Source of the DNA: Cyanobium usitatum str. Tous
GTDB taxonomy: Bacteria > Cyanobacteriota > Cyanobacteriia > PCC-6307 > Cyanobiaceae
Direction: 5' to 3'
Length of the DNA: 64,000 nucleotides
Assembly: GCF_003011885.1 (NCBI RefSeq)
Contig: NZ_PXXO01000003.1
Span: 62,001-126,000 of the forward strand
The position numbers and the translations under genes are program-made. Below are positions 1 through 64,000 of this stretch, piece by piece. The number at the start of each line of letters is the position of its first letter. Positions within the stretch are counted from its first letter, which is position 1. The notes under the pieces are model-generated. The model saw nothing but the letters and a program-made list of their open reading frames with translations, did not search any database and had not been told where the DNA came from.

Positions 1-692
1 CCTATCTGGAGGGCTGGCAAGCAATCGCAGAAGCCAACCGTATCTTTGGATTTGACGGCTGGCAGCGCGAAACGATTGCCGTGCAGTGCGTCGCTGAGCG
101 GGAGCGCACCCTCGGCAGTAGCAACCGCGCCGGCTGGGGCGTTACCTACACCGCCCGCGTTCGCATCTGCGTTGGCGCAGATGCGGCAAGCCAAGTCATC
201 CGTGAAGGCAGCGGCGCCGGCCACGGCATCGACGCCGATTTGGGCCAGGCCCATGAATCGGCCCTCAAGGAGGCCGAAACCGACGCCATGAAGCGCGCCT
301 TGATGACCTTTGGCAATCCGTTCGGCCTGGCGCTCTACGACAAGCAGCAGCGGGAGGTCACCAGCTCCACCGCTCCCACGTCCTCCCGCCACGTACCGGC
401 AGCTCAGCGCAACAGTGCCGCTGCCGAGCCCATGGCAGAGGTGGGCCTGGAGCCCCTCGATCCAGCCACCGTCCAGAAGATCCTGGCCACCGTGCGGGGA
501 TTGCCCCGCCCGGCTCTGGAGGGCTTCACCAAGGCATTCCGTAAGCGGTTCCAGGTGCCGCCTGATGCTCCCTCGATCGCCGACCGGATCTGCCAGCGGC
601 GGCACCACGACTGGATCGAGACGTTTCTCGTGTCGCACACCGCCGACAGGCATCCCGCGGTAGCGGCTGGAGCTGCGTCAGAGGCCAGATGA
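1..692 (+). CDS. Rad52/Rad22-family recombination mediator, 5' truncated by the window
   Basis: The reading frame is open from the first bases and ends at 692, so the start lies upstream of the window. The visible N-terminal part carries the Rad52 core signature YLEGWQAIAEANRIFGFDGW, followed by a stretch typical of Rad52-fold single-strand annealing proteins (GWGVTYTARVRI, then ALKEAETDAMKRALMTFGN). These proteins bind single-stranded DNA and promote strand annealing. In bacteria they are mostly carried by phages, plasmids and some cyanobacteria. The C-terminal half (about 110 residues) is not conserved in any way I recognise. The family call is firm; whether the gene is chromosomal or of mobile origin cannot be told from here. 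Confidence 0.88.
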   Translation, partial: YLEGWQAIAEANRIFGFDGWQRETIAVQCVAERERTLGSSNRAGWGVTYTARVRICVGADAASQVIREGSGAGHGIDADLGQAHESALKEAETDAMKRALMTFGNPFGLALYDKQQREVTSSTAPTSSRHVPAAQRNSAAAEPMAEVGLEPLDPATVQKILATVRGLPRPALEGFTKAFRKRFQVPPDAPSIADRICQRRHHDWIETFLVSHTADRHPAVAAGAASEAR

Positions 693-744
693 GCGGATCC
701 GAAGTGGATCCACCTCATTGGGCTATGGGTGTAGACGGGACCGG

Positions 745-1668
745 TCAGCTCCAGATCTGTTGCTCTTGCCAGCCCACAGGGCAGCCCATGGCTGCTTGCT
801 GCTCGCTTGGCATTGGTGAAATGACTTTCGCCATGCGCGAGGGCCAGGTGCTGAGAGGCGCAACCTTGCGCACGATGATGGCCATCACGACAAGGTAGTT
901 GTACAGATTCTTGGATGGCTGGACGCCTTCTTCGTCAACATCATCCAGCACAAGGAGGTGCTGGAGCTTCTTTATCTTCGGGAGCCGCTTGACGATGAGA
1001 CGGTTCCAGAGCCGGCCGTGGTGGGCGCTGATATTTCTGAGCAGATTCAGGGAGTGCAAGACACCATTCAGCACCTGGGCCGTCGGCATTCCCAGGGATC
1101 GCGCCACCTTGGTCTTGCTGTCCAGCTCTGTTGCAGCAATCCAGACGCGCAGCGTGCCAAGGGAAATCAGCTCCGTCATTGCCCAGATCGGGGGAAGCTC
1201 GGGCTCTGAGTAGGTCTGCTGGTAATGAATCACGAAGGTTTCATTGCTTTGCTGCAGCTGATCACGCAGCTGCTTGATCTGTTTTTCGTGATTAAAGTCA
1301 GGCCTAAATAGCTGCTGCTCAAGGTAAGAGTGGGGGCCATGCTTGATGCTCAGCTCTTGAACCCAAGCTGATCTGGCGGCGATTTCGATTCGCTCAATGG
1401 CGTCAATCACCAGCAACCGAATCAGACGGTCCCTGTCATAGAGCTCAATCACCTGCTCAAAACTGGAGCCAGGCTTGAAACGATGGCTTCTGGTCTCCCC
1501 TAGAGCTGGAGGTTCTTCAAAAAACAGCCAATACGCGCTCAAGCGGTAGTAGCCGATCAGTTCGAGAGCATTCAGCGCTAGGTCGTCTGACCCAACCAGC
1601 AGACCTCGATCGCGTAACTGCTTGAGCTGGTCTGGAATGTTCAGCGGAGGCTTGGAATACCTCAACAA
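745..1668 (-). CDS. Abi family protein (Abi_2-like, phage abortive infection)
   Basis: A 307-residue protein that begins with the family's usual N-terminus: YSKPPL near residue 4, then QLKQLRDRGLLV, then ALNALELIGYYRLSAYW. Later come a DRDRLIRLLVIDAIERIEIAARS segment and an R-N-x6-H-x-R-L-W element (RNISAHHGRLWN), HEPN-like in appearance. AbiD/AbiF-type members stop phage propagation, probably as RNases. The start is a TTG (1668, or the next codon at 1665); I chose it because the conserved KPPL motif follows at once and no ATG lies nearby. It converges with the Rad52 gene, which ends 52 bp away. The family is confident; function in this host is inferred. Confidence 0.85.
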   Translation of the reverse strand: MLRYSKPPLNIPDQLKQLRDRGLLVGSDDLALNALELIGYYRLSAYWLFFEEPPALGETRSHRFKPGSSFEQVIELYDRDRLIRLLVIDAIERIEIAARSAWVQELSIKHGPHSYLEQQLFRPDFNHEKQIKQLRDQLQQSNETFVIHYQQTYSEPELPPIWAMTELISLGTLRVWIAATELDSKTKVARSLGMPTAQVLNGVLHSLNLLRNISAHHGRLWNRLIVKRLPKIKKLQHLLVLDDVDEEGVQPSKNLYNYLVVMAIIVRKVAPLSTWPSRMAKVISPMPSEQQAAMGCPVGWQEQQIWS

Positions 1669-1848
1669 ACGTCCGCTGGGAAGAGTGACCCCCCTGTTTG
1701 GGCATGCCGGGAGCCGGCAGAGGCCTGGAGGGTGTTGCTCTCAAAAAAATAGCAGGTGGGTCAACCGTCGTGAGATCGGCCCAGCAAAACCGCGGCAGCC
1801 AGACGATTGGAGGCGTGCTAGTACGGATGTACGCATCAAGAGTGGTTC

Positions 1849-2133
1849 ATGGGTGTCTCTCTCCCCCGGTCAATGGAGCTGACTGCAAGGCTCGAAACCT
1901 CTGTTGAGGAGTGGCCGTACCTCGATGGGGACGTGCTGGTGAAGACCCGCAGCCGCAAGGTCTGCATGACCTGCCACTGGTTCCGGCACCACGCCGGTGC
2001 GAACTGCATCCCCGTGCTCACCTGTCAGCTGCACCAGGGGCTGATCGCCCATGGCGAGCACCTCACCAGCCGCTGTCAGGGCTGGACCGACGACATGGTG
2101 CGCCAGAAGGGGTGGGCGCCGGAGGTGGCCTGA
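1849..2133 (+). CDS. small Cys/His-rich protein, possible zinc-binding
   Basis: A 94-residue protein with cysteines and histidines in a compact block (VCMTCHWFRHH, then CIPVLTCQLHQGL, then HLTSRCQGW). The CxxC followed by three further cysteines suggests one zinc site. The N-terminal part is acidic and has no signal peptide. The start could be 1849 or the ATG at 1873; neither has a clear ribosome binding site. It is followed 10 bp later by the DUF1651 gene. I do not recognise a named family; zinc binding is inferred from residue spacing only. Confidence 0.55.
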   Translation: MGVSLPRSMELTARLETSVEEWPYLDGDVLVKTRSRKVCMTCHWFRHHAGANCIPVLTCQLHQGLIAHGEHLTSRCQGWTDDMVRQKGWAPEVA

Positions 2134-2143
2134 GCAGCTCCCG

Positions 2144-2428
2144 ATGAACGTCACGGACAGGCCTGGCCGGCTGCCGCTCTCTCCGCAAGAGGGCTGGATC
2201 AGTGATGGCCGCCAGGTGCTGCATTTTCAGCCGCGCCGCTACGACCGCTGGAGCCAGAGCCTGGAGGTGACGCTCGGGGAGTTGATCCCCGGGGAGGCCG
2301 CGCCCCTGCTGAAACGCCGCAGGGAGCTGACGCGGGAGCAGGCGGTCAAGCTCTGGACCCAGAAGCAGCGGCAGGGCTGGCGGGCTTGTGTGCCGCAGTG
2401 GATACCGCCGAAACCTCCGCGCTCCTGA
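2144..2428 (+). CDS. DUF1651 domain protein
   Basis: A 94-residue protein with the layout of DUF1651, a family found almost only in marine and freshwater picocyanobacteria: a GWISDGRQVLHFQP start, then a central EPLLKxRR-like segment (EAAPLLKRRRELTREQA), then a WTQKQRQGW tail. The function of the family is unknown. I chose the ATG at 2144 over upstream in-frame codons because the upstream extension overlaps the preceding gene and is low-complexity arginine-rich. It is a useful taxonomic marker for the Synechococcus/Prochlorococcus lineage. Confidence 0.8.
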   Translation: MNVTDRPGRLPLSPQEGWISDGRQVLHFQPRRYDRWSQSLEVTLGELIPGEAAPLLKRRRELTREQAVKLWTQKQRQGWRACVPQWIPPKPPRS

Positions 2429-2460
2429 AGAAACCACTGCGTTGGTTTTTACACGCCACG

Positions 2461-2727
2461 ATGGGGGCACGTCATGGTCTCGCTGTGCTTCTGAACCCGT
2501 TCTGTCCGTTCAGCACGGCCAAGGTGGTGGCCCTCAAGGCCACGGTGTTGCTGCTGCTCACCCTGCTGATCAAGGCGAGGGTGCAGATTGCGGCTGGCTC
2601 AGCACTGGGTATCACCCTGTTGTTGCTGCAGACCCTGGTGTTCCTGGCCATTAGCGGTGGCCTCGTGCTGGCGGCCGGCGGGGCCGCTCTCTACGCCACG
2701 CAGCAGCGCCGGCCTTCAGCTGCCTGA
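2461..2727 (+). CDS. small two-helix membrane protein, hypothetical
   Basis: An 88-residue product with two clear hydrophobic segments: ALKATVLLLLTLLIK at about residues 24-38, and from ITLLLLQTLVFLAISGG on through VLAAGGAALY. A short basic tail follows. It is probably an inner-membrane protein. The frame is open further upstream, to 2386; I chose the ATG at 2461 because the upstream part overlaps the DUF1651 gene. No family is recognised. The next gene, a NUDIX hydrolase, starts 9 bp after its stop, so the two may be co-transcribed. Confidence 0.5.
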   Translation: MGARHGLAVLLNPFCPFSTAKVVALKATVLLLLTLLIKARVQIAAGSALGITLLLLQTLVFLAISGGLVLAAGGAALYATQQRRPSAA

Positions 2728-2736
2728 GGTTGACCC

Positions 2737-3159
2737 ATGGCCGTTGAAGTTGCCCTGGCGATGCTGCAGCGGGATGGTCGCTGGCTGATGCAGCTGCGCG
2801 ACGAGATCCCAAACATCGTCGCCCCCGGTTGCTGGGGACTCTTTGGTGGGCACCTCGATGCCGGCGAAACGCCGGAGCAGGCGCTGCGGCGGGAGCTCCT
2901 AGAGGAGATCAGCTGGCAGCCAAACGAGCTGGAGTTCACCATGGTGCACCACATCCATCGGCGCACGGCCCACGTCTTCCACTCTGAGCTATCGGTGCCT
3001 CTGGAGCAGCTGCGGCTGTTGGAGGGCCAGGACATGGCCCTGGTGAGCCCAGAGGAACTGCTGTCTGGATCGATCTGGAGCAGTCATCTGGGTAGCCATC
3101 GTCCCCTGGCCGATGGGCTGCTGGATGTGATGCAGCACGTACTTCAAAGACAGACCTGA
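2737..3159 (+). CDS. NUDIX hydrolase
   Basis: A 140-residue protein with a complete Nudix box at about residues 38-60: GHLDAGETPEQALRRELLEE, matching GX5EX7REUXEEXGU. NUDIX enzymes hydrolyse nucleoside diphosphates linked to another group, using Mg2+ held by the REXXEE glutamates. Substrate cannot be predicted. The length is normal for a single-domain member and the ATG at 2737 fits the family start. It follows the small membrane protein closely and precedes a methyltransferase gene after a 270-bp spacer. Confidence 0.9.
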   Translation: MAVEVALAMLQRDGRWLMQLRDEIPNIVAPGCWGLFGGHLDAGETPEQALRRELLEEISWQPNELEFTMVHHIHRRTAHVFHSELSVPLEQLRLLEGQDMALVSPEELLSGSIWSSHLGSHRPLADGLLDVMQHVLQRQT

Positions 3160-3431
3160 GCAGGCGCAGCCCTGAGTTGTTTGTCCAATCCCTCCATAAA
3201 TCTTGGGCTATTAAGCCCGAGCTGGAATCACAGCAAAGAAGGTCAAGCTCCAAGCATCCCTTCTCTGAGATGGGATCCCTTTCCTTTCCTGTCAGGCTCC
3301 AGACAGCCGATCCGCGAATCCACAGCCACTCGATCGGCAGGCCTTGGTGTGAGGAATGGACTGCCGCAACCGGTGCTAAGGCGTCCACCCACGGGGCGCC
3401 TTTTGAATGCTGTGCAGCTGGGATCCGCACC

Positions 3432-4037
3432 ATGGCCGTATCGAACTGGGACCAGCGCTACCGCGAGGGCAGTGATCGTTGGGAGCTGGGCATGCCAGCG
3501 CCACCGCTGGAGACCTTTCTGCGCACTGACAGCCGAGCACCCCAGCCACCGGGTCGAGTGTTGGTTCCTGGCTGCGGCCGAGGTCATGAGGCTGCCTTAC
3601 TGGCCGAGTTGGGTTACGAGGCGATCGGGCTGGACTTCAGCAGCGAGGCCATCCATCGCGCCCAAGCGGTGCACGGTTCCGATCGCGCTGATTTGCGCTG
3701 GCTACAGGCTGATCTATTTGACGGGATGGCACTGGCGGCAGCCGGCATCAGCCCCGGCAGCCTGCAGGGCGTGTTGGAGCACACCTGCTTCTGCGCGATC
3801 GATCCAGCTCAGCGCGGGGCTTATCTAGAAGCTGTGCAGAAGTTGCTGGACCCTGGGGGCTGGTTGCTGGGTCTGTTCTGGTGCCATCAGCGCCCGGATG
3901 GTCCCCCTTGGGGCAGCGACCCGGCGCTACTGGAGCAGCAGCTGGGGGAGGCCGGATTCCACCCGGAGATATGGGAGCCAGCACAGGGCTCAGCCCCCGA
4001 GCGCGACAACGAATGGCTGGGACTCTGGCGGCGCTGA
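3432..4037 (+). CDS. TPMT-family SAM-dependent methyltransferase
   Basis: A 201-residue class I methyltransferase resembling the thiopurine S-methyltransferase (TPMT) family. It has an early W(x)2RY motif (NWDQRYREG), then motif I VLVPGCGRGHEA at about residues 43-54, an acidic motif II end (AIGLDFS), and a later VLEHTCFCAID segment typical of the family. It probably methylates a small molecule such as a thiol, chalcogen or halide. The frame is open to 3177, but the ATG at 3432 puts the family N-terminus right at the start. Substrate is unknown. Confidence 0.82.
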   Translation: MAVSNWDQRYREGSDRWELGMPAPPLETFLRTDSRAPQPPGRVLVPGCGRGHEAALLAELGYEAIGLDFSSEAIHRAQAVHGSDRADLRWLQADLFDGMALAAAGISPGSLQGVLEHTCFCAIDPAQRGAYLEAVQKLLDPGGWLLGLFWCHQRPDGPPWGSDPALLEQQLGEAGFHPEIWEPAQGSAPERDNEWLGLWRR

Positions 4038-4244
4038 GCACCTGTACAGACAGAACCTGCACACCAAAAACGGAGGAGTAGTGCAAAAAGCTCGAATTAT
4101 TGGAGCGCAGCGCTCAGGGCCTTGTAGCCACCGTGGACCTTCCTACGGGCAGACCGTTTGAGCAGCCTGCGATGACGGTGAGAAATCGAATACCAGCCCC
4201 ACTGATGGGCGCTACATTAAAGAACGTATTCGACTTGATTTCCC

Positions 4245-4625
4245 ATGCTCACCGGCTCGGATCTGCTCGCCAAGGTAAAAGAGCTAGGCGATATCTCCAA
4301 GTCCGAGTTGGTGCGCGAATGCGGCTATGTGAGCACCAAAAAAGATGGCAGCGAGCGCATCAACTTCACTGCCTTCTACGAGGCGCTGCTAAGCGCCAAG
4401 GGTGTGAACCTCGGCATCGATAGCGCCGGTCGGGGCACTGGCAAGGGTGGCCGCAAGCTGAGCCACACCACCAAGGTGCAGTTCAATGGCAATCTCATGG
4501 TGGGAAAGGCCTACACCGCCATGCTCGATCTCAAGCCAGGTGACGAATTTGAAATCAAACTGGGCAACAAGCAAATCAAGCTAATTCCCTTGGGCGGCGA
4601 AAAAGAATCTTCTACAGAAGTCTGA
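4245..4625 (+). CDS. cyAbrB-type transcriptional regulator
   Basis: A 126-residue cyanobacterial AbrB-like protein. The N-terminus LTGSDLLAKVKELGDISKSE, then GYVSTKKDGSERINFTAFYEALL and KGVNLG, is the cyAbrB hallmark. The C-terminal part (VQFNGNLMVGKAYTAMLDLKPGDEFEIKLGNKQIKLIPL) is the AbrB swapped-hairpin-like DNA-binding domain. In cyanobacteria these proteins tune nitrogen, carbon and stress genes. The gene stands alone, with an imperfect inverted repeat (4622-4666) just after its stop. Confidence 0.93.
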   Translation: MLTGSDLLAKVKELGDISKSELVRECGYVSTKKDGSERINFTAFYEALLSAKGVNLGIDSAGRGTGKGGRKLSHTTKVQFNGNLMVGKAYTAMLDLKPGDEFEIKLGNKQIKLIPLGGEKESSTEV

Positions 4626-4833
4626 AAACCAGCCGTAGAAGGAGTACTCACCAGCCCTGTTTTCAGGCCTAGCCAGAGCTGAACGCAGTAATTGGGTAGG
4701 TATCTATGCCACGACGCCTGCTGGTGGGTTAAATGTTGCTGAGAAGCATGGCCACCCAGGGCTCGGCTTTGCTGCCAGCGTTACGAGTCCGATCGGCCAT
4801 GCACCTTCCATTCCACTATGGCGGCTTTAAGTA

Positions 4834-5004
4834 TCAATCTTGCAGCAACTCTTCTAGTAATCGTTGGACGACTTCCGTCCTGGTCTTTACGCCAAAATGA
4901 TCACGCAAGGCGTTGATCTTCTCAAAGGTTTTGCGAGATAAATTTAGCCGCACAGTTACATTAATGGAATCGTGGTTAATGCTTTCTTCGGGTTCGGGAT
5001 TCAT
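4834..5004 (-). CDS. small ribbon-helix-helix-like protein
   Basis: A 56-residue product. A basic beta-strand-like part (INVTVRLNLSRKTFEKINALR) is followed by helices (FGVKTRTEVVQRLLEELL), the pattern of RHH (CopG/Arc) DNA-binding proteins. The start was set at the ATG at 5004 because the extension to 5169 is a low-complexity Arg/Ser stretch lying inside the preceding gene. It is the third gene of a minus-strand run headed by a TPR protein under a copy of the bipartite motif. It may regulate this cluster; similar RHH-like proteins sit beside the other small-exported-protein clusters. Confidence 0.6.
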   Translation of the reverse strand: MNPEPEESINHDSINVTVRLNLSRKTFEKINALRDHFGVKTRTEVVQRLLEELLQD

Positions 5005-5047
5005 GACAGGGCTGGAAATAGTTGAAATGAGTAGAGCGGACGAACTG

Positions 5048-5245
5048 CTAAGGCCTTTCGGTCGGTGCCTGCGAGGCCTCGACAGGAGCGCTCTGGCAGG
5101 AATAGATGTTGCCCGACGCTTGGCAAATGTACTCGGTTTTAAAGTTTGAGTACACAAACGTATTGCCACCCTTTAAGACGACATATCCGATCCCTAGCCA
5201 TTGCTGAGCACATATCGCCAGTATTGACGTGCAGATGAAGCTCAT
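5048..5245 (-). CDS. small membrane or exported protein translationally coupled to TPR gene
   Basis: A 65-residue product starting MSFICTSILAICAQQWLGIG, a hydrophobic segment that can be a membrane anchor or signal sequence, followed by a tyrosine/cysteine-containing part (FVYSNFKTEYICQASGNIYSC) and a short polar tail. Its ATG overlaps the TGA of the upstream TPR gene in an ATGA junction. This strongly suggests translational coupling and is the main evidence that it is real. No family is recognised. Small size, hydrophobic N-terminus and cysteines make it similar in kind to the other small exported proteins here. Confidence 0.55.
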   Translation of the reverse strand: MSFICTSILAICAQQWLGIGYVVLKGGNTFVYSNFKTEYICQASGNIYSCQSAPVEASQAPTERP

Positions 5246-5862
5246 TGGATTGCTTCGCAATTGATGGCGGGATTGTCTTGCTTTCTGGGCCTCTTCTTGT
5301 TTAGCTTTTTCTCTTCACGTTGCCGGGCTTCTTCGAGGAGGAGCTTGACCAGTCTTCTGAGGTAGGGACTTCTTCTCAGTTTTGCAATCTCAATGTCTTC
5401 TAGTGCCAAAGTGATCTTGTCCTCGAGCATGTAAGAAGCTGCCCTGAGTAAGTGAACCCCTCGCGTCTCGGGCTTGCAATCCAAAAGCTTGGTATATGCC
5501 GCTATCGCCATTTTGTGGTTCCCTTGCCTTGCCATGGCATAGCCATAGGAATGCCAGATGTCTACAAAGTTAGGCTCGCGAAAAATGCACTCCCTGAAAT
5601 CATCCGCCGCTTTTCCATACCAAGCAAGACGTGCGTAGTAGAGGCCCCTTTGATACAGGCAAAAAGGGTGCCTCTGGCACTGGTCCATTCCGGAAGACAA
5701 GACCTTGATAGCTAACTTCAGCTCATCTGCTTCCGCGTACTCCTTCGCCGATTCAATCCATTGATAAACACGCCAGTCCACACTGTGATCTGGAAATGCC
5801 GATAGGTCCAGTGGTAATGCTTCAAGGACCTCCAGCGTGACTCTGTTTTCCTGGGGCTCCAT
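5242..5862 (-). CDS. TPR repeat protein
   Basis: A 206-residue soluble protein made mainly of tetratricopeptide repeats, for example HPFCLYQRGLYYARLAWYGK, then FVDIWHSYGYAMARQGNHKM, then HLLRAASYMLEDKITLAL, with a lysine/arginine-rich C-terminus. TPRs bind other proteins or peptides. No signal peptide is visible, so it is probably cytoplasmic. The ATG at 5862 lies only 31 nt from the GAAC half of a minus-strand copy of the bipartite motif (5884-5914), divergent from the lipoprotein gene. A binding partner in the same cluster is likely but unproven. Confidence 0.75.
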   Translation of the reverse strand: MEPQENRVTLEVLEALPLDLSAFPDHSVDWRVYQWIESAKEYAEADELKLAIKVLSSGMDQCQRHPFCLYQRGLYYARLAWYGKAADDFRECIFREPNFVDIWHSYGYAMARQGNHKMAIAAYTKLLDCKPETRGVHLLRAASYMLEDKITLALEDIEIAKLRRSPYLRRLVKLLLEEARQREEKKLNKKRPRKQDNPAINCEAIQ

Positions 5863-5883
5863 GCTTGTTTTCGCTTGCCACTG

Positions 5884-5914
5884 CTTTTAGTTCCGAGGGC
5901 GATTTGCTGATTCC
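5884..5914 (-). promoter_or_regulatory. bipartite motif, copy 1 (upstream of TPR gene)
   Basis: Read on the minus strand: TGGAATCAG, then 13 nt to GAACTAAAAG, with the exact spacing of the other copies. The start codon of the TPR gene is 31 nt from the first base of GAAC, the shortest leader of the set. It forms a divergent pair with copy 2, only 10 bp away. Confidence 0.75.
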
Positions 5915-5924
5915 AAGTGGATTT

Positions 5925-5955
5925 GGAATCACCCTCAAGCAACCAGAACGAGGAG
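5925..5955 (+). promoter_or_regulatory. bipartite motif, copy 2 (upstream of lipoprotein-like gene)
   Basis: TGGAATCAC, then 13 nt to GAACGAGGAG. The ATG of the downstream gene is 68 nt after the first base of GAAC. A small stem (GGAC-ACAA-GTCC, 5970-5981) lies in the leader. Back to back with copy 1. Confidence 0.8.
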
Positions 5956-6013
5956 AGGGCAGCAGCACGGGACACAAGTCCATCAGCCGCACCTTCACCC
6001 AAGTAAAAGGACT

Positions 6014-6334
6014 ATGGAATCCACGAAAAACAACAGCTGGCCAGTTCTGGGCGCAGCCTTTCTCATTCTTTGCGGAATCTGTACTGCATGTAGCGGCGGT
6101 AGTCAAGGGATGACTGACTACCAGCGGTCTCAAGTTCAACTCCAACAGCAGCAGCTTAATCAGCAGTCAATTGACAGTGCTCGTCAGGCTGCTCAAAGTG
6201 CCATGAACAATGCAACACAACTGCTGAATTCACCGGTCCCAGAATATGGTGTTGACCCGAACCAATCACAGACCAACTGTGTCACTGGAGCTGATTACAT
6301 GGGAAGGTTGGTGACCCAATGCAACAGCCAGTGA
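6014..6334 (+). CDS. putative small lipoprotein, Gln-rich
   Basis: A 106-residue protein with an N-terminal signal-type segment (WPVLGAAFLILCGICTAC) ending in an ICTAC sequence that could serve as a lipobox, followed by a Gly/Ser linker. The mature part is rich in Gln, Asn and Ser (QVQLQQQQLNQQSIDSARQA), helical at first, then CVTGADYMGRLVTQC with two cysteines at the end. It is likely anchored in the periplasm or outer surface. It is transcribed from copy 2 of the bipartite motif and converges with the secreted-protein gene 6339-7061. Confidence 0.65.
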   Translation: MESTKNNSWPVLGAAFLILCGICTACSGGSQGMTDYQRSQVQLQQQQLNQQSIDSARQAAQSAMNNATQLLNSPVPEYGVDPNQSQTNCVTGADYMGRLVTQCNSQ

Positions 6335-6338
6335 TTGG

Positions 6339-7061
6339 TTATCGACAAGCTCGTTGAATCACTGTTTGTTGAAGCTGCTTGATGGCGCTGCCTTCTGGAG
6401 CCTTATCGGAGAACAGCAGGGCCAGGGCAAGACCTTGCTGTTTGGTATTCAGTGCCGATTGGATTGACCCGCGCCAGGCCTGTGGATCAGATCCCAATTT
6501 TCGAATCTTGGCTTCCGTTTCTGACATGACTTCAGATGATCCTGCAACCAAGTTGTAACTAGCAAAATCACCCCCTGAGGCTCCCTTTGGCCGGACTCTT
6601 AATGTGAGTCTCTGGTTTGGACTCAGGGGCTGAATAGGCCAGGCAATGGGTCCTTCGATGCTCTTGGTGCTGGACGCTAGCTTTTGCCAGAGAATCCCAT
6701 CTTGGTTCTCAAGGCGAAGCTCATTTAAGGGGCCTTTAACAACAATTGTTGGTCGACTAACCAATGCCCGCAGGCTGGATCCTGATCCGATCTCGGCGGC
6801 AGATGCCCCTGGCGAGACCACACAAACACTGCCATCGCTACTACTACGACTGCCTCCCACCGCACTGGGGGTGCCGATTCCGACGAGTTCCCTGATTTGC
6901 TCAAGCAGACTGGGCTGAGGAGGTTTTGGCTTGTTCGCGGGCTTAGCGGCTGATGCCGCACTGAGCTGGGGCAATAGCAATGGGCCTGACAAGCAAAGTC
7001 CCAGAAGCCAAGGGCTGAGTCTGCTGTTGGCTGTTGCCCGGTAGGAGGAGGTTTTTTTCAT
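6339..7061 (-). CDS. secreted protein of CHAT-CHASE2 operon, possibly DUF928-like
   Basis: A 240-residue protein with a signal peptide (basic start, LLGLCLSGPLLLPQLSAASA, cleavage near residue 38). The mature part has a Ser/Gly-rich region and a beta-rich domain (SLRALVSRPTIVVKGPLNEL, then ENQDGILWQKL, then PNQRLTLRVRPKG). The layout recalls DUF928, a cyanobacterial periplasmic family often encoded with CHASE2-CHAT proteins, but I am not certain of membership. It starts 3 nt after the stop of the CHAT-CHASE2 gene, so it is the last gene of a tightly packed operon. Confidence 0.65.
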   Translation of the reverse strand: MKKTSSYRATANSRLSPWLLGLCLSGPLLLPQLSAASAAKPANKPKPPQPSLLEQIRELVGIGTPSAVGGSRSSSDGSVCVVSPGASAAEIGSGSSLRALVSRPTIVVKGPLNELRLENQDGILWQKLASSTKSIEGPIAWPIQPLSPNQRLTLRVRPKGASGGDFASYNLVAGSSEVMSETEAKIRKLGSDPQAWRGSIQSALNTKQQGLALALLFSDKAPEGSAIKQLQQTVIQRACR

Positions 7062-7064
7062 CTT

Positions 7065-9233
7065 TCAACGCCTGCTCAGGACGACGGCTGTGAGAGTTGC
7101 TAGTGGCAGAACCAGGGGGATGAGAAAGAGTGTGCCTCCCACCAGGGGCGTCACTGCAATTTGCAGGGCCACCACCGTAGTGGCAATGGCGATGACTCCC
7201 AGCCAGAGGAGTTGTCTTGATCGCCTTGTCTCCACTGCTGCAAGGACCACCCCAAGACCTGCAGCAAGTGCGGCCGTGGCACTTTGAAGCAGGGGGGTAA
7301 GCCAATGGTGCATGGCAACGGATTGGGCCAGAACGGCCTGCACCAAGACACCTGGGATTGTTGAATCCGCTTGCTCCAGACTGCTGAGGGCCCGCTTGGC
7401 TGCCCAAGGGGCCACAAAGACATCCTTCCTGCTGTTGGTTGTATTAACGCCGTAGCCATTACTGCCGACAAGAAGGATTGGGGCTTTGAGTTTTTCCAGT
7501 GATTGACGATCACGCATTGGCGTGATCATGCTTTGCCAGTTGATGGACCAATCGATGACTGCCTCTGATGGGATCTGACCATCTGCGTTTCCGCTGACTG
7601 CAACTGCAAAGTGTTTCCCCCATAAACCGTGGTGCAACTGAAGTGGCACTAGTTTCTCCTCTGGACAATTGGAATTGGAGTTTGAACTTGTTTCGACTGA
7701 CAGATCAAAGGATTGAAGTCCTTCAGCCGTCAGTTCCGTTAATGGGTGGGATGAACTTCCCGAATTAGGTGCACAGGTTGTGGGACCGAAGTAGCCAGCA
7801 AAAAGGCTTGGCCGCCGTTGCTTCTGGATCGTTGTCAGGAATTCCTGGTAGGCAGCTGGATCGGATCCCTTGGAATCAAGAACGAAGTCCAGGGCTACAG
7901 AGGGGACGCGTTCAGGTGGGGCTGCTTGCAGAACCCTGGCTAAAACCTGGCGGGAAACCTGATCGCCCTCCTGATTGGGATCGACACCGAAGTCTTGGTA
8001 GGCCTTGGCATCGAGCATGAGCAGGGGCAGCGCCGCAGTTGATGGACCTTCCTGGTGAGTGAGCTGCCGCCATACCCGCTGGACATTCAACCGTCGATCA
8101 AGCAATCCCAAGTTCACCGGGTTCCAGGGGACCAGATCGTTGGTGGCGCCGAGTACGACGGCAATAGCCGCTGCAACAAGCTGGGGTTTTTGGCTGCTTG
8201 CTAGGCGGAGCTTGATTTGTTGACGCTTCCTGAGCGGCAGGGTGAAGCCCGTGGCATCGGTGCAGCTCACAGCGCTGAGCAACAGTTCGCTAGTGGCCGG
8301 GCCTTCTCGGCCGAGCAGCTCACGGACCGCTCCTATGGCCTGGGAAAACGGAACTCCTGCTTCCAGCTTCTCAAGCAGGCTCAACACTGTGATGGCAGCA
8401 GCCTGGGTTGGGACTTTTTCGCGGAAGCACAGGGTCCAGGGGATTCCAGCGCCACAGAAGGTTTGGGCCAGATCCAACCCGCTGCAGCTGGCCAAAACGG
8501 CTAGACCCAGACCATTGGATGCGGCGGTTTTTAGTTCCGGTGTGAGTGACGCCCCTGCTATCGAGCCGCCATCACCAAGGAGTAGCCGCCCTCCAGTGGA
8601 GGGGTCGGCATCGGAATGGCCTAAGAACGCCAGCAAATCCCACCCTTTGGCTTGAGCCAGGGCAGATCGAATCGCAGATGGATGGCACTCAGCCCCCCGC
8701 AACACGGTGAGATCGATTCGTCCCTGCCGCTTGAGGGTTGAAAAACGCTCCAGTTCTGGGCTGAGATCGAGGCCGCGTTCATTGCCGACAAGCAGCAGAA
8801 CCCGGGTCAGACGCCCAGAAGATCGATTTGACTTGAGAGCACAGCTGGCTTGACCCAGCCGCCAAATGGGGCGAGCAAGGGGAAGCTGCTCCCAAGGAAG
8901 AAGGGCCAGTTGGCCCGTTCCATCGAAGCAAGAAATCCGCAGCGGCAAGCCTGGATGACTTTGCAGGGCCTGCTGCAGCGGTAGCCAGCTGCCGTCTTCC
9001 AGCCATTCGCCCAGCAACACGCATAGGCGTTCGGCGTAATGGCGCACCGCATCAGCTGTTGGCCGCCCTTGCTCCAAGTGGAGGATCAGTTTGTCGATCC
9101 ACAGGTCGCGAGAGCGGAACAGTTGATCAGGGATGGATAAGGCGAACGAGCGATTACCCGTAGGACCCTGCAAAAAAGCCGTTACGACAGGGCCTGTATC
9201 AGCCCTGTGCAGCTGCAGATCAAAGGACTCCAT
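7065..9233 (-). CDS. CHAT protease domain fused to CHASE2 sensor, membrane protein
   Basis: A 722-residue protein. Residues about 100-330 form a CHAT (caspase-like) domain with the catalytic pair visible: His206 in LLAFLGHSDAD and Cys250 in LAVLASCSGLD. A membrane segment near residue 350 (QLVAAAIAVVLGATNDL) is followed by a CHASE2-type extracytoplasmic sensor region (LPLLMLDAKAYQDFG, PSVALDFVLDSKG). At the C-terminus are three hydrophobic segments. The architecture (cytoplasmic protease, periplasmic sensor, membrane bundle) is known in cyanobacteria next to DUF1822. The start overlaps the DUF1822 stop (TGATG), so translation is coupled. The signal sensed and the substrate are unknown. Confidence 0.88.
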   Translation of the reverse strand: MESFDLQLHRADTGPVVTAFLQGPTGNRSFALSIPDQLFRSRDLWIDKLILHLEQGRPTADAVRHYAERLCVLLGEWLEDGSWLPLQQALQSHPGLPLRISCFDGTGQLALLPWEQLPLARPIWRLGQASCALKSNRSSGRLTRVLLLVGNERGLDLSPELERFSTLKRQGRIDLTVLRGAECHPSAIRSALAQAKGWDLLAFLGHSDADPSTGGRLLLGDGGSIAGASLTPELKTAASNGLGLAVLASCSGLDLAQTFCGAGIPWTLCFREKVPTQAAAITVLSLLEKLEAGVPFSQAIGAVRELLGREGPATSELLLSAVSCTDATGFTLPLRKRQQIKLRLASSQKPQLVAAAIAVVLGATNDLVPWNPVNLGLLDRRLNVQRVWRQLTHQEGPSTAALPLLMLDAKAYQDFGVDPNQEGDQVSRQVLARVLQAAPPERVPSVALDFVLDSKGSDPAAYQEFLTTIQKQRRPSLFAGYFGPTTCAPNSGSSSHPLTELTAEGLQSFDLSVETSSNSNSNCPEEKLVPLQLHHGLWGKHFAVAVSGNADGQIPSEAVIDWSINWQSMITPMRDRQSLEKLKAPILLVGSNGYGVNTTNSRKDVFVAPWAAKRALSSLEQADSTIPGVLVQAVLAQSVAMHHWLTPLLQSATAALAAGLGVVLAAVETRRSRQLLWLGVIAIATTVVALQIAVTPLVGGTLFLIPLVLPLATLTAVVLSRR

Positions 9234-10243
9234 CAGCTTTTCGGCAGTTGCAGCAAGGGCAGTTCAATCGGTTCACTGGATCCAAAAGCAACCGAAACGG
9301 CCAGCAACTCGGAGCTGGAGGGGAAGTTCAGATCCAAGTTGTCGCTGTTTTCACTGGTGATGGATTGAACGTGCTCACCTTGGCGCGCAATCAGGGTCAG
9401 GCCATCAGGAAGAAGGTCGCCGATCAGGGCAGGTGCCAGGCGTAAATACAGACCATCTGGGTGGATCGGAATTAGGGATAGATCGAATCGCTCAAGACAC
9501 CGCTGGGCTGTCAGACCCGTGACAAGCGACCCATCTGCCAGGCCAAGGGGAATAGAAACCATGGCCAGCGCCCCCTCAACAGGAGGCAAACCAACCCCAC
9601 TTCTGGTTGCACCGGCTGTAACGGGAACCAAACCACCACCTAGGGCAGCCAGGCTTTCATCGAGTTGACCGTTCAGCCAATCAAGAACCGAAACCACCGT
9701 CTTTTGCAAGGCGGTGATGGGATCAGCTGGAAGGGCCAGACGGGGCAGAGCGGCAGGTTCAAGAAGCTGAACCAGGATCAACAGCCGATCAATCCCCCCT
9801 TTGAAGCAAGCGGTATTGAGCACAAGAGCGGCTGAGTCGGAATCCGCATTTTTGGCTTGAGCCAGAAGCTCCTCCCCTGTCAGGACCCCAGGGAAAAAGA
9901 CGACGTTGTTCTCCTCATCTACGGCAGCAGCAAGCAAGAGCTGCGGGGCCAGGGCTGAGTCTTCCCAAAAGGATCGTTTGACTAAGACCTCATCACTGGT
10001 GATGCCAGTGGTCGCCAGCTGCACAGAGAAACGGTTCAAGCTCAACAGCCGAGCGGTATCCTCGGGTTCGATGGTTGGACCAAAAGGCAAATCAAGGTTC
10101 CGTTCATCCATGGCTTGCTTGAGGGCAGCCACGGCAAGAAGCCGGTCCTCGTGGGCAAACGCCAAGGGCAATTCGCCCAACTCGATTGCCCCTTGGGGCA
10201 TCTGCATCACATCAAGCGGTTCTTGGGAAGAGGGTGTGTTCAT
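9233..10243 (-). CDS. DUF1822 family protein
   Basis: A 336-residue protein with no signal peptide. It resembles the cyanobacterial DUF1822 family in length, in the Phe-Ser-Val-Gln-Leu segment near the N-terminus (LLSLNRFSVQLATTG), and in context: between a sigma-like gene and a CHASE2-CHAT gene. The start (ATG at 10243) overlaps the TGA of the upstream gene (ATGA) and the stop overlaps the CHAT-CHASE2 start. The three proteins are therefore made together. The role of DUF1822 is unknown; the constant linkage suggests an adaptor or a regulator of the protease or of the sigma-like protein. Confidence 0.82.
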   Translation of the reverse strand: MNTPSSQEPLDVMQMPQGAIELGELPLAFAHEDRLLAVAALKQAMDERNLDLPFGPTIEPEDTARLLSLNRFSVQLATTGITSDEVLVKRSFWEDSALAPQLLLAAAVDEENNVVFFPGVLTGEELLAQAKNADSDSAALVLNTACFKGGIDRLLILVQLLEPAALPRLALPADPITALQKTVVSVLDWLNGQLDESLAALGGGLVPVTAGATRSGVGLPPVEGALAMVSIPLGLADGSLVTGLTAQRCLERFDLSLIPIHPDGLYLRLAPALIGDLLPDGLTLIARQGEHVQSITSENSDNLDLNFPSSSELLAVSVAFGSSEPIELPLLQLPKS

Positions 10244-11538
10244 GGCTGGTTTAGGTATTGCTGAATCCAGCGGCGTAGGGGGGCGACATCTCCCTCTCGT
10301 TCTGGCTCCAGCAAGTGATTCCGAAGGGCATTAACCAAGCGCTCAGCCCCTTCTACGGACTGGCTGACGGAAGCAAAAGCCTGATGGCGATTGAGTTCTT
10401 GGGCTGCGGCTGTGGCGATGATGGTTGCGTGCTCGGTAGGGCGCAGCTTTTTGCTTACCGTCCCGCAGGTGGTGCCGCAGCGCTCGGCTAGAGGACGATT
10501 GGTGAGGCCCTCTGCCCAGCCAGCCCAGAGGCAGCGGAGGAGTTCCGCATTTTTCCCACTCGCAGCCAAGACGTCTGGCATGAGCTGGTCCATGGCCCGT
10601 TGCAATGCATCGCTTACCAGCGCTTTGAGCTCACCACTAGAAGGGCCAACATCATCATCTGAATTGGCCTGTGAGCTGGGATCGACGGGCTCAAAGCCAA
10701 CCTCAGCTGCTTGATCGAGGCTCTGGTTGGAGCTGCCGGTCAACAACAGGCGAACAGCCTTCGCGATCGCTTTCAGGCGTTCAGTAGTCGCGAAGGGATC
10801 CTGATCAGGAGCGAGCTCCCTGAGGAACGCCGGATCGGGCTGCCAGCCCGATGACTTGCCGGTTCTGTTTTTGTAGTCGCGCTTAGCGGCGTCATACAAA
10901 GGTCCATAACGGCTATGCAGGGCAGACAAAAAAACGACGGTGTCATTAGTTCTTAGTTGTTCCTGGCAGGCCTGGCGGACCCGGCTGGGGCTGCTATTGC
11001 GCAATAGGGCCCAATCTGAGATCAGAAGCAAGCCGTGCTGCCGGAAGTAGGCCTTGAGCTCGTTGTGAGCCTGAATTTTGAGCCTTGCCCAATGGGGCAG
11101 CCCGCAGAGTGCCGAGTCGTAACTGCGCAGGATCTCAGCGGAAAAGGGCGTGCTCATCCCTTTGGGAAGCAATGCCAGTTGTGTATGGGCGAAGGGCTTC
11201 AGCTCATCAGGCCCAATACGGAGCGTGAGCTTCCCCTCATCGTCGAGGGCGTAACTCGCCATGGCCAACAGCTCAAGCCCGTAGCGTTCTTCGTTGGCTC
11301 TGTGGGTGGCACAAAGCCAGGCTTCTAGAGCATGGCTGATGCGGCAGCGCAGGCAGAGCAAGGGCAGTGGGTCATCGTCCCGCATCCCCGCAAGGAGCAA
11401 CGCAGTATCAAAGCTTCGTGATGGCTCTGGCTCTGGCTCTTGGTCATGGCCCTGGCCCAAATACTGGGCGGCGTCTGCCAAAAGCCTGGGCTTGATTCCA
11501 GTGGTCGTGAGACTGCAGAGCTCCTGGTATTGCCCCAT
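10240..11538 (-). CDS. sigma-like / HTH regulator of the CHAT-CHASE2 operon
   Basis: About 432 residues from the ATG at 11538 (the frame is open further; a GTG just upstream is an alternative). A mid-region RYGPLYDAAKRDYKNRTGK and a C-terminal helix-turn-helix (LLRCLWAGWAEGLTNRPLAERCGTTCGTVSKKL, a sigma region-4-like pattern) recall the sigma-70-like proteins encoded with DUF1822 in cyanobacteria. A second possible domain follows (ERLVNALRNHLLE). It is the first gene of the operon (ATGA overlap with DUF1822) and is divergent from a gene driven by bipartite motif copy 3. It is the best candidate in the window for the protein that reads the motif, which is inference. Confidence 0.6.
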   Translation of the reverse strand: MGQYQELCSLTTTGIKPRLLADAAQYLGQGHDQEPEPEPSRSFDTALLLAGMRDDDPLPLLCLRCRISHALEAWLCATHRANEERYGLELLAMASYALDDEGKLTLRIGPDELKPFAHTQLALLPKGMSTPFSAEILRSYDSALCGLPHWARLKIQAHNELKAYFRQHGLLLISDWALLRNSSPSRVRQACQEQLRTNDTVVFLSALHSRYGPLYDAAKRDYKNRTGKSSGWQPDPAFLRELAPDQDPFATTERLKAIAKAVRLLLTGSSNQSLDQAAEVGFEPVDPSSQANSDDDVGPSSGELKALVSDALQRAMDQLMPDVLAASGKNAELLRCLWAGWAEGLTNRPLAERCGTTCGTVSKKLRPTEHATIIATAAAQELNRHQAFASVSQSVEGAERLVNALRNHLLEPEREGDVAPLRRWIQQYLNQP

Positions 11539-11604
11539 TGCAGCCCTGCAGGTCTGTCGCACCGTAGGAAAGCGAAGCTGGTTTTGCCCAGTCCACAGCG
11601 ATCT

Positions 11605-11635
11605 GGAATCACTTCGAGGCAGGCAGAACAAGAGG
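11605..11635 (+). promoter_or_regulatory. bipartite motif, copy 3 (upstream of small exported protein)
   Basis: TGGAATCAC, 13 nt, then GAACAAGAGG. The ATG at 11674 is 48 nt after the first base of GAAC. It sits in the divergent region between the sigma-like gene (start 11538) and the exported protein. A hairpin GTGGC-TGCG-GCCAC (11652-11665) ends 8 nt before the ATG, and no Shine-Dalgarno sequence is present. Confidence 0.8.
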
Positions 11636-11673
11636 GAGGGGTACTCGCAACGTGGCTGCGGCCACCGCATCCG

Positions 11674-11943
11674 ATGAGCATCCCCAGATTGAACCCATTC
11701 CTGTTGGGCGCTGCTGCCGCCGTTGCCGGGCTTCTTACCCAACCAGCCCAGGCCCAGATGTATGGCTATGGCAGTGGCTGGCAGCAGCCAAGGCAAAGCG
11801 GCCCGCTCATGAGGCCCAGCCAATCCGGAGGCATCTACCAGTCCAACCGACCCGTGATGCAACAACCAAGCTTCGGCCCACAACGTCAGATGCCCAGTCA
11901 ACAGGGCAATGGCTACAGGAGCGGTAGCTATTTCGGCTGGTAG
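11674..11943 (+). CDS. small exported Gln/Gly/Tyr-rich protein
   Basis: An 89-residue protein: signal peptide (FLLGAAAAVAGLLTQPAQAQ, cleavage after AQA near residue 27), then a low-complexity mature chain rich in Gln, Ser, Gly, Pro and Tyr (MYGYGSGWQQPRQSGPL), ending NGYRSGSYFGW. The ending resembles the NGWSSGDYFG block of the paralogous pair 15319-15594 and 57491-57769. It is preceded by bipartite motif copy 3. It lies opposite to and upstream of the sigma-like operon. Function unknown; such composition is seen in matrix or surface peptides. Confidence 0.7.
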   Translation: MSIPRLNPFLLGAAAAVAGLLTQPAQAQMYGYGSGWQQPRQSGPLMRPSQSGGIYQSNRPVMQQPSFGPQRQMPSQQGNGYRSGSYFGW

Positions 11944-12320
11944 GTAGCCCAGGCAATTCACAACCCGACGAAAAGTGGGTCGATTTAGTCCCCGCTTTCT
12001 TTTGGTTCAACCGTTGAGATATGCGGCATTACGGCGTAACCTCAGAACAGCACCCGTCGTTGCAGTTGCATTTAGTGGCGGCCCTTTTGGATTGACATGG
12101 CTTGCAACTTCATCCGCCGCCACATTCCTTATGCTAACGCTTTGGTGATTCAATCTGCAACAGCTTATTCCATAATTTCTACTGGGCTTGATTTAGTTGC
12201 TCCTCTGCTAATACGGCCAGAGCGGATGTCGCGTGTAACTTCGCCAGGGAGCAGGCCATGTGAAGTAACAAGGGGAACCAGGAGGCAATTTGCCATGCAA
12301 AATGTTTGCAGACGGTGGCC
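11944..12320 (+). other. non-coding stretch upstream of TPR-CHAT gene 1
   Basis: I see no convincing gene here. It does not contain an intact bipartite motif. It does hold GAACCAGGAG at 12275-12284, which matches only the downstream half and lies 46 nt before the ATG at 12321, the same distance as in true copies. The upstream half is absent at the expected position. The GGAGG within it is too far from the start codon to be a ribosome binding site. Confidence 0.4.
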
Positions 12321-15221
12321 ATGACAGGTAAATCCTTAGGCTTCGTACATAAGGGGCTCGCCATCAGCCTCATGGCATCTGCGGCACTGGTCTCAGTACA
12401 GCCGGGTTATGCAGCTACTGCCAGGGTGGCACAGGCGAATGTCAATCAAAGCACACGTAATCAGCCTGATCTTAAGGCGATGATTGAGCGGGCTGAAAAA
12501 CTACGCACGGAAGAGAAGTTTGGTCCTGCGGCAACCATCTGGCAGCAAATATTGCTCGTTGTTGAAAAGTTGCATGGGCCGGATCATCCCGATGTAGCCA
12601 ACAGCCTCAGTAACCTTGCGTTTCTTCTGAACACACAGGGACGGTATGCCGCTGCCGAACCCCTCTATCGCCGCTCCCTGGCCATCCGAGAAAAAGCCCT
12701 CGGGCCTGACCATCCCGAAGTTGCGTGGAGTCTCAATAATCTGGCGTTGATGCTGAACGAGCAAGGGCGGTACGGTGCCGCCGAGCCTCTCTACCGTCGC
12801 TCACTGGCCATCAAAGAAAAAGCTCTCGGGCCAGACCATCCCGATGTCGCTACCAGTCTCGTCAACCTTGCAGATCTTCTGAAGAATCAAGGGCGGTATG
12901 GTGCCGCCGAGCCTCTCTACCGGCGCTCACTGGCCATCCTAGAAAAAGCTCTCGGGCCGGACCATCCCGAGGTTGCGTTAATTCTCAATAATCTTGCAAT
13001 GCTTCTGAGTAAGCAGGGTCAGTACGCAGCAGCCGAGTCTTTCTATCGCCGTTCTCTGGCCATTCACAAAAAAGCCTTCGGGCCGGATCACCCCGCCGAC
13101 GCACCTGTCCTCAACAACCTGGCGTCGCTTCTGAGCGACCAAGGTCAGTATGCCGCAGCCGAGGCGCTCTATCGACGCTCTCTGGCAATTCAAGAAAAAG
13201 CATTAGGACCGGGTCATCCCAATGTAGCCATTCTCATCAACAACCTGGCGTTGCTTCTGAGCGACCAAGGTCAGTACGCCGCAGCCGAGGCGCTCTATCG
13301 ACGCTCTCTGGCAATTCAAGAAAAAGCCTTCGGGCCGGATCACCCCGTTACCGCAGTTATCCTCAACAACCTGGCAGAGGTTTTCTATTATCGTGGGCAA
13401 TACAGCTCCGCCGAGCCACTAGTTCGACGATCACTGGCCATCCGTGAAAGTGTTCTGGGGGCAAATCATCCCGATGTCGCTACAACGCTTGGCAAGCTGG
13501 CGTTTCTTCTAGGCGAACAAGGTCAGCACAGCAGCGCCCTAATCGTTCTTGATAAATCTGAAAAGGTAAAGACAAACTGGTACCTAAAAGAACTTCCGCT
13601 GCTTCCCGATCGAGATCGGGCCACTCAATTACGCCAACTAGCGGATGGGGATGAAAGGGAATATACCTTCGGGATGATTGAGTTCTACCCACCCGCGGTC
13701 CAACTAGCTCTGGAGACCCGTCTCAACCGCCAAGGCTTGCTTCGGGATATTGAACGGAGTCAGGCCTTGCTGCTCAATTCACCTGGTGTTGATCGCATAA
13801 AGGTGAAGCAGTTGCAGGCTCTGGCCCAGCAACTGACATCTGTCACGTTGTCGATTGATCGCCGCGCTGAGGTGGCCAGACAACGGGGCAAACTGCAGGC
13901 TGAGATCTACCGACAGATCCCAGAGCTGCAGCTTCACCCTGTAACCACCGCTGAGGTAGCCAAGGCATTGCCGGCTGATGGGGCATTGGTGGAGTTCCAG
14001 CGCTACCAGCCCTTTGACGGGCGTAAGCAAAAAGACCAGCGCTGGGGCGCGGCCCAGTACATCGCCCTTGTGCTCAAACCCAACGGCAGCATCAGCGCAG
14101 TGCCTCTCGGAGCAGCAGCGGCGATTGACGCGCAGGTGCATAAGGGGCTGAGGGCCTCGGCGGATGGACTCTCTGATGCCGAGTCGATCTGGGCTCAGCT
14201 AAGCATCCAACTGCTCAAGCCCCTATTGCCTCAGCTGACTGACAGCCACCAATGGTTTCTCTCCCCTGATGGTGAGCTCAACCGGGTGCCGTTTGCCGCA
14301 CTGCCAGCCCCGCAGCAAATGGGTACACCCCTGGCTCAGGCGGTGCAGCTGCGGCTGCTCACCACCGGCCGGGAACTAGTTCGGCTCCAACAACCCGCAC
14401 CGCCTGGCAGTGAAGCACTGGTGATGGCCAATCCCAACTACGAGCGCCCCAGCACCAAGCCGCCGCCAGCCAGAAAGCCCGATGCGGTGTCCACCATGAC
14501 TCAGCGACGCTCAGCGGAGATGGGCAGCAACCAGTGGAATCCGTTGCCGGCCTCAGAACTTGAGGGGCAAAAGGTGGCGAAGCTGCTGGCTACCGGGCTG
14601 ACCAGCGGGGCAGCAGCCACGACCACGGCGCTGCAACGCCTGCAGGGCCCCAGGGTGCTGCATATTGCCACTCACGGCTTCTTTGTCGCTGATCAGGAGA
14701 CCAAACCCACAGAAGGAATGCGAGCAATCCAGGAGGGGTCGCCGCTGCTGCGCTCCCTGCGCCAGGAAGACCCCCAACTGCGCAGCGGCTTGGTACTTGC
14801 CGGCGCCAACCAGCCTGACCTCGACCCCAACGACGACGGATATCTGACCGCGGCCGAGGCGGTGACGCTGAACCTCAAGGGAACTGAGCTGGTAGTGCTT
14901 TCGGCATGCTCCACAGGCCAGGGGGAAGTGCGCACCGGTGAGGGTGTCTACGGGCTACAGCGCTCGCTAACCGTGGCAGGCGCCAGAAGCACTCTCCTTT
15001 CTCTCTGGAAGGTGGATGATGCGGCTACGGCTGAATTCATGACCCGCTTCTACAAGCGCCTTAAGGCAGGAGAGGGAAGAAGCGACGCTTTGGCCGCTAC
15101 CCAGAAGGAGTTCCGCGACGTACAGGTTCGTGATCCCCAATCCAAATTGGTCTGGAGTTCGCCGTATTACTGGGCAGCCTGGCAGCTGGTAGGGGATTGG
15201 CGGCCTATCAAAGGTCTCTAA
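12321..15221 (+). CDS. exported TPR-CHAT protein 1
   Basis: A 966-residue protein. A signal peptide (AISLMASAALVSVQPGYAAT) leads into eight near-identical 42-residue kinesin-light-chain-type TPRs (residues about 75-410; GPDHPDVA and EPLYRRSLAI in each repeat). A helical linker is followed by a C-terminal CHAT domain with catalytic His785 (LHIATHGFF) and Cys863 (VLSACSTGQGE), and the family end SPYYWAAWQLVGDWRPI. CHAT proteins are caspase-like proteases; the TPRs would bind targets or regulators. The signal peptide places it outside the cytoplasm. I chose the ATG at 12321 because the frame's upstream codons precede the signal peptide awkwardly. It heads the run of small-protein genes that follows. 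Confidence 0.9.
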   Translation: MTGKSLGFVHKGLAISLMASAALVSVQPGYAATARVAQANVNQSTRNQPDLKAMIERAEKLRTEEKFGPAATIWQQILLVVEKLHGPDHPDVANSLSNLAFLLNTQGRYAAAEPLYRRSLAIREKALGPDHPEVAWSLNNLALMLNEQGRYGAAEPLYRRSLAIKEKALGPDHPDVATSLVNLADLLKNQGRYGAAEPLYRRSLAILEKALGPDHPEVALILNNLAMLLSKQGQYAAAESFYRRSLAIHKKAFGPDHPADAPVLNNLASLLSDQGQYAAAEALYRRSLAIQEKALGPGHPNVAILINNLALLLSDQGQYAAAEALYRRSLAIQEKAFGPDHPVTAVILNNLAEVFYYRGQYSSAEPLVRRSLAIRESVLGANHPDVATTLGKLAFLLGEQGQHSSALIVLDKSEKVKTNWYLKELPLLPDRDRATQLRQLADGDEREYTFGMIEFYPPAVQLALETRLNRQGLLRDIERSQALLLNSPGVDRIKVKQLQALAQQLTSVTLSIDRRAEVARQRGKLQAEIYRQIPELQLHPVTTAEVAKALPADGALVEFQRYQPFDGRKQKDQRWGAAQYIALVLKPNGSISAVPLGAAAAIDAQVHKGLRASADGLSDAESIWAQLSIQLLKPLLPQLTDSHQWFLSPDGELNRVPFAALPAPQQMGTPLAQAVQLRLLTTGRELVRLQQPAPPGSEALVMANPNYERPSTKPPPARKPDAVSTMTQRRSAEMGSNQWNPLPASELEGQKVAKLLATGLTSGAAATTTALQRLQGPRVLHIATHGFFVADQETKPTEGMRAIQEGSPLLRSLRQEDPQLRSGLVLAGANQPDLDPNDDGYLTAAEAVTLNLKGTELVVLSACSTGQGEVRTGEGVYGLQRSLTVAGARSTLLSLWKVDDAATAEFMTRFYKRLKAGEGRSDALAATQKEFRDVQVRDPQSKLVWSSPYYWAAWQLVGDWRPIKGL
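12565..13510 (+). repeat. tandem 126-bp repeats encoding TPRs
   Basis: Eight head-to-tail copies of a 126-bp unit, each coding for one 42-residue TPR. Some neighbouring units are almost identical at DNA level: the stretch starting near 13120 recurs almost unchanged near 13246. This points to recent duplication or gene conversion within the gene. Confidence 0.8.
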
Positions 15222-15251
15222 CACCAGTGGTGACAATGGTTTAGCCGTTTT

Positions 15252-15282
15252 GGAATCACCCGCCTGACGTTCGAACGAGAGG
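15252..15282 (+). promoter_or_regulatory. bipartite motif, copy 4 (upstream of small exported protein)
   Basis: TGGAATCAC, 13 nt, then GAACGAGAGG. The ATG at 15319 is 46 nt after the first base of GAAC. The leader has a short stem TGGC-GCTC-GCCA (15299-15310) ending 8 nt before the ATG, and no Shine-Dalgarno sequence. Confidence 0.82.
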
Positions 15283-15318
15283 AGTGCGTACCGATCACTG
15301 GCGCTCGCCACTCAGATC

Positions 15319-15594
15319 ATGAAAAGCCTTGTTCGTTTCCTCGCAGTTGCTGGTTCCATCGCTTCAATCTCGGCAACCGCAGTTCAACCCGCATCTGCTC
15401 AATGGGCTACCTACGGACTGAGCCGCCAACAAATTGAGCTCCAGCGTGGAAATGGCTGGTCTAGTGGCGACTATTTCGGATCTGGTGGCGGTCCCAGGAG
15501 TCAGTATCAGCGTGTAAGCAATGACTACTCACCCGGAATGGACCAGAACATCCGTTATCGCTCTGGCTCCTGTGCTCAATATATCTATTGCTGA
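15319..15594 (+). CDS. small exported protein, family A (paralogue of 57491-57769)
   Basis: A 91-residue protein with a signal peptide (LVRFLAVAGSIASISATAVQ, cleavage after PASA near residue 27). The mature part reads QWATYGLSRQQ, then NGWSSGDYFG, then SPGMDQNIRYRSGSCAQYIYC. The gene at 57491-57769 has the same blocks in the same order (QWGSYGLSQQQ, NGWSSGDYFG, TPGLQNNVRYRQNSCATYLNC), so the two are paralogues. Two cysteines at the C-terminus may form a disulphide. It is driven by motif copy 4 and ended by a clear intrinsic terminator. It sits between two TPR-CHAT genes. I recognise no described family. Confidence 0.8.
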   Translation: MKSLVRFLAVAGSIASISATAVQPASAQWATYGLSRQQIELQRGNGWSSGDYFGSGGGPRSQYQRVSNDYSPGMDQNIRYRSGSCAQYIYC

Positions 15595-15617
15595 TCTTGC
15601 CTTGTTCTCATTCCATT

Positions 15618-15654
15618 CCCACCCGCATTTTATCCGCGGGTGGGTTTTATTTTG
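15618..15654 (+). terminator. intrinsic terminator
   Basis: A perfect 9-bp stem (CCCACCCGC / GCGGGTGGG) with a 9-nt loop is followed by TTTTATTTT. It lies 23 bp after the stop of the small exported protein, which therefore appears to be its own short transcription unit. Confidence 0.9.
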
Positions 15655-16117
15655 TGTAGGCATCTGTATAGATACGTGGTTTCTTCAAAAAAGTCAGATC
15701 TGAGATTATTTGATTAAGTATCTATTGAGTATTCTTCTGTACAGGTCTGGCGCATAGCTGGCCATAGCCCCTAGATCCAAGCTGGCACTTTTCTACCATT
15801 GCTCATGGGTTGCTCTCATCCACGCCTCGAGGGGGTGACTCAGTCTGCAGCGCATGCAGAGCAGGGGGAACGGGTCAGGCTCCGCTAGGCATCTTGTCAG
15901 CAGTTCCCTATCCTGCGCTGGAGTGGGTTACTCCCCTATCTATCCAAGCTGGTTTAGCCAGGATTGTGCTGCGGGGATGGGCTTGGCTTTGATAACTCCT
16001 GTGGACTCAAGCCTCTTGATCTCCGTAAAGACCTGCACAAAAATAAATAAGTGGCTTATCAAAACCGAACACGCAGTAAGATCATGCGACATGATAGAGC
16101 GTATAGACTGTAACGCT
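15655..16117 (+). other. non-coding stretch before TPR-CHAT gene 2
   Basis: It lies between the terminator and the second TPR-CHAT gene. The downstream frame is open back to 15854, but the translated extension (QSRGNGSGSARHLVSSSLSC and so on) is not protein-like, and the signal peptide begins after 16118. No copy of the bipartite motif was found. Base composition changes from GC-rich to AT-rich towards its right end. Confidence 0.4.
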
Positions 16118-18982
16118 ATGGATAGGATGAAGCCGTTTGCCCTGCGGGTTGTTCTCATGATTTCCACCTTGGCTATAGTAGCCAATGGAATTCAGGCAAG
16201 ATGCGCACATGCCATTGTAGCGAACAGCAATAATGAAGAAAAAAGCAACATCGCCGAGCCAGATTCAAGGCCGATTTTTTTTAGATTAGTTTCTGAAGCA
16301 AATGAAAAATGCAAAAAACATGAGTTGGAGAAGAAAGAATTAGATCTGCGAGATGCTGAAAGCTTGTTTCTGAAGGCAAGAAGTCTTGCCAAAAAAGGAA
16401 GAGACGGCAATGGAATTAGGTCATTAGTGGATCTACAATACATACAGAACTGCCTGGTGAAACGAAATGACTGGGATGCAATTATTCAGCTCGCAGCTGA
16501 AATTAAAGAAAGCGTTGGGGAATATAAGACCGAATTAGAAAAAAGCCTATATCTAGACTCCCTTGACTGGGGAGGATGGGCTCTGTATAAGAGAGGAGAA
16601 ATAGAAAAGGCGATTGACAGCAGAGAAGAGATTTTAAGGCTTGGCCCCGCAGAACCAAATTGGAGCCTAAATCATCTGATACTTATCATAGAGCAAACAG
16701 TAGGGATAGCCTCGGAAGCAAATAAATTCGAGAAAGCCGACCAATTAATAACAAAGGGCGACCAATTAGTTTCTAAGATGCAAGCTGGCGAAGAGAAAGA
16801 CAGGCTAACCGCAGAAGTTTCAATATTGTTAATGAAATCCATATCAATGCAAAGGAGATCAGACTATCTAGGTGGCTTAAAAATGGCCAGGCAAGCCGAA
16901 ATGATAATCAAAAGCTCAAAGCAGCCCCCCATGTATCAATATCTTATGTACAGAATCTATGCAAACGAAGGCTCGTCTTATGAAGGACTTGATAAATACG
17001 TGCAAGCGCTAGAAGCATTCCAATCTTCACTAAAGTGTGCAGAAAAGATTTTCGGCAGCAACAGCAGGGAAGTTGCTGTTGGATACCTAAATATTGCCTC
17101 CCAATACAACGAAATTGGCAAGTATCAGGAGGCTATAAGCGCACTAATGAAAGCCAATGGCATCGCAGTCGATGTACTTGGCAATAATGACCCAGACACC
17201 ATAAACATACATCAACTAATGGCTGCAGTTAAATTCAATATGAGGAAAACTGGAATTGCTGAATTAGCAGCACAAAGCGCTGAAATTAGCGAGTCTGAAA
17301 GGATCCAAAAAATAACTAAAGTCTATGACCCATTTATTGGGCAAATGGAGCTAAACAAAGCTGCTATGTTAATAGATCTGGGGAAAGCAGAAGAGGCGTT
17401 TTTGATTGCCAAAAGTGGTGTAACTAAGATTTCTGAATCGATCCAGACAATACTTCCTCGGCTATCAGAAAGAGAGAGAGTCGGAGCGGCAAATAGTATT
17501 GAAGGTGATATCCAGGCAATATACTCTTACATGAAAAAGATGAATGGCTTTGGGAAAGCGAATGAACTTGCATTGTTTGCTCGAATAAATACTCATGGGC
17601 TAATTCAAGAGTTAGCAAGAAGGCAAGTGGTGCTTAACCCCGGAGACAAGCAGGGTAAGCAATTAATCAAAGAGCTGGATGAACTTCACCAAAGAGGTGT
17701 TAACGAACTAGTGAGCCCATCAAGAAAAGAAGAATTAAATTTAAAAAAAAATGAATTTGAGCGTGAATTGTATTCGCGAATTCCGGCTCTTAGGCCATTA
17801 TTAGTGTCAAGCGAAGATATAGGCAAGAAAATGGGAAGCGGAGGAATCCTTATTGAGCTTGTCAAGTATCGGCCCTGGGACATCAGCAAACCACGATCCG
17901 AAAGATGGAGCAATGCGCGCTATCTGGCACTTGTTTACAGCGCGAGACTGAACACTAGCTATTTTGACCTTGGCGAGGCAAAAGAAATAGATAAAATAGT
18001 AGACGAGGCTTTGGTTTCTGCCCAGGAAAATCTTTCTGATTCAACTGAGCAACTCAATAGAGTAGAAGCTTTGGTTTTCAAGCCTCTAATGAAAATAATC
18101 GCTCCATATAAGGAAATTTATCTCGTACCAGACGGAGAGCTCCATAGAGTCCCGTTTGCCGCCCTAAGTATTTTCCAGTCAAGACTCAAGAAGCTAAGGT
18201 TGCTGACAACATCCCGAGAGCTTGTGCTTGAAAAATCTAATTCATCAAGTACTGGGAAGCCAGTAATTTTTGCAAATCCGAATTACAACAAGGGTCTAAG
18301 TGGTGAACCACATACTAATGCTGGCAAAAAAGATAACGAAAGAGGATCAATAAGTGGGTGGGCGATTTTGCCTGGTTCGTTGGTAGAAGGGCGACAAATT
18401 GCGGATACATTAAAGGGTGAACTTGTAACTGGCGACGAGGCTACGGATACAAGGTTAAAAGCAATGAAGAGTCCAAATATATTGCATCTTGCTACTCATG
18501 GCTTTTTTTATCGAGCTGAAAAAGCATCAAGCGATGATCCAATGAGCCATAGTGGAGTTGTGTTGGCCGGTGCCAATGCTGGATTAACTGGCAACAATTT
18601 CGGTAGTGGAGTATTGACTGCCAGCTCTGTCTCTCTGCTGAACCTCACTGGCACAGAATTAGTTGTTCTTTCTGCTTGCGAAACGGCCAATGGCACGATA
18701 CAAAGTGGAGAAGGTGTATACGGGCTTCAACGTGCACTATCAATCGCCGGATCACATAGTACTCTCTTGTCGCTATGGAAAGTTGATGACAATGCAACAG
18801 CCGCATTCATGAATATTTTTTATAAGCGTTTGAAGACTGGTGAAGCTCGAAGTGAAGCCCTAATTAATACACAGTCTGATTTTAGAGAGGGGAGGTTGTC
18901 GAAGGAGAAAGGCTGGCAAAATCCTTACTACTGGGCTGCCTGGCAGCTAACTGGCGATTGGCGTCCAATAGCAGGGCTCTGA
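16118..18982 (+). CDS. exported TPR-CHAT protein 2, AT-rich gene
   Basis: About 955 residues. A signal peptide (FALRVVLMISTLAIVANGIQ, possible cleavage near AHA) is followed by a long helical TPR-like region (for example ALEAFQSSLKCAEKIFG, then EVAVGYLNIASQYNEIGKYQ) and a C-terminal CHAT domain with His794 (LHLATHGFFYR) and Cys854 (VLSACETANG), ending NPYYWAAWQLTGDWRPI. The CHAT half is clearly homologous to protein 1 (SPDGELNRVPFAAL against VPDGELHRVPFAAL). The start could be ATG 16118, 16127 or 16091. The gene is visibly richer in A and T than its neighbours, suggesting separate acquisition. Confidence 0.87.
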   Translation: MDRMKPFALRVVLMISTLAIVANGIQARCAHAIVANSNNEEKSNIAEPDSRPIFFRLVSEANEKCKKHELEKKELDLRDAESLFLKARSLAKKGRDGNGIRSLVDLQYIQNCLVKRNDWDAIIQLAAEIKESVGEYKTELEKSLYLDSLDWGGWALYKRGEIEKAIDSREEILRLGPAEPNWSLNHLILIIEQTVGIASEANKFEKADQLITKGDQLVSKMQAGEEKDRLTAEVSILLMKSISMQRRSDYLGGLKMARQAEMIIKSSKQPPMYQYLMYRIYANEGSSYEGLDKYVQALEAFQSSLKCAEKIFGSNSREVAVGYLNIASQYNEIGKYQEAISALMKANGIAVDVLGNNDPDTINIHQLMAAVKFNMRKTGIAELAAQSAEISESERIQKITKVYDPFIGQMELNKAAMLIDLGKAEEAFLIAKSGVTKISESIQTILPRLSERERVGAANSIEGDIQAIYSYMKKMNGFGKANELALFARINTHGLIQELARRQVVLNPGDKQGKQLIKELDELHQRGVNELVSPSRKEELNLKKNEFERELYSRIPALRPLLVSSEDIGKKMGSGGILIELVKYRPWDISKPRSERWSNARYLALVYSARLNTSYFDLGEAKEIDKIVDEALVSAQENLSDSTEQLNRVEALVFKPLMKIIAPYKEIYLVPDGELHRVPFAALSIFQSRLKKLRLLTTSRELVLEKSNSSSTGKPVIFANPNYNKGLSGEPHTNAGKKDNERGSISGWAILPGSLVEGRQIADTLKGELVTGDEATDTRLKAMKSPNILHLATHGFFYRAEKASSDDPMSHSGVVLAGANAGLTGNNFGSGVLTASSVSLLNLTGTELVVLSACETANGTIQSGEGVYGLQRALSIAGSHSTLLSLWKVDDNATAAFMNIFYKRLKTGEARSEALINTQSDFREGRLSKEKGWQNPYYWAAWQLTGDWRPIAGL

Positions 18983-19022
18983 CACCGCCCCTAAACTATG
19001 AACCATTAGCTGGATTGCAAAT

Positions 19023-19053
19023 GGAATCACCCGAAGAAACCTGGAACTAGGGG
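19023..19053 (+). promoter_or_regulatory. bipartite motif, copy 5 (upstream of repeat protein)
   Basis: TGGAATCAC, 13 nt, then GAACTAGGGG. The ATG at 19095 is 51 nt after the first base of GAAC. The motif's downstream flank (TAGGTGTCCGGAGGGAAA) is shared with copy 6, so these two leaders are duplicates. The leader contains a perfect stem GGAGGG-AAAA-CCCTCC (19063-19078). Confidence 0.82.
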
Positions 19054-19094
19054 TAGGTGTCCGGAGGGAAAACCCTCCACCCATCAACAATCCC

Positions 19095-19334
19095 ATGTTT
19101 TTCCAGCAGATCCGCCCAACCCTTGGTGGCGGCTACAACATCATGGACAACCAAGGTCATTACACCCAGGTACAACCCACCCTTGGCGGTGGTTGCAATA
19201 TCTGGGACAACAAAGGTCATTTCACCCAAGTCAACCGCACCTTGGCTGGGGGCTACAACATCATGGATAACCAAGGACATTTCACCCAGGTTCAACCCAC
19301 ACTTGGCGGTGGGTGGAACATTTTTGGCAATTAG
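19095..19334 (+). CDS. small protein made of 20-residue Gly/Asn repeats
   Basis: A 79-residue protein that is almost nothing but a repeat: PTLGGGYNIMDNQGHYTQVQ, repeated nearly four times with changes at few positions (Y/C/W after GGG, M/W/F after NI). There is no signal peptide. The regular 20-residue period with Gly-Gly-Gly and Asn turns suggests a beta-solenoid or amyloid-like stack. It is transcribed from motif copy 5 and is followed by the interrupted exported ORF at 19376. I recognise no described family. Confidence 0.72.
   Translation: MFFQQIRPTLGGGYNIMDNQGHYTQVQPTLGGGCNIWDNKGHFTQVNRTLAGGYNIMDNQGHFTQVQPTLGGGWNIFGN
19113..19334 (+). repeat. 60-bp tandem repeats coding for the Gly/Asn repeat protein
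   Basis: Three full copies and one partial copy of a 60-bp unit in phase with the reading frame. Many differences fall at third codon positions (for example CATTACACC against CATTTCACC), so the protein sequence appears kept under selection. Confidence 0.75.
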
Positions 19335-19375
19335 CAAGAACTGAAGCTAACCGCTCAAAACAACCCCCAAAAGAA

Positions 19376-19615
19376 ATGATCCACTTTATCGAAGTCACTG
19401 CCCTGCTTCTACCAGTAGCTTTGTTTCCTCCCCAAGTAAAAGCCCAGTACTACAACCCCTACACTCAGTAATAACAGCAGTGGAATCGGGACAATGGTTA
19501 TGGGTCTTCCAGAAACAATGAGATGAATCCCTACAACCAAATGAGCCGACAGTATCGCCAAGAGACATACGGGAATCAGCGTTATAGCCAACCACGTCAA
19601 AACTCCTGGTGTTGA
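19376..19615 (+). pseudogene. small exported Asn/Gln/Tyr-rich protein, interrupted by in-frame TAA
   Basis: The ATG at 19376 begins a signal-peptide-like sequence (VTALLLPVALFPPQVKAQ) followed by YYNPYTQ. A TAA stop then falls at 19469-19471, in the context CAG-TAA-CAG-CAG. After this stop the same frame continues open for 47 codons with the same composition (QQWNRDNGYGSS, later QMSRQYRQETYGNQRYSQ, ending NSWC) to a TGA at 19613-19615. A single CAA-to-TAA change explains it. Either a recently inactivated member of the small exported set, a functional 31-residue product, or a readthrough case. It lies 41 bp after the repeat protein. Confidence 0.6.
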
Positions 19616-19718
19616 GATGCCGCTCAAGTTGCCTCGCCCATGGGGCAACCGAACTGCCGCCTCCGAATCATTCCAGTAAACAGGTCTAGATCTCTACCAA
19701 CTAAGCAGAGGCTATTTT

Positions 19719-20012
19719 ATGCAGGAACTCCCGGAGCCCAAACGGTTCACGCTTGAGCTTGATGGCGAGATTCTTCGCGAGATCGACGGCATCAGGAAAT
19801 CCTGGGGCCTGCGATCCTGTGGAGCCACTATCAGTATCTTGCTTAGAGAACTGCTTTGCCCCCAAGGACGAAGCGTAGAAGCTGTTCCCCCAGAGCAGTT
19901 TGATCAGACGCGACTTTGTTTTTTGACTGATAATCCTGTTCCCATGGTGGCATCAGTTGAATGCAAAAAGATCACCAAAATGCCAGGTGGAGTTTTGCTG
20001 GTCATTCTGTAG
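19719..20012 (+). CDS. RHH-like small DNA-binding protein
   Basis: A 97-residue protein. The N-terminal half RFTLELDGEILREIDGIRKS plus WGLRSCGATISILLRELL fits the ribbon-helix-helix pattern (a strand, then two helices). The C-terminal half (RLCFLTDNPVPMVASVECKK) is a second small beta-rich part. It sits between the interrupted exported ORF and motif copy 6, 44 bp before the latter. It may be a local regulator. The DNA-binding role is inferred from pattern only. Confidence 0.55.
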   Translation: MQELPEPKRFTLELDGEILREIDGIRKSWGLRSCGATISILLRELLCPQGRSVEAVPPEQFDQTRLCFLTDNPVPMVASVECKKITKMPGGVLLVIL

Positions 20013-20055
20013 GTGGTTTAGATCGGTGAGATAGGTGCGGGCGCTGGAGGGATTT

Positions 20056-20086
20056 GGAATCACCCGACTTCCGCCAGAACTAGAGG
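20056..20086 (+). promoter_or_regulatory. bipartite motif, copy 6 (upstream of small exported protein)
   Basis: TGGAATCAC, 13 nt, then GAACTAGAGG. The ATG at 20128 is 51 nt after the first base of GAAC. The leader is largely duplicated from copy 5, with a stem AGGTGT / ACACCT (20088-20109, 10-nt loop). No Shine-Dalgarno sequence next to the ATG. Confidence 0.82.
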
Positions 20087-20127
20087 TAGGTGTCCGGAGG
20101 GAAACACCTCACTACTACTTAACCAAA

Positions 20128-20373
20128 ATGCGTACTCGCATCCTTGCTCTGATCGCTGCTACACCTCTTGCTTTGATGGCTGGAAGCAATGTGGCACAAG
20201 CCTATCCGCTGTCTTACTACGGCTATGAATCTCCTTCCAGCAGCTATTTGATGGTTGATGGCCCTGGTGGCTACTCCGGCATGGGTTTTGGTGGAAGGAA
20301 TTGGGGAATGTATTCCGATAACTATGGCAGCACCACCTGCGTGTCTTCTGGCAACGCAGTGATGTGCTTTTAA
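20128..20373 (+). CDS. small exported Gly/Ser/Tyr-rich protein
   Basis: An 81-residue protein with a good signal peptide (TRILALIAATPLALMAGSN, cleavage after AQA near residue 25). The mature chain is rich in Tyr, Ser and Gly (YPLSYYGYESPSSSY, later GGYSGMGFGGRNWGMYSDNY) and ends CVSSGNAVMCF with two cysteines, as in family A. It differs in sequence from family A but shares its size, composition, C-terminal cysteine pair and promoter motif (copy 6). It is followed after 30 bp by a larger hypothetical gene in the same direction. Confidence 0.75.
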   Translation: MRTRILALIAATPLALMAGSNVAQAYPLSYYGYESPSSSYLMVDGPGGYSGMGFGGRNWGMYSDNYGSTTCVSSGNAVMCF

Positions 20374-20403
20374 TTAAAATAACACTACCAATTTCTTCTT
20401 GTC

Positions 20404-20976
20404 ATGGGCTTCAAAACAAATCTTCTGCTTCAGGCCTTTGCTGGAATTGTCATCGAGGGAGTCGTGGCACCAGCCCTGCAACAGGCCCCAGAGGTCATTG
20501 GCCGCTTCCGTTCTAAAAACAAATGGCACATTCATTTTTATTGCCTTAGTGCCTCAAATCCCGCCGATAGCTTTTGTTGCGTCAGTACAAACCCGATAGC
20601 AGCAAATCCTCTCCAGCTTCTCGAGGAAGGATCTCTCTCATCATTGCTGCCCCTGTTTCTCGTTCCTGTCCGTTTCTCTAAAGATCATTTGACTGGGCTG
20701 ACACTCAGGCCTAGTTCCACTTCCATTCCAATCGGCTTGTCTAGTCATTGGATTGGATCTTCTACCAATCTTTCTGGGATGAAGATTGTGAATGATTCAG
20801 GTGTCAATCTTCTTTCCTTTCATCGCTCAGTTGATCGAATGGTGTTTGTTGCAGCAGGATCTACATCAGCAGCACAGACGGCCATGGCAGATCTAAGCAT
20901 GAAAAATCCATTGTGGACTGAACTGAATTCACGTGGTCCAGCAGTTCCTGGGCTGCTTGCTCAGGCATTGGGTTGA
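20404..20976 (+). CDS. hypothetical protein downstream of small exported protein
   Basis: A 190-residue protein with a weakly hydrophobic N-terminus (TNLLLQAFAGIVIEGVVAPA) and a chain of mixed character (NKWHIHFYCLSASNPADSFC, later LEEGSLSSLLPLFLVPVRFS). It lies 30 bp after the small exported gene and shares its probable transcript from motif copy 6. No family is recognised. The codon pattern looks coding and no other frame competes. It could be a partner of the exported protein, such as an immunity or processing protein, but nothing in the sequence proves this. Confidence 0.55.
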   Translation: MGFKTNLLLQAFAGIVIEGVVAPALQQAPEVIGRFRSKNKWHIHFYCLSASNPADSFCCVSTNPIAANPLQLLEEGSLSSLLPLFLVPVRFSKDHLTGLTLRPSSTSIPIGLSSHWIGSSTNLSGMKIVNDSGVNLLSFHRSVDRMVFVAAGSTSAAQTAMADLSMKNPLWTELNSRGPAVPGLLAQALG

Positions 20977-21841
20977 TCTGCTAGCAATCTCGGAAGCACG
21001 ATGAGCCGGCCTTAACTAAAAGTAGGCATAGGGGGGGGCAGCCTGGTTTTCCCTTTAATTTTTAATCCCATGTAAGAAATTCGTATTAAGGCAGTCAAGC
21101 TTGTTGCTTCGGCCAAGTCCTCTTCACTTGGCATGCCCAAGGCTAGTGTCGGGTTTGACAATGGCTACGCAACAGGGCTGGGAAGGATTGTCAGCCAGCA
21201 AATAGCAGAACAAAATCGGAGGCTCTGGTTTTAGTCCCAGATTTGCAAGCAGAACTGGCCGGAATGCTCTTGATCCAGGCACTTCACTTTCTGCGTAGAG
21301 CTACTTCAGCCTTTCAGGTCTGGTAGCTCTTTCTTCTATTCAATCACGCCAGCCAAGTTTATGAATTCATCTTTGCAGCCTGTTCAGCCGATCTGCTCTC
21401 TTGCCAAACCCCGAGAGGCTCTAGGCCCTGTTGGGATCTGGCTGTGTCCTCTTCTACAAAGTTTTTGTCCTTCTGGCGACCCACAAGCCCTCAGCGTGAC
21501 TGTGGAAGGGAGGGCTTGAAATGTCATTGGTCTTGACCAATCTGTTGGTAATTTGCTTGATGTTGTTTTTCTGTCTTTAGTTCAGAAAGTCAGATGTATG
21601 GCTTTCCTGTTGTCACCAGCCGGATTGCAGCAGGACTCACCCCAATGACTTTGAACCTAAGCATCATGCCTCCATCAGTTTCAGGAAAGACGTCACCGCT
21701 CTGAGCAGTACACCTGGGGCTCGAGGAGGGAATCAATCCATTCATGGCCGTGCAGGTGCAGCCAGGCTTGATCCCTGGATCTACAGCTCAGGGCCACTGC
21801 AAAGTCCCTCACCAACGGCGGCATGGAACGGGGATCCAGGG
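20977..21841 (+). other. long stretch without an intact gene; decayed small ORFs
   Basis: About 860 bp with no intact gene over 60 codons that I believe. It holds the degenerate motif (20992-21022) and, at 21070-21234, a reading frame ATG-TAA-GAA then 51 open codons (IRIKAVKLVASAKSSSLGMP and onward). Loss of a CAA codon at position 2 would explain it. Another small frame, ATG 21361 to TGA 21519 (52 codons), is possible but unsupported. The stretch probably holds eroded members of the small-protein cluster. Confidence 0.4.
20992..21022 (+). promoter_or_regulatory. degenerate bipartite motif, copy 7
   Basis: GGAAGCAC, 13 nt, then TAACTAAAAG: the right spacing with one change in each half, and C instead of T before GGAA. 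An ATG lies 57 nt downstream (21070) but is followed directly by TAA. It looks like a decayed unit. Confidence 0.45.
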
Positions 21842-22360
21842 TCATCCCAACATCCGCTGACCATCGATCAGCAGTAAGGCTTCCTGTACGGCCGAGATGC
21901 AGCGATGGGCGCGGCGCTTGGCATCGTCCTGCCCCTGGGCGCGCTGTAGATAGGCCTCCATCGCCTCTTGTGTTTCGATCAACGCCAGCAGACCGGTCGT
22001 TCGCGCCGGGAGGGAGCCATTGGCGAGCAGGCGGCTGACCAGGCCCTGCTCCCACAGCTGCTCCCCTGGGGAACCTGGAGAGAAGAGATCCTGGTGCAGC
22101 ACCGATAGAAGCGTCTGCTTGAGTGCATCGAGCTGACCGGACCGGAGGCGGCGGCTGTTGGGCAGACCCGATGCAGGCTCCGCACTCCAGCTGAGGCCCG
22201 TGCCTGGCAACCCCACGGTGGTTCGGGCTCCACCATTGAGGTTCATCGGGATGTTGAAGGAAGCACCGCGGCCCCCAACGGAGATCGAACTCAGCCCTCC
22301 CTTGCTGAAATTGAAGCGCAGTGGACCCAGGCGGGCAGAGCGGCGGAAGCGGAAGCCCAT
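21842..22360 (-). CDS. DUF4236 domain protein
   Basis: A 172-residue protein whose first 60 residues match the DUF4236 pattern: MGFRFRRSARLGPLRFNFSK, then GLSSISVGGRGASFN, then TTVGLPGTGLSW. The remaining 110 residues are helical and not recognised. DUF4236 proteins are small and widespread, with no known function. The ATG at 22360 is the family start. It follows the secreted Cys-repeat gene with 3 bp between them, so the two probably form an operon. Confidence 0.85.
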   Translation of the reverse strand: MGFRFRRSARLGPLRFNFSKGGLSSISVGGRGASFNIPMNLNGGARTTVGLPGTGLSWSAEPASGLPNSRRLRSGQLDALKQTLLSVLHQDLFSPGSPGEQLWEQGLVSRLLANGSLPARTTGLLALIETQEAMEAYLQRAQGQDDAKRRAHRCISAVQEALLLIDGQRMLG

Positions 22361-22363
22361 GGT

Positions 22364-22690
22364 TCAGCGGCTCTTGACGCAGTAATTCCCGGAGCCGTAG
22401 TAGCCCAGCGGGCAGGAGTTGCCCGCTTTCTGGATCGCCTCGCGGTTACTTGAAGGGCTACTGACGCAGTAGTTGCCGGAGGAATAAAAACCCAAGGGGC
22501 AGCCGCCACTCTTTTCGATCGCTCCCCTGCTGTTGGCACCGCCCGAGGGAACGCAGTAGCTCCCGGAGCTGTAGTAGCCAAGCGGGCAACTGCCAACCTT
22601 TGGCAGGGGTTGCACCGGTTGCTGGGCCAGGGCGCTGCCGGCTGCAAGAGCCGAGAGAGCAAAGGCGATTAGCAGGGGATTGCGGCTCAT
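22364..22690 (-). CDS. secreted protein with three Cys-Tyr repeats
   Basis: A 108-residue protein with a signal peptide (NPLLIAFALSALAAGSALAQ) and three repeats of the form SCPLGYYSSGSYCV, each holding two cysteines about 11 residues apart. Proteins with this CPxGYYxSGxYC repeat occur in many bacteria and are unstudied. Each repeat may close one disulphide. The start was set at ATG 22690, directly before the signal peptide. It is divergent from the secreted nuclease gene, with 68 bp between the starts. Confidence 0.75.
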   Translation of the reverse strand: MSRNPLLIAFALSALAAGSALAQQPVQPLPKVGSCPLGYYSSGSYCVPSGGANSRGAIEKSGGCPLGFYSSGNYCVSSPSSNREAIQKAGNSCPLGYYGSGNYCVKSR

Positions 22691-22758
22691 CGCACGCACA
22701 AGTAGGGCTCCAGATTGGCGTGAATCACTGCAGCTCACCCAGGCGATGCAGGAACTGC

Positions 22759-23430
22759 ATGGAAACAGTGCCGGTGCAAACTTCGGCGATGGTCAGGTGG
22801 GTTCTGCTGGGTGTAGCGCTCTGGGCGTCCACGGTCTGGCCGGCTGAGGTCCATGGCCAGAGCATGAGGGCCACCGTGTTTTCCATCGGCGATGGCGACA
22901 CGATTCGTGTGCGCCAAGCCGGCCGGACTTTGACCGTGCGGCTGGCCTGCATTGATGCTCCCGAAACAGCTCAGAGCCCCTGGGGTCAGCAGGCCCGGCG
23001 TTACCTGCAGCAGCGGCTGCCGATTGGCCGTGAGGTGACCCTTGAGGTCAAGACAACAGACCGCTACGGCCGCACGGTGGCCGAGGTGATCAGTGACATC
23101 AACCTCAACCTTGCACTGGTAGAGGACGGTCAGGCCTTTGCCTACCGCCAGTATCTGGGCGGTTGCAACGCCAGGGAGTACCAGGACGCCGAATACCGCG
23201 CCGGCCGGCATCGCTTTGGGGTGTGGCAGGTGGAGGGCGGCATCACCCGCCCCTGGGATTTCCGCCGGAGCCCCCGGGGTCGCCACATCAGCGATGGAAC
23301 CACACCAGGAGGCCGCCGATACCGCTGCAGCGAGATCGGCTCCTACGAGCGTGCCCAGGAGTTGCTGCACCAGGGGCACAGCTATCTCGATGGCAACGGC
23401 GATGGCGAGGCCTGCGAAAGCCTGCGCTGA
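22759..23430 (+). CDS. secreted staphylococcal-type nuclease with excalibur domain
   Basis: A 223-residue protein: a signal segment (RWVLLGVALWASTVWPAEVHG), a thermonuclease (SNase) domain from about residue 40 (IGDGDTIRV, then RLACIDAPET, then TTDRYGRTVAEV, the regions carrying the catalytic Asp, Arg and Glu), and a C-terminal excalibur calcium-binding motif (DGNGDGEACESL). It would cut DNA and RNA outside the cell. The ATG at 22759 has an AGGA ribosome binding site; ATG 22789 is an alternative. Confidence 0.88.
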   Translation: METVPVQTSAMVRWVLLGVALWASTVWPAEVHGQSMRATVFSIGDGDTIRVRQAGRTLTVRLACIDAPETAQSPWGQQARRYLQQRLPIGREVTLEVKTTDRYGRTVAEVISDINLNLALVEDGQAFAYRQYLGGCNAREYQDAEYRAGRHRFGVWQVEGGITRPWDFRRSPRGRHISDGTTPGGRRYRCSEIGSYERAQELLHQGHSYLDGNGDGEACESLR

Positions 23431-23446
23431 TCGCATCGGTGGGGGG

Positions 23447-23474
23447 CCCCTGATCTGGACTGCTTGATCAGGGG
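23447..23474. terminator. hairpin between convergent genes
   Basis: A perfect 9-bp stem CCCCTGATC / GATCAGGGG with a 10-nt loop lies just after the nuclease gene and before the end of the opposing gene. There is no T-tract, so it is only a possible bidirectional terminator. Confidence 0.4.
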
Positions 23475-23493
23475 GCGCTATCGGGGATCGCCG

Positions 23494-23955
23494 CTAGGGG
23501 AAGTGAATCCACATGGCCGTCGGGAGCTTGCGATCCCGGGCCAGGTTGGCCACGGTGGTGGCCAGGTCCGTGAGGGCGGAGGCTGCCGAACCTGTGCTCG
23601 GAGCCCTGCGGCTCGCTGGCGGATCGTCTGCTGCAAACAGCGGGTCTGGCAGTGCGTCGAATTCCATGGACGGCGACGAACAACAGGTTTCATCGCAGTT
23701 GTCGCTTGCCTCGATGGACTGTTCCGCCCAGGGCCTGAGCTTCAATCCGCTGCGGGTTTGCAGCAGGTTGACCTCGCGGCCCTCCAGTTCGCTGAGCTTG
23801 TCGAGGTCGCCAAAGAGCTTGCTGCAAGCCAGTGCCGTATGGGTGTTGCCGGCCGGATCGATCATCAGGGTTACGGCGTAGGGAACGCCGTAGGGCGATG
23901 TGCGTTGATACAGCACCTGATGCAGGAGGCAACGGGTTGGTAGAGGCTTAGTCAT
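23494..23955 (-). CDS. hypothetical protein
   Basis: A 153-residue protein from the ATG at 23955 (the frame is open to 24027). The N-terminal half is a beta-rich domain (LLHQVLYQRTSPYGVPYAVT, then IDPAGNTHTALACSK), followed by an acidic low-complexity part and a basic helical C-terminus (ALTDLATTVANLARDRKLP). No signal peptide. I recognise no family. It is convergent with the nuclease gene. Confidence 0.5.
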   Translation of the reverse strand: MTKPLPTRCLLHQVLYQRTSPYGVPYAVTLMIDPAGNTHTALACSKLFGDLDKLSELEGREVNLLQTRSGLKLRPWAEQSIEASDNCDETCCSSPSMEFDALPDPLFAADDPPASRRAPSTGSAASALTDLATTVANLARDRKLPTAMWIHFP

Positions 23956-24027
23956 GAAGGTCACCTCCGCTGAGTGCAGTGCCGTGCGGGGCAGCAGCAT
24001 CAGAAGCGATGCATGCCACGCCAGCAC

Positions 24028-24897
24028 GATGCCGGCTGGGTAGAGATGGATTGACCCGACGTGACAGCCCTGTCAAGGGGCTGGGGTCAATTCCTGAGAT
24101 GTGTCGCGGACGGTGTAAAAAAGGCGGTTGATGGGTCACCATGAATCTGCTGACAGAAAGCAGCACCCTTGAAGGGGAGGCCTGGGGAGGTGAGATTCCC
24201 TGGGCCTTTTCTTTGCGAAAAGCCCGGGACTCCCCGTGTCGCCCGGCCAGGACCGGGAGTGCCGCCCCTTGCCAAGGCGCCCATCAGTTCTATCAGCACC
24301 GGTTAGGTCTTGAACCACCCGTTGCCACCATCGGCAGTGTCAATTCCCAACCAGACCCTGAAGCAAAGCTTAAATGTTTGGTGGGTGGGCCTAGAATCGC
24401 GCGCTGGTGATTATTTGGCGCGAGTGTTTGCAGGCTGCGCACCACGGGCCCGTATAACAAAAAATTATTGGTGCCTTTGAGATCAACTGCACCGCATTGG
24501 GTCTTGCTTTCTCCTCAGCCGTCTTAGTCTGAGTTGGTGTGACGATTGCGAATCTGGCGTGTCGCGTCGGTCTGGCAACGGTGTAAGCCCTTGCGGCTGA
24601 TCAATCGCATGATTTCGATGCAGTTCCTACATTGTTATCTGCGGCTGCTCACGGATATCCGCGCTCCAGCTCGATCGGCAAGGTTCGGGATTCACGCCAT
24701 CTCGCAAGTGCTGACCCTCGATCTAGCGCCAACACCTGTGGCCTTCCGGCTTCAATGAGTCGTTGCGCCTCGCGTCAACCGTGGGCTGCATTCAAAATGA
24801 TGCAGCTTCTGCATCATTGCCGTAGCCAGTTCCTCCGTCTCTGTTATTCAGGGATGGTCTTCGGGCAAGAGGCGCTGCCTATGCCCGCGTCGATCCG
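24028..24897 (-). other. 870-bp stretch with no gene seen
   Basis: Short frames here do not look protein-coding, and I find no tRNA-like fold and no copy of the bipartite motif. A GC-rich hairpin made of GGGCCTTTTC and GAAAAGCCC (about 24199-24224) is the only clear local structure; no T-tract follows. Repeated CCGTAT/CGGATATC-like pieces near 24650 have no meaning I can name. Confidence 0.35.
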
Positions 24898-25869
24898 TTA
24901 GCACTGTCTCAGCGTTTCTGCTTGTTGCTTGTAGGACGCTGCCCATTGCCTGAGGCCCGGCTTGGAATCGAGATAGGCCTCCCACTGCTGGTCGGTCGAC
25001 GTGGATGCCATGTCTTGCACGGGCGGCAACCCCAGCTTTCTGCGCAAAGCATTGATGTGCTCAACCATGTCTTTGTAGGCGGCACTGTTTAAATTGTCGC
25101 TGAGCTTGATGGTTGTGCACCACGGCTTTTTGTTGTTCACAACCAGAAGAGGTTTCTTTAATGCCTCCAGCTCAAGTATCGATTGCTTGAGCCCTGCTTC
25201 GTAAAGGGGTTTGGTGGTTTCAGGTCCTCGCCTCGTGCCTGGGGCTAAACCCGTGGAAAACCGCAGGAGCTCCATCGCTGGCCTGGGGCTTTCGATGGTG
25301 GCGAAATCAAGGCTGACATCTTTGCCGAGCCGATCAATGGTCTCAACCTGAAAGCCGGTGATGGTGTAGTTCTTCACCATGAACGGGGCCGCCAGCATCA
25401 TCGGCCAGAAGAACAAGGCGCCAGCAACGGCAACGCTCACGGCGCTGCTGGCGTCGGTTCCTGAGCCTGCGTTTGCCGATTTCCAGCTGATGATCTCGGC
25501 CGGCTTCAGCACCAGGCTCTCTTTGTTCTTGCCGTAGTCGAAGGTGATCTCGCGGCCATCTTTGGAGAGCAGGGTCAAGCCAATCTGTTTCCCGCTGGTC
25601 GGCTCAACCGTCAGAAAGCCGGGACGAGAGAAGGGATAGGTAGGGGGCTGCAATTCTTCCGCCTTTTTCTTGGCCTCTTGTGCCTTGGCCGGATCTTCGG
25701 CGCAGCGAGTCTCCTGGTCCGGGGTGAGTCCGCGACCCGGCGGATATTTGCAATACAGCGGCAGCTCGTTCGCTAGTAGCGGAAGCTGGCTGCTCAACAG
25801 CGCTGCCGCGGCTAACAGGCTAAGCGGACCATGGTTTGACTTCACGACGCAATTGCTCCTGTTGGCCAC
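24898..25869 (-). CDS. exported or membrane-anchored hypothetical protein
   Basis: A 323-residue protein with an N-terminal signal segment (LSLLAAAALLSSQLPLLANE), a Pro/Glu-rich linker with two cysteines, and a beta-rich part (RPGFLTVEPTSGKQIGLTLL, then GREITFDYGKNKES). One membrane segment follows at about residue 150 (AVSVAVAGALFFWPMMLAAP), then a helical C-terminal half. The topology suggests a periplasmic domain and a membrane anchor. It is a single gene upstream of nothing obvious. No family is recognised. Confidence 0.6.
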   Translation of the reverse strand: MANRSNCVVKSNHGPLSLLAAAALLSSQLPLLANELPLYCKYPPGRGLTPDQETRCAEDPAKAQEAKKKAEELQPPTYPFSRPGFLTVEPTSGKQIGLTLLSKDGREITFDYGKNKESLVLKPAEIISWKSANAGSGTDASSAVSVAVAGALFFWPMMLAAPFMVKNYTITGFQVETIDRLGKDVSLDFATIESPRPAMELLRFSTGLAPGTRRGPETTKPLYEAGLKQSILELEALKKPLLVVNNKKPWCTTIKLSDNLNSAAYKDMVEHINALRRKLGLPPVQDMASTSTDQQWEAYLDSKPGLRQWAASYKQQAETLRQC

Positions 25870-25996
25870 GGCTGGGCTCGGGCCTTTATGTAGACCCTGG
25901 AGTGCGTCATTCAGGGGGGTGGTGATGAATGGTTGTACCCATGCGAAATCCGCATCAAAACAAGATCTCTCAGGATCTTGTTTCGTTCAGGTTTGA

Positions 25997-28195
25997 TTAC
26001 AACAATCGCCTATCTAGATGCAGGCGGTTGGCAAAGTCAGTCCGCTGGGAAGGCTGTTCTGCGGTAGCGCTTGGGCTTGGCTGCCCACCATTGGCCGCCA
26101 TCGCCTCCTGACAGCGCTGCAGTAGCTCCTGCCTGAGGACATCGGGTTGTTCGATGCGAATGCCGCCGCCAAAGGCAAATAACCAGCTGCGCAGGTCGAT
26201 GTCGGCGGCCACGGTCCAGGGGGGCAGGTCCAGCTCCACCGGGTACGGGTGGCTGGCGTCGGCTGGGCCTGGCTCGAGCACGTGCGGCGCCTTGGGGTGA
26301 TGCCACCAGCTGTCGCCGGGCAGTGGTCTGGAAAAGCGAGTGTGCTCGATCGGATAGCGCTGCAGGCCCTCACGGATGAAGGCAAAGGCCCAGGGGCTGC
26401 AGCAGAAGCGCAGGGTCACCAGGGCCTGGGTGCGGCGCTGGACTGAGCTGCTGGCCACCGCCAGCTGTTGCTCCAGATCACTGCCGAAGAAGATGCCGCC
26501 GCTGTGGTGCAGCAAGCGCTCCAGCCGGTTGATGGCGGCGGCGTGCTGCTCGTGGTTGCGGCGCAGGTCGCCATCGCCGCGGGCCATGGCGAGGCGATCG
26601 AGCCGTTCGCTGCGGATCAACCCCTGCTCGCGCCCCACCTGGTCCTCTTCAAAGAGGAGATACCAGCCCACGTTGTGGAAGATCAACTGCAGCGGCCACA
26701 CGCGCAGCTCACCAGCGGGGCTGCCTGCGAAGCTGCCCACGCCGGGGTAGCGCTGCAGCAGCACGCGGCGGTGTTCCACGATTGCCGCTTCGATCGCCTC
26801 GGCGCGGCGGGGTGCGGCCAGCGAGTCGCGGCGCACCAGCTGGGTGTCGACCACCGCATGGCGGGCATAGCTGCGCACCGGCGGTAGGCCATCGGCGGCG
26901 ATGCCGGCCCAGCCCAGCCGTTCATCCAGCTCGGCCAACAGGTCCTGCGCCGATGGATCAGCCAGCCGGCCGGCCGCCTGCTGCACCACGTTGTGCACCT
27001 CCCGCAGCCGGGCCGGTGAGAGCACGGCGGTGCCCAGGCAGTAGCCGTGGCGCACGTTGTCGTTGCGGTTGCGGAAGCCGTAGGGGGTGAGGAGCTTCTC
27101 GAGGTCCTTGCGCAGGGTGGCCGTTTCGCCCGGCAGGTAGGCGCCGGGGATCGTTTCTGTGGCGGTGATCAGGTGCTGATGGAGGTTGCTGCCGCGCTCG
27201 GCTGGCCGGTCAAAGGGCACCTGCAGCAGGTGGCGCAGCAGCGTCATCACCCGCACAAACACCGGCCCATCGCCCATCGGCGGCAGCCCGCCATGGATGG
27301 GTGCGGCGGCACGCGGCGCTGGGGCCAGCTGAACCGGTGAGGTACTTGGGATCGCGCTGCAGAAGCCGTTGGCTTCCAACCAGGCCAAGTCGTTGCGGAT
27401 GGCGCTGGCATCGGCAAAACAGGCTCCGTGCAGCTTCCCCAGAAAGGCCGCTGCCCGATCGGCCAGATCGCCCTGGGGCAGAGGCGAGAGGATCGCCTCC
27501 AGCTCTTCTGCGCTGGCGGGGTCGGTGGCGGCCAAATCGGGCCAGGTGCTCAGCAGCCGGATCAGATGGAGCAGCCGCTCCAGATCCAGCAGGCGCGAAT
27601 AGCCATGGCGCTGCAGCTTGCGCTCGCGGTTGGTGGCCGAGCGAATGCGCTGATCGAGCCCGGCCAGTTCGGCCTGCAACACCGCCGCCAGATCGTTGTG
27701 GTGGGTGGGCACCACGGCACAGATGGCCGCAAAACCCTCCGCCCGTGATGGCCCGAAGTGCGGATCGGCCAGGGCGGCGGCCATCTCCTGGATCACCGGC
27801 ACCGGCACGGCCCGCTCGCGCCGGCTGTTCCACTCCAACGAGGTAGGCAGATCGGTGTAGAGCCACCAGCCGATCCACTCCACCGGTGCCGGCAGCGGCA
27901 GCGCCTGGGTGATCTCCAGCCGCCAGGCCCGGCGGGCATGGGTGGCATCCACGATCACTGGAATGCCAGCGGCCACACACTCCTGGATGCGTTGGTGCAG
28001 CCGCTGCTGGATGTCCACCCACGGGCCTTGCACGGCCGCATCGCCAAACACCTCGGCGCGGATGGCATCGGTGGAGAGCACCTGCGCCGGCGGTTCACCA
28101 GGGGCGCTGAGCAGGGGCGCCAGGGCCTTGGACAGGGTGGTCTTGCCGCTGGCGGGCTGGCCGATCAGCAGGTGGCAGCGCAGCGCAGGCGTCAT
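25997..28195 (-). CDS. P-loop kinase fused to WYL-type regulatory domain
   Basis: A 732-residue protein. Residues 8-25 hold a Walker A (LLIGQPASGKTTLSKALAPL) of the AAA_33 / polynucleotide-kinase-like type, followed by VIVDATHARRAWR. A winged-helix region (NDNVRHGYCLGTAVL surroundings) leads to a WYL-type domain (PLQLIFHNVGWYLLFEEDQ) near residue 530 and a C-terminal extension. WYL domains bind nucleic acids or nucleotides and often control defence genes. The frame is open to 28315; I chose ATG 28195, just before the Walker A strand. It is divergent from an HTH regulator and 1.2 kb from the defence operon. Confidence 0.72.
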   Translation of the reverse strand: MTPALRCHLLIGQPASGKTTLSKALAPLLSAPGEPPAQVLSTDAIRAEVFGDAAVQGPWVDIQQRLHQRIQECVAAGIPVIVDATHARRAWRLEITQALPLPAPVEWIGWWLYTDLPTSLEWNSRRERAVPVPVIQEMAAALADPHFGPSRAEGFAAICAVVPTHHNDLAAVLQAELAGLDQRIRSATNRERKLQRHGYSRLLDLERLLHLIRLLSTWPDLAATDPASAEELEAILSPLPQGDLADRAAAFLGKLHGACFADASAIRNDLAWLEANGFCSAIPSTSPVQLAPAPRAAAPIHGGLPPMGDGPVFVRVMTLLRHLLQVPFDRPAERGSNLHQHLITATETIPGAYLPGETATLRKDLEKLLTPYGFRNRNDNVRHGYCLGTAVLSPARLREVHNVVQQAAGRLADPSAQDLLAELDERLGWAGIAADGLPPVRSYARHAVVDTQLVRRDSLAAPRRAEAIEAAIVEHRRVLLQRYPGVGSFAGSPAGELRVWPLQLIFHNVGWYLLFEEDQVGREQGLIRSERLDRLAMARGDGDLRRNHEQHAAAINRLERLLHHSGGIFFGSDLEQQLAVASSSVQRRTQALVTLRFCCSPWAFAFIREGLQRYPIEHTRFSRPLPGDSWWHHPKAPHVLEPGPADASHPYPVELDLPPWTVAADIDLRSWLFAFGGGIRIEQPDVLRQELLQRCQEAMAANGGQPSPSATAEQPSQRTDFANRLHLDRRLL

Positions 28196-28322
28196 CGGCA
28201 ACGGCAACTCCCACCCCAAAACAGAAGCCGCATCCTCACCCGGCGGCTTCTCTTTCGCACGAAAAACAGCGCGGATTGGTCCTGCGGCGCTGACGCTGCA
28301 ACCAGCAACGTTCAAGCCAGCC

Positions 28323-29207
28323 GTGGCCAGCTCCAGCAGTCCTCCAGTCAGCAGTTACGCGCCACCCGCGGCGCTGGCAGACCTGCACATCCTCGACTTT
28401 CTCGAGCTGGCCGGCTCCCAGGCCAAGGCCGGCGCTGCCCTGGCCATGCACCAGAGCACGGTGTGCCGCAGCCTGCAGTTGATGCAGCTGCAGTTCCGGC
28501 TGGTGCCGCGCCAGGGCTCCTCGGTGTGCCGCCACGGGCACAACACCTGCCTGCAGCACCTGCGGCTGGCCTACCGCGAGCACCGTTTGATGGAGGGGCT
28601 GCTGCGTATCGGCACCGATGTGCTGCACCAACGCCTGCTGCACGGCCTGGCCGGGATTCAGCAGGTGCCAGCGCGCTGCCGCCAGGCGGAGCACTGGGCG
28701 GAGCTGGTGCGTCATGGCCTGCTGGATGGAGCGCTGCTCAGTTCCTTCTGCCTGGAACGCAGGCTGCTCTCGGGTCAGCTGCCGCATTGGGAGGGTCTGT
28801 CGGTGATGCCGCTGGGCCAGCTGCGCCTGCAGTTGGTGGCCACGGCAGCCACCAGCCGCCGGGTGCTGCTGCCCCGCAGAGCTGTTGCTCCCCTGCTGCA
28901 TCAGGCCGTTGCGGACCAGGGCTATGGGGTGGAGCAGCAGCCAGCGGCCTGCCAGGAGGCCGAGGCCTGGATCAAGCGCGCCCGCGACCGGCAGCTGGCC
29001 CTACCGATCAGCCCGGAGCTGCTTGGGCCGCGCTGGTTGGAGCGGTATGGCTTGCAGCCCCTGGCTGATCAACCGGTGCTGGTGGAGCAGCTCTGGCTGC
29101 TGCTGCCCCAGGGAGCGGCCAACGGCTCCGCTGCCCGTGAAGCCTTGCGGGTACTACGCCAGCAGCTGCGTTTAGCCGAAACAATGCAAGATCCGCATGA
29201 AAACTAG
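28323..29207 (+). CDS. HTH regulator, LysR-like N-terminus
   Basis: A 294-residue protein from a GTG at 28323. Residues about 18-60 (LHILDFLELAGSQAKAGAAL, then AMHQSTVCRSLQLMQLQF) have the winged-helix pattern of LysR-type regulators. The rest could be the substrate-binding part, though similarity to the usual type is weak. It is divergent from the kinase-WYL gene, with the two starts 127 bp apart, and is directly upstream of the helicase gene of the defence operon. It may regulate either. The real start is uncertain because the frame is open far upstream, inside the opposing gene. Confidence 0.6.
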   Translation: MASSSSPPVSSYAPPAALADLHILDFLELAGSQAKAGAALAMHQSTVCRSLQLMQLQFRLVPRQGSSVCRHGHNTCLQHLRLAYREHRLMEGLLRIGTDVLHQRLLHGLAGIQQVPARCRQAEHWAELVRHGLLDGALLSSFCLERRLLSGQLPHWEGLSVMPLGQLRLQLVATAATSRRVLLPRRAVAPLLHQAVADQGYGVEQQPAACQEAEAWIKRARDRQLALPISPELLGPRWLERYGLQPLADQPVLVEQLWLLLPQGAANGSAAREALRVLRQQLRLAETMQDPHEN

Positions 29208-29369
29208 TTCTGATCAGCGTTTCATTGGCTGCGGAGTGGCTGTCTTTTGCCCCGGCCTAGCGCAGACTGAAGCGAATGCGTTTGCCGTGATGGGCGGCTC
29301 TTCACTGGTGGCTCCGGTCGGGGGCGTGGCTGGGGTGCCTGGGCGGCAGCCACGGCAGGAGGTGCAGCG

Positions 29370-32885
<3,516 letters not shown>

Positions 32886-32888
32886 CCT

Positions 32889-35780
32889 ATGACCAGCGAC
32901 CATCCCGTCAAACGCCGCAAAAAACTGATCGAGGTCGCCATCCCTCTAGAGGCGATCAATGCGGCCTCAGCGCGGGAGAAGAGCATCCGTCATGGGCACC
33001 CGAGCACCCTGCACCTGTGGTGGGCTCGGCGTCCACTGGCGGCGGCACGGGCGGTGATTTTCTGCCAGATGGTCGACGACCCCTCAGCAGTGCCTGAGGA
33101 GTTCCCCACTGAGGAGGAGCAGGAGAAGGAGCGGCTGCGGCTCTTCGCCCTGATCAGTGAGTTGGTGTTGTGGGAGAGCACCACCAGAGAAGAAGTGCTG
33201 GAACCCGCTCGGGAGGAGATCCGCCGCAGCTGGCGCCGCTGCTGCGCCGACAACGCCGAGCACCCGGAAGCAGCTGAGCTGTTCAATTCGGAGAAGCTAC
33301 CTGGTTTCCACGATCCCTTTGCCGGTGGTGGAGCTTTACCGCTGGAAGCCCAGCGCCTGGGGCTTGAGAGCTACGCCAGTGATCTGAACCCGGTGGCGGT
33401 GCTGATCAACAAAGCGATGATCGAGATTCCCCCGAAGTTTGCGGGGATGCCGCCGGTAAATCCGGAGAGCCGGCGCAACCTTGATGTACGGCAGTGGAAA
33501 GGCGCTCAGGGGCTTGCGGAAGACGTGCGCTATTACGGCCAGTGGATGCGCGATGAGGCTGAGAAGCGGATCGGCCATCTCTACCCGAAGGTAGAGATAA
33601 CGGCCGAAATGGCTAAGGAGCGACCCGATCTAAATCCCTATGTGGGCAAGAAGCTCACTGTGATTGCATGGATCTGGGCCCGCACAGTGAAGAGTCCGAA
33701 CCCAGCCTTTGCACAGGTCGACGTGCCTTTGGCATCAACCTTCATGCTTTCCACAAAGGTTGGAAAGGAATCTTATGTGGAGCCAATAATCGAAAACGGT
33801 GCATATCAGTTTACGGTCAAGTCGGGAAGGCCCGCGGATCCCAAAGCCGCCAAAGAAGGTACAAAATTTAGCCGGGGAAACTTCCGCTGCTTGATGTCAG
33901 GGAATGCGATCGATCCAAATTACATCAAATCCGAAGCTCAAGCAGGTCGTATGGGCGCTCGCTTAATGGCGATTGTGGCAGAGGGTGCAAGAGAGCGTAT
34001 TTATCTAACTCCCTCGCATGAGCAGGAGGCCGTCGCCAAAAGTGCTCAACCTGGCTGGAAGCCCGATGTGGATTTCTTTCAGCAGGCCCTTGGCTTTCGA
34101 GTCGGCAACTACGGCATGTCGAAATGGAGTGACCTCTTTACCGATCGCCAGCTCGTTGCGCTTGCCACCCTCTCTGACTTAGTCCAAGAAGCACGAGAGG
34201 AAGTTAAGGCGGACGCACTTGTAGCCATTCGAGCGAGTGGCGAAGTGGAATCAAGAGAGGAAATAAGTCTGCCCGAGAAACATGCGAATGCCATCTCCTC
34301 CTACCTGGGGATCGGAATCAGCAAGATTGCAGATAGTGGCAACGCGCTCGTCTCATGGAAGTCGAGCATGGATCAACCAATTCATTTGTTTACCAGGCAA
34401 GCAATTCCAATGGTTTGGGATTTTGCAGAGCCAAACCCCCTAGGGGGCGCAATGGGAGATCCGCTTGTCACGCTAAGGAACCTTGCACGAGTTCTCGACA
34501 ACTTTCGCTCCTCAATTAGTTCATTCGCCGAACAGCTATCGGCCCAGGATCAAACACTTTCCGCTAACAGGGTGATTTCATCAGATCCTCCTTATTACGA
34601 CAATATTGGCTACGCGGATCTTTCGGACTTCTTCTATGTCTGGCTGCGACGCTCTCTTAGGCTGGTTTTTCCTGAGTTGTTCGCGACTCTAGCTGTTCCC
34701 AAGGCTGAAGAGCTGGTGGCTACTCCTTATCGCCATGGCGGAAAAGATTGCGCTGAAGCTTTCTTTCTGGATGGGATGACCCAGGCAATGCGGCGCATTG
34801 CAGAGCAATCCCATCCCGCATTTCCTGTCACAATTTACTACGCGTTCAAGCAGTCTGAAACCAAGTCTTTGTCCGGAACAGCCAGCACAGGCTGGGAAAC
34901 TTTTCTTGCCGCTGTGATCAAAGCAGGCTTTTTTCTCAGTGGAACTTGGCCTATGCGAACGGAGCTGGCCAACCGCATGCGGGGAATGGAATCCAATGCC
35001 CTTGCCACCAGCGTCGTACTTGTCTGCCAGCGACGGTTGGACTCGGCGCCAACCCTTTCGCGCAATGAATTTCGGCGCCAGCTGAGGCATCAGTTACCCC
35101 AATCCATCAAAGAGCTTGAGCGCGCCAACATCGCTCCCGTTGATGTGGCCCAGGCGGCGATTGGTCCCGGTATGGCCATCTTCAGTGGTGCCAAAGCGGT
35201 ACTAAATCCTGACGACTCGCCCATGTCAGTACGAGAAGCTCTGATCGAGATCAACGCTGCCCTCGATGAGTATCTCTCCCAGGACGAAGGCGATCTGGAT
35301 ACTGATAGCCGCTTTGCTCTCACCTTCTTCGAGAGCTTCGGGTATGCCGAGCGAGAATTTGGCGATGCCGAAGGACTAGCAAAGGCTCGCAATCTCTCCG
35401 TAGATGGTGTGGCTCGTGCAGGGATCCTGCGCTCCATTGCCGGCAAGGTGAAGTTGCTTCAGCGCTCAGAGCTGCCTGAGGATTGGGATCCCACCAGTGA
35501 CAAGCGCCTCTGCGTCTGGGAAGCCACCCAGCAGCTCATCAAGCGCCTGGAAACCGGCGAAAAGGCTGCGGCAGCACTGTTGGCACAACTTAAAGACATT
35601 TCGGGCCACGGTGATTTGCCAACCAATTGCCGAGCCCTGGCCTATCGCCTCTACAACCACTGCGAGAAGAACAAGCAGGCAGAAGAAGCCCGTGCCTACA
35701 ACGGCCTTGTCATCGCCTGGCCCGAGCTCGAAAAACTTTCAGCCCTGGCTGCCAGTCCCATTCAGCCCTCCCTGCTGTAA
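32889..35780 (+). CDS. DUF1156 adenine-specific DNA methyltransferase (defence system)
   Basis: A 963-residue protein. The N-terminal DUF1156 region is seen in IPLEAINAASAREKSIRHGH, then LHLWWARRPLAAARAV. The catalytic domain has motif I DPFAGGGALPLEA (about residue 140) and motif IV SDPPYYDN (about 565), the order of a beta/gamma-class N6-adenine methylase. The region between is large and may bind DNA. It lies between the SNF2 helicase and the DUF499 ATPase, all in one direction with gaps of 3 and 15 bp. It would mark host DNA so that the system tells self from non-self, as in DISARM-like systems. Confidence 0.88.
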   Translation: MTSDHPVKRRKKLIEVAIPLEAINAASAREKSIRHGHPSTLHLWWARRPLAAARAVIFCQMVDDPSAVPEEFPTEEEQEKERLRLFALISELVLWESTTREEVLEPAREEIRRSWRRCCADNAEHPEAAELFNSEKLPGFHDPFAGGGALPLEAQRLGLESYASDLNPVAVLINKAMIEIPPKFAGMPPVNPESRRNLDVRQWKGAQGLAEDVRYYGQWMRDEAEKRIGHLYPKVEITAEMAKERPDLNPYVGKKLTVIAWIWARTVKSPNPAFAQVDVPLASTFMLSTKVGKESYVEPIIENGAYQFTVKSGRPADPKAAKEGTKFSRGNFRCLMSGNAIDPNYIKSEAQAGRMGARLMAIVAEGARERIYLTPSHEQEAVAKSAQPGWKPDVDFFQQALGFRVGNYGMSKWSDLFTDRQLVALATLSDLVQEAREEVKADALVAIRASGEVESREEISLPEKHANAISSYLGIGISKIADSGNALVSWKSSMDQPIHLFTRQAIPMVWDFAEPNPLGGAMGDPLVTLRNLARVLDNFRSSISSFAEQLSAQDQTLSANRVISSDPPYYDNIGYADLSDFFYVWLRRSLRLVFPELFATLAVPKAEELVATPYRHGGKDCAEAFFLDGMTQAMRRIAEQSHPAFPVTIYYAFKQSETKSLSGTASTGWETFLAAVIKAGFFLSGTWPMRTELANRMRGMESNALATSVVLVCQRRLDSAPTLSRNEFRRQLRHQLPQSIKELERANIAPVDVAQAAIGPGMAIFSGAKAVLNPDDSPMSVREALIEINAALDEYLSQDEGDLDTDSRFALTFFESFGYAEREFGDAEGLAKARNLSVDGVARAGILRSIAGKVKLLQRSELPEDWDPTSDKRLCVWEATQQLIKRLETGEKAAAALLAQLKDISGHGDLPTNCRALAYRLYNHCEKNKQAEEARAYNGLVIAWPELEKLSALAASPIQPSLL

Positions 35781-35795
35781 CCCCCACCCAGTTCC

Positions 35796-38700
35796 ATGGC
35801 CATCACCAACAGTGAGCGCGTCGGCAAGGCGCTGAACGAAGTCCGCGATGGGCTGCTCCCCTACATCAGCCGTGAGCTCTACGACAAGCTCGGTCCGGGC
35901 TGGCAGGAACGGCTCGATCCGAGCGTCAATCTGAAGGATGTCAGCGTTCTGCTTGGCCTGTTCATGGAGCATTGGGGAGCTGTGTTTAAGCAGCTGCTCA
36001 GCCAGGAGGATCGGGCCTACGTGAGTGAGCTCAAGGTGGCCCGGAATAAGTGGGCCCATTCCGAGCCCATCACCTCCGACGACGCCGATCGCTATCTCGA
36101 CACCGCCGTTCGGCTCTGCCGCAGCATCAACGCCGTGCCCCAGGCGGAAGCCATCCGAGACCTGCGCTCCGAGCTGCAGCAGCAGGTGTACACCGAGCGG
36201 GCACGCAACAAAGTCCGCTACAAGACCACCACCGAAAACCAAGTCAAGGCAGGGCTCGTGCCCTGGCGGGATGTGATTACCCCGCACCAAGACGTCATCC
36301 ACGGCCGCTATCAACAGGCTGAGTTCGCTGCCGACCTCGACCAGGTGCGCCAGGGCAAGGGCAGCTCGGAATACACCGACCCTGCCGAGTTCTTCCGCCG
36401 CACTTACATCACCGGTGGCCTCAAGGATCTGCTGCGCATCGCCTTGCTTCGGCTCAACGGCCAGGCCGCCGACCCGGTGATCGAGCTGCAGACCAACTTC
36501 GGCGGCGGCAAGACCCACTCGATGCTGGCCCTGTATCACCTCTGCTCAGGCACCCCGCTCAACCTCCTCACCGGCCTCGAAGAGGTGTGCGCCGAGGTGG
36601 GCATCAAGAGCGTCCCCAAAGCCAACACTGCCGTTCTGGTGGGAACGGCCTTCAGTGCAGCGGAACCCACCACCAAGGCCGACGGCACTGTGGTGAACAC
36701 CCTCTGGGGTGAGCTGGCTTACCAGCTGGGTGGCCCAGCGGGTTACGCCATCGTGGCCAACAGCGACCGCGAACGCATCTCCCCCGGTGCCCGGGATATC
36801 GCTGAACTCTTCCGGCAGTGCGCTCCCTGCCTGGTGCTGATCGACGAGTGGGTGGCCTACGCCCGCAATCTTGTCGGCAAAGACGACCTGCCTGCCGGCA
36901 CCTACGACTCTCAGGTCTCCTTCGCGCAGGCGCTCACTGAAGCCGCCAAGCAGGTGCCCAATGCCCTGCTGTTGATCTCCGTGCCACAGAGCACCAACGA
37001 AATAGGGGGCTCGAATGGTGAGAAAGCGCTGGAGGGCTTGCGCAATGTGCTGCAGCGCATTGCAACGGAGTGGCGCCCTGCCAGTCCAAACGAAGGCTTT
37101 GAGATTGTGCGTCGCCGCCTGTTTGAGCCGATCCCAAGTGATGAGGCCGGGGCCCATCGCGACGCCGTCGTCCGCTCCTTCAAGGAGATGTATTCGCTCA
37201 ACAAGAACGAGTTCCCCGCCGAGACACGCGAGGCCGACTACGGCGACAAGTTGACGGCCTCCTATCCCATCCACCCGGAGTTGTTCCAACGCCTTTACGA
37301 CGACTGGAGCACCCTCCCCAACTTTCAGCGCACCCGCGGCGTGCTGCGCCTGCTCGCCAAGACCATCGAGGAGCTCTGGAACGGCGGCAGCAAAGACGTA
37401 ATGATCATGCCCTCCTCCATGCCGCTCGATGACCTCGAGGTCAAGAACGAGCTGCTGCGCTACCTGCCCAATGAGTGGGACCCAATCATTTCCCAGGACG
37501 TCGACGGTGAGGGCTCGATCCCTGTTCGCATCGACGCCGCCAACAGCAACCTGGGACGGCTCAGCGCCTGCAAGCGCGTTTCTCGCAGCATCTACATGGG
37601 CACCGCTCCGGGTTCAGGAGCCGCCAAGCCCGGTATCGGCGATCAGCGCATCAAACTCGCCTGCGCCATGCCGGGAGAAGCTCCAGCGGTGTTTGGCGAT
37701 GCCCTACGGCGGCTGAGTGATCAAGCCCGTTTTCTCAACCAGGACGGTGACCGCTACTGGCTCGACACCAAGCCCAACCTCAACCGCACTGCCGACGAAC
37801 ACAAGCAGAGCTATCTCAACGACCGAGACACCTTGCTGGTGGAGCTGAACCAGAAGCTCGACCGCGAAGGCAAAAGTCGCGGTGCTTTTGCCGGGCTGCA
37901 CCTCACTCCTCCCAACAGTGCGGCCGTCCCCGATGAACCAGCCACCCGTCTGGTGGTGGTGCCCTCCCAATATCCCCACAAGAAGGGTGAAGACAGTGCA
38001 GCCCTCACTTGGGCGAAGGAGGTGCTCTCCGCACGTGGCACCAGTCCGCGCCAATACGCCAACACCCTGGTGTTCCTTGCGGCCGACGAGCGGGCCCTTG
38101 AAGATCTTGCGGACGCTTACGCCTCGCAGAAGGCCTGGCAGCGGATCAGCGACAACCGGGAGGAGCTTGATCTCACCCTCAGCCAGGTGAACCTGGCCGC
38201 CAAGCGCATCAAGGACGCCACCGACGCGATTGATGTCCGCATCCCGGAGACCTGGTGCCATCTACTGCTCCCTCACCAGGCCCAGCCCGGCAACCAGGGT
38301 CCGTCCTGGGATGAGTTCCGCCTTACTGGCGGTGAACCGCGCCTCGCCGATCGCGTCTCGAAGAAATGCAAGGACGAGGAGGCGCTCTATGTGGAGATCG
38401 GTGCCAGCCGCATCCGCCGCAACCTCGACAACTTCCTCTGGGCCAACCGTGACTCAGTCAGCGTGCAGGAGTTAGTGGATTGGTGCCGCAAGTACCTCTA
38501 CCTGCCCCGGCTGAGCAGTGACGACGTGATCTTCAACGGCCTCACCAATGCCCAGGCCTCCCTGCAGGGCGAAAGCACCTTCTATCTGGCGGAAGCCTGT
38601 GATGAGGTCAGCGGACGCTTTATCGGCCTCAAGCCCCAGGGGCAGTTCCAGAGCGCCGCCACCATGCGGATGCTGATCGTCAAAGACGAGGTGGCCCTGG

Positions 38701-39137
38701 CGCAGATCGAGGTGGAGCAGCGGGCGAAGACCGTTGATCTTCCCGCTGGCACAGGAACCGGTGGTGGCGATGGCTCTGGCCCTGGTCTTGGGACTGGCAT
38801 TGCTACCGGAACGGGCACAAGCGCGACCAACACCAACACCAACACCGCCGAAGGCACTGGCAAGCCAGGGACTGGCGTCAATCCACCTCCCCCGCAGGCG
38901 CCGCCTCAGCGCACGACCTTCACCGGCTCCCTGAAGCTCGAACCTGTGCGGGCGGGCCTGCAGATGGGCCAATTCCTCGAGGAGGTGATGAGTCACCTGC
39001 AGGCTCTCCCCGGCGCCGAGGTGAACCTGTCTGTTGAGGTCCACGTCAAAGCCCCCAACGGCATCGACGACCAGACCGCCCGCATCGTGCTCGAGAACGC
39101 AGCGGCACTGAAGCTGGATAACCCACAGGTCTATTGA
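35796..39137 (+). CDS. DUF499 ATPase with N-terminal Swt1-like HEPN domain (defence system)
   Basis: An 1113-residue protein. Residues 1-125 look like the Swt1-type HEPN domain, with a HEPN Rx4H motif (ARNKWAHSEPI, about residue 83), which in other HEPN proteins is the RNase centre. The DUF499 ATPase follows: Walker A NFGGGKTHSM (about 236) and Walker B CLVLIDEWVAY (about 345). A Gly/Thr-rich linker near 985-1020 (GTGTSATNTNTNTAEGTGKP) leads to a small C-terminal domain. With the helicase and methylase it forms a known defence triad. Confidence 0.87.
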   Translation: MAITNSERVGKALNEVRDGLLPYISRELYDKLGPGWQERLDPSVNLKDVSVLLGLFMEHWGAVFKQLLSQEDRAYVSELKVARNKWAHSEPITSDDADRYLDTAVRLCRSINAVPQAEAIRDLRSELQQQVYTERARNKVRYKTTTENQVKAGLVPWRDVITPHQDVIHGRYQQAEFAADLDQVRQGKGSSEYTDPAEFFRRTYITGGLKDLLRIALLRLNGQAADPVIELQTNFGGGKTHSMLALYHLCSGTPLNLLTGLEEVCAEVGIKSVPKANTAVLVGTAFSAAEPTTKADGTVVNTLWGELAYQLGGPAGYAIVANSDRERISPGARDIAELFRQCAPCLVLIDEWVAYARNLVGKDDLPAGTYDSQVSFAQALTEAAKQVPNALLLISVPQSTNEIGGSNGEKALEGLRNVLQRIATEWRPASPNEGFEIVRRRLFEPIPSDEAGAHRDAVVRSFKEMYSLNKNEFPAETREADYGDKLTASYPIHPELFQRLYDDWSTLPNFQRTRGVLRLLAKTIEELWNGGSKDVMIMPSSMPLDDLEVKNELLRYLPNEWDPIISQDVDGEGSIPVRIDAANSNLGRLSACKRVSRSIYMGTAPGSGAAKPGIGDQRIKLACAMPGEAPAVFGDALRRLSDQARFLNQDGDRYWLDTKPNLNRTADEHKQSYLNDRDTLLVELNQKLDREGKSRGAFAGLHLTPPNSAAVPDEPATRLVVVPSQYPHKKGEDSAALTWAKEVLSARGTSPRQYANTLVFLAADERALEDLADAYASQKAWQRISDNREELDLTLSQVNLAAKRIKDATDAIDVRIPETWCHLLLPHQAQPGNQGPSWDEFRLTGGEPRLADRVSKKCKDEEALYVEIGASRIRRNLDNFLWANRDSVSVQELVDWCRKYLYLPRLSSDDVIFNGLTNAQASLQGESTFYLAEACDEVSGRFIGLKPQGQFQSAATMRMLIVKDEVALAQIEVEQRAKTVDLPAGTGTGGGDGSGPGLGTGIATGTGTSATNTNTNTAEGTGKPGTGVNPPPPQAPPQRTTFTGSLKLEPVRAGLQMGQFLEEVMSHLQALPGAEVNLSVEVHVKAPNGIDDQTARIVLENAAALKLDNPQVY

Positions 39138-39179
39138 TCCTCCATCTCAATCCACGCAAACGAACAGCACGAAATCAGC

Positions 39180-39494
39180 ATGGAAAACCCAGATCCACTT
39201 GTTATTGATCGAAGACGCCTAAACCTTGGCAAATACACCCGCTGGGCAGCCAGTCTTTCCGATGAGGAGATGTATGGGCTGCTGTGGTTCCTTGGTGAAT
39301 TTGGCATTAGAACCAGTGAATACAACCTTGTTGACTCCATCCAGGAAGTCGGCAGAGCAAGAACAGGCTTGCTCGGAGCTCTTGGTTTTGTCCACGGACG
39401 CCCCGTCACCCAAGAGCAGGCCATGAAGGCCATACGCAATGCCTACAAGACCAGTCCTCTCCCTCAAGATCTGAACCAAGCCTCCCATGACTGA
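39180..39494 (+). CDS. small hypothetical protein of defence operon
   Basis: A 104-residue soluble protein (VIDRRRLNLGKYTRWAASLS, then EEMYGLLWFLGEFGIRTSEY). It lies 42 bp after the ATPase gene and overlaps the next gene (39487) by 8 bp, so it belongs to the same transcript. No family is recognised. The tail SPLPQDLNQASHD is polar. It is likely a specific partner of the TerB-like protein that follows. Confidence 0.6.
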   Translation: MENPDPLVIDRRRLNLGKYTRWAASLSDEEMYGLLWFLGEFGIRTSEYNLVDSIQEVGRARTGLLGALGFVHGRPVTQEQAMKAIRNAYKTSPLPQDLNQASHD

Positions 39495-40176
39495 CCAAGT
39501 GACCCATCCGCTGCTTGCCTATCCAGAGGTCGAGCGTGTTGCCTACCTCTCAATCATTGCGGAACTCAGCAACGTTGACAGCAAGTTCGACGAGCAAGAG
39601 AGAAAGCATCTTGATGAGCAGTTGAAGGCCTTTGAAATCTCCGACGAAGGTAAAGCCAAGGTCTATGCCGCCGTCTTTCACTTCAAGGAGGAGCACAGGT
39701 CAGAGGTCCTCGCGTCGCTCCATGCCCTCGATGACAGCGATTTACGTTTCACCTTGATCGCCGATCTTTTCCTGCTTGCATTGAGCAACGGATATATATC
39801 CGTAGAGGAACTCGAATATGTTGAAGTAATAGGCAGCGAGCTTGGCATCACGAAAGATCAAGTGATGGCCATCAAGGATGTTCAGTTCCACCTGTGGCAG
39901 CTCAGGTCAACGCCATCCGATTCAGATGCCTTTAAGGCCATGCTCAAGGAATGTGCCAGCAATCTTGCGGCGGCAGGTGTTCCGATTGCCGCGATCGCTG
40001 GTACCGGAAGCGTGTTTGGCCTCAGCGCTGCCGGTATCACATCTGGTCTGGCTGCCCTGGGGGGCCTGATTGGAGGCGGGATGCTTGCTGGCACTGTCCT
40101 GGTTGTTCCTGCAATAGCGGTGGGTTCAGCCTGGGGAGTGAAAAAGCTCGTTGACCTTGTCATCGACAAGAAGTAA
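39487..40176 (+). CDS. TerB-like protein with Gly-rich membrane hairpin
   Basis: A 229-residue protein. The first 150 residues resemble a TerB-type helical domain with acidic calcium-like loops (YLSIIAELSNVDSKFDEQER, then FLLALSNGYISVEELEYVEV). From about residue 160 comes a strongly hydrophobic, glycine-rich part (GTGSVFGLSAAGITSGLAAL, then GGLIGGGMLAGTVLVVP) that can form a membrane hairpin, with a basic end. Such a pairing could act as a sensor plus membrane effector. It overlaps the previous gene and is followed by two more small genes. Function in defence is inferred from place only. Confidence 0.65.
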   Translation: MTDQVTHPLLAYPEVERVAYLSIIAELSNVDSKFDEQERKHLDEQLKAFEISDEGKAKVYAAVFHFKEEHRSEVLASLHALDDSDLRFTLIADLFLLALSNGYISVEELEYVEVIGSELGITKDQVMAIKDVQFHLWQLRSTPSDSDAFKAMLKECASNLAAAGVPIAAIAGTGSVFGLSAAGITSGLAALGGLIGGGMLAGTVLVVPAIAVGSAWGVKKLVDLVIDKK

Positions 40177-40206
40177 TCATTTCGCGCATCCTGTTCTTCC
40201 TTAGCC

Positions 40207-40566
40207 ATGCCCAACACACCTGAAGACCTGCCAGTAGCCCCTGCGGCATCTCTTGATACGAGCGTGATTCTTGCCAAGGGGCTTGTCGAAAACCTTCCGG
40301 CGATTCTGTCTTCTTTCAAGGAGGTCTATGCCTTGCGCGCCAAAGAGAGCGCCTTCAAGGCAGCACTGGAGGCGCGTTGCGCCGACATGAAGATCAACAG
40401 TCAGAACTTCACGACCCTTGTCCAGAACCTGACCGAGCTTTCAAAGAGTGAGTCGGCAGACGAGGAGACAAAGTCAATGTACCGGGAGTTGATCCGCTCG
40501 CTGTTTGAGCTGTTTACAGCCCGTTCGAAGGAATCAGATTCGTTTTCCAGATTTCTCAACGGATAG
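40207..40566 (+). CDS. small helical hypothetical protein
   Basis: A 119-residue, mostly helical protein (VILAKGLVENLPAILSSFKE, then ALEARCADMKINSQNFTTL), possibly a coiled coil. It lies 30 bp after the TerB-like gene and 5 bp before the next one. No signal peptide or family is seen. Probably co-transcribed with the defence operon. Confidence 0.55.
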   Translation: MPNTPEDLPVAPAASLDTSVILAKGLVENLPAILSSFKEVYALRAKESAFKAALEARCADMKINSQNFTTLVQNLTELSKSESADEETKSMYRELIRSLFELFTARSKESDSFSRFLNG

Positions 40567-40571
40567 CCTCG

Positions 40572-40850
40572 ATGTGGGGAATCAATCCATTCACCGTGGG
40601 CAAGATCATCGCAGGGGTTGGTTTCTCCAGTGCGCTACTGGGCAGGCACGGCTCCCTGAAGCAGTTGACAAGAAAGATCAAGCTGCATGTATCGGAGCAG
40701 CATGCGGAAGCGGCAAAGGCCATGGCGCGTTCTGTCGCCCTTCAAGATCAGTCGCTCTATGAGAGGCTAAAAAAAGAGCTCGAACGCGAGCTTTCGCCGG
40801 AGGAATACGAACGCGTCTTCGGTGACTCTGGTGATCCACCGTCTCACTGA
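40572..40850 (+). CDS. small protein, N-terminal hydrophobic segment and coiled coil
   Basis: A 92-residue protein with a short hydrophobic N-terminus (FTVGKIIAGVGFSSALLG), followed by charged helices (HAEAAKAMARSVALQDQSLY, then RLKKELERELSPEEYERVFG). It could be a membrane-tethered helix. It follows the previous gene by 5 bp. No family is recognised. Confidence 0.55.
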   Translation: MWGINPFTVGKIIAGVGFSSALLGRHGSLKQLTRKIKLHVSEQHAEAAKAMARSVALQDQSLYERLKKELERELSPEEYERVFGDSGDPPSH

Positions 40851-40910
40851 ACTGTGACCTTGGCAATACTTCCCCATGAAGCGCATACGTGACAGGTCAT
40901 CTCAACGGTC

Positions 40911-41474
40911 TTGGTGATGGCTTTGTCACGCAAGAAGCCCATTGGCTACCCCGAGATCAGCTTCCTGTCATTTGACGTTCTGGCCCTACTGGTCAAGCTC
41001 CAGCAGGAGATGGGGCTCGATTCTGTTGGTCCTGTCTCTTTCAGTCTGCAGACGATGGAGACCTTGGCTTGCATTCGCTGGGAGCATGGGAAGCCGGGTG
41101 GGGATGTCTTCTTCCACTCGCTGTTCAACCGCCCTGATGTGCCTCAGCCAGTAATTGAACATGTTCTGCGCCATGAGCTCCTGCACCTGAAGATCCCGGC
41201 CAGGGAGATCGATGGCAAGCTGCTCCATCACCCGCCTGAGTTCTGGGAGGCGGAACAGGCTCTGGTTCCCTGGAAATCGGCGTCGTGGGGGTGGATGGTT
41301 CTCGCCTTCTGGGAAGTCATCAAGACGGACATCCCGAATGAATGCGTTTGGGTCAAGAAGTCTTGGCGAAAGCTCCAGAAATACCCCTATCCAAGCTGGC
41401 AGATGATCCTTGACGACCAGAGTAGATACTCTGACAAGCAAGGCCAGATCCAGATCTTAATGGAAAGTCTCTAA
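40911..41474 (+). CDS. metallopeptidase-like protein (SprT/YgjP-like HExxH)
   Basis: A 187-residue protein with VIEHVLRHELLHLKIP near residue 85, an HExxH zinc-binding motif (HELLH), then a third possible ligand in HPPEFWEAE. This spacing resembles SprT-like and YgjP/DUF45 metallopeptidase folds, where the pattern is HE..H...H.P.FW. The first half is beta-rich. I chose the start at 40911 (GTG region; ATG 40917 is an alternative). It follows the small defence-linked genes by 60 bp and is in the same direction. Confidence 0.65.
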   Translation: MVMALSRKKPIGYPEISFLSFDVLALLVKLQQEMGLDSVGPVSFSLQTMETLACIRWEHGKPGGDVFFHSLFNRPDVPQPVIEHVLRHELLHLKIPAREIDGKLLHHPPEFWEAEQALVPWKSASWGWMVLAFWEVIKTDIPNECVWVKKSWRKLQKYPYPSWQMILDDQSRYSDKQGQIQILMESL

Positions 41475-41519
41475 TGAGCCTGAGTCACGAATTTTTGGCC
41501 ATGCCTGTCTGCCACCTGC

Positions 41520-42158
41520 CTACTCTATCGGGGACCGCGCCTTGGCCCCTTTGCGGACATTCTCGTTGGCGCTGATCACCTGAAGGTTGCCAGGGTGATG
41601 CTGGCCACCCTTTGCGAGAGGAATGATGTGATCCACGTGGTACTGAATGAATCCCGCCGCTTGATTGAGCCTGTCCCTTTGGTCGTAAACCTGCTGGATC
41701 AGCTTCTCTTCTTCATCGCTCAGCTCCGGCGTTTGCTCGCGCAGACGCTGTTTTCTTCTCTGCAGATAAATCGCTGATTTGTGTCTATCTTCTTCATGGA
41801 CAGTCTCTGGTGGCGGACATCTCACCCCGTCCAGGTCCAGGGCTGCTCGCTCAAGTGTCCAGAGTTCTGAGCGGAGCTGCTTGGAGCACCACTGGTGATA
41901 CCGGGTATCGCCCTGGAGATCGATCACATCCCGAAAACGGCTGACGACGTAAATGAAGTCATCCCCAAGCCGTTCGCCTGTCCACTGGGTCCAGCAGCGG
42001 GCGAGATAGCGGTCTTTGTCGCTGACCCAGATGAAAAGGGTCGGTAGTTCAAGGGCCTCCTCTCCTTTCGCAGGTCCGCGTCGGGCATACGTGCGATCGC
42101 CCTGCTGCGTGATCAGTCCGCGGTCGTTCGACTGGATGACCCGGAACTTCAGCTCCAT
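41520..42158 (-). CDS. HNH endonuclease
   Basis: A 212-residue protein ending with an HNH motif: QYHVDHIIPLAKGGQHHPGN, then LQVISANENVRKG. The N-terminal 130 residues include an aromatic-rich domain (DRYLARCWTQWTGERLGDDF). HNH enzymes cut or nick DNA. It faces the defence operon (convergent with the metallopeptidase-like gene) and may be an independent restriction or homing-type nuclease. The ATG at 42158 begins with a beta-strand (ELKFRVIQS). Confidence 0.82.
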   Translation of the reverse strand: MELKFRVIQSNDRGLITQQGDRTYARRGPAKGEEALELPTLFIWVSDKDRYLARCWTQWTGERLGDDFIYVVSRFRDVIDLQGDTRYHQWCSKQLRSELWTLERAALDLDGVRCPPPETVHEEDRHKSAIYLQRRKQRLREQTPELSDEEEKLIQQVYDQRDRLNQAAGFIQYHVDHIIPLAKGGQHHPGNLQVISANENVRKGAKARSPIE

Positions 42159-42420
42159 GGCGCCGGGAGCACTCGTCTGCTGTGCCCAGCAGCCTATGGC
42201 CCAGAAACACGACGAGCACCGGCCTGCCGGGGGATCAGATTCCCCCTGAAGACCCCAAAAGTCGTCGCGCAGGAATCCTCAGCGTGCGCGGCCGCGCAAG
42301 GGCTTCGCAAGCCGGCCCACCACTGGTGATGAGACGCCGGTGGCACTGGGTTGACGGAGCGCTGTGGCCGGCCCTTGCCGCTGGCCGCGCTGGCGCTTGC
42401 GGTCCTGCGCTTGTCCATCC

Positions 42421-43437
42421 GTGGCTGTTGCTTCACCATCCCGTTCCTCTCGGTCAGCCAAGAGAGCTGCTGCTGCCAAGGTCTCCCCTGAGGAGAAGCT
42501 GGTGGCCTCCCTGGTCGCCCTGCTGGAGGCCGGCACCACCCCCTGGCGGCGGGAGTGGGATGCCGCCTCGGGGGGCCACCATGTGAATCTGCTCTCCGGC
42601 CGCCGCTACCGCGGCGCCAATCCGGCGCTGCTCACTCTGGGCATGCACCTGCGGGGATCAGCCCTGCCTTACTGGTGTGGCTTCTCGGAGGCCAAGGCCC
42701 TGGGGATCTTTCCCCGTAAGGGCAGCAAAGCGGTGCATGTGCTGCGGCCCCAGGTGTATCAGGGAGTCGAAAGCCGTCTGGCGGAGCCGGGCTCAGTTGC
42801 TCAGGGTGGCCAGGTATTAGCTGGCGCCGATGGCCAGCAGTCGGTTCAGCCTGGCCCCAGCTGGGTCAGCTATCGGCCGGTGGCACTGTTCAATGCCGCC
42901 GATCTGGAAGGCGAGGCTCTGGAGGCGCTGATCCAGAAGCGCCGCCAGGCCGAGGGGGCTGTGCTGCGGCCCGAACCGGAGCGGCTTGTGGCAGCCGATG
43001 CCGTGCTCAGTAGCTGGGCAGTGCCGGTCTGCTTCGCGGGCGATCGAGCCTGCTACCTGCCGGTGCCCGATCGCATCCAGCTCCCTGATCGCACCGCCTT
43101 CCACTCGGCAGGAGCCCTCTACGCCACCTGGGCCCATGAGGTGATTCATTCCACCGGCCACAGTTCCCGGCTGGCCCGTGATCTCTCTGGTGGCATGGGC
43201 GAAGGAGGCGATGGCGGCCGGGCCTATGCCCGTGAGGAGCTGGTGGCCGAGCTGGGCGCCGTGCTGCTCGGCGATCGCCTCGAGATCGGCAGTGCGATGG
43301 CCAATCACGCCGCCTATCTGGGCCATTGGATCGAGCTTCTGCGTGAGTCGCCCCGGGTGCTGTTGCAGGTGCTCAGTGATGCTCGCAAAGCTGCCGATCT
43401 GGTTTGCCCCGAGAGCGGCGGGGAGTTATCCCCCTGA
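42421..43437 (+). CDS. ArdC-like antirestriction protein
   Basis: A 338-residue protein from a GTG at 42421. The N-terminal domain is the ssDNA-binding DUF1738-type part of ArdC (LVALLEAGTTPWRREWD, then NLLSGRRYRGANPALL, then FSEAKALGIFPRKGSKA). The C-terminal half has the zinc metallopeptidase motif HEVIHSTGHSSRL and the second element REELVAELGAVLL. ArdC proteins are carried by conjugative plasmids and protect incoming DNA from restriction. Its presence next to a defence island suggests a plasmid or integrative element. Confidence 0.88.
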   Translation: MAVASPSRSSRSAKRAAAAKVSPEEKLVASLVALLEAGTTPWRREWDAASGGHHVNLLSGRRYRGANPALLTLGMHLRGSALPYWCGFSEAKALGIFPRKGSKAVHVLRPQVYQGVESRLAEPGSVAQGGQVLAGADGQQSVQPGPSWVSYRPVALFNAADLEGEALEALIQKRRQAEGAVLRPEPERLVAADAVLSSWAVPVCFAGDRACYLPVPDRIQLPDRTAFHSAGALYATWAHEVIHSTGHSSRLARDLSGGMGEGGDGGRAYAREELVAELGAVLLGDRLEIGSAMANHAAYLGHWIELLRESPRVLLQVLSDARKAADLVCPESGGELSP

Positions 43438-43598
43438 CATTGCCGCGCAGGCCTCTTCATGGTGCGGGGCGGCGTCAAGGATCGGAGCCATGCCCGCGGC
43501 TGGTTGACGTTGGTGCCGCATGACGCGGCACATCAGTCGAATGGCGCGGGTCCTTGACCCCGCCCCGCTTGAAGGTGAGGTCCTGCGCTGGTTCCGCC

Positions 43599-43826
43599 AT
43601 GGCCACGCTTTGCCTTCCTGTTCACACCCCTGCTCACCTGCATGCCGCCCGCCGGCTGCACTTCTCGTCCAGCAGCGATGGCTTGCTGCTCTGGCTCAGT
43701 GAAGAGTGCTGGTGCCGCGGGCTGATCCGGCTCGCCGACCTCCTCGATGATCTGCTCACCGAGCGTCAGGCGGAGCAGCCCGAGCCAGTCCTGGATCCCG
43801 AGCTGGAGGCCCTGCTGCCCTTCTGA
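43599..43826 (+). CDS. small hypothetical protein
   Basis: A 75-residue product from ATG 43599 (LHAARRLHFSSSSDGLLLWL, then EECWCRGLIRLADLLDDLLT). The acidic Leu-rich second half looks helical. Its place between ArdC and a sigma-like gene suggests an accessory of the mobile element. No family is recognised and coding is not certain. Confidence 0.45.
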   Translation: MATLCLPVHTPAHLHAARRLHFSSSSDGLLLWLSEECWCRGLIRLADLLDDLLTERQAEQPEPVLDPELEALLPF

Positions 43827-44088
43827 GGGCTGGGGACTGCGGCCCCCTTACAACGGATTTCAGCAGGGTCCAGCAAGGCCATCGCGGACCTGGGCAGAGA
43901 CGCAACTGGGGCGGCCGACTGCTCTGGCAGCCGAGGACGTGGATCGCCACCGGGCCGGCGCACACCCGCCGCATCCCTCGGCCAGTCCTCACGCCGCGTC
44001 AAGGATCGGGCCATGCACCCCCTGGGGGGCGCCCTTGTCACAGCGCTGCGGCCGGCCGGTGGGGGCGGGGTTCTCCGCCGTCTCCCAG

Positions 44089-44715
44089 ATGGCTTCCCCG
44101 CTTTCTCCCTGCCGCCGGCAGCAGGCGCAGGCCCTCAGCCGTTGTGCCCTCAAGGCCCGCAATGCCCTGGTGCTGGAGCACCTCCCCCTGGCCGATGCCA
44201 TCGCCACAGCCACTGCTCGGCGCCTGTTCCCGCTGGTCGAGCGGGAGGATCTGGTCCAGGTGGCCCGTGAGGCCCTGGTTCGCTCCGCCCCCCGCTGCAG
44301 GGCCGGCGAGCCTCCAGCTCCCTACCTGCGCCGCTGCATCACTGGGGCCTTACAGCATCACCTGCGCGATCGGGTTCGGCTGGTGCGCATTCCCCATCGC
44401 CTGCATGAGCAGGGCCAGTGCCCGCTGGGGCACACCAGCCTCGATGCCCAGGTTGATGGCGAGCACTCCCTGCTCGATCAGTTGGAGGCGCCCGCAGCCG
44501 AGCTGGCCTCAGGCAGTGATGCCGAGGAGCTGGCCGTAGAGCAGCTGGTCGAGCAGCTGCCCGCTGCCCAGGCCACCGCGTTGCGGCTCACCTTGCTGGA
44601 GGGCCTAACGCTGCGCGCCGCTGGGCTCAAGTTGGGCATCAGTGCCATGGCCGTGCAACGAGCCCAGAAGAAGGCCATCGCAGCCCTGCGCCTGCAGCTG
44701 GTGGGTGGGGGCTGA
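44089..44715 (+). CDS. sigma-70-like factor, small
   Basis: A 208-residue protein from ATG 44089. A region-2-like part (ALVLEHLPLADAIATATARR, then LVEREDLVQVAREALVRSA) and a region-4-like helix-turn-helix (LTLLEGLTLRAAGLKLGISA, then MAVQRAQKKAIAALRLQL) fit a compact sigma factor of the FliA/SigF-like or mobile-element type. It may drive genes of this element. It is a second, weaker candidate for the protein that reads the bipartite motif, but it lies far from all copies. Confidence 0.65.
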   Translation: MASPLSPCRRQQAQALSRCALKARNALVLEHLPLADAIATATARRLFPLVEREDLVQVAREALVRSAPRCRAGEPPAPYLRRCITGALQHHLRDRVRLVRIPHRLHEQGQCPLGHTSLDAQVDGEHSLLDQLEAPAAELASGSDAEELAVEQLVEQLPAAQATALRLTLLEGLTLRAAGLKLGISAMAVQRAQKKAIAALRLQLVGGG

Positions 44716-45072
44716 GGGCCCTGAAGCTCCGGCCTGTTCCTTCAGCGCACGCCCCTTGGCTGGCGGTGGATCGGCCGCACCACAGGCCGCAGCGACGGAG
44801 GGATTTGCAGTTGCTGTTCGGCCCAGTGGGCCGCCAGGGCTGCCAAAAGGCTGCTTCTGTCGCCGTGAATGCGGAGCATGGCGTGAGCTGAAAATGCAGG
44901 CCACCAGCATGATCTGGCTGAGCCGCTGCCCCAGTGAAAAGGGTGACAACACCGCGCAACCAAAGGCACAGGAGCGGCCATCGGAAGGCGCCGAGGCGTG
45001 TGCGCAGATCCGCCAACCTCGCCAAGGCAATGCACCTGCATTACTTTGGTGTCAGGTTCAGCGGGCGGCCTG
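44716..45072 (+). other. 357-bp stretch without a clear gene
   Basis: It lies between the sigma-like gene and the PrlF-type antitoxin. Frames here look like by-products of GC-rich sequence. The promoter of the toxin-antitoxin pair must lie at its right end, but I cannot name -35/-10 boxes. Confidence 0.35.
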
Positions 45073-45444
45073 ATGGCTCCTCTTTCCACTCCTGATGTTG
45101 CTGGCGCCTCCCTGGGCACCCCCAAGGACGAGGTGGAATCGGCGCTCACGGATCGCTATCAGACCACCGTGCCGCAACCGGTGCGGCGGGCTCTTGGTTT
45201 GCGCAAGCGCGACCGCATCCGCTACGCCTTCCGCGCCAACGGTGAGGTGGTGCTGCAACGCGTCAGCGCAGATTCAGACAACGACGACCCGGCACTGGCT
45301 CCCTTTCTGGCGCTGCTCGAGCAAGACATCGCCAACCATCCCGAGCGGCTGCAGGCCATCGATGCCGAGCTGGTTGAGCGGCTGCAGGATCTGGTGGGCG
45401 GCATCGAGGTTGATCTGGAGGAAGTGCTGCCAGACGAGGCGTGA
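45073..45444 (+). CDS. prlF: PrlF-type antitoxin (AbrB-fold)
   Basis: A 123-residue protein. The N-terminal AbrB/SpoVT segment DRYQTTVPQPVRRALGLRKR, then DRIRYAFRANGEVVLQRV is the swapped-hairpin DNA-binding domain of PrlF-family antitoxins. The acidic C-terminal part would bind the toxin. The stop overlaps the GTG start of the next gene (GTGA), typical of type II toxin-antitoxin pairs. Confidence 0.85.
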   Translation: MAPLSTPDVAGASLGTPKDEVESALTDRYQTTVPQPVRRALGLRKRDRIRYAFRANGEVVLQRVSADSDNDDPALAPFLALLEQDIANHPERLQAIDAELVERLQDLVGGIEVDLEEVLPDEA

Positions 45445-45917
45445 TCAACGGGTGGACGCTTTATGCGCACCCCTTGTTTCTGGATCAGCTGGACGCGTTG
45501 ATCGCTGAGGTGGACGCGTTGCGCGCCAAGGATCCACAGGGCTATGGCAGCAAAAACGCCAGCAAGCGCCTGGCGGCCATCACCCGCCTGATGCTCCAAG
45601 ACATCCCCCAGGACCCCAGCCGCAAGGAGTATCAGCAGGGATCAACCCTTGGCGCTGCGCATCGCCACTGGCGACGCGCCAAGTTCTTTCAGCAATACCG
45701 CTTGTTCTTCCGGTTTCACACCCGCTCACGGCTGATCGTGTTGGGCTGGGTCAATGACACCGACACCAAGCGCGCCTACGGCAGCAAGAGCGATGCCTAC
45801 CGGGTGTTCCAGTCGATGCTGGCCAGCGGTCATCCGCCGGATGACTGGGGTCAGCTCTTGCAGGAAGCCACACAGGCCGCAGAACGCCTGCAGCAACTGA
45901 GGCATCGACTGCCCTGA
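45441..45917 (+). CDS. yhaV: YhaV-family toxin RNase
   Basis: A 158-residue protein starting at a GTG that overlaps the antitoxin stop. The YhaV pattern is clear: WTLYAHPLFLDQLDALIAEV near the start, then FFQQYRLFFRFHTRSRLIVL, then GWVNDTDTKRAYGSKSDAYR. YhaV is a RelE-fold mRNA-cleaving toxin held inactive by PrlF. Normal length for the family. Confidence 0.88.
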   Translation: MINGWTLYAHPLFLDQLDALIAEVDALRAKDPQGYGSKNASKRLAAITRLMLQDIPQDPSRKEYQQGSTLGAAHRHWRRAKFFQQYRLFFRFHTRSRLIVLGWVNDTDTKRAYGSKSDAYRVFQSMLASGHPPDDWGQLLQEATQAAERLQQLRHRLP

Positions 45918-46240
45918 ACTGCCCCTGAAGCTGGCTTGCTCGGGGCTTTGCCCTCCTGCAAACAGCTGCTGCACGAGGTGCTCCTTCGGTGAGGGCAAGC
46001 CTCCAAGAGCGCAAATCGTGCAGGCCTACCCCCTAGTGGATCGGCACCGCGCAACCCTCTTCATGGTCTGGGCGGCCTCGGGTGCTGACGCGAGGCCGCC
46101 GCAATGGGGATCTGCCCCCCTGGCCACTGGCGACCCCGACGTGCCGGGAAGCGGCCTGTGCCGGCAGTCTTGTTGGCAGGGTGGGGGGCTGGTGCCACCT
46201 ATCGTCAAAACACGTCAGCAAAATGGCGTTTTCTTAACTG
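45918..46240 (+). other. 323-bp stretch with a strong inverted repeat
   Basis: No gene is seen. It holds a perfect 10-bp inverted repeat GGCGGCCTCG / CGAGGCCGCC (46071-46100, 10-nt loop) and, just before the Fic gene, repeated GTCAGC-type words (cgtcagc, gtgtcagc, gtgtcagc) that could be operator half-sites. Confidence 0.4.
46071..46100. repeat. perfect 10-bp inverted repeat
   Basis: GGCGGCCTCG and its exact complement are separated by 10 nt. There is no T-tract, so a terminator without U-run, an attachment core or a protein-binding site are all possible. Confidence 0.5.
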
Positions 46241-47347
46241 GTGTCAGCCGACGTGTCAGCTTCCCACGGCTTCCTGCAACCGCTGCCTCCTCCCGTAGAG
46301 CTGGAAACAGTGGCGGTCATGCGTTCTCTGGCCGCCGCCAACCGTGCTTTGGCGGAGCTCAAGGGACGGGCGGCCACGATCCCCAACCAAGGGATCCTGA
46401 TAGACACCCTCGCCCTGCAGGAGGCAAAGGCCAGTTCCGAAATCGAGAACATCGTCACCACCCAAGATGAGTTATTCCAGATGGACCTGTTCCCGGACGG
46501 TCTGGAATCGGGTGCGGCCAAGGAGGTTGCCCGCTACCGGGATGCCCTCAAGCTGGGGCTGACGCAGCTGCTGGATACGGGCGGGTTGATCCGTAACGCC
46601 ACGCTCATCGACATGTACCGGTTCCTGAAGGCACGCAGCGATGGTTTTCGCTCAACGCCAGGCACCGCCTTGAAGAACGATCGGACGGGGGAAGTGGTCT
46701 ACAGGCCTCCACAGGATCGCAACGAGATCATCGCCGCAATGTCATCACTGGAGGCGTTCATCAATGATGATGAGCTCTGCCGTCTCGATCCACTGATCAA
46801 GATGGCACTCATCCATCATCAGTTTGAGAGCATCCATCCCTTTGCCGACGGAAACGGACGAATCGGGCGCATCCTGAACGTTCTCTACCTGACAAGAACA
46901 GGATTGCTGGACATCCCAATCCTCTACCTGAGCCGCCATATCAACCAGCACAAAGCTGAATACTACCGGCTGCTCCAATCCGTTCGAGAAGAAGGCGAGT
47001 GGGAGCCCTGGGTGCTCTATATGCTTGAGGCCGTCGAGAAGACCTCTAGAACGACCCTTGCGCTGGTGGAGGGAATCCGGAAGCAGATGGCAGATGTGAA
47101 GCAGCGCATGCGCACCCATCTCCCGAAGCTTTACTCCCAGGATCTGCTGAACAATCTCTTCCGTCACCCCTACACCAGGATTCAATTTGTCCGAGATGAC
47201 CTGCGCGTGACCCGGCAGACAGCTGCCGAGTACTTGGAGCAATTGGTGGAGAAAGGTTTCCTAGAGAAGCACAAATCAGGTCGGAGTAACTACTACATCA
47301 ATACAGCCTTGGTAGCCTTGTTCCTGCAGGTCTCGGAAGGCCCCTGA
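46241..47347 (+). CDS. Fic/DOC family protein (AMPylase-like)
   Basis: A 368-residue protein with the complete Fic motif HPFADGNGRIGR at about residue 199, where His is catalytic. The N-terminal helix holds SSEIEN, matching the inhibitory (S/T)xxxE(G/N) motif, so it is a self-inhibited class II Fic protein. A winged-helix tail follows (VRDDLRVTRQTAAEYLEQLV). Fic enzymes transfer AMP to proteins. The start codon is a GTG. Such proteins are often near toxin-antitoxin genes, as here. Confidence 0.92.
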   Translation: MSADVSASHGFLQPLPPPVELETVAVMRSLAAANRALAELKGRAATIPNQGILIDTLALQEAKASSEIENIVTTQDELFQMDLFPDGLESGAAKEVARYRDALKLGLTQLLDTGGLIRNATLIDMYRFLKARSDGFRSTPGTALKNDRTGEVVYRPPQDRNEIIAAMSSLEAFINDDELCRLDPLIKMALIHHQFESIHPFADGNGRIGRILNVLYLTRTGLLDIPILYLSRHINQHKAEYYRLLQSVREEGEWEPWVLYMLEAVEKTSRTTLALVEGIRKQMADVKQRMRTHLPKLYSQDLLNNLFRHPYTRIQFVRDDLRVTRQTAAEYLEQLVEKGFLEKHKSGRSNYYINTALVALFLQVSEGP

Positions 47348-47599
47348 CGCGCCATCGATTTGGCTTGGATCAATTATTTAGGCATGGCTCGGCCCTCTTG
47401 ATGGTCCGCAGCTAGGGCAAGGGGCGGCCACGACTTCACTGCGCATCCTGATGAGGCAGCCCATCACTCTGCCCTGGACTGCTATTGCCTGGGGCCAGGA
47501 GGAGAGCTTGCTCGGGGCCTCTCCAGTCTGAGGCCTTCCTGTCGTCGGGCCTCCGCTGGGATCGGTCCCGTCGCTGCGCCGCTCTCGGCGCCGATCGTC

Positions 47600-47953
47600 A
47601 TGGCCACACGCTCTGCTGCAGGCAACCCGGCTTCCGCGGAATCGCCGTTCTGCCGGCCTATCGCACCGGAAGGTGCGTTCTGCAAACCAGAAGAAGATCC
47701 GTTCCTGCTGCTGGAATCCACGCTCCGCTCCGTGCAGGAGATCCTGCTGCGCCGGCGCGGGCTTTCGCTGCGGCGCACCTGGATCGAGCAGCCCTATGGA
47801 GAAGAGGAGATCACCCTGCTGGAGGAAGAGGTGATCCCGGCGATCCAGCAGTGCCTGGCCCGCATCGATGAGCTCGATGAGCGGCTGCTGGCCGAGCAGG
47901 AGCTGCTGCGGCGCTCCCAGCTCGAGGCGCAGCGGCGGCTGATGCTGGCCTGA
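47600..47953 (+). CDS. hypothetical coiled-coil protein
   Basis: A 117-residue protein: a low-complexity N-terminus with two cysteines, then acidic helices likely to form a coiled coil (CLARIDELDERLLAEQELLR and onward). ATG 47600. It ends at a GC-rich hairpin shared with the opposing tail-fibre gene. No family is recognised. Confidence 0.45.
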   Translation: MATRSAAGNPASAESPFCRPIAPEGAFCKPEEDPFLLLESTLRSVQEILLRRRGLSLRRTWIEQPYGEEEITLLEEEVIPAIQQCLARIDELDERLLAEQELLRRSQLEAQRRLMLA

Positions 47954-47961
47954 GGCCATCC

Positions 47962-47999
47962 AGGCCCGGCGGGCGTGATCAGCACGCAGCGCCGGGCCT
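47962..47999. terminator. hairpin between convergent genes
   Basis: A 9-bp stem AGGCCCGGC / GCCGGGCCT with a 20-nt loop lies between the stop codons of two converging genes. There is no T-tract. Confidence 0.35.
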
Positions 48000-48559
48000 C
48001 AGCTCAACACGTACACATCGCCGCTGGTCTGATCCAGATACAGATCACCCGGCACAGATCCAGGCACGGATGTGGGTGCGCCACTGCCGGTGAACCAGCC
48101 GGTGCCGCGGTTGCCCTGGGGCCCGGCAGGACCCTCCACCCCCTGCAGGCCCTGGGGGCCTGGCTCTCCTTGCAGGCCTTGGGGTCCCTGCGGGCCGGCG
48201 ATGCCTTGGGGGCCCTGGATCGAACCCCCATCCACCCAGCTGCTGCTGGTTGCGTCCCAGACGCGGAAGGAGTCATCCGCCTGCACGATGTAGGCATCGC
48301 CCTGGGCGGCATCAGCCGGCAGATCCGCCACGGTGGCCACATGCCCCTTGAAGGTGATGCCCAGGCCCGGAGCACCCTGGATGCCCTGCTGGCCCTGCGG
48401 TCCTTCTGGCCCAGCAACGCCCTGCATCCCCGCTGGTCCCTGTGGGCCTTGAGCGCCCTGGGCGCCATCGGCACCGGGTTGGCCCTGTACCCCCTGAGGT
48501 CCCTGCGGGCCGGGATCCCCTTGCGGGCCCTTGAGCGAACCGGAGGGAATCCAGGCCAT
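47999..48559 (-). CDS. phage tail-fibre-like protein with collagen repeats
   Basis: A 186-residue protein. Two blocks of collagen-like Gly-X-Y repeats ([19 protein letters not shown]; later [19 protein letters not shown]) flank a globular part ([20 protein letters not shown]). It ends [17 protein letters not shown]. Such repeats are typical of phage tail fibres and side proteins. The end matches that of the gene at 49473-50255 (GDFYLDTRSGDLYAFSA), so they share a tip module. The ATG at 48559 was chosen because the upstream part is not protein-like. Confidence 0.78.
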
Positions 48560-48631
48560 GGAAGAGCAACGGCCCTGTGGCCGGCGAGAGCACACCCCCT
48601 ATTGCCGTTGTTGCGCGCGTCTGAGCCCGGC

Positions 48632-49099
48632 TCAGTGCTGCAGCACCTGCCACCAGGAGCCGCGCAGCACCGTCACCGCTGTGCCGGCCACTTCTGAGCG
48701 GAAACGCAGGCTGAGGGTGCCAGCATTGGCGCCGTTCTCCACCGTGCCGCTCACCTGGGCCCTGAGCACCGAACTTCCGGCGGAGGTGGTGCCGATCAGG
48801 GGCGTGTCGTAGCTGCTGGCGGTGAGGTTGCGAAAGCTGGTGAGCGATTCACCGGTTACCAAGTTGTGGATCACCGCCTGCGGTGTGGCGGGGCCGGAGA
48901 GGGTGGTCACCAGGCCGGTGTTGTTGGCGCCGCTGGAGAAGTAGAGCTCCGCCGAGAAGGAGAGCACCTGTTGCGCCGCCAGCGGTGTGCTGAACAGGCT
49001 GAGCCAGCTGGTGTTGGAGGTAGTGCTCAGCGCCGCCGGTAGCCGCGCCACCCGCAGTATCGAGGGGCCCTTGAGGTTTGTGCTGCGTGTCCAGGGCAT
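48632..49099 (-). CDS. probable phage structural protein
   Basis: A 155-residue beta-rich protein (VLSFSAELYFSSGANNTGLV, then GTLSLRFRSEVAGTAVTVLR), resembling small tail or head decoration proteins in composition. It lies in the minus-strand run of phage genes, 72 bp upstream of the collagen-like gene. No exact family is recognised. Confidence 0.5.
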   Translation of the reverse strand: MPWTRSTNLKGPSILRVARLPAALSTTSNTSWLSLFSTPLAAQQVLSFSAELYFSSGANNTGLVTTLSGPATPQAVIHNLVTGESLTSFRNLTASSYDTPLIGTTSAGSSVLRAQVSGTVENGANAGTLSLRFRSEVAGTAVTVLRGSWWQVLQH

Positions 49100-49221
49100 G
49101 GCCGTATGCCTGCGGTCCAGCTGGCCGCTCGAAGGGGTCGGCTGCTATTGCCGCCTCAATTCAGCAGCTGGTCTGCCCTTTCACCTCAGTCAGAGGGAGA
49201 ATGGGCTTACGGAGGCCAGCG

Positions 49222-49413
49222 ATGGAAACGGCAGATCCAGAGCTTCTGAGGTTGCGCGCTCTGGCGCGCCGTCGGCCCCTGCAGCAGCGGATCATTCGCT
49301 CAGTGGCGAGCTCAACTGCCATCGAGACCCGTCAATCCATCAGCAACATCGAGGCCAAGCTGCTCACCACACCGGAAGTTGTCGTCAATGGGCGCGTAAT
49401 AACGCTCGCCTGA
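49222..49413 (+). CDS. small basic hypothetical protein
   Basis: A 63-residue product (DPELLRLRALARRRPLQQRI, then EAKLLTTPEVVVNGRVITLA). ATG 49222, or 49201. It is on the plus strand inside the minus-strand phage run. The end (PEVVVNGRVITLA) looks like a real beta-hairpin, but coding is uncertain. Confidence 0.35.
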   Translation: METADPELLRLRALARRRPLQQRIIRSVASSTAIETRQSISNIEAKLLTTPEVVVNGRVITLA

Positions 49414-49472
49414 GACCGGCACTTGCAAGTTCCTCTTAGGGGCATCATTTCCTCCTTCATGTCCGACTCGCT

Positions 49473-50255
49473 TCAAGCCGAGAACGCGTAAAGATCACCG
49501 CTGCGGGTGTCGAGATAGAAGTCGCCCGCCTGGGCATCAGGCAGCACACCGGGTGGCCCCTCGCCGCTCCACCAGCGGGTGCCGCCACTGCCCGGTGGGG
49601 TGGCCCAGAGGCCATCGGCCCTCAGGAAGCGGCTGCTGGAGCCATCGCTGGCGGGTACGCCGCCGCTGCTGGTGCCGCCACTCCACCGCTGCAGTTGCCA
49701 TTGCTCGCGGCGCCGGCCATCAAAGGGTTGGCCCAGCAGGCCGCTGCCGGGGATCAGCGGTTGAATCGCCCCCGGCGGTAGGGGTTGCGGTGGCGGCCAG
49801 ATCGGGCAGCCCAGCAGATGCACCGCCAGCTCGGCGCTGATGCCGCTGCCGCTCAGTTCTGCCGAAACCTGCCAGTCCTGGGCATAGGCATAGGCATGGC
49901 GCAGCCGCGGCGCATTGTCGCCGCTGGGCCAGGGCCAGGTCTCAACGCTGCCGTCACCCCAATCAAGGGTCAGCGCCGTTGGCAGCGGTGGCCGGGCCTG
50001 GAGTAGCAGCAACACCGCGGTGCTGCCAGCTGGGTCCAGGGGCACAGGTGCATCCGGCAGCCAGGCCAGCTCCAGCGGTGCGGCGGGGATGGGAGCGCGT
50101 CGGTAGCCCTGCTGCTCCCAGCGGGTCACCTCCACGGGAGGCACCCACGCGCTCTCGCCAGGGCAGCCCAGCGGCGGCAGCAGGCGAATCAGCTGCGGGC
50201 TAGCGGCCGCCCCGCTGCTTGCAGTGGGACTGCTGGCAGCCAAGCGCGGGGCCAT
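49473..50255 (-). CDS. phage tail-type protein with shared tip module
   Basis: A 260-residue protein, Pro/Ala-rich at first (ASPQLIRLLPPLGCPGESAW), then a PKD-like stretch (ALTLDWGDGSVETWPWPSG), a linker, and the end GDFYLDTRSGDLYAFSA. That end is also found in the collagen-repeat gene. It is likely a tail fibre or baseplate component. Start: ATG 50255; the frame is open to 50357. Confidence 0.6.
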   Translation of the reverse strand: MAPRLAASSPTASSGAAASPQLIRLLPPLGCPGESAWVPPVEVTRWEQQGYRRAPIPAAPLELAWLPDAPVPLDPAGSTAVLLLLQARPPLPTALTLDWGDGSVETWPWPSGDNAPRLRHAYAYAQDWQVSAELSGSGISAELAVHLLGCPIWPPPQPLPPGAIQPLIPGSGLLGQPFDGRRREQWQLQRWSGGTSSGGVPASDGSSSRFLRADGLWATPPGSGGTRWWSGEGPPGVLPDAQAGDFYLDTRSGDLYAFSA

Positions 50256-50332
50256 TGTCTGGGGTGTTGCGCCGGCCAGAGGGGTTCGCCAGGGACCGAT
50301 TGCTATTGCCGATTCCCGAGCAGAATGGACCG

Positions 50333-50647
50333 ATGACCATCGCCAGCACGGGCACACCCAGCATCCGCGAGCGGCTTGAGACGCTCCGGCCTGCCGTATT
50401 GGAGGTTGCCCAGCGCTATGGGGCCTCCAACCTGCGGGTGTTCGGCTCTGTGGCCCTCAATCAGGAGCATGAGGACAGCGACCTCGATCTACTGGTCGAT
50501 TTGCCGCCAAGTCAGTCATTGCTGGCGTTGGTGGGTATGGGTCAGGAGCTAGAGCAACTGCTTGGTTGTCCGGTTGATGTGGCCGAGCCCGATTCGCTCC
50601 ATCCGCTGATTCGCTCTGAAGTCCTGCAGCAGGCCGTGGGTCTGTGA
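50333..50647 (+). CDS. mntA: MntA-type nucleotidyltransferase antitoxin
   Basis: A 104-residue minimal nucleotidyltransferase. The motif LRVFGSVALNQEHEDSDLDL matches GSxxxxxxxxxSDxDL, the catalytic centre with two Asp. MntA neutralises the HepT toxin, in known cases by AMPylating it. The stop overlaps the start of the HepT gene. Confidence 0.88.
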   Translation: MTIASTGTPSIRERLETLRPAVLEVAQRYGASNLRVFGSVALNQEHEDSDLDLLVDLPPSQSLLALVGMGQELEQLLGCPVDVAEPDSLHPLIRSEVLQQAVGL

Positions 50648-50988
50648 ACAAGGACCGCCTCTACCTGGAAAGCATTCGCGATTGCCTTGAGCGCATCGCT
50701 GAGTACACAGAGCCCGGGGAGGTCGCATTTTTTGCCACGCGCCTGATTCAGGACGGTGTGATTCGCAATCTGGAAGTCATCGGCGAGGCCACCAAGAACC
50801 TCAGTGAAGACCTGAGGGCTGCCAATCCATCCATCCCCTGGCGGCAGATCGCAGGGATGCGAGACGTGCTGATTCACGACTACCTCAAAGTCAATCTCAG
50901 CCGGGTCTGGCGAACCGTCGAGAGCGATCTGCCGCCGCTGGATGCAGCCGTGCAGCGACTGCTCCAGCAGGACTCCCCTCAACTGTGA
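50644..50988 (+). CDS. hepT: HepT-type HEPN toxin (DUF86)
   Basis: A 114-residue HEPN protein. The RNase motif Rx4HxY is seen in GMRDVLIHDYLKVN, and the N-terminus LYLESIRDCLERIAEYTEP is typical of DUF86. The start codon is a GTG overlapping the mntA stop. HepT cleaves RNA when free. Confidence 0.9.
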   Translation: MNKDRLYLESIRDCLERIAEYTEPGEVAFFATRLIQDGVIRNLEVIGEATKNLSEDLRAANPSIPWRQIAGMRDVLIHDYLKVNLSRVWRTVESDLPPLDAAVQRLLQQDSPQL

Positions 50989-51007
50989 AGCGGCCGCTGC
51001 CCGTCTC

Positions 51008-51430
51008 TTACAGCAGCGGGTCGTCGAGCAGCAACGCCTCGCCTGTGGCGCTGGTCTCCAGCTCCCAGGTGGCCACTGGCCCGGACTCGGCGACGTCTGG
51101 GGTTGGTTCGACTGTGCTCGCCTCTGGCGTTGCTGCGGCCAGCGGTGCCTCGATCACTGCTGCAGGCGCTGTCGGCTGCGGCGTGATCTGAACGCCGGTG
51201 GCGGCAGCGATCAAGGTCCAACCCTGCTGCTGCCAGCCGCTCAGATGCACCGGCCAGATGAAGCGCTCCTGGCTGCCGTCGCTGATGCGCACCAGGCCGA
51301 CCGGAACGGTGGGATCCACCAGGTCGTGGCGGGTCGCCGTGGCTGGTGCCACTTCGATCGCGGTGGGCTGCGCCGGCAGCGCCTCGGCTGCCGGTTCCTC
51401 TGCAGGGCTGGTGGAGCGTTTGCGGGCCAT
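51008..51430 (-). CDS. phage-run hypothetical protein
   Basis: A 140-residue protein, low-complexity Ala/Pro/Thr-rich at both ends, with a small central domain (VRISDGSQERFIWPVHLSGW, then QQQGWTLIAAATGVQI). It starts 4 bp after the end of the next minus-strand phage gene, so it is in the structural operon. No family is recognised. Confidence 0.5.
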   Translation of the reverse strand: MARKRSTSPAEEPAAEALPAQPTAIEVAPATATRHDLVDPTVPVGLVRISDGSQERFIWPVHLSGWQQQGWTLIAAATGVQITPQPTAPAAVIEAPLAAATPEASTVEPTPDVAESGPVATWELETSATGEALLLDDPLL

Positions 51431-51434
51431 GGGC

Positions 51435-51872
51435 TCAAGCCGCGATGGTGGCCGTCAGGCCCGCGTGCATGCCCGCCGGGGTGGTCGGGGTCACGAGCGC
51501 CTTGGCGAAACACACCGCCGGCAGGTCGAGGTTGGGGAGATCCGCCGGTGCGATCTGGATGTCATGGCCGGAAAGGAACGCCTCCACCCGGCCGCCTTCT
51601 GCCGGTAGGGCAACGCGGACAGCACTGATCCAGCTGCCGGTGGTGCCATCGCGCAGCACCGGTGCCAGCAGCAGCTCCACCTCCACCGCGGCAGGCGCGC
51701 CGGGATGGGAGGCCACCAGCGAGAAGCGGGAGGCCGCATCGAGCTTGGTGTTGAGCAGCACCTCCTCACCGGAGAGGAAGGTGTGCTCGCTGTTGCGGAT
51801 GGCGCTGCGGTTCGTCCACCCCACCAGGGTGGTCTCCGCATCGATCAAGGGGTTGCCGTTTGTGAGGGCCAT
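51435..51872 (-). CDS. phage structural protein downstream of capsid gene
   Basis: A 145-residue beta-rich protein (LIDAETTLVGWTNRSAIRNS, then VEAFLSGHDIQIAPADLPNL). It begins 3 bp after the end of the capsid gene, the usual place for a head-completion or decoration protein. No exact family is recognised. Confidence 0.55.
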   Translation of the reverse strand: MALTNGNPLIDAETTLVGWTNRSAIRNSEHTFLSGEEVLLNTKLDAASRFSLVASHPGAPAAVEVELLLAPVLRDGTTGSWISAVRVALPAEGGRVEAFLSGHDIQIAPADLPNLDLPAVCFAKALVTPTTPAGMHAGLTATIAA

Positions 51873-51875
51873 GGC

Positions 51876-52805
51876 TCAGGCAGCGGGGGTGATGTTGAAC
51901 AGACGGCCGGCGGCGCGGGGCTGCAGCACGGCAAAGCCCACGTACCAATCCACGCGGGTGCGGAACACCGGGGCATCGGGCACCTCGCCCAGGTCCCGCA
52001 CCGAGATGCCGTAGCGGCCCTGGAACGGGCCCTGCAGGCCGGTCACGCCCTGATCGCCAAAGGTGCAGCAGTAGATCGAGCTGGTGCCGCCCGCTTCGTC
52101 GTAGCCCATCACCTCGACGCCCTGGGCATCGCGGTCGACGGTGAGGATGTCGCAGTCCTGATAGCGATGCACCGTCATCCCGTAGGAGTTGGTGCTGGTC
52201 TGGTAAACGCCGCCGCCGATGGAGGCGCGGGCGAGGGCATTGAGCTGGCGGCGCATCGCCTTGCTCATCACCAGCACCTTGCTGCCGCCGTAGGCATTCA
52301 CCGAATCGATCAGCTCATCGAGCCGATCGAAGTTCAGCGGTGCGCCGGGGATAGCGCCGGAGGCGTTGTTGATCGCCATCGGGTTGCCGGGTGGCAGCCG
52401 CTTGCTCAAGCCGTCAAAGGCGCGGGGATTGCTGGCGGTGTCGCCGTTGATCACGGTCGCCTCCAGCGTCAACCGCATCGAGCGCACCTTCATCTCGATC
52501 TGGCTGGCGCGGGCCTCCGGGCCCATCAGGTCCACGATCGAGCGGTCCACATCCACGTCACCGCCAAAGAGGTGCACCGCTTCTGCGCGCTGGTCCACCA
52601 CGCCGTAGCTCTGGGTGTAGCCCTCGTTCACGGCGCGGAAGCCCACTGAGGGCAGTTCCTGCTCGGCGGAATAGAAGAGGCCGCTGCCGGCGATGTTCAT
52701 GAACGGCAGCCGGGCGAGCAGTTCGCCCTCCGAGAAGGTCTTGAGCACAGCGAGGTGCTCAAGCCGGTGCTCGTATTTGGCTGCCTCGATCAGGGTGAGG
52801 CCCAT
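51876..52805 (-). CDS. phage major capsid protein (HK97-fold type)
   Basis: A 309-residue protein with the expected N-terminus of this capsid type (LIEAAKYEHRLEHLAVLKTF, then LARLPFMNIAGSGLFYSAEQ), then IGGGVYQTSTNSYGMTVHRY and a C-terminal AVLQPRAAGRLF. Length and order fit encapsulin/HK97-like capsid proteins of temperate phages and phage-derived elements. It starts the minus-strand structural operon in this part. No terminase or portal gene is in the window. Confidence 0.75.
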   Translation of the reverse strand: MGLTLIEAAKYEHRLEHLAVLKTFSEGELLARLPFMNIAGSGLFYSAEQELPSVGFRAVNEGYTQSYGVVDQRAEAVHLFGGDVDVDRSIVDLMGPEARASQIEMKVRSMRLTLEATVINGDTASNPRAFDGLSKRLPPGNPMAINNASGAIPGAPLNFDRLDELIDSVNAYGGSKVLVMSKAMRRQLNALARASIGGGVYQTSTNSYGMTVHRYQDCDILTVDRDAQGVEVMGYDEAGGTSSIYCCTFGDQGVTGLQGPFQGRYGISVRDLGEVPDAPVFRTRVDWYVGFAVLQPRAAGRLFNITPAA

Positions 52806-52881
52806 GGCACAGGTGGGGCCAGGCCCCAGTGATGTCAGGGGCTATTGCCGAGGCGCGACCAACTGCCCCACAGGAGAGCGT

Positions 52882-53229
52882 TCAGCCTTGGCCGCCGATC
52901 ACCCGCTGCAGCACCTGCTGGCAGTTCGTCTGCAAGGCCAGCGGCAGCCGTCCGATACGCCGTTTCACCAGTGGCATGGCCAGCGTTGTCATGCGGCTGA
53001 GCCGCAGCCTTGAGCTCACCTTCAGGCCGGTGCCTGAGAAGCCTGGATGTTCGGCTGGGATGTCGAGCTCATCGCTGGCTGTTGGGCCGCTGATGTTGGA
53101 GCTGATGAAGGCCAGAAGCACATCCCCATGGCGATCACTGGTGGTGATCACCAAAGCCGGGCGAGGCTTGGCCGCCGGCCCATCCGTGAAAGGGAAGGCG
53201 ACAAGCACGATGTCGTAGCGGCTGAGCAT
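52882..53229 (-). CDS. MazF/PemK-type toxin
   Basis: A 115-residue toxin of the MazF/PemK family: YDIVLVAFPFTDGPAAKPRP, then ALVITTSDRHGDVLLAFISS, the usual endoribonuclease fold. Its ATG shares a base with the stop of the antitoxin gene (TGATG). It lies 77 bp upstream of the capsid gene in the same direction. Confidence 0.88.
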   Translation of the reverse strand: MLSRYDIVLVAFPFTDGPAAKPRPALVITTSDRHGDVLLAFISSNISGPTASDELDIPAEHPGFSGTGLKVSSRLRLSRMTTLAMPLVKRRIGRLPLALQTNCQQVLQRVIGGQG

Positions 53230-53447
53230 CAGCCGGCAACGATCGCTTCTCCGTCGGAGAAGCTGTAGATCTCAGGTTCAGCGGCCAGGTCGTCAAAGGC
53301 TCCCCCGGCCATCGCCAGCTCAGCCAGGGCACCGTGACTCAGGTCACTGTTGTCCTGCTCCAGCTGCCTGAGCAGCCAGCGGCGATCGTCAGCCGGCAGG
53401 CTGCGGATCACGGCGAGCAGGTTCTCGGTGAGCTGGGGATTGGTCAT
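53229..53447 (-). CDS. antitoxin partner of MazF-type toxin
   Basis: A 72-residue helical protein (LTENLLAVIRSLPADDRRWL, then LRQLEQDNSDLSHGAL), ending in an acidic tail that could bind the toxin (AAEPEIYSFSDGEAIVAG). Identified by the TGATG overlap with the MazF-type gene. ATG 53447 chosen. Confidence 0.75.
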   Translation of the reverse strand: MTNPQLTENLLAVIRSLPADDRRWLLRQLEQDNSDLSHGALAELAMAGGAFDDLAAEPEIYSFSDGEAIVAG

Positions 53448-53584
53448 GGCCCCCAGGCTAAGCAATCTGAACCGCAGGGATCACGGGCGCGGCGGTCTCA
53501 AGCAGCCCGACAGGTGACACGCAGGCAGGCCTGGATCAGTGGATGGATGCTGCTGCGGCAACAGCAGAAGACTGCTCTTCTGCC

Positions 53585-54325
53585 ATGACCACCTCCGCCG
53601 GATCGGCCACCCCTGCTGCTGCCCAGGCGCCGTTCAGCGCTGAGCGCTGGCGTCAGTTCTGGGACCACTGGAAGGCTCAGCCTCAGCAACTGGACGGCAT
53701 CGAGCAGTTGCGCCAGGCGGTCATGGCGGCCGATCCACAGGTCCTCACGGAGGCCGCCCCATGGCGGCAGACCTTCTCCTCGGCGCCGCCGGCTCCGGCC
53801 CATGCCAATCCGCTGCCGGTGGCCTGGGAGAACCAGAACGACAACGCCTCAGGCACTGGCTACCGGGAGTGCTTCTCCAGCAGCTGCGCCATGCTCGCCC
53901 GCTACTGGGGCAAGGTCAGTGGCGACGACGCCTACAACGTCATCCGTGCTCGCTATGGCGACACCACCTCGGCAGAAGCGCAGTTGGCGGCGTTGCGGTC
54001 CCTGGGGCTGACCGCCCACTTCGCCACAAACGGCCATCGCACAACACTGGAGGAGCAGATCAAGCTGGGTCGGCCGGTGGCGGTGGGCTGGCTGCATCAC
54101 GGCCCCGCCTCAGCCCCCAGTGGCGGCGGTCATTGGAGCGTGGTGATCGGTTTCACCGAGACAGCCGCCATCCACAACGACCCCAATGGTGAGGCCGATC
54201 TGGTCCATGGCGGCTACACCGCCAACACCAACGGTGCAGCCCAGCACTACAGCTGGAAGAACTGGCTGCCGCGCTGGCAGGTTGATGGCCCTGGCACGGG
54301 CTGGCTGCTCACCTGCCATCCCTGA
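53585..54325 (+). CDS. C39-like cysteine peptidase
   Basis: A 246-residue protein. After a Pro/Ala-rich N-terminus comes a papain-like C39 domain: catalytic Cys in RECFSSSCAMLARYWGK (about residue 100), His in GGGHWSVVIGF (about 182), and the following acidic residue in AAIHNDPNGE. Phage C39-type peptidases may act as endolysins or as internal virion proteases. No signal peptide. The next gene encodes a two-helix membrane protein of holin size. Confidence 0.78.
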   Translation: MTTSAGSATPAAAQAPFSAERWRQFWDHWKAQPQQLDGIEQLRQAVMAADPQVLTEAAPWRQTFSSAPPAPAHANPLPVAWENQNDNASGTGYRECFSSSCAMLARYWGKVSGDDAYNVIRARYGDTTSAEAQLAALRSLGLTAHFATNGHRTTLEEQIKLGRPVAVGWLHHGPASAPSGGGHWSVVIGFTETAAIHNDPNGEADLVHGGYTANTNGAAQHYSWKNWLPRWQVDGPGTGWLLTCHP

Positions 54326-54342
54326 GTCAGAGGAGCTGTGCC

Positions 54343-54600
54343 ATGGCTAGTAGTGATGGGTTTGATCGCGAGCGCTTCCTGTTGCGGGCCGTGGCTGGGA
54401 TATTCATTGCCCAGTTCGCGTTCTATGCCGCTGGCCTTGGCGGTTGCTTCTGGCTTGGCCTGCAGCGGCGGCTTGGTCCGGTCTGCAGTAGCTACGCCGA
54501 GAACCTGCAGCAGACCTTTGAGGCAGCCGTTGGCACCAGCCTGGCATTGCTGAGTGGCGGCGGCATCGCGGGTGCCCGGCGCCGCGATCCAGACAACTGA
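54343..54600 (+). CDS. small membrane protein, possible holin
   Basis: An 85-residue protein with one clear transmembrane segment (AVAGIFIAQFAFYAAGLGGC) and a second weaker one (FEAAVGTSLALLSGGGIAG), and a charged C-terminus. It starts 17 bp after the C39 gene. Size, topology and neighbour suggest a holin paired with a lysis enzyme; this is inference. Confidence 0.5.
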   Translation: MASSDGFDRERFLLRAVAGIFIAQFAFYAAGLGGCFWLGLQRRLGPVCSSYAENLQQTFEAAVGTSLALLSGGGIAGARRRDPDN

Positions 54601-54640
54601 TCCAGCCTGGCCGCTGAGTAGGTAGCGGCCAGCGGAAGTT

Positions 54641-55321
54641 TCAAGGCTGGGGATGGGCCTCTGGTCGCTTCAGGTAACTGGCGGCCCACACTGCTGGAGC
54701 GATGCCATGGGGCACCAGGCGCCGGTAGGGCTCGCTTCTCAGCAGTTCCTGCACCGCTTCTGCCAGCAGGGCGGTGGAGCGACTGTCCGGCAAGCGATGG
54801 CTCAGGGCCTGCTGAACCCGTAGCAGGTACCAGGCACTGCCTTCCAGCCCAGCCGTGAAACGCTCCCAGCCACCAGGGTTGCTGCGCGCATCGAGCACTA
54901 GGTCGCGGGCGTTGTGGGCCTTGTCGGCTGCCGTCACCAGCAGGGAGGTCTGCGGCTTCTCCTCCAGCGAGGCGATGTAGCGGGTCTTGCGCAGCAGCCA
55001 AGGTTCCTTCTCGGCGCCGGGCTCCACGGGGCCAGCGGTGTCGGTGCAGTCCACCACGATCGCGGCCACCTCCTCGCCAAAGCGTGCGGCAATCGAGGCC
55101 TGGCTCTGGCCCGCATCCTCGATGGCGTCATGCAACAGAGCAGCGATCGCCTGGTTTTCGCTGCCGCCGTCCTCCCACACCAGAGCACTCACAGCAATCA
55201 GGTGGGCGATGTAGGGAACCGGCTTGCCCTTGCGCCGCTGACCGCGATGCAGCTCAGCCGCCCAGCCCAGGGCATCGGTATAGCGCTGGCTGTGGGCTTT
55301 CTCAGGAGCCGTCATCGACAT
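54641..55321 (-). CDS. HD-domain hydrolase (RelA/SpoT N-terminal-like)
   Basis: A 226-residue protein with an HD signature ALLHDAIEDAGQSQ (about residue 64) and the second metal-site element TAADKAHNARDLV. The N-terminus (HRGQRRKGKPVPYIAHLIAV) matches ppGpp hydrolases of the Mesh1/SpoT type. It could degrade (p)ppGpp or a related nucleotide. Convergent with the holin-like gene. Confidence 0.85.
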   Translation of the reverse strand: MSMTAPEKAHSQRYTDALGWAAELHRGQRRKGKPVPYIAHLIAVSALVWEDGGSENQAIAALLHDAIEDAGQSQASIAARFGEEVAAIVVDCTDTAGPVEPGAEKEPWLLRKTRYIASLEEKPQTSLLVTAADKAHNARDLVLDARSNPGGWERFTAGLEGSAWYLLRVQQALSHRLPDSRSTALLAEAVQELLRSEPYRRLVPHGIAPAVWAASYLKRPEAHPQP

Positions 55322-55531
55322 GTTCTACATCCTGTGTTGCTGCTGCTGTCTCAACCAGACCCGGCAGCCATCCGGCCATGGGGGCGGCGAGGAATCACCA
55401 GCACTGCCCCGGAGCACAGGGCTATGCCCTGCTCGCACCGCCATGGCAAGGGCTGACGCGAGCCGCTGCGCGGCCCTTGCCATGCCGTGTCGTCCGTGGC
55501 GATGGGGCGGGTTGTTCCTCGCTTCCTTTCC

Positions 55532-55747
55532 ATGGCCTCCTCTGCTCCTCTGGCCTGTCCGATCCGTCAGCTTGTGCTACACATCTATCCCGATGGCCTC
55601 AAGGTCGCCGGCGCCGAGCGTCTCACGGTCTTCTATGGCCGCCGCGGGCGCCCCGTGAAGAAGCCTCGCTTCATCCCGGCTGAGCTGGCCCATCAGCTGG
55701 CCCGCAAGCTGTCCGCCAAGCGCCTCGGCACCGTCTCGGTGCTCTGA
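55532..55747 (+). CDS. small basic hypothetical protein
   Basis: A 71-residue product (LVLHIYPDGLKVAGAERLTV, then FYGRRGRPVKKPRFIPAELA). It looks like a small beta domain with a basic loop and helix, possibly nucleic-acid binding. ATG 55532; it is followed by an intrinsic-type hairpin. No family is recognised. Confidence 0.5.
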   Translation: MASSAPLACPIRQLVLHIYPDGLKVAGAERLTVFYGRRGRPVKKPRFIPAELAHQLARKLSAKRLGTVSVL

Positions 55748-55767
55748 GTCCTGTTGGCTATCGCATC

Positions 55768-55793
55768 AGGCCCGGCATCGCCGGGCCTTTGTC
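55768..55793 (+). terminator. intrinsic-type terminator
   Basis: A 9-bp perfect stem AGGCCCGGC / GCCGGGCCT with a 3-nt loop is followed by TTGTCTT. It lies 21 bp after the small basic protein gene. Confidence 0.7.
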
Positions 55794-55947
55794 TTGCCCA
55801 TGAACCGCTCAATGACAGGCCGGCCAGTTGTTGTAAAAGCAAGGGCATATGACGTCTGAGTTCTCTGCGAGCAGCAGCACAAGTTGATGCGGAATCGAAC
55901 TGTTGGCTGCTGCCATCTTGAAGATCCGCGCCAAGCTCTAAGGATGT

Positions 55948-57099
55948 TCAATCTTGCATCGCAAGCCTGGCCTGAATCGTCCCTTGTTCATCTTGCCAAA
56001 AGCAGAAGCTAGGCGTGACGTCAATCACTGGCATAGAAGACTGGCGAGGATAAGCATATGAAGCGGCCTCCTCAACCTTTCTCACCGTTGATCTATCAAA
56101 AAGCTTTCTTTGAAACCAATTCATTTGATTAATGCACTGCCTGGCGTGAGATTGAAGGCTTTCAACGGTGTTACATCGCTCAATAATTTTCTTGTGGTCG
56201 TCAATCCTCGTGCTTGCGATGTCCAGTCGCTTATCCGCGAAAGAAGGCTGCTCTATGAGGTCATGGTAGATCTGGAGCTGAGTGACACGATTTCTTGCTG
56301 CAATAAGAGCAGTGAAAATCTGCATGTCTTGAACAGCCATATGAGCATTTTCATTAAGCATCGCAGCTGCTTGCTCGGCACCAGTCTTTCCATGGGAGTC
56401 AAGCGTGGCATCGACTCTGCACGAAAAATCTTCAATTAGTATCTTGTTGCGTTCATAAATCGAGCCAACCTCCTTTTCTGCTTCTGCAAGGCGACTTGTG
56501 GCTAGCTTGTTAAGGTTGCCAGTGTGCCCATACTCATGCAACAGCTCGTCAAGCACGTTGATTGACATCGCAAGTCTTCCCATGACCTCAGCTTCTTGCC
56601 GAAACCCAAGGGTTTCAATTTGTCGAATAAGAACGCCAAGCTTGACATTGATACGCTGAAGTTGAACGGTGCCTGCTACGGCATTTAGCAACGACCAAGC
56701 AAGGGTGGGTCCAAGCACGGGCGCCATTGTCGCTGAGGGCGCGAAGCGAAGTTGCCCCGCAATCTGGCCAGATGAACTGCTGACAACCGTGCCAAGCGTT
56801 CCTGTTGAAGTCTGCATCAGAGTATGTGTGCCGGCATTGATTCCTTGAAGCAGTTCAGGAGTGCCAACGACTTGAAACAGATTTCCCTTGCTCAAGGCGG
56901 AAGGAATAGCGGGAATGCAGCGGCTAAAAAGATCAACAATCTCTGCACTGACAATTCCTTTCGGAGCATCCTTTGGCCGCTGCCTCCAGCGCTGCAAAAT
57001 ATTTGCACTGCATTTCAATCCATAGGAAACCAGAAGGGCGCCGGGCTGCTTATCTTGGCCAAGTAGCTGTATGTAGCGTGCGTCAGGCTTGGAGGTCAT
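55948..57099 (-). CDS. hypothetical protein with central hydrophobic hairpin
   Basis: A 383-residue protein. The first 125 residues are mixed and end in Ser/Thr/Gly-rich sequence (QTSTGTLGTVVSSSSGQIAG). A hydrophobic part follows near residue 130 (APVLGPTLAWSLLNAVAG), then a long helical region (NVLDELLHEYGHTGNLNKLA) and a globular C-terminus. No signal peptide. Composition is more AT-rich than the phage genes. The central hairpin could insert in a membrane. No family is recognised. Confidence 0.55.
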   Translation of the reverse strand: MTSKPDARYIQLLGQDKQPGALLVSYGLKCSANILQRWRQRPKDAPKGIVSAEIVDLFSRCIPAIPSALSKGNLFQVVGTPELLQGINAGTHTLMQTSTGTLGTVVSSSSGQIAGQLRFAPSATMAPVLGPTLAWSLLNAVAGTVQLQRINVKLGVLIRQIETLGFRQEAEVMGRLAMSINVLDELLHEYGHTGNLNKLATSRLAEAEKEVGSIYERNKILIEDFSCRVDATLDSHGKTGAEQAAAMLNENAHMAVQDMQIFTALIAARNRVTQLQIYHDLIEQPSFADKRLDIASTRIDDHKKIIERCNTVESLQSHARQCINQMNWFQRKLFDRSTVRKVEEAASYAYPRQSSMPVIDVTPSFCFWQDEQGTIQARLAMQD

Positions 57100-57175
57100 G
57101 TGTCAATGCCAAGGTCGAAGGTATGAAGAGGAAATGGAATCTAGTCAATCAATAGCTATACATCCAGGATGCTCT

Positions 57176-57484
57176 TTAATCAGACAGTGCTACACCGCTT
57201 GGCCATTCGGTTGCCAGCATCAGCCACTGCCAACTTTCGGCATTACCACGTACCAGCACAACCGCTTCTCCGTCTGAAGCAAGGCGCTGTGCACAGCGCA
57301 AGGCCATTGACCAGGGCATTAGCAGGGTGTCTGATCTGCGGCTTGACCAAGGATTCAAGGCCGCAGGAGCTTCTTTGGCCAGCACTAGGGCGTGGCGCTG
57401 GCTGAGAATCGCCCACTGATCGAATGGCGGGGCGCCATTTGGATCGGGCACATCGAGTATGCGTAAGGGAGTTTGGCCGGTCAT
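57176..57484 (-). CDS. small hypothetical protein downstream of family A exported protein
   Basis: A 102-residue product (PFDQWAILSQRHALVLAKEA, then GEAVVLVRGNAESWQWLMLA), globular and without signal peptide. It starts 6 bp after the stop of the exported protein gene, so it should be on the same transcript from motif copy 8. It could be a partner or chaperone. No family is recognised. Confidence 0.55.
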   Translation of the reverse strand: MTGQTPLRILDVPDPNGAPPFDQWAILSQRHALVLAKEAPAALNPWSSRRSDTLLMPWSMALRCAQRLASDGEAVVLVRGNAESWQWLMLATEWPSGVALSD

Positions 57485-57490
57485 GGGAGA

Positions 57491-57769
57491 TCAGCAGTTG
57501 AGGTATGTGGCGCAGCTGTTCTGGCGGTAGCGCACGTTGTTCTGAAGTCCGGGCGTGTAACCGCCGTCATAGGGCTGCTGCTGAATCCGGGGTTGCTGGG
57601 GTGCACCGAAGTAATCGCCGCTGCTCCAGCCGTTGCTGCGTTGTTGCCGCTGCTGCTGCTGGCTGAGGCCGTAGGAACCCCATTGAGCAGTAGCAGGCTC
57701 AACAAGAAGTGTGGTAAAGGAGGCGACGGTGGTCGCTGCAGCGGCAAGCAGGGTGAGGAAGGCTTTCAT
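57491..57769 (-). CDS. small exported protein, family A (paralogue of 15319-15594)
   Basis: A 92-residue protein with a signal peptide (AFLTLLAAAATTVASFTTLL, cleavage after ATA near residue 28). The mature part QWGSYGLSQQQ, then NGWSSGDYFG, then TPGLQNNVRYRQNSCATYLNC matches the gene at 15319-15594 block by block. A Gln/Pro-rich spacer lies between. The C-terminal pair of cysteines is kept. It is driven by motif copy 8, with a stem ending 8 nt before the ATG and no Shine-Dalgarno sequence. The shared blocks 42 kb apart show a real protein family. Confidence 0.82.
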   Translation of the reverse strand: MKAFLTLLAAAATTVASFTTLLVEPATAQWGSYGLSQQQQRQQRSNGWSSGDYFGAPQQPRIQQQPYDGGYTPGLQNNVRYRQNSCATYLNC

Positions 57770-57805
57770 GGGTCGGACGGCCAAGGGCCGCGGGCTGAAC
57801 GGTTC

Positions 57806-57836
57806 CTCCTCGTTCTGGGTTTGGCTCCCTGATTCC
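57806..57836 (-). promoter_or_regulatory. bipartite motif, copy 8 (upstream of family A exported protein)
   Basis: Read on the minus strand: TGGAATCAG, 13 nt, then GAACGAGGAG. The ATG at 57769 is 46 nt from the first base of GAAC. A stem CGGCC-CTT-GGCCG (57778-57790) ends 8 nt before the ATG. Confidence 0.82.
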
Positions 57837-57854
57837 ATGACGGTGTGTCCCGTG

Positions 57855-58160
57855 TCAATCAGGTTGATGGCCGCCCATTGCTCCAGGTCCCGCTCCTCCC
57901 GAGCAGCAGGCCAACACCCATGCAGCCAGCTGTGACACCAACATGTGCACCAGCATTGCCTGGCCAGCGTTGTACCCCTCTTGACCACCGGTGCTCCCCT
58001 GCGCAATCCGTGCCGTGGAGAGGAGGCTCCTCGGTGATGAGTTGCCATTGGCATTCAGGCCGATTCTGCAGAGAGTGTCGGCACACAGGGCCTCATTGGT
58101 AGAGGCAGATGCTTGGCTGGCAATCAGCAATGAGACGACAAGAAAAGAAGTTACCCGCAC
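57855..58160 (-). CDS. small exported protein, GTG start
   Basis: A 101-residue product from GTG 58160: a signal peptide (VTSFLVVSLLIASQASAS) then a mature chain with cysteines (TNEALCADTLCRIGLNANGN) and a hydrophobic stretch near the end (LVHMLVSQLAAWVLACCSGG). It ends 18 bp before motif copy 8, so the two transcription units do not overlap. A much-degenerated motif-like sequence (GGAATGGT, then 13 nt, then a GAGAAG tail) lies 35 nt upstream. I consider it probable but not certain. Confidence 0.5.
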   Translation of the reverse strand: MRVTSFLVVSLLIASQASASTNEALCADTLCRIGLNANGNSSPRSLLSTARIAQGSTGGQEGYNAGQAMLVHMLVSQLAAWVLACCSGGAGPGAMGGHQPD

Positions 58161-58244
58161 GGTGCGAGGAGGGGAACATCCCTTGCTTCTCACCTGCGTG
58201 GGCCACAGACCATTCCAGCGGATTCCAGGCGCCATACCGCCAGT

Positions 58245-58275
58245 GGAATCAGCTTCAGAGACTTGGAACAAGGAG
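58245..58275 (+). promoter_or_regulatory. bipartite motif, copy 9 (upstream of 58-residue protein)
   Basis: TGGAATCAG, 13 nt, then GAACAAGGAG. The ATG at 58311 is 45 nt after the first base of GAAC. A perfect stem GCAGC-ATGA-GCTGC (58290-58303) ends 7 nt before the ATG. Confidence 0.8.
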
Positions 58276-58310
58276 TAGACGTCCCTCCTGCAGCATGAGC
58301 TGCCAGTGCC

Positions 58311-58487
58311 ATGAACAATCAAAACGTTGCGCAGCCTTCAATTCAGGTCGATGGTCTTAGTCGTGTTCTTGAAGCATGTGCTGTTGTGGGCTTAGGCCTC
58401 GTGTTTGCATCACAGGTACCCGCCGCCTCGCCAGTCATCTTGGTGCGATGTGCTTTTGAAGCCGGGCGTGTGATGGCAAGGTTCTGA
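58311..58487 (+). CDS. 58-residue small membrane or exported protein
   Basis: ATG 58311 to TGA 58485-58487. The product has a polar start (NNQNVAQPSIQVDGLSRVLE), a hydrophobic segment (ACAVVGLGLVFASQVPAASP) that could be a signal peptide with cleavage near AAS or a membrane anchor, and a short end ILVRCAFEAGRVMARF. It is supported by motif copy 9 at the standard distance. Two cysteines are present. No family is recognised. Confidence 0.55.
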   Translation: MNNQNVAQPSIQVDGLSRVLEACAVVGLGLVFASQVPAASPVILVRCAFEAGRVMARF

Positions 58488-58512
58488 GAGTTGTTAAACC
58501 TTCCTCAATGAG

Positions 58513-58773
58513 ATGTTGATAATGGGTGTTAATACAGGATCTGCAAGTAATTTACGAGAACCGCAGCTCCCGTCGTTTCTTCAGCGCAGAGCCGCCCCAG
58601 CGACTGATCTTCATATCCAGCAAGAGTCCTTCCAGTCCCTACTCAACGATCTTTGCGGTGAATTGGGGTTTGACAGGCAACAGACGGCATTGCGCTGGCT
58701 GCTAGAGCAACTGGAGGCCAGCCATGATTTGAGACATCTGATCCTTCTTTTGCTTCAGGAGGGTGAGACTTGA
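58513..58773 (+). CDS. small helical protein, possibly DNA-binding
   Basis: An 86-residue protein (LREPQLPSFLQRRAAPATDL, then FQSLLNDLCGELGFDRQQTA, then LRWLLEQLEASHDLRHLILL). The second half has two to three helices of a size seen in RHH-like proteins, but a strand is not clear. It follows the 58-residue gene by 25 bp and faces the CHAT gene. It holds the place that RHH-like genes hold in the other clusters. Confidence 0.45.
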   Translation: MLIMGVNTGSASNLREPQLPSFLQRRAAPATDLHIQQESFQSLLNDLCGELGFDRQQTALRWLLEQLEASHDLRHLILLLLQEGET

Positions 58774-58967
58774 TTACAGTAGAATATAACTCTAAAAAAT
58801 ATTGGCAATGAGCTTCCTTTGGTAACTAAGCAATTCTGCACTGATTACTCCTCCGAGGTTTGAAAATTAGCGATGAAAAGCTAGTACCGCTTAAAGTCGT
58901 TGGTCATAGCTTCTATCGGCTCTGAGGTCTTATTAGGTAGGGAAGCAGTTCCGAAAGTACTCCGTAA

Positions 58968-61646
58968 CTATTTATTGAAGACAGGAGTCATCTTGCCTGC
59001 TATTTGCCAGCCCGCCCAGTAATACGGGTTAGACCAACCCCGAGCAGCATACTCCGGATCCTTAATCATCCTGTCTTGGGCTTTAGCTAGGGCCTCATCT
59101 AGCAAATTACCCTCTTTCAGACTTTTATAAAATAGACTCATAAGTACCGCGGTTGCTTCATCGTCTACTTTCCACATTGATAAGAGCGTAGATTCGGCCC
59201 CAACCGACGACAAAATACGGTGCATACCAAAAAGCCCATAACCCCTCATGGATCCACCCAGGCCTGTTTCGCATGCAGAAACTACAGCAAGTGAAGTCCC
59301 GCTTAAATCCCAACCTGCAAGATCTCTGTAGGTGATGATCGTCGATTCAGGTGGCGAGACATTGGCTCCTGTTGCAACAATATAAATGTTGTATAGGCCG
59401 TCTAATACTTGCCGACCCCCGAATTCAGATTGATCTCTACTGCGTCCATCAGTGGTCTCCTCTGCGAAACCAGCATGAGTGGATATGTGAAGAACTTTGG
59501 GGCTTTTAATGGATAGCATCGAGGATTTGCTGGCCTGCTTGCCAAATACCTTATTTGCGGACAGAATGCCAGAAACAACTTCGCCTTCTTTTGATGAATA
59601 AACAAGTTCCTTCCATTGTTTTTGACAGGATGCATTGGATGTGCATTTAGCGCTCTCTCCAAATTCAGGGGAATAGAAAACGGTTGAATCGCCAGCTTGC
59701 ATGTTTCGTTCATGATTCCCAATATCTGCCACGCTTTGAACAGCAATAATACGACGGGATCCAAGCCCCTTTGACTCAAGATGTATCCGAATAATGCCAA
59801 TGGGTACTCTTTGGAGGAGTCCATCAAGTCCTATATATACCTGCTTCGATTCCTGAATCTGTTTAACGAGTTCGGGGCTAAAAAGATTATCTAATAGCAC
59901 CCGCCACTTTTGAGATGCATCCCCGAGCCCTTGGGATGATGATCTCAAGGCCTCAGACATTAATCTGTTGCATAATTCTTTTTCACAGGTTTTGTAAGCT
60001 AAAAGCGATTCACTGCCTCCTCCATTTCTAACCACGAATGCCTGAGTCTTCGTCTCGATCTCATTTGTTGATATGCGCGTATTGTAGCCTCCAGGTGAAG
60101 GCTCAATAAACTGAATAAATAAATCGTTTTCCCTGAGCGACCTTTTGATCTGATTTGTATAGTCAATGTCCGATGCAGCCATTTGCCTGGCCAAAGTGTC
60201 AATGGTATTTGGTGCGAGTGGAGATATGTTTTTAATGCTCATCCTTAATGCAATAATCTCCGATTCGATGAGTGAATAACGAAGCTGCAGGAAAGAATCT
60301 AGATACTCTTCTGAGCTAAGAATACCTGTTGCAAAACCGCGTGCGGCAACTCCCTCGGATTGGGAAAATAAATTGAGATACTCAATTCTCTCTTTGGGAG
60401 TAATCGATGGCAAGAGTGCTTTAAGGGCTACATGCTCCCATTGTCTTAGCATGAGCAATGCCGTTCTAAAGTGTATTTTGTTATCCCAATTCTTGGTAAA
60501 CATTGCATATCCGGACAGAAGCGAGTAGTTTTCGCTAATACTGGTCGCCCTAAGTGGTTTATCCAAGGCTCTGGCGATAAGGTTTCTGTAGATTTTATCG
60601 GCTTGTGAATAATCTCCAATCGATTCAAGTATGTAGGCCAACTGCTTTGCAGATCCTTCAGCGCGCTCCAACTCATTAAGCCCAGTGTGTATGCGCAAGG
60701 CTTGAGAGGTTGCCTCCCTGGCTCTTAATAAGAGATCAGAGCGCTTGTTATTCTTGCTTACACCTGCCATTGAGTATTTAAAGTAGCCCTCCTTGAGAAG
60801 GATGTCGGCTAATTGCATCTGCGTGGGCTTGCCACCCACTACGCTGTAAGCTTTATTGAGTGAGTCAAATGCAAGCTCAGCTCTCTTGCTCCTCAGCGCT
60901 TCATTGTCTTCTTGCACATATCCCGAAAAAAATGCTCCGCTTAGGCGAATAAAGATATTAAATAATGCAGGCTTTGTTACTTCACCTTGTGTTTCAAGGC
61001 ACTTTTTGAGAAATGGCCACTTCTTGAAAAAGATATCTGAAAGTGACACGAAGTCTTGCTTCTTGGTGTAAATTTCGTCAAGAAATTCAATTCCTCCGTT
61101 AAATTCCTCGCATGTTTCCCTGGTTCCAACGCTGTGAAGCTGAAGAATCTCCAGCCCCTTTTTTATCTGTTCTTCGGCTTCCTCAAGCCTAAATGCTCTG
61201 TAAAGCTTTGAGCCGTAGACCAGCCTGAAGCGTCCACTATTGACGCTGCAGGATCCTTCGGCATCCATTATAATCTTTTGGGCATCGAAGTATTGGTTAG
61301 CTGCTTGCTCATAAAGTCCCTTGCTTTCAAGCGATTCCACCTCGGTAATTATCGAACTTATTTGTGTTTCCTCTTTTTTGTTCAGACTTCTTTTATTTGA
61401 TGGCGCTTTAAGTCCGCAAGACACTGGCTTTTCCTTGGTCGGCTTGTCTGTAGAACTTTTAGTGTATGCAGGTGCAATAGTTGGATTTAATAGCATCAAG
61501 GAGCAAGTTGCAAATATTCCTGATACGATGTTCAATATATACAGGATCTCACTTTTTGGATATGCCTCTCTTGTCGTCCTGCGCCTTTTGCGCTTGGCTT
61601 TTGATGGCATAGCTTGATCTATTCTAATTCTATGGTATTTGACCAT
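58968..61646 (-). CDS. TPR-CHAT protein 3 with N-terminal membrane segment, AT-rich gene
   Basis: An 892-residue protein. A basic N-terminus and one membrane or signal segment (ILYILNIVSGIFATCSLMLL) lead to a long helical TPR-like region (KLYRAFRLEEAEEQIKKGLE, later QLAYILESIGDYSQADKIYR) and a C-terminal CHAT domain with His724 (LHISTHAGFAE) and Cys792 (AVVSACETGLGG), ending NPYYWAGWQIAGKMTPV. The gene is visibly AT-rich against the surrounding phage-type genes. ATG 61646 or 61610. It is homologous to the proteins at 12321 and 16118 in its CHAT part. Convergent with the small gene 58513-58773. Confidence 0.87.
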   Translation of the reverse strand: MVKYHRIRIDQAMPSKAKRKRRRTTREAYPKSEILYILNIVSGIFATCSLMLLNPTIAPAYTKSSTDKPTKEKPVSCGLKAPSNKRSLNKKEETQISSIITEVESLESKGLYEQAANQYFDAQKIIMDAEGSCSVNSGRFRLVYGSKLYRAFRLEEAEEQIKKGLEILQLHSVGTRETCEEFNGGIEFLDEIYTKKQDFVSLSDIFFKKWPFLKKCLETQGEVTKPALFNIFIRLSGAFFSGYVQEDNEALRSKRAELAFDSLNKAYSVVGGKPTQMQLADILLKEGYFKYSMAGVSKNNKRSDLLLRAREATSQALRIHTGLNELERAEGSAKQLAYILESIGDYSQADKIYRNLIARALDKPLRATSISENYSLLSGYAMFTKNWDNKIHFRTALLMLRQWEHVALKALLPSITPKERIEYLNLFSQSEGVAARGFATGILSSEEYLDSFLQLRYSLIESEIIALRMSIKNISPLAPNTIDTLARQMAASDIDYTNQIKRSLRENDLFIQFIEPSPGGYNTRISTNEIETKTQAFVVRNGGGSESLLAYKTCEKELCNRLMSEALRSSSQGLGDASQKWRVLLDNLFSPELVKQIQESKQVYIGLDGLLQRVPIGIIRIHLESKGLGSRRIIAVQSVADIGNHERNMQAGDSTVFYSPEFGESAKCTSNASCQKQWKELVYSSKEGEVVSGILSANKVFGKQASKSSMLSIKSPKVLHISTHAGFAEETTDGRSRDQSEFGGRQVLDGLYNIYIVATGANVSPPESTIITYRDLAGWDLSGTSLAVVSACETGLGGSMRGYGLFGMHRILSSVGAESTLLSMWKVDDEATAVLMSLFYKSLKEGNLLDEALAKAQDRMIKDPEYAARGWSNPYYWAGWQIAGKMTPVFNK

Positions 61647-61979
61647 TCAATCCGGCGGCAGCATGTCTTTACGACTGTTAATAACCTTTCTTTTTTGTTC
61701 TCGTGCGATTCTTGATGCGCGGCCTTCTTGTCTTGTTTTAGGATCAAAGATCGTGCCAGATTGCCCTAGGGTTGATTTGGCGTATGAACGTTGATCTTTC
61801 TTTAATGAGTAGGCTTGATGATAGAGCTAGCTGTCTTGGCTGGTTGCCGCCAGTCGTTTTTCCAACAAAGAAGTCTTATGGCTTGGCAGGTGCGATGTGA
61901 ATACTTGTTGATATTGCTTCGGTTACGTTCTTGAATGACTTCGCGAGTCAGTCGGGGTTCATAGCGAAAGTGGCTTATG
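61647..61979 (-). other. 333-bp AT-rich stretch upstream of TPR-CHAT 3
   Basis: No gene and no copy of the bipartite motif is seen. It should hold the promoter of the CHAT gene. It marks the right border of the AT-rich insert against the GC-rich phage genes. Confidence 0.4.
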
Positions 61980-62219
61980 TCACCGGTTGGTCCGCCTTAT
62001 AATCATTCCGGTGCCATTGCGGCGACGCCGCACCCAGGCGCCCTGACGAATCAGCTGGCGATCAGCAGCCGTGGCCTGCTGGACAGACACCAAGCTGCCG
62101 TAACCAACTTGATGTCGGGCCGTGGCAAGGCGGCGGGCCTGACTGGCGGTGGAGGCCGGCACCACGGTGGCAGTGGAGCGGCGGCTCCAGAAGGCCAAGT
62201 AGTAACGCCAGCTCGCCAT
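61980..62219 (-). CDS. small basic phage-run protein
   Basis: A 79-residue arginine-rich product (WRYYLAFWSRRSTATVVPAS, then QLIRQGAWVRRRRNGTGMII). It starts 5 bp after the stop of the scaffold-like gene, in the same direction, so it is likely to be part of the phage operon. No family is recognised. Confidence 0.5.
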   Translation of the reverse strand: MASWRYYLAFWSRRSTATVVPASTASQARRLATARHQVGYGSLVSVQQATAADRQLIRQGAWVRRRRNGTGMIIRRTNR

Positions 62220-62224
62220 GGCGT

Positions 62225-63094
62225 TCAGCGGTGGGGACCCCTGCCGTTAGTCAGGAAGCCAGCTCGGTAGAGCTCACTGGCGCTCATGGCGTGGGGGTTC
62301 AGCACCTCCCCAAAACCACCGGCCGTTGCCGGTGCTGCCGCCAGGGCATTGGCCCCGCCCATGGCCCCGCGCTGCTGGAACAGGAAGCCGTAGACGGGAT
62401 GGATGCGCAGCTGATCAAGGAACTCAGCGGTCGTCATCGGCCGACCGTCGTCGCCCAGCAGGGGCTGGCCCTGGGCATCGAGCGGTTCGAGGACGTCGGT
62501 GCCGTCCTTGCTGGTGCTGAGGCGAAAGCTCTCGCCCAGCTGACCCTTGAAGACATCAAAGAACGTGCCACGCCCGTCTCCGCCAGTACGGCCTTCGGCT
62601 TCTGAGAAAGCGCGCTCCAGCAACCGTTCCTTGCGCAAGGCCAGGACCTGGGCCTGGGCGCCATCCCGCTCTGCGGCCACGGTTGCCACCTTCTTGGCAG
62701 AGGCTTCTTCCATCTGCCGCTCGCGCAGCTCCACCTGCTGCTCCAGCAGTTGCTTCTGCCGTTCGGCTTCCTGCAGGCGGGAGTATTCCTCCGGGTTGAT
62801 CTCGGAGAAGCGGGTCAGCTGCTGACGCAGGCCCCGCAGCTCCTTCTCAAGATGGTTGGTGCGGCGACGCTCGGCCTTAAGGGCCTCGCTGGCACCGTCT
62901 TTTCCTTTAGGGGCCAGGTCGTGGCCACCGGGGGCAGGATCATTGGCTTCTGCGGAGTAGGTCTCGCTGCTGCCTGCCCGTGCTTCGGCCTCACCCCCGT
63001 CCTGGGGATCGTCGCCGTAGGAGTGCGGTTCAAGCTGGTCGGTGTTGCTGATCGCACCCCTCGATGGGACCTGATCGGTAGTGCTGGTGGCCAT
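62225..63094 (-). CDS. phage scaffold-like coiled-coil protein
   Basis: A 289-residue protein: an acidic disordered N-terminus, a long coiled coil (LKAERRRTNHLEKELRGLRQ, then QLLEQQVELRERQMEEASAK) and a C-terminal domain (LDQLRIHPVYGFLFQQRGAM). Shape and place agree with capsid scaffolding proteins, which come just before the major capsid gene. Here the capsid gene is found only 9 kb further along the same strand. Confidence 0.6.
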   Translation of the reverse strand: MATSTTDQVPSRGAISNTDQLEPHSYGDDPQDGGEAEARAGSSETYSAEANDPAPGGHDLAPKGKDGASEALKAERRRTNHLEKELRGLRQQLTRFSEINPEEYSRLQEAERQKQLLEQQVELRERQMEEASAKKVATVAAERDGAQAQVLALRKERLLERAFSEAEGRTGGDGRGTFFDVFKGQLGESFRLSTSKDGTDVLEPLDAQGQPLLGDDGRPMTTAEFLDQLRIHPVYGFLFQQRGAMGGANALAAAPATAGGFGEVLNPHAMSASELYRAGFLTNGRGPHR

Positions 63095-63165
63095 GACCCG
63101 TCTCGGCTGTCAGTGGGTTCGGCAGCCCATCGCGGCGCTGCCATCACCTGTTGCCGAGGCAGGGA

Positions 63166-63582
63166 TCAGCTGCTCAGATAACGCTCGACGGTGCTGCTGG
63201 TCCAGGTCGCAACGCCGGTGCCAAAGAAGTCCTGGTCCTCCGTCCAGATTGCGCACTCCAGCTGCAGCCCCAGAGCCAATGCAGGCCAGTCATCAGCGTC
63301 ACGGATCCTGGCCAGCGCCTCCTCGCGAGCCGACTCCAGCACAATGTCCTCAACCATCTGAACCACTTGCATCAAGCTGAGCAGTGCCTCGGTGCACACA
63401 GCCTCATCGAGGTTCTTTTCCCTGGCGAGATCGGCGATGTAGTGGGCCGCCTCAGCGACATTGGCCTCTGCGACAAAAAAGTCCACCCGATCGGCGTAGT
63501 CAGCGATCAGGGTTCTCACCCGAACGCCAAGGCAGCCACGGATCAGGATGTTCGCGTCGATGACCAGGCGTTTGCGCTCCAC
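63166..63582 (-). CDS. PIN-domain toxin
   Basis: A 138-residue PIN-domain protein from GTG 63582 (2 nt after the antitoxin stop). RKRLVIDANILIRGCLG carries the first catalytic Asp, WTEDQDFFGTGV the last acidic residues. PIN toxins are RNases. The paired Phd-type gene lies directly upstream. Confidence 0.82.
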   Translation of the reverse strand: MERKRLVIDANILIRGCLGVRVRTLIADYADRVDFFVAEANVAEAAHYIADLAREKNLDEAVCTEALLSLMQVVQMVEDIVLESAREEALARIRDADDWPALALGLQLECAIWTEDQDFFGTGVATWTSSTVERYLSS

Positions 63583-63584
63583 CG

Positions 63585-63845
63585 TCAGGGCTGATGGCGT
63601 CGCTGCCGCCAAGCTTTGAAGTCCGCACTGAGTTCCTCTTCCGAGAGCCCAAGACGCTCGAGTTCGGCCTGCATGAGACGGCCGGCCTCCAGGAGGCGTT
63701 GGCGCTCGTCCTGTTCAGCTTCCTGGGGGAGGGGCACATAAAGGCCAATGGTGCGGCCGTGGCGCGTCACCTCAATGGGCGTCACCGACTCGAGGTGAGA
63801 GGCCAGCTTGGCCCTGAGTTCACGAATGCCAACACGGACGGCCAC
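63585..63845 (-). CDS. Phd/YefM-type antitoxin
   Basis: An 86-residue protein from GTG 63845. VGIRELRAKLASHLESVTPI, then EVTRHGRTIGLYVPL is the Phd/YefM DNA-binding fold; the acidic C-terminal helix (RLGLSEEELSADFKAWRQ) would bind the PIN toxin. The stop lies 2 nt before the toxin start. Confidence 0.82.
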   Translation of the reverse strand: MAVRVGIRELRAKLASHLESVTPIEVTRHGRTIGLYVPLPQEAEQDERQRLLEAGRLMQAELERLGLSEEELSADFKAWRQRRHQP

Positions 63846-64000
63846 GGCAGCAACCCCGTAGATGTGTACACACCCTAGGTCTGATGTGGTCGAACCGGCT
63901 TGCGCAGCCGGAACAACCACCAGCCATGGGCTCGCGCCGAACTCCAGCACCCTGAGCCGGGTGTGCGGGTCCAGGGGGTCCAAGCGATCGGCAGCCCATC

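Follow-up and report, generated by a model that had tools for sequence, protein, structure and literature searches.

Based on our findings in a 64,000-nt stretch of Cyanobium usitatum str. Tous (the window), we propose that a bipartite DNA element ahead of a set of mostly small genes probably serves as core promoter for a sigma-70-family factor that is divergent and has a long linker; this factor would be encoded on the same island and would control its exported proteins and caspase-like signalling. Across genomes, the element tracks one gene, 10240-11538(-), which we call the regulator gene (Table 1).

Direct pattern search of the window recovered all eight intact copies of TGGAATCAS-N13-GAACNARRRG described in the initial annotation (8/8). 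The sites agree and the extents do not: the pattern spans 32 nt, and the 31-nt coordinates given there are therefore one base short. The distances from GAAC to ATG (45-51 nt in six copies, 31 and 68 nt in the others) were reproduced. When up to 3 mismatches are allowed, the window contains 11 matches, against a mean of 0.50 and a maximum of 3 in 100 dinucleotide shuffles. A search of the whole 2.5-Mb genome, as had been suggested, returned eight exact matches, all of them the window copies, and zero exact matches to the reversed pattern; with up to 3 mismatches, there were 38 matches versus 9 for the reversed control. Exact copies are confined here to one island, and in its own genome the regulon is local to that island, not genome-wide. 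A ninth, degenerate copy is visible where it was first noted, but it has 3 mismatches, scores below the position-matrix threshold and is followed by ATG-TAA, so it is a relic at best. Nor is the spacer exactly 13 nt in all copies, as was first stated: a class one base shorter occurs across genomes and once in the window, inside the regulator gene. Most copies do head genes for small exported proteins; the exceptions to this earlier description are the 206-aa TPR gene and the signalling operon, which lies behind the short-spacer copy. "Exported" here denotes a hydropathy rule together with reading of the sequence, not the output of a signal-peptide predictor. The copy at 11604-11635(+) and the regulator gene point away from each other, with about 67 nt between the copy and the start of the gene.

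Table 1. Copies of the element and associated genes in the window.
Feature	Position	Strand	Context
Motif copy, promoter candidate	5884..5915	(-)	Before 206-aa TPR gene 5242-5862(-); GAAC-ATG 31 nt
Motif copy	5924..5955	(+)	Before 106-aa exported/lipoprotein-like gene 6014-6334(+); GAAC-ATG 68 nt
240-aa protein, signal-like N-terminus, final regulator-operon gene	6339..7061	(-)	No Pfam match
CHAT (caspase-like) protein	7065..9233	(-)	Domain match
336-aa protein, DUF1822 position	9233..10243	(-)	Next gene after regulator
Candidate sigma factor/regulator, 432 aa	10240..11538	(-)	Profile homology, motif linkage
Intragenic copy, spacer shorter by one base	10293..10322	(-)	Within 3' end of regulator gene
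Motif copy	11604..11635	(+)	Before 89-aa exported gene 11674-11943(+); GAAC-ATG 48 nt
TPR-CHAT protein, signal-like N-terminus, island partner	12306..15221	(+)	
Motif copy	15251..15282	(+)	Before 91-aa exported gene 15319-15594(+); GAAC-ATG 46 nt
TPR-CHAT protein, island partner	15854..18982	(+)	
Motif copy	19022..19053	(+)	Before 79-aa repetitive gene 19095-19334(+); GAAC-ATG 51 nt
Motif copy	20055..20086	(+)	Before 81-aa exported gene 20128-20373(+); GAAC-ATG 51 nt
Degenerate copy, probable relic	20991..21022	(+)	Then ATG-TAA
Motif copy	57806..57837	(-)	Before 92-aa exported gene 57491-57769(-); GAAC-ATG 46 nt
Motif copy	58244..58275	(+)	Before 58-aa gene 58311-58487(+), hydrophobic segment; GAAC-ATG 45 nt
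TPR-CHAT protein near distal motif pair	58968..61646	(-)	

The element is also present in other picocyanobacteria, with GC contents of 31-70%, ahead of many unrelated genes. A survey of 757 kb of neighbourhoods found GGAATCA-Nk-GAACNAR 61 times with k=14, 26 times with k=13 and once with k=5; all other values of k between 4 and 30 gave zero, and the reversed control gave 2 overall. One-base variation of this kind is usually tolerated in the spacing between the -35 and -10 boxes of promoters. Conservation reaches beyond the motif to a TGT/CGT about 36-38 nt from its start in 54 copies; these come from fetched neighbourhoods only and were picked with the core letters already fixed in the pattern, which makes the conservation of those letters a matter of construction and leaves only the remaining positions informative. 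The first ATG (of an ORF of at least 35 aa) lies 20-62 nt past the element in 50 of 53 cases, and in seven it lies only 21-25 nt away, leaving no space for a separate downstream promoter. A match to 5 of 6 TATAAT positions is present downstream in 3 (7.1 in shuffles) and upstream in 5 (11.7) of the 21 copies from AT-rich genomes, and downstream in 0 (1.0) and upstream in 0 (1.8) of the 33 from GC-rich genomes. No canonical sigma-70 promoter is evident beside the element, with TATAAT-like matches below shuffle level. What is seen is the layout of a -35/-10 promoter: two boxes, a spacing tolerance of about 1 bp, orientation toward the gene and a short leader. The 53 downstream products, including some doubtful ORFs, fall into 29 BLASTP groups (E 1e-4), 22 of them single; unrelated products in several genera indicate a regulon-type element, as was first claimed, rather than a duplicated leader. 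A hydrophobic, signal-like N-terminus is found in 33 of the 42 products of up to 150 aa, versus 70 of 356 control small ORFs. The regulator-less genomes G079, G295, G289 and G102 were left out of the alignment, the matrix and the spacing, box, fold and product counts.

Linkage to the regulator was counted in 300 genomes. The strict motif (GAAC[AGT]ARRRG, spacing 13/14) is found in 22 of the 26 genomes with the regulator and in 6 of the 274 without it (Fisher 4e-24, from hand-tallied inputs and not phylogeny-corrected), and in 19/26 when genomes whose sole copy lies inside the regulator gene are discounted (Fisher 2e-19, also without phylogenetic correction). C at N was excluded from the strict pattern only after copies had been inspected; with N free and ARRRG kept, the counts are 23/26 and 7/274. 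The looser GAACNARNNG gives a weaker association, with 24/26 regulator-positive against 26/274 negative genomes, and many of its matches among the 274 carry C at N. Of 40 held-out genomes, 6 have the motif, and 4 of these carry the regulator; of the 34 without the motif, 2 do (p=0.002); G390 and G328 have the regulator and lack the searched pattern. Around the regulator of G290, G273 and G217 (regulator fragment), there is no motif nearby or just a dissimilar, distant one, the surroundings of G217 not having been fetched, and the Leptolyngbya and Pseudanabaena loci contain no mismatch-free copy. A natural control is provided by G005, a genome without the regulator, in which no motif precedes the homologue of the 91-aa gene, the matrix scoring at best -15.8 there. 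Of additional note, in G056, which belongs to another family, there is a single exact match, carrying C at N, and no counterpart of the small gene.

The intragenic copy lies about 50 nt 5' of the ATG of 9233-10243(-) and is under DNA-level constraint, held by rare codons. At this site Asn is encoded by AAT and Arg by CGA in 10 of the 10 genomes with Arg there; elsewhere in the same regulator genes, AAT accounts for 18/59 Asn codons and CGA for 13/307 Arg codons. AAT and GAA-CNA are retained in 23/23 parsed rows irrespective of the encoded residue. The codon count covers 23 of 28 rows, with G284, G174, G069, G290 and G273 outside it; N-H/Y-L was not found at the site in G069, G290 and G273.

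Profile comparison points to the regulator as a distant sigma factor. In hhalign, it aligns with proteins encoded beside DUF1822 at E 5.3e-12 over 219 columns, versus E 0.44 for a control alignment, and of the six DUF1822-adjacent proteins in reference alignment A5, the five scanned against TIGR02937 all exceed its sigma cut-off. Profile homology to the sigma-70 superfamily extends from region 2 to region 4. The regulator itself matched none of the curated Pfam and NCBIfam sigma models (TIGR02937, Sigma70_r2/r4), and its Leptolyngbya homologue reached E 0.0013 with TIGR02937, short of the cut-off. Structure models of the regulator are weak (pLDDT 61 and 74; best Foldseek E 1.6 and 1.5), and three PDB structure searches with these two models gave no significant match; the VIA-align rows obtained with them include many sigma chains, yet with Z under 5. 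Sequence-only PDB matches are to generic HTH proteins, MarR and LsrR, with E in the range of about 0.02-0.1. ECF sigma promoters have a GGAAC-type -35, and our element recalls them in its GGAAT -35-like half, its 16-bp-scale gap to the second box, its short leader and its co-encoded factor; to our knowledge, GAACNARRRG is not usual as an ECF -10. The region-2-like and HTH (region-4-like) segments of the regulator are about 150 residues apart as read from the alignment, which places it outside strict ECF (group 4) factors, defined by fewer than 50 residues between regions 2 and 4 (PMC11119718). According to that 2024 domain survey, 14 Prochlorococcus species have A.1-family sigma factors only (PMC11119718). 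Some of the Prochlorococcus genomes examined here, which may be of other species than those 14, carry the regulator candidate.

The surroundings of the regulator recall the neighbourhoods of an ECF sigma factor, DUF1822 and an EACC2-caspase, some with CHASE2, for which Kaur et al. (eLife 2021; PMC8195603) proposed that the coupled sigma factor could control a multiplicity of genes. In both, a sigma-like gene is accompanied by one at the DUF1822 position and one for a caspase-like protein. In the window, the domain of that last protein is CHAT, and the divergence of the sigma candidate puts it beyond the reach of sigma models; the accessible part of that article gives neither a promoter nor a regulon. 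The gene order agrees, though the second gene of the window matches DUF1822 at just E 0.035, so that homology is not established and we do not class it as a plain DUF1822 member. PF08852 was found in 0/37 genomes of the window's own family (its own genome included) and gave 17/60 positives, all in other families. A Pseudanabaena plasmid has the identical gene order of regulator homologue, annotated DUF1822 and CHASE2, and in G004 the positional counterpart of the 7065-9233 protein also matches CHASE2. By description only, the island resembles Syn_GI122, a genomic-island module of marine Synechococcus/Cyanobium in which secreted proteins with a CHAT domain occur alongside uncharacterised proteins of the cell surface, for which the text available describes no regulator, promoter or small-protein regulon (PMC7522525). 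We found no prior description of the promoter or regulon in the open-access literature, most subscription papers being outside its scope.

The initial annotation had already considered an alternative sigma factor, and that reading is strengthened by a linked sigma-like regulator; the strict spacing described there does not hold. The sigma reading is favoured by the motif-regulator linkage, the 13/14-bp spacing, the TATAAT depletion, the ATG position, the codon constraint, G005, the hhalign result and the Pseudanabaena gene order; it is weakened by the missing sigma-model match, the weak structures, the looser-pattern hits, the motif-less regulator genomes and the likeness of GGAAT to RGAAC. 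This last feature would also suit an operator made of two direct-repeat half-sites, spaced by about two turns of the helix, to which the linked regulator binds as an ordinary activator or repressor, the promoter being a separate sigma-70 one; the regulator's C-terminal HTH and its weak matches to MarR/LsrR fit such a protein, and the linkage is equally compatible with it. However, a second promoter is neither conserved nor enriched upstream or downstream, an activated downstream promoter would not fit where the nearest ATG is 21 nt away, the two spacings differ by 1 bp and the profile homology is to sigma proteins, and we consider an operator unlikely.

The promoter-like features would hold equally if the sigma factor were encoded elsewhere and the linked gene, without a direct sigma-model match, were an accessory regulator (an activator or anti-sigma-like). 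Yet the strict element is largely absent from regulator-negative genomes, so whatever factor recognises it has to be inherited together with the regulator, and relatives in the same genomic position pass a sigma model; this arrangement seems quite improbable. A 5' untranslated RNA signal for translation or stability, with transcription from elsewhere, would account for the fixed orientation and pre-ATG position, and among 50 leaders, taken from copies whose ATG lies 20-62 nt away, 12 have folds that score better than z=-1.5 soon after the element. The other 38 do not and the mean z is -0.48, an upstream promoter is not seen, and a spacer of variable sequence and near-fixed length speaks for DNA phasing; we find this account highly improbable, and a conserved 5' hairpin as the actual signal was rejected as present in a subset only. 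Some targets are paralogous, such as 15319-15594(+) and 57491-57769(-), as expected of one duplicated leader spread along with its gene, but the many unrelated product groups oppose this, and shuffle and reversed controls close to zero rule out chance; we give practically no credence to either.

Under the sigma-factor reading, the promoter would take the form TGGAATCA-N12/13-(A/G)GAACNARRRG-N4-(T/C)GT. TGGAATCA would serve as the -35, touched by the C-terminal, region-4-like helix-turn-helix of the factor, and GAACNARRRG as the -10/discriminator, with transcription probably starting near TGT/CGT. The partner CHAT (CHASE2-related) protein may sense a signal and in response free or activate the sigma factor, which would then transcribe mostly genes for small exported proteins, while the promoter within the 3' coding end of its own gene would lead to expression of the partner operon. 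More tentatively, and with somewhat less than even confidence, we suggest that a cryptic sigma factor, unseen by sigma models, could be a self-contained island switch gated by a caspase-like membrane sensor, with a private promoter confined to the island in this genome and a fast-changing output of tiny exported proteins. Feedback would be built into the gene, since the codons of the factor's conserved C-terminal peptide would also serve as the promoter of the sensor operon.

With these results, a predicted sigma/DUF1822/caspase-like linkage, untested in the open-access literature found, becomes a concrete regulon that can be put to the test and whose promoter is defined. A private pair of sigma factor and promoter would also be a candidate orthogonal expression switch. 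Some members of the host group rank among the most abundant of photosynthetic cells, and small exported proteins may be an output of bacterial caspase-like signalling.

Based on our comparisons, we propose that the two-part element TGGAATCAS-N13-GAACNARRRG is most likely the core promoter of a divergent candidate sigma factor encoded by a linked regulator gene. The eight intact copies of the initial annotation are each exact matches, but since the pattern spans 32 nt, each coordinate range given for them missed one base. With up to 3 mismatches, the window holds 11 matches (shuffles: mean 0.50, maximum 3). The whole genome (2,515,215 bases, 25 contigs) gave 8 exact matches, every one inside the window; the reversed pattern gave 0. 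In this genome the regulon is therefore confined to one local island and is not genome-wide. The motif recurs in related picocyanobacterial genomes. The exact pattern was present in 4 of 60 genomes: our own, G004 (same genus; 2 exact and 3 degenerate copies inside 12 kb), G032 (same family but a different genus, GC about 31%; 1 exact and 1 near copy) and G056 (another family; a single exact match, with C at N). Of the 7 copies in G004 and G032, 5 stand ahead of a gene whose product has a signal-like N-terminus, and one of these products is 250 aa long. One G004 copy lies 36 nt upstream of a gene homologous to the 91-aa gene of the window (54% identity), and in the window the distance is identical.

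The motif appears from sequence to head mostly small exported-type genes. BLASTP sorts the 53 downstream products into 29 groups, and a hydrophobic N-terminus after K/R occurs in 33 of the 42 products of at most 150 aa, compared with 70 of the 356 remaining small ORFs of the stretches examined. The window's 79-aa product of near-repeats has no obvious signal peptide; a stretch of a motif-headed 64-aa product in another genome ends in VTGG, which we take to resemble double-glycine peptide leaders. The degenerate copy, perhaps the remains of a decayed target gene, retains a TAGGCAT leader resembling its neighbours', then ATG immediately followed by TAA. Three large frames between two motif clusters are possibly a defence cassette.

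Features of the island and of related loci (window positions unless a genome, G, or further locus, L, is named)
Feature	Position	Strand	Remark
Second gene	9233-10243	-	DUF1822 position
Regulator gene	10240-11538	-	432 aa
Intragenic short-spacing copy	10293-10322	-	regulator 3' end
91-aa gene	15319-15594
Decayed match to regulator N-terminal part	15745-16029	-	three stop codons; overlaps start of TPR-CHAT frame
TPR-CHAT frame	15854-18982
Leader hairpin	19053-19095		similar in G089, G254
79-aa product	19095-19334		TLGGGYNIMDNQGHYTQVQP
Degenerate motif copy	20991-21022
Three large frames	29370-39137		first: helicase with NOV_C domain
64-aa product	G126:C1:284126
DnaB-like helicase/ATPase gene	G089:C1:72047
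DnaB-like helicase/ATPase gene	G071:C24:5574
DnaB-like helicase/ATPase gene	L136:6712-7608
DnaB-like helicase/ATPase gene	L137:8962-9855

The main rival to a core promoter is an operator that a conventional regulator would bind, and the anatomy of the element bears on both. In 54 exact copies from the fetched neighbourhoods, purines within ARRRG and T/C-G-T at +36 to +38 are conserved beyond the fixed letters. The spacer is not strictly fixed as had been claimed: in 757 kb the halves lie 14 apart (N13 of the full pattern) in 61 cases, but also 13 apart in 26 and 5 apart once, with no other distance between 4 and 30 and 2 cases in all in the reversed control. A position-matrix scan of reversed sequence gave no match at threshold in any of 31 stretches. 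TATAAT-like boxes are rarer on both sides than in shuffled sequence. Of the 54 copies, 53 are followed by an ATG frame of 35 aa or longer, and in 50 of these 53 the first such frame begins 20-62 nt past the element (median 37). Three observations weaken the operator reading: a second promoter is missing, seven copies have their start codon just 21-25 nt downstream, and the spacing tolerates a difference of one base. Leader folding gave z below -1.5 in 12 of 50 leaders; only part of these have a small GGAGG-loop-CCTCC hairpin, seen directly after the element in some leaders, which would mask a Shine-Dalgarno-like sequence.

The core-promoter reading draws on a ~430-codon gene common to the window, G004 (67% identity) and G032 (30%) neighbourhoods. 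It is followed by a DUF1822-position gene in all three and then by a CHAT gene in the window and G004 (there also with CHASE2); TPR-CHAT proteins are encoded close by. The regulator gene is present in 26 of 300 genomes of the family. Among 400 genomes, containing these 300, 56 carry the motif at a spacing of 13 or 14 (reversed control, 13 matches). Ignoring phylogeny, the strict motif (no C at N, ARRRG) occurs in 22 of 26 regulator-positive versus 6 of 274 regulator-negative genomes (p = 4e-24), or in 19 of 26 without three genomes whose sole copy is inside the regulator gene (p = 2e-19); a looser pattern gave 24 of 26 versus 26 of 274. From the 100 genomes seen only in the motif search we held out 40 (all 6 motif-positive, 34 of 94 motif-negative), with the regulator in 4 of 6 versus 2 of 34 (p = 0.002). 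G005, a natural control, has neither regulator nor motif, yet carries a homologue of the 91-aa gene, upstream of which nothing motif-like was found (best score -15.8). Counting against the association, no motif was found near the regulator gene of G290 or G273, and G069 has relaxed copies there and no strict one. The island may formerly have had a second regulator, of which a decayed match is left. A short DnaB-like gene (about 298 aa) adjoins the regulator in G089, L136 and L137. It is motif-headed in G089, as is the DnaB-like gene of G071, which is on a different contig from the regulator there.

In 15 of the 22 genomes checked for it, the 3' end of the regulator gene also contains a short-spacing copy on the gene's strand, mostly about 50 nt upstream of the following gene's ATG. 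The codons beneath encode R/K-N-H/Y-L...E-R/Q/L, with AAT and GAA-CNA in 23 of 23 parsed rows. In the 10 rows with Arg, CGA is used in 10 of 10 versus 13 of 307 elsewhere in those genes, and AAT in 10 of 10 versus 18 of 59; constraint here seems to act on DNA, not just protein. In 6 of the 22 genomes divergent copies stand 61-147 nt away from the start of the regulator, and in a seventh the distance is 270 nt.

The window regulator gave no direct match to sigma models. Its profile aligned with the products of DUF1822-adjacent genes from other cyanobacteria (E 5e-12, 219 columns, C-terminal HTH included; control alignment of DUF1822 proteins, E 0.44), five of which exceed the TIGR02937 sigma cut-off (of 10 neighbours scanned, 5 passed, 1 was below cut-off, 1 matched weakly and 3 did not). 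A Pseudanabaena plasmid carries a regulator homologue, then annotated DUF1822 and CHASE2 genes. The second gene is tentatively placed in DUF1822, by position only (E 0.035). Structure searches with regulator models of low to middling confidence gave no significant PDB match. Strict ECF membership was set aside, since the regulator's linker is about 150 residues, whereas passages of PMC11119718 give under 50 for that class.

The linkage of sigma-like, DUF1822 and caspase-like genes was already predicted before this analysis, and a passage of PMC7522525 mentions a genomic-island module of marine picocyanobacteria in which secreted CHAT proteins occur; our searches of the open-access literature found neither the promoter nor its regulon nor the intragenic copy described. 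In the core promoter proposed here, TGGAATCA would serve as the -35 and GAACNARRRG as the -10/discriminator. For related neighbourhoods, Kaur et al. propose, in the passages available to us, that a coupled sigma factor works downstream of caspase-like sensing (PMC8195603); in the island, the CHAT protein would control the sigma factor, in a manner that we infer.

Follow-up and report, generated by a model that had tools for sequence, protein, structure and literature searches.

A sigma-like factor with a candidate promoter motif and a DUF1822-CHAT/CHASE2 operon in Cyanobium usitatum

The window analyzed here is a stretch of 64,000 nucleotides (contig C19, positions 62001-126000) from the 2.5-Mb genome of Cyanobium usitatum str. 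Tous, which belongs to the Cyanobium/Synechococcus/Prochlorococcus family. Its minus strand carries a chain of four genes, as a sequence-only reading of this DNA had described, with junctions formed by ATGA (10243-10240), TGATG (9235-9231) and a 3-nt gap (7062-7064). The first gene (10240..11538) encodes a sigma-like factor of 432 aa, in which a sigma2-like domain (residues 36-170) is followed by a helical middle part, a region-4-type HTH (about residues 331-365) and a C-terminal extension. The second (9233..10243), which shares the ATGA overlap with the sigma gene, encodes a 336-aa DUF1822-type protein that we propose as a cytoplasmic partner and anti-sigma candidate. The third (7065..9233) encodes a CHAT and CHASE2-type protein with a caspase fold, His206 and Cys250 kept, and 4 predicted membrane helices, and the fourth (6339..7061) a secreted DUF928-like protein of 240 aa; in eight marine-type relatives its domain forms one protein with DUF1822. 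The DUF1822 and CHASE2 labels previously given to these products stand only through relatives joined by profile. Pfam and NCBIfam gave no direct match to either domain for the window's proteins, but profile comparison connects the second product to PF08852 (DUF1822) members, with E 8e-27 and 1.5e-36 in relatives, and CHASE2 is detected in relatives (E 9e-14; E 2e-4 in the 43%-identical protein of L023). CHAT was matched by Pfam in the third product itself (E 2e-7), and His206 and Cys250 are conserved in 27 and 28 of 31 aligned sequences, respectively, the remainder being mostly gaps.

A motif of the form TGGAATCA-N14-GAACNAR, with a YR step about 9-10 nt beyond it, recurs in this window, where 6 pattern matches were found vs 0.08 expected. 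When the intergenic DNA was searched for dyads without guidance, GGAATC-N15-GAAC came out on top, in 6 segments. The sequence-only reading had noted a copy in the divergent promoter region of the sigma-like gene. This copy (11605..11635, +) does contain an exact match (11605-11629), but it faces away from the operon, toward a gene for an 89-aa secreted protein (11674..11943, +) that we propose as a regulon member; L023 and L134 have a similar small gene at the corresponding position. The copy facing the operon, which that reading had not mentioned, is located within the 3′ end of the sigma gene (10299..10322, -), has the form GGAATCAC-N12-GAAC with a spacing one shorter, and precedes the DUF1822 ATG by 55 nt; we propose that it is an internal promoter. 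Two copies lie back to back, one (5925..5952, +) upstream of a lipoprotein-like gene (6014..6334, +) and the other (5887..5915, -) upstream of a TPR protein gene (5242..5862, -), both genes being proposed regulon members. Others precede a small secreted gene at 15319-15594 (15252..15279, +), a 79-aa Gly-rich repeat gene at 19095-19334 (19023..19050, +), an 81-aa secreted gene at 20128-20373 (20056..20083, +), a 92-aa secreted gene at 57491-57769 that is an apparent paralogue of the one at 15319 (57809..57837, -), and a 58-aa ORF at 58311-58487 (58244..58272, +). The copies at 5887-5915, 57809-57837 and 58244-58272 are additional to the window's first pattern matches. No exact copy was found outside contig C19 in this genome, and the five one-mismatch matches look like background.

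The anatomy of the motif is that of a promoter, an interpretation that is supported computationally. In 51 aligned copies of the N13 type, TGGAATCAC is followed by 13 variable bases and GAACnAGAAG, with a pyrimidine at +35 in 87% and a purine at +36 in 97%. The 16-nt distance from GGAAT to GAAC is that expected of -35 and -10 elements, and none of the fixed offsets among these 51 copies holds a sigma70 -10 box (TAnnnT). ORFs starting with ATG begin 25-68 nt downstream at 52 of 58 sites, as compared with 16% of random positions, and hydrophobic N-termini are found in 33 of 55 motif-downstream products vs 50 of 244 control ORFs. In most cases the motif stands 27-64 nt ahead of a gene for a small secreted or a TPR protein. 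We had suspected that the leaders share a conserved hairpin of the GGAGG-CCTCC type in the 5′ UTR, but this is not a general feature, as the mean z of 58 leaders was -0.4. We interpret the motif, in silico and without expression or binding data, as a promoter with TGGAATCAC as its -35 block and CAGAACnAGAAG as its -10 block.

If a dedicated factor reads this promoter, its gene should predict the motif in other genomes, as had been suggested. Orthologues of the sigma gene are patchily distributed, occurring in 21 of 251 family genomes, and more distant relatives are found across the class (E down to 1e-40). When the same 251 genomes were searched for TGGAATCA-N14-GAAC[AGT]AR, the motif was present in 17 of the 21 genomes with the gene vs 6 of the 230 without it (Fisher P 5e-18). 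Restricting the comparison to genomes of 90% completeness or more gave 14/17 and 0/150 (P 8e-18), and within the window's own genus both carriers and none of the 14 other genomes have the motif. These P values are guides only, since related genomes are not independent. The six motif-bearing genomes without the gene all fall below 90% completeness, and of the 7 sites that they contain 4 are within ORFs; one of the six, G210 (71% complete), has a plausible back-to-back pair. Conversely, three carriers at least 90% complete have no motif: G018 and G187, both with the gene on a short or broken contig, and G250. The last belongs to a subclade (G250, L111, L113, L114 and L115) that kept the sigma gene with no motif copy in the DNA examined. 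In more distant cyanobacteria we saw neither a motif near the operon nor an internal copy, which suggests that the promoter is lineage-specific or has changed beyond recognition. Additional evidence came from an independent blind scan of 2.9 million IMG/VR viral contigs with the full pattern. Thirteen of its 14 matches are coincidences, being repeats of a few phage coding sequences. The fourteenth, L134, is non-phage and lies 3 kb from a sigma gene 67% identical to that of the window, which has divergent and internal motif copies of its own. Like other sites, the L134 site precedes an ATG (27 nt ahead of a 306-aa ORF); the ORF filter had classed it as inside a long ORF. We consider the co-occurrence of motif and sigma gene to be supported computationally.

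The sequence of the first gene's product is only weakly related to known sigma factors. No sigma model of Pfam or NCBIfam matches it, its gene is absent among the PF04542 matches of its own genome, and Sigma70_r4_2 is matched by only 1 of 18 family members, at 0.027. The region-4-type HTH that had been read from the sequence is present near residues 331-365, and this segment alone aligned when the protein was compared by hhalign with the sigma factors of its own genome (P 0.011). In a PDB sequence search, MarR, LsrR and other HTH proteins scored equally with the segment, and these matches are at the level of an HTH only. A conserved segment of the family, ILxSFDPxxSxLxTWxxxKV, recalls by eye the KFDPxRGxxFSTYAxWWIR of sigma region 2, a likeness that is an inference. 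Structure prediction was more informative, although a single-domain model was needed, as the whole-protein model gave weak Foldseek results (best match sigma32, E 0.37). We modeled residues 36-200 from 38 relatives (pLDDT 89) and compared the model with the PDB chains ranked highest by Foldseek. Residues 36-170 resemble sigma domain 2: the 20 best-aligned chains are all sigma factors or parts thereof (Z 8.0-4.0), led by sigma32 (Z 8.0, 3.4 A over 96 residues), sigmaS (7.9) and WhiG (7.3) and extending to E. coli sigma70 (4.0), while the first unrelated fold scored 2.8. The list of structural matches for the whole-protein model was also dominated by sigma factors. The comparison with sigma domains that had been proposed for the 10240-11538 product thus favored a sigma domain 2 fold, which is supported computationally, although it rests on a predicted model and on moderate structural Z scores.

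Canonical ECF (group 4) sigma factors have only sigma2 and sigma4 and are about 200 aa long. The Cyanobium protein is not a canonical ECF factor, because it has 432 aa, with extra helices between the domains (residues 175-267) and beyond the HTH. Such length, together with sequence profiles that detect an HTH alone and the absence of a sigma domain in Pfam, would also suit a classical HTH activator that is no sigma factor and for which the motif is an operator upstream of ordinary promoters. We regard this as unlikely, given that the sigma2-like fold is set apart from every other listed fold and that the motif has a YR start and blocks spaced like -35 and -10 elements, with a TAnnnT box missing at every fixed offset. 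Our preferred reading is that the sigma-like factor would direct RNA polymerase to the TGGAATCAC / CAGAACnAGAAG promoter, with transcription predicted to start at a YR step about 9-10 nt past GAACNA. The earlier proposal that this factor recognizes the motif as its promoter finds support in the co-occurrence of gene and motif and in the sigma2-like structure; binding to RNA polymerase and direct recognition are inferred, with no expression or binding data.

The copy inside the sigma gene is maintained by the choice of codons. It is present in 18 of 20 orthologues as CGG, AGG or AAG, then AAT, then mostly CAC or CAT, and, further on, GAA CNA, corresponding to a GGAATCA-like block, 13 nt and GAACNA; GGAAT starts with an A instead in G090 and G017. 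Third codon positions are fixed where the code would permit change, and where the residue changes among R, Q and L the codons are CGA, CAA and CTA, which preserves GAACNA. When synonymous codons were shuffled within each gene for comparison, the segment with the copy scored a z of 21.2 (25.1 without the two orthologues that lost it), as compared with 5.5 for the best segment elsewhere. In most members the copy is 51-55 nt from the DUF1822 ATG. Maintenance of the internal copy by codon-level selection on the DNA is thus supported computationally, as far as sequence comparison can tell. We also considered whether the motif could be a coding repeat, which was ruled out: ORFs follow the intergenic copies, and third codon positions are under selection in the internal one. 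Another possibility is that the motif merely hitchhikes, unrecognized by the sigma-like protein, in duplicated small-gene cassettes or a mobile cluster. The copies do cluster near the operon, in lower-GC stretches, and some of the target genes, 15319 and 57491, appear to be paralogues. We nevertheless consider this very improbable, as the two blocks are conserved while flanks and spacers vary, the targets in other genomes are unrelated genes, and synonymous sites within the sigma gene are under selection. A promoter served by the sigma-like factor remains the preferred explanation, and the regulon would be small and local, comprising secreted small proteins and TPR proteins encoded close to the operon or in another cluster at a distance of about 46 kb. 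Since the internal copy is sited at the end of the sigma coding sequence, ahead of the DUF1822 ATG, it would drive DUF1822, CHAT/CHASE2 and DUF928 without the sigma gene. The sigma factor would then raise its own partners, which likely constitutes a negative-feedback loop.

The arrangement of these partners in other genomes offers indications of their function. The order sigma, DUF1822, CHAT/CHASE2 recurs class-wide, and in most of the distant cyanobacterial operons the sigma gene is followed by DUF1822 and CHAT/CHASE2. Eight marine-type operons are without CHAT/CHASE2 and keep sigma and DUF1822, the latter fused to a DUF928-like domain that matches the window's secreted protein (phmmer E 1e-22 to 1e-30); in the window itself the two parts are separate proteins. 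All eight fusions have one predicted membrane helix at about residues 184-207, based on hydropathy only, and this topology is supported computationally. Motif-like sites occur near all eight loci, with intergenic copies at seven; the single site in L032 has no clear ORF after it. As CHAT/CHASE2 is absent from these eight loci, seven of which have intergenic motif copies, it is not essential everywhere. The fusion suggests that DUF1822 and the secreted protein cooperate across the membrane, like membrane anti-sigma factors. An anti-sigma role of DUF1822, with sigma binding and inhibition, is an inference that rests on gene order and fusion only.

Several known systems resemble parts of this operon. 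RpoE/RseA-type ECF sigma/anti-sigma pairs also have a sigma gene followed by a presumed partner and a -35-like GGAAT, and the fused marine form likewise has a cytoplasmic domain, one membrane helix and an outer domain. They differ in that the Cyanobium factor has 432 aa rather than about 200, with extra helical middle and C-terminal parts, that its partner family is unrelated by name, and that its -10 block is GAACnAG. The cyanobacterial group 3 factors SigF-I (PMC2758279) are alternative sigma factors as well, and SigG has a downstream partner gene, whereas the window's gene is outside the PF04542 matches, larger, and patchy in the family. The closest published description in gene content that we can cite is in silico: the accessible portions of Kaur et al. 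(eLife 2021, PMC8195603) describe EACC2-caspase(-CHASE2) neighborhoods with an ECF sigma factor and DUF1822 and already propose sigma-mediated regulation of many genes. The likeness extends to the sigma factor, DUF1822 and a caspase-fold protein with CHASE2, and the Cyanobium operon has the caspase fold, the His/Cys dyad and, through relatives, CHASE2. No promoter, regulon, internal promoter or two-gene DUF1822-DUF928 marine-type form is seen in those portions of the paper. As judged from the open-access literature only, the promoter, the regulon, the internal copy and the fused form appear to be new additions to the 2021 operon description.

A mechanistic precedent is provided by CASP, the type III-E CRISPR system of Csx29 (TPR-CHAT), Csx30 and CASP-sigma, in which the CHAT protease cleaves Csx30 and relieves the sigma factor (Science 2022, PMC10028731). 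Release of a sigma factor by CHAT is therefore a chemistry that exists. The two systems share a CHAT protease, a sigma factor with a partner, locus-borne promoter motifs and a small regulon (PMC10028731). They differ in that the Cyanobium operon has no CRISPR effector or RNA trigger and that its CHAT protein is membrane-bound with CHASE2; an RNA-guided Cas7-11 effector is absent among the operon genes and their conserved neighbors, and the comparison is of mechanism only. By analogy, DUF1822 would keep the sigma factor inactive. CHASE2 and the secreted DUF928-like domain would sense an extracytoplasmic signal that activates the CHAT protease, and active CHAT would cleave DUF1822 and free the sigma factor; the anti-sigma role, the proteolysis and the signal are all inferred. 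In marine-type members without CHAT/CHASE2, the single-pass DUF1822-TM-DUF928 protein may sense the signal and hold the factor directly. The specific idea of a CRISPR-free counterpart of CASP, in which membrane CHAT/CHASE2 cleaves a DUF1822 anti-sigma factor and frees sigma to act on a regulon of small secreted proteins, the internal promoter providing delayed feedback, is offered tentatively, as we hold it to be somewhat less probable than even.

Alternatively, sigma factor and motif may function as proposed while DUF1822 and CHAT/CHASE2 are outputs, for instance a caspase-like effector of cell death or secretion, with sigma activity set by transcription of its own gene. Both genes are under the sigma-internal motif promoter, like other targets, CHAT/CHASE2 can be lost, and Kaur et al. 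(PMC8195603) group such genes with apoptosis- and immunity-like systems. We cannot dismiss this reading but think it rather unlikely, because in most operons across the class DUF1822 is the gene immediately after sigma, its fused form has an anti-sigma-like layout, and CASP is a tested precedent for a CHAT protease cleaving an anti-sigma factor (PMC10028731). The main idea of the sequence-only reading, a sigma-like operon as controller of the motif regulon, is supported by our analyses; the control by proteolysis or partner switching that it suggested is inferred only. The explanation as a whole, namely a divergent sigma70-family factor with a dedicated promoter, a small local regulon, feedback through an internal promoter, and control by DUF1822 and CHAT, we consider probable, the sigma factor with its promoter being well supported and the control steps inferred.

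In the open-access literature we found no report of what CHAT/CHASE2-DUF1822-sigma operons switch on. These operons are widespread in cyanobacteria and have been tied in silico to apoptosis-like signaling. With a promoter defined and targets listed in genomes that range from the freshwater Cyanobium type to Prochlorococcus, reporters can test the question directly. The promoter that overlaps the sigma gene also illustrates clearly how selection can act on DNA by way of codons, and the fused form of the marine-type members hints at how the membrane sensing part may work.

We compared the helix-turn-helix (HTH) of the sigma-like protein encoded at 10240-11538 (-) with those of close orthologues at two loci in other genomes, L005 and L020, and found that it differs, reading SQRxIAxxxxHxQxWVSKLL in the orthologues and TNRPLAERCGTxCGTVSKKL in the window protein. 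Despite this, L005 and L020 retain the copy of the motif that lies within the 3′ end of the sigma-like gene in the window. PF04542 (sigma70 region 2) has 12 matches in the genome, including a separate one in the window at 44167-44379 (+; E 3.5e-8).

A second sigma-like gene is present as a degenerate fragment at 15742-16026 (-), in which the N-terminal 96 residues are represented at 44% identity and interrupted by in-frame stops (two TAG and one TAA). The fragment adjoins a duplicated arrangement of TPR-CHAT and small genes. The two large TPR-type proteins encoded at 12306-15221 (+) and 15854-18982 (+) adjoin motif-bearing small genes; the CHAT domain is clear in the first, and DNA repeats make the 3′ ends of the two genes similar. 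GC-rich repeats at 48141-48541 may represent collagen-like coding sequence of the GPQ type, as judged by eye only.

Some leaders downstream of the motif begin with a strong hairpin of variable sequence (GGAGG-CCTCC, GGGG-CCCC), for example at position 12081 in L033 and 7625 in L034, both loci from outside the window, and at 19023 in the window, among others. Such a hairpin is not a general feature of these leaders.

On one contig filed as viral (L134, IMGVR_UViG_3300007216_000158), the sigma gene occurs together with a DUF1822-type gene and three copies of the motif; this contig may be a cyanobacterial island that was misfiled, or else a mobile element. Within the window, GC content is reduced at both motif clusters (4-22 kb and 56-62 kb; 0.41-0.59 vs. 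approximately 0.65), suggesting that these are acquired or variable regions.
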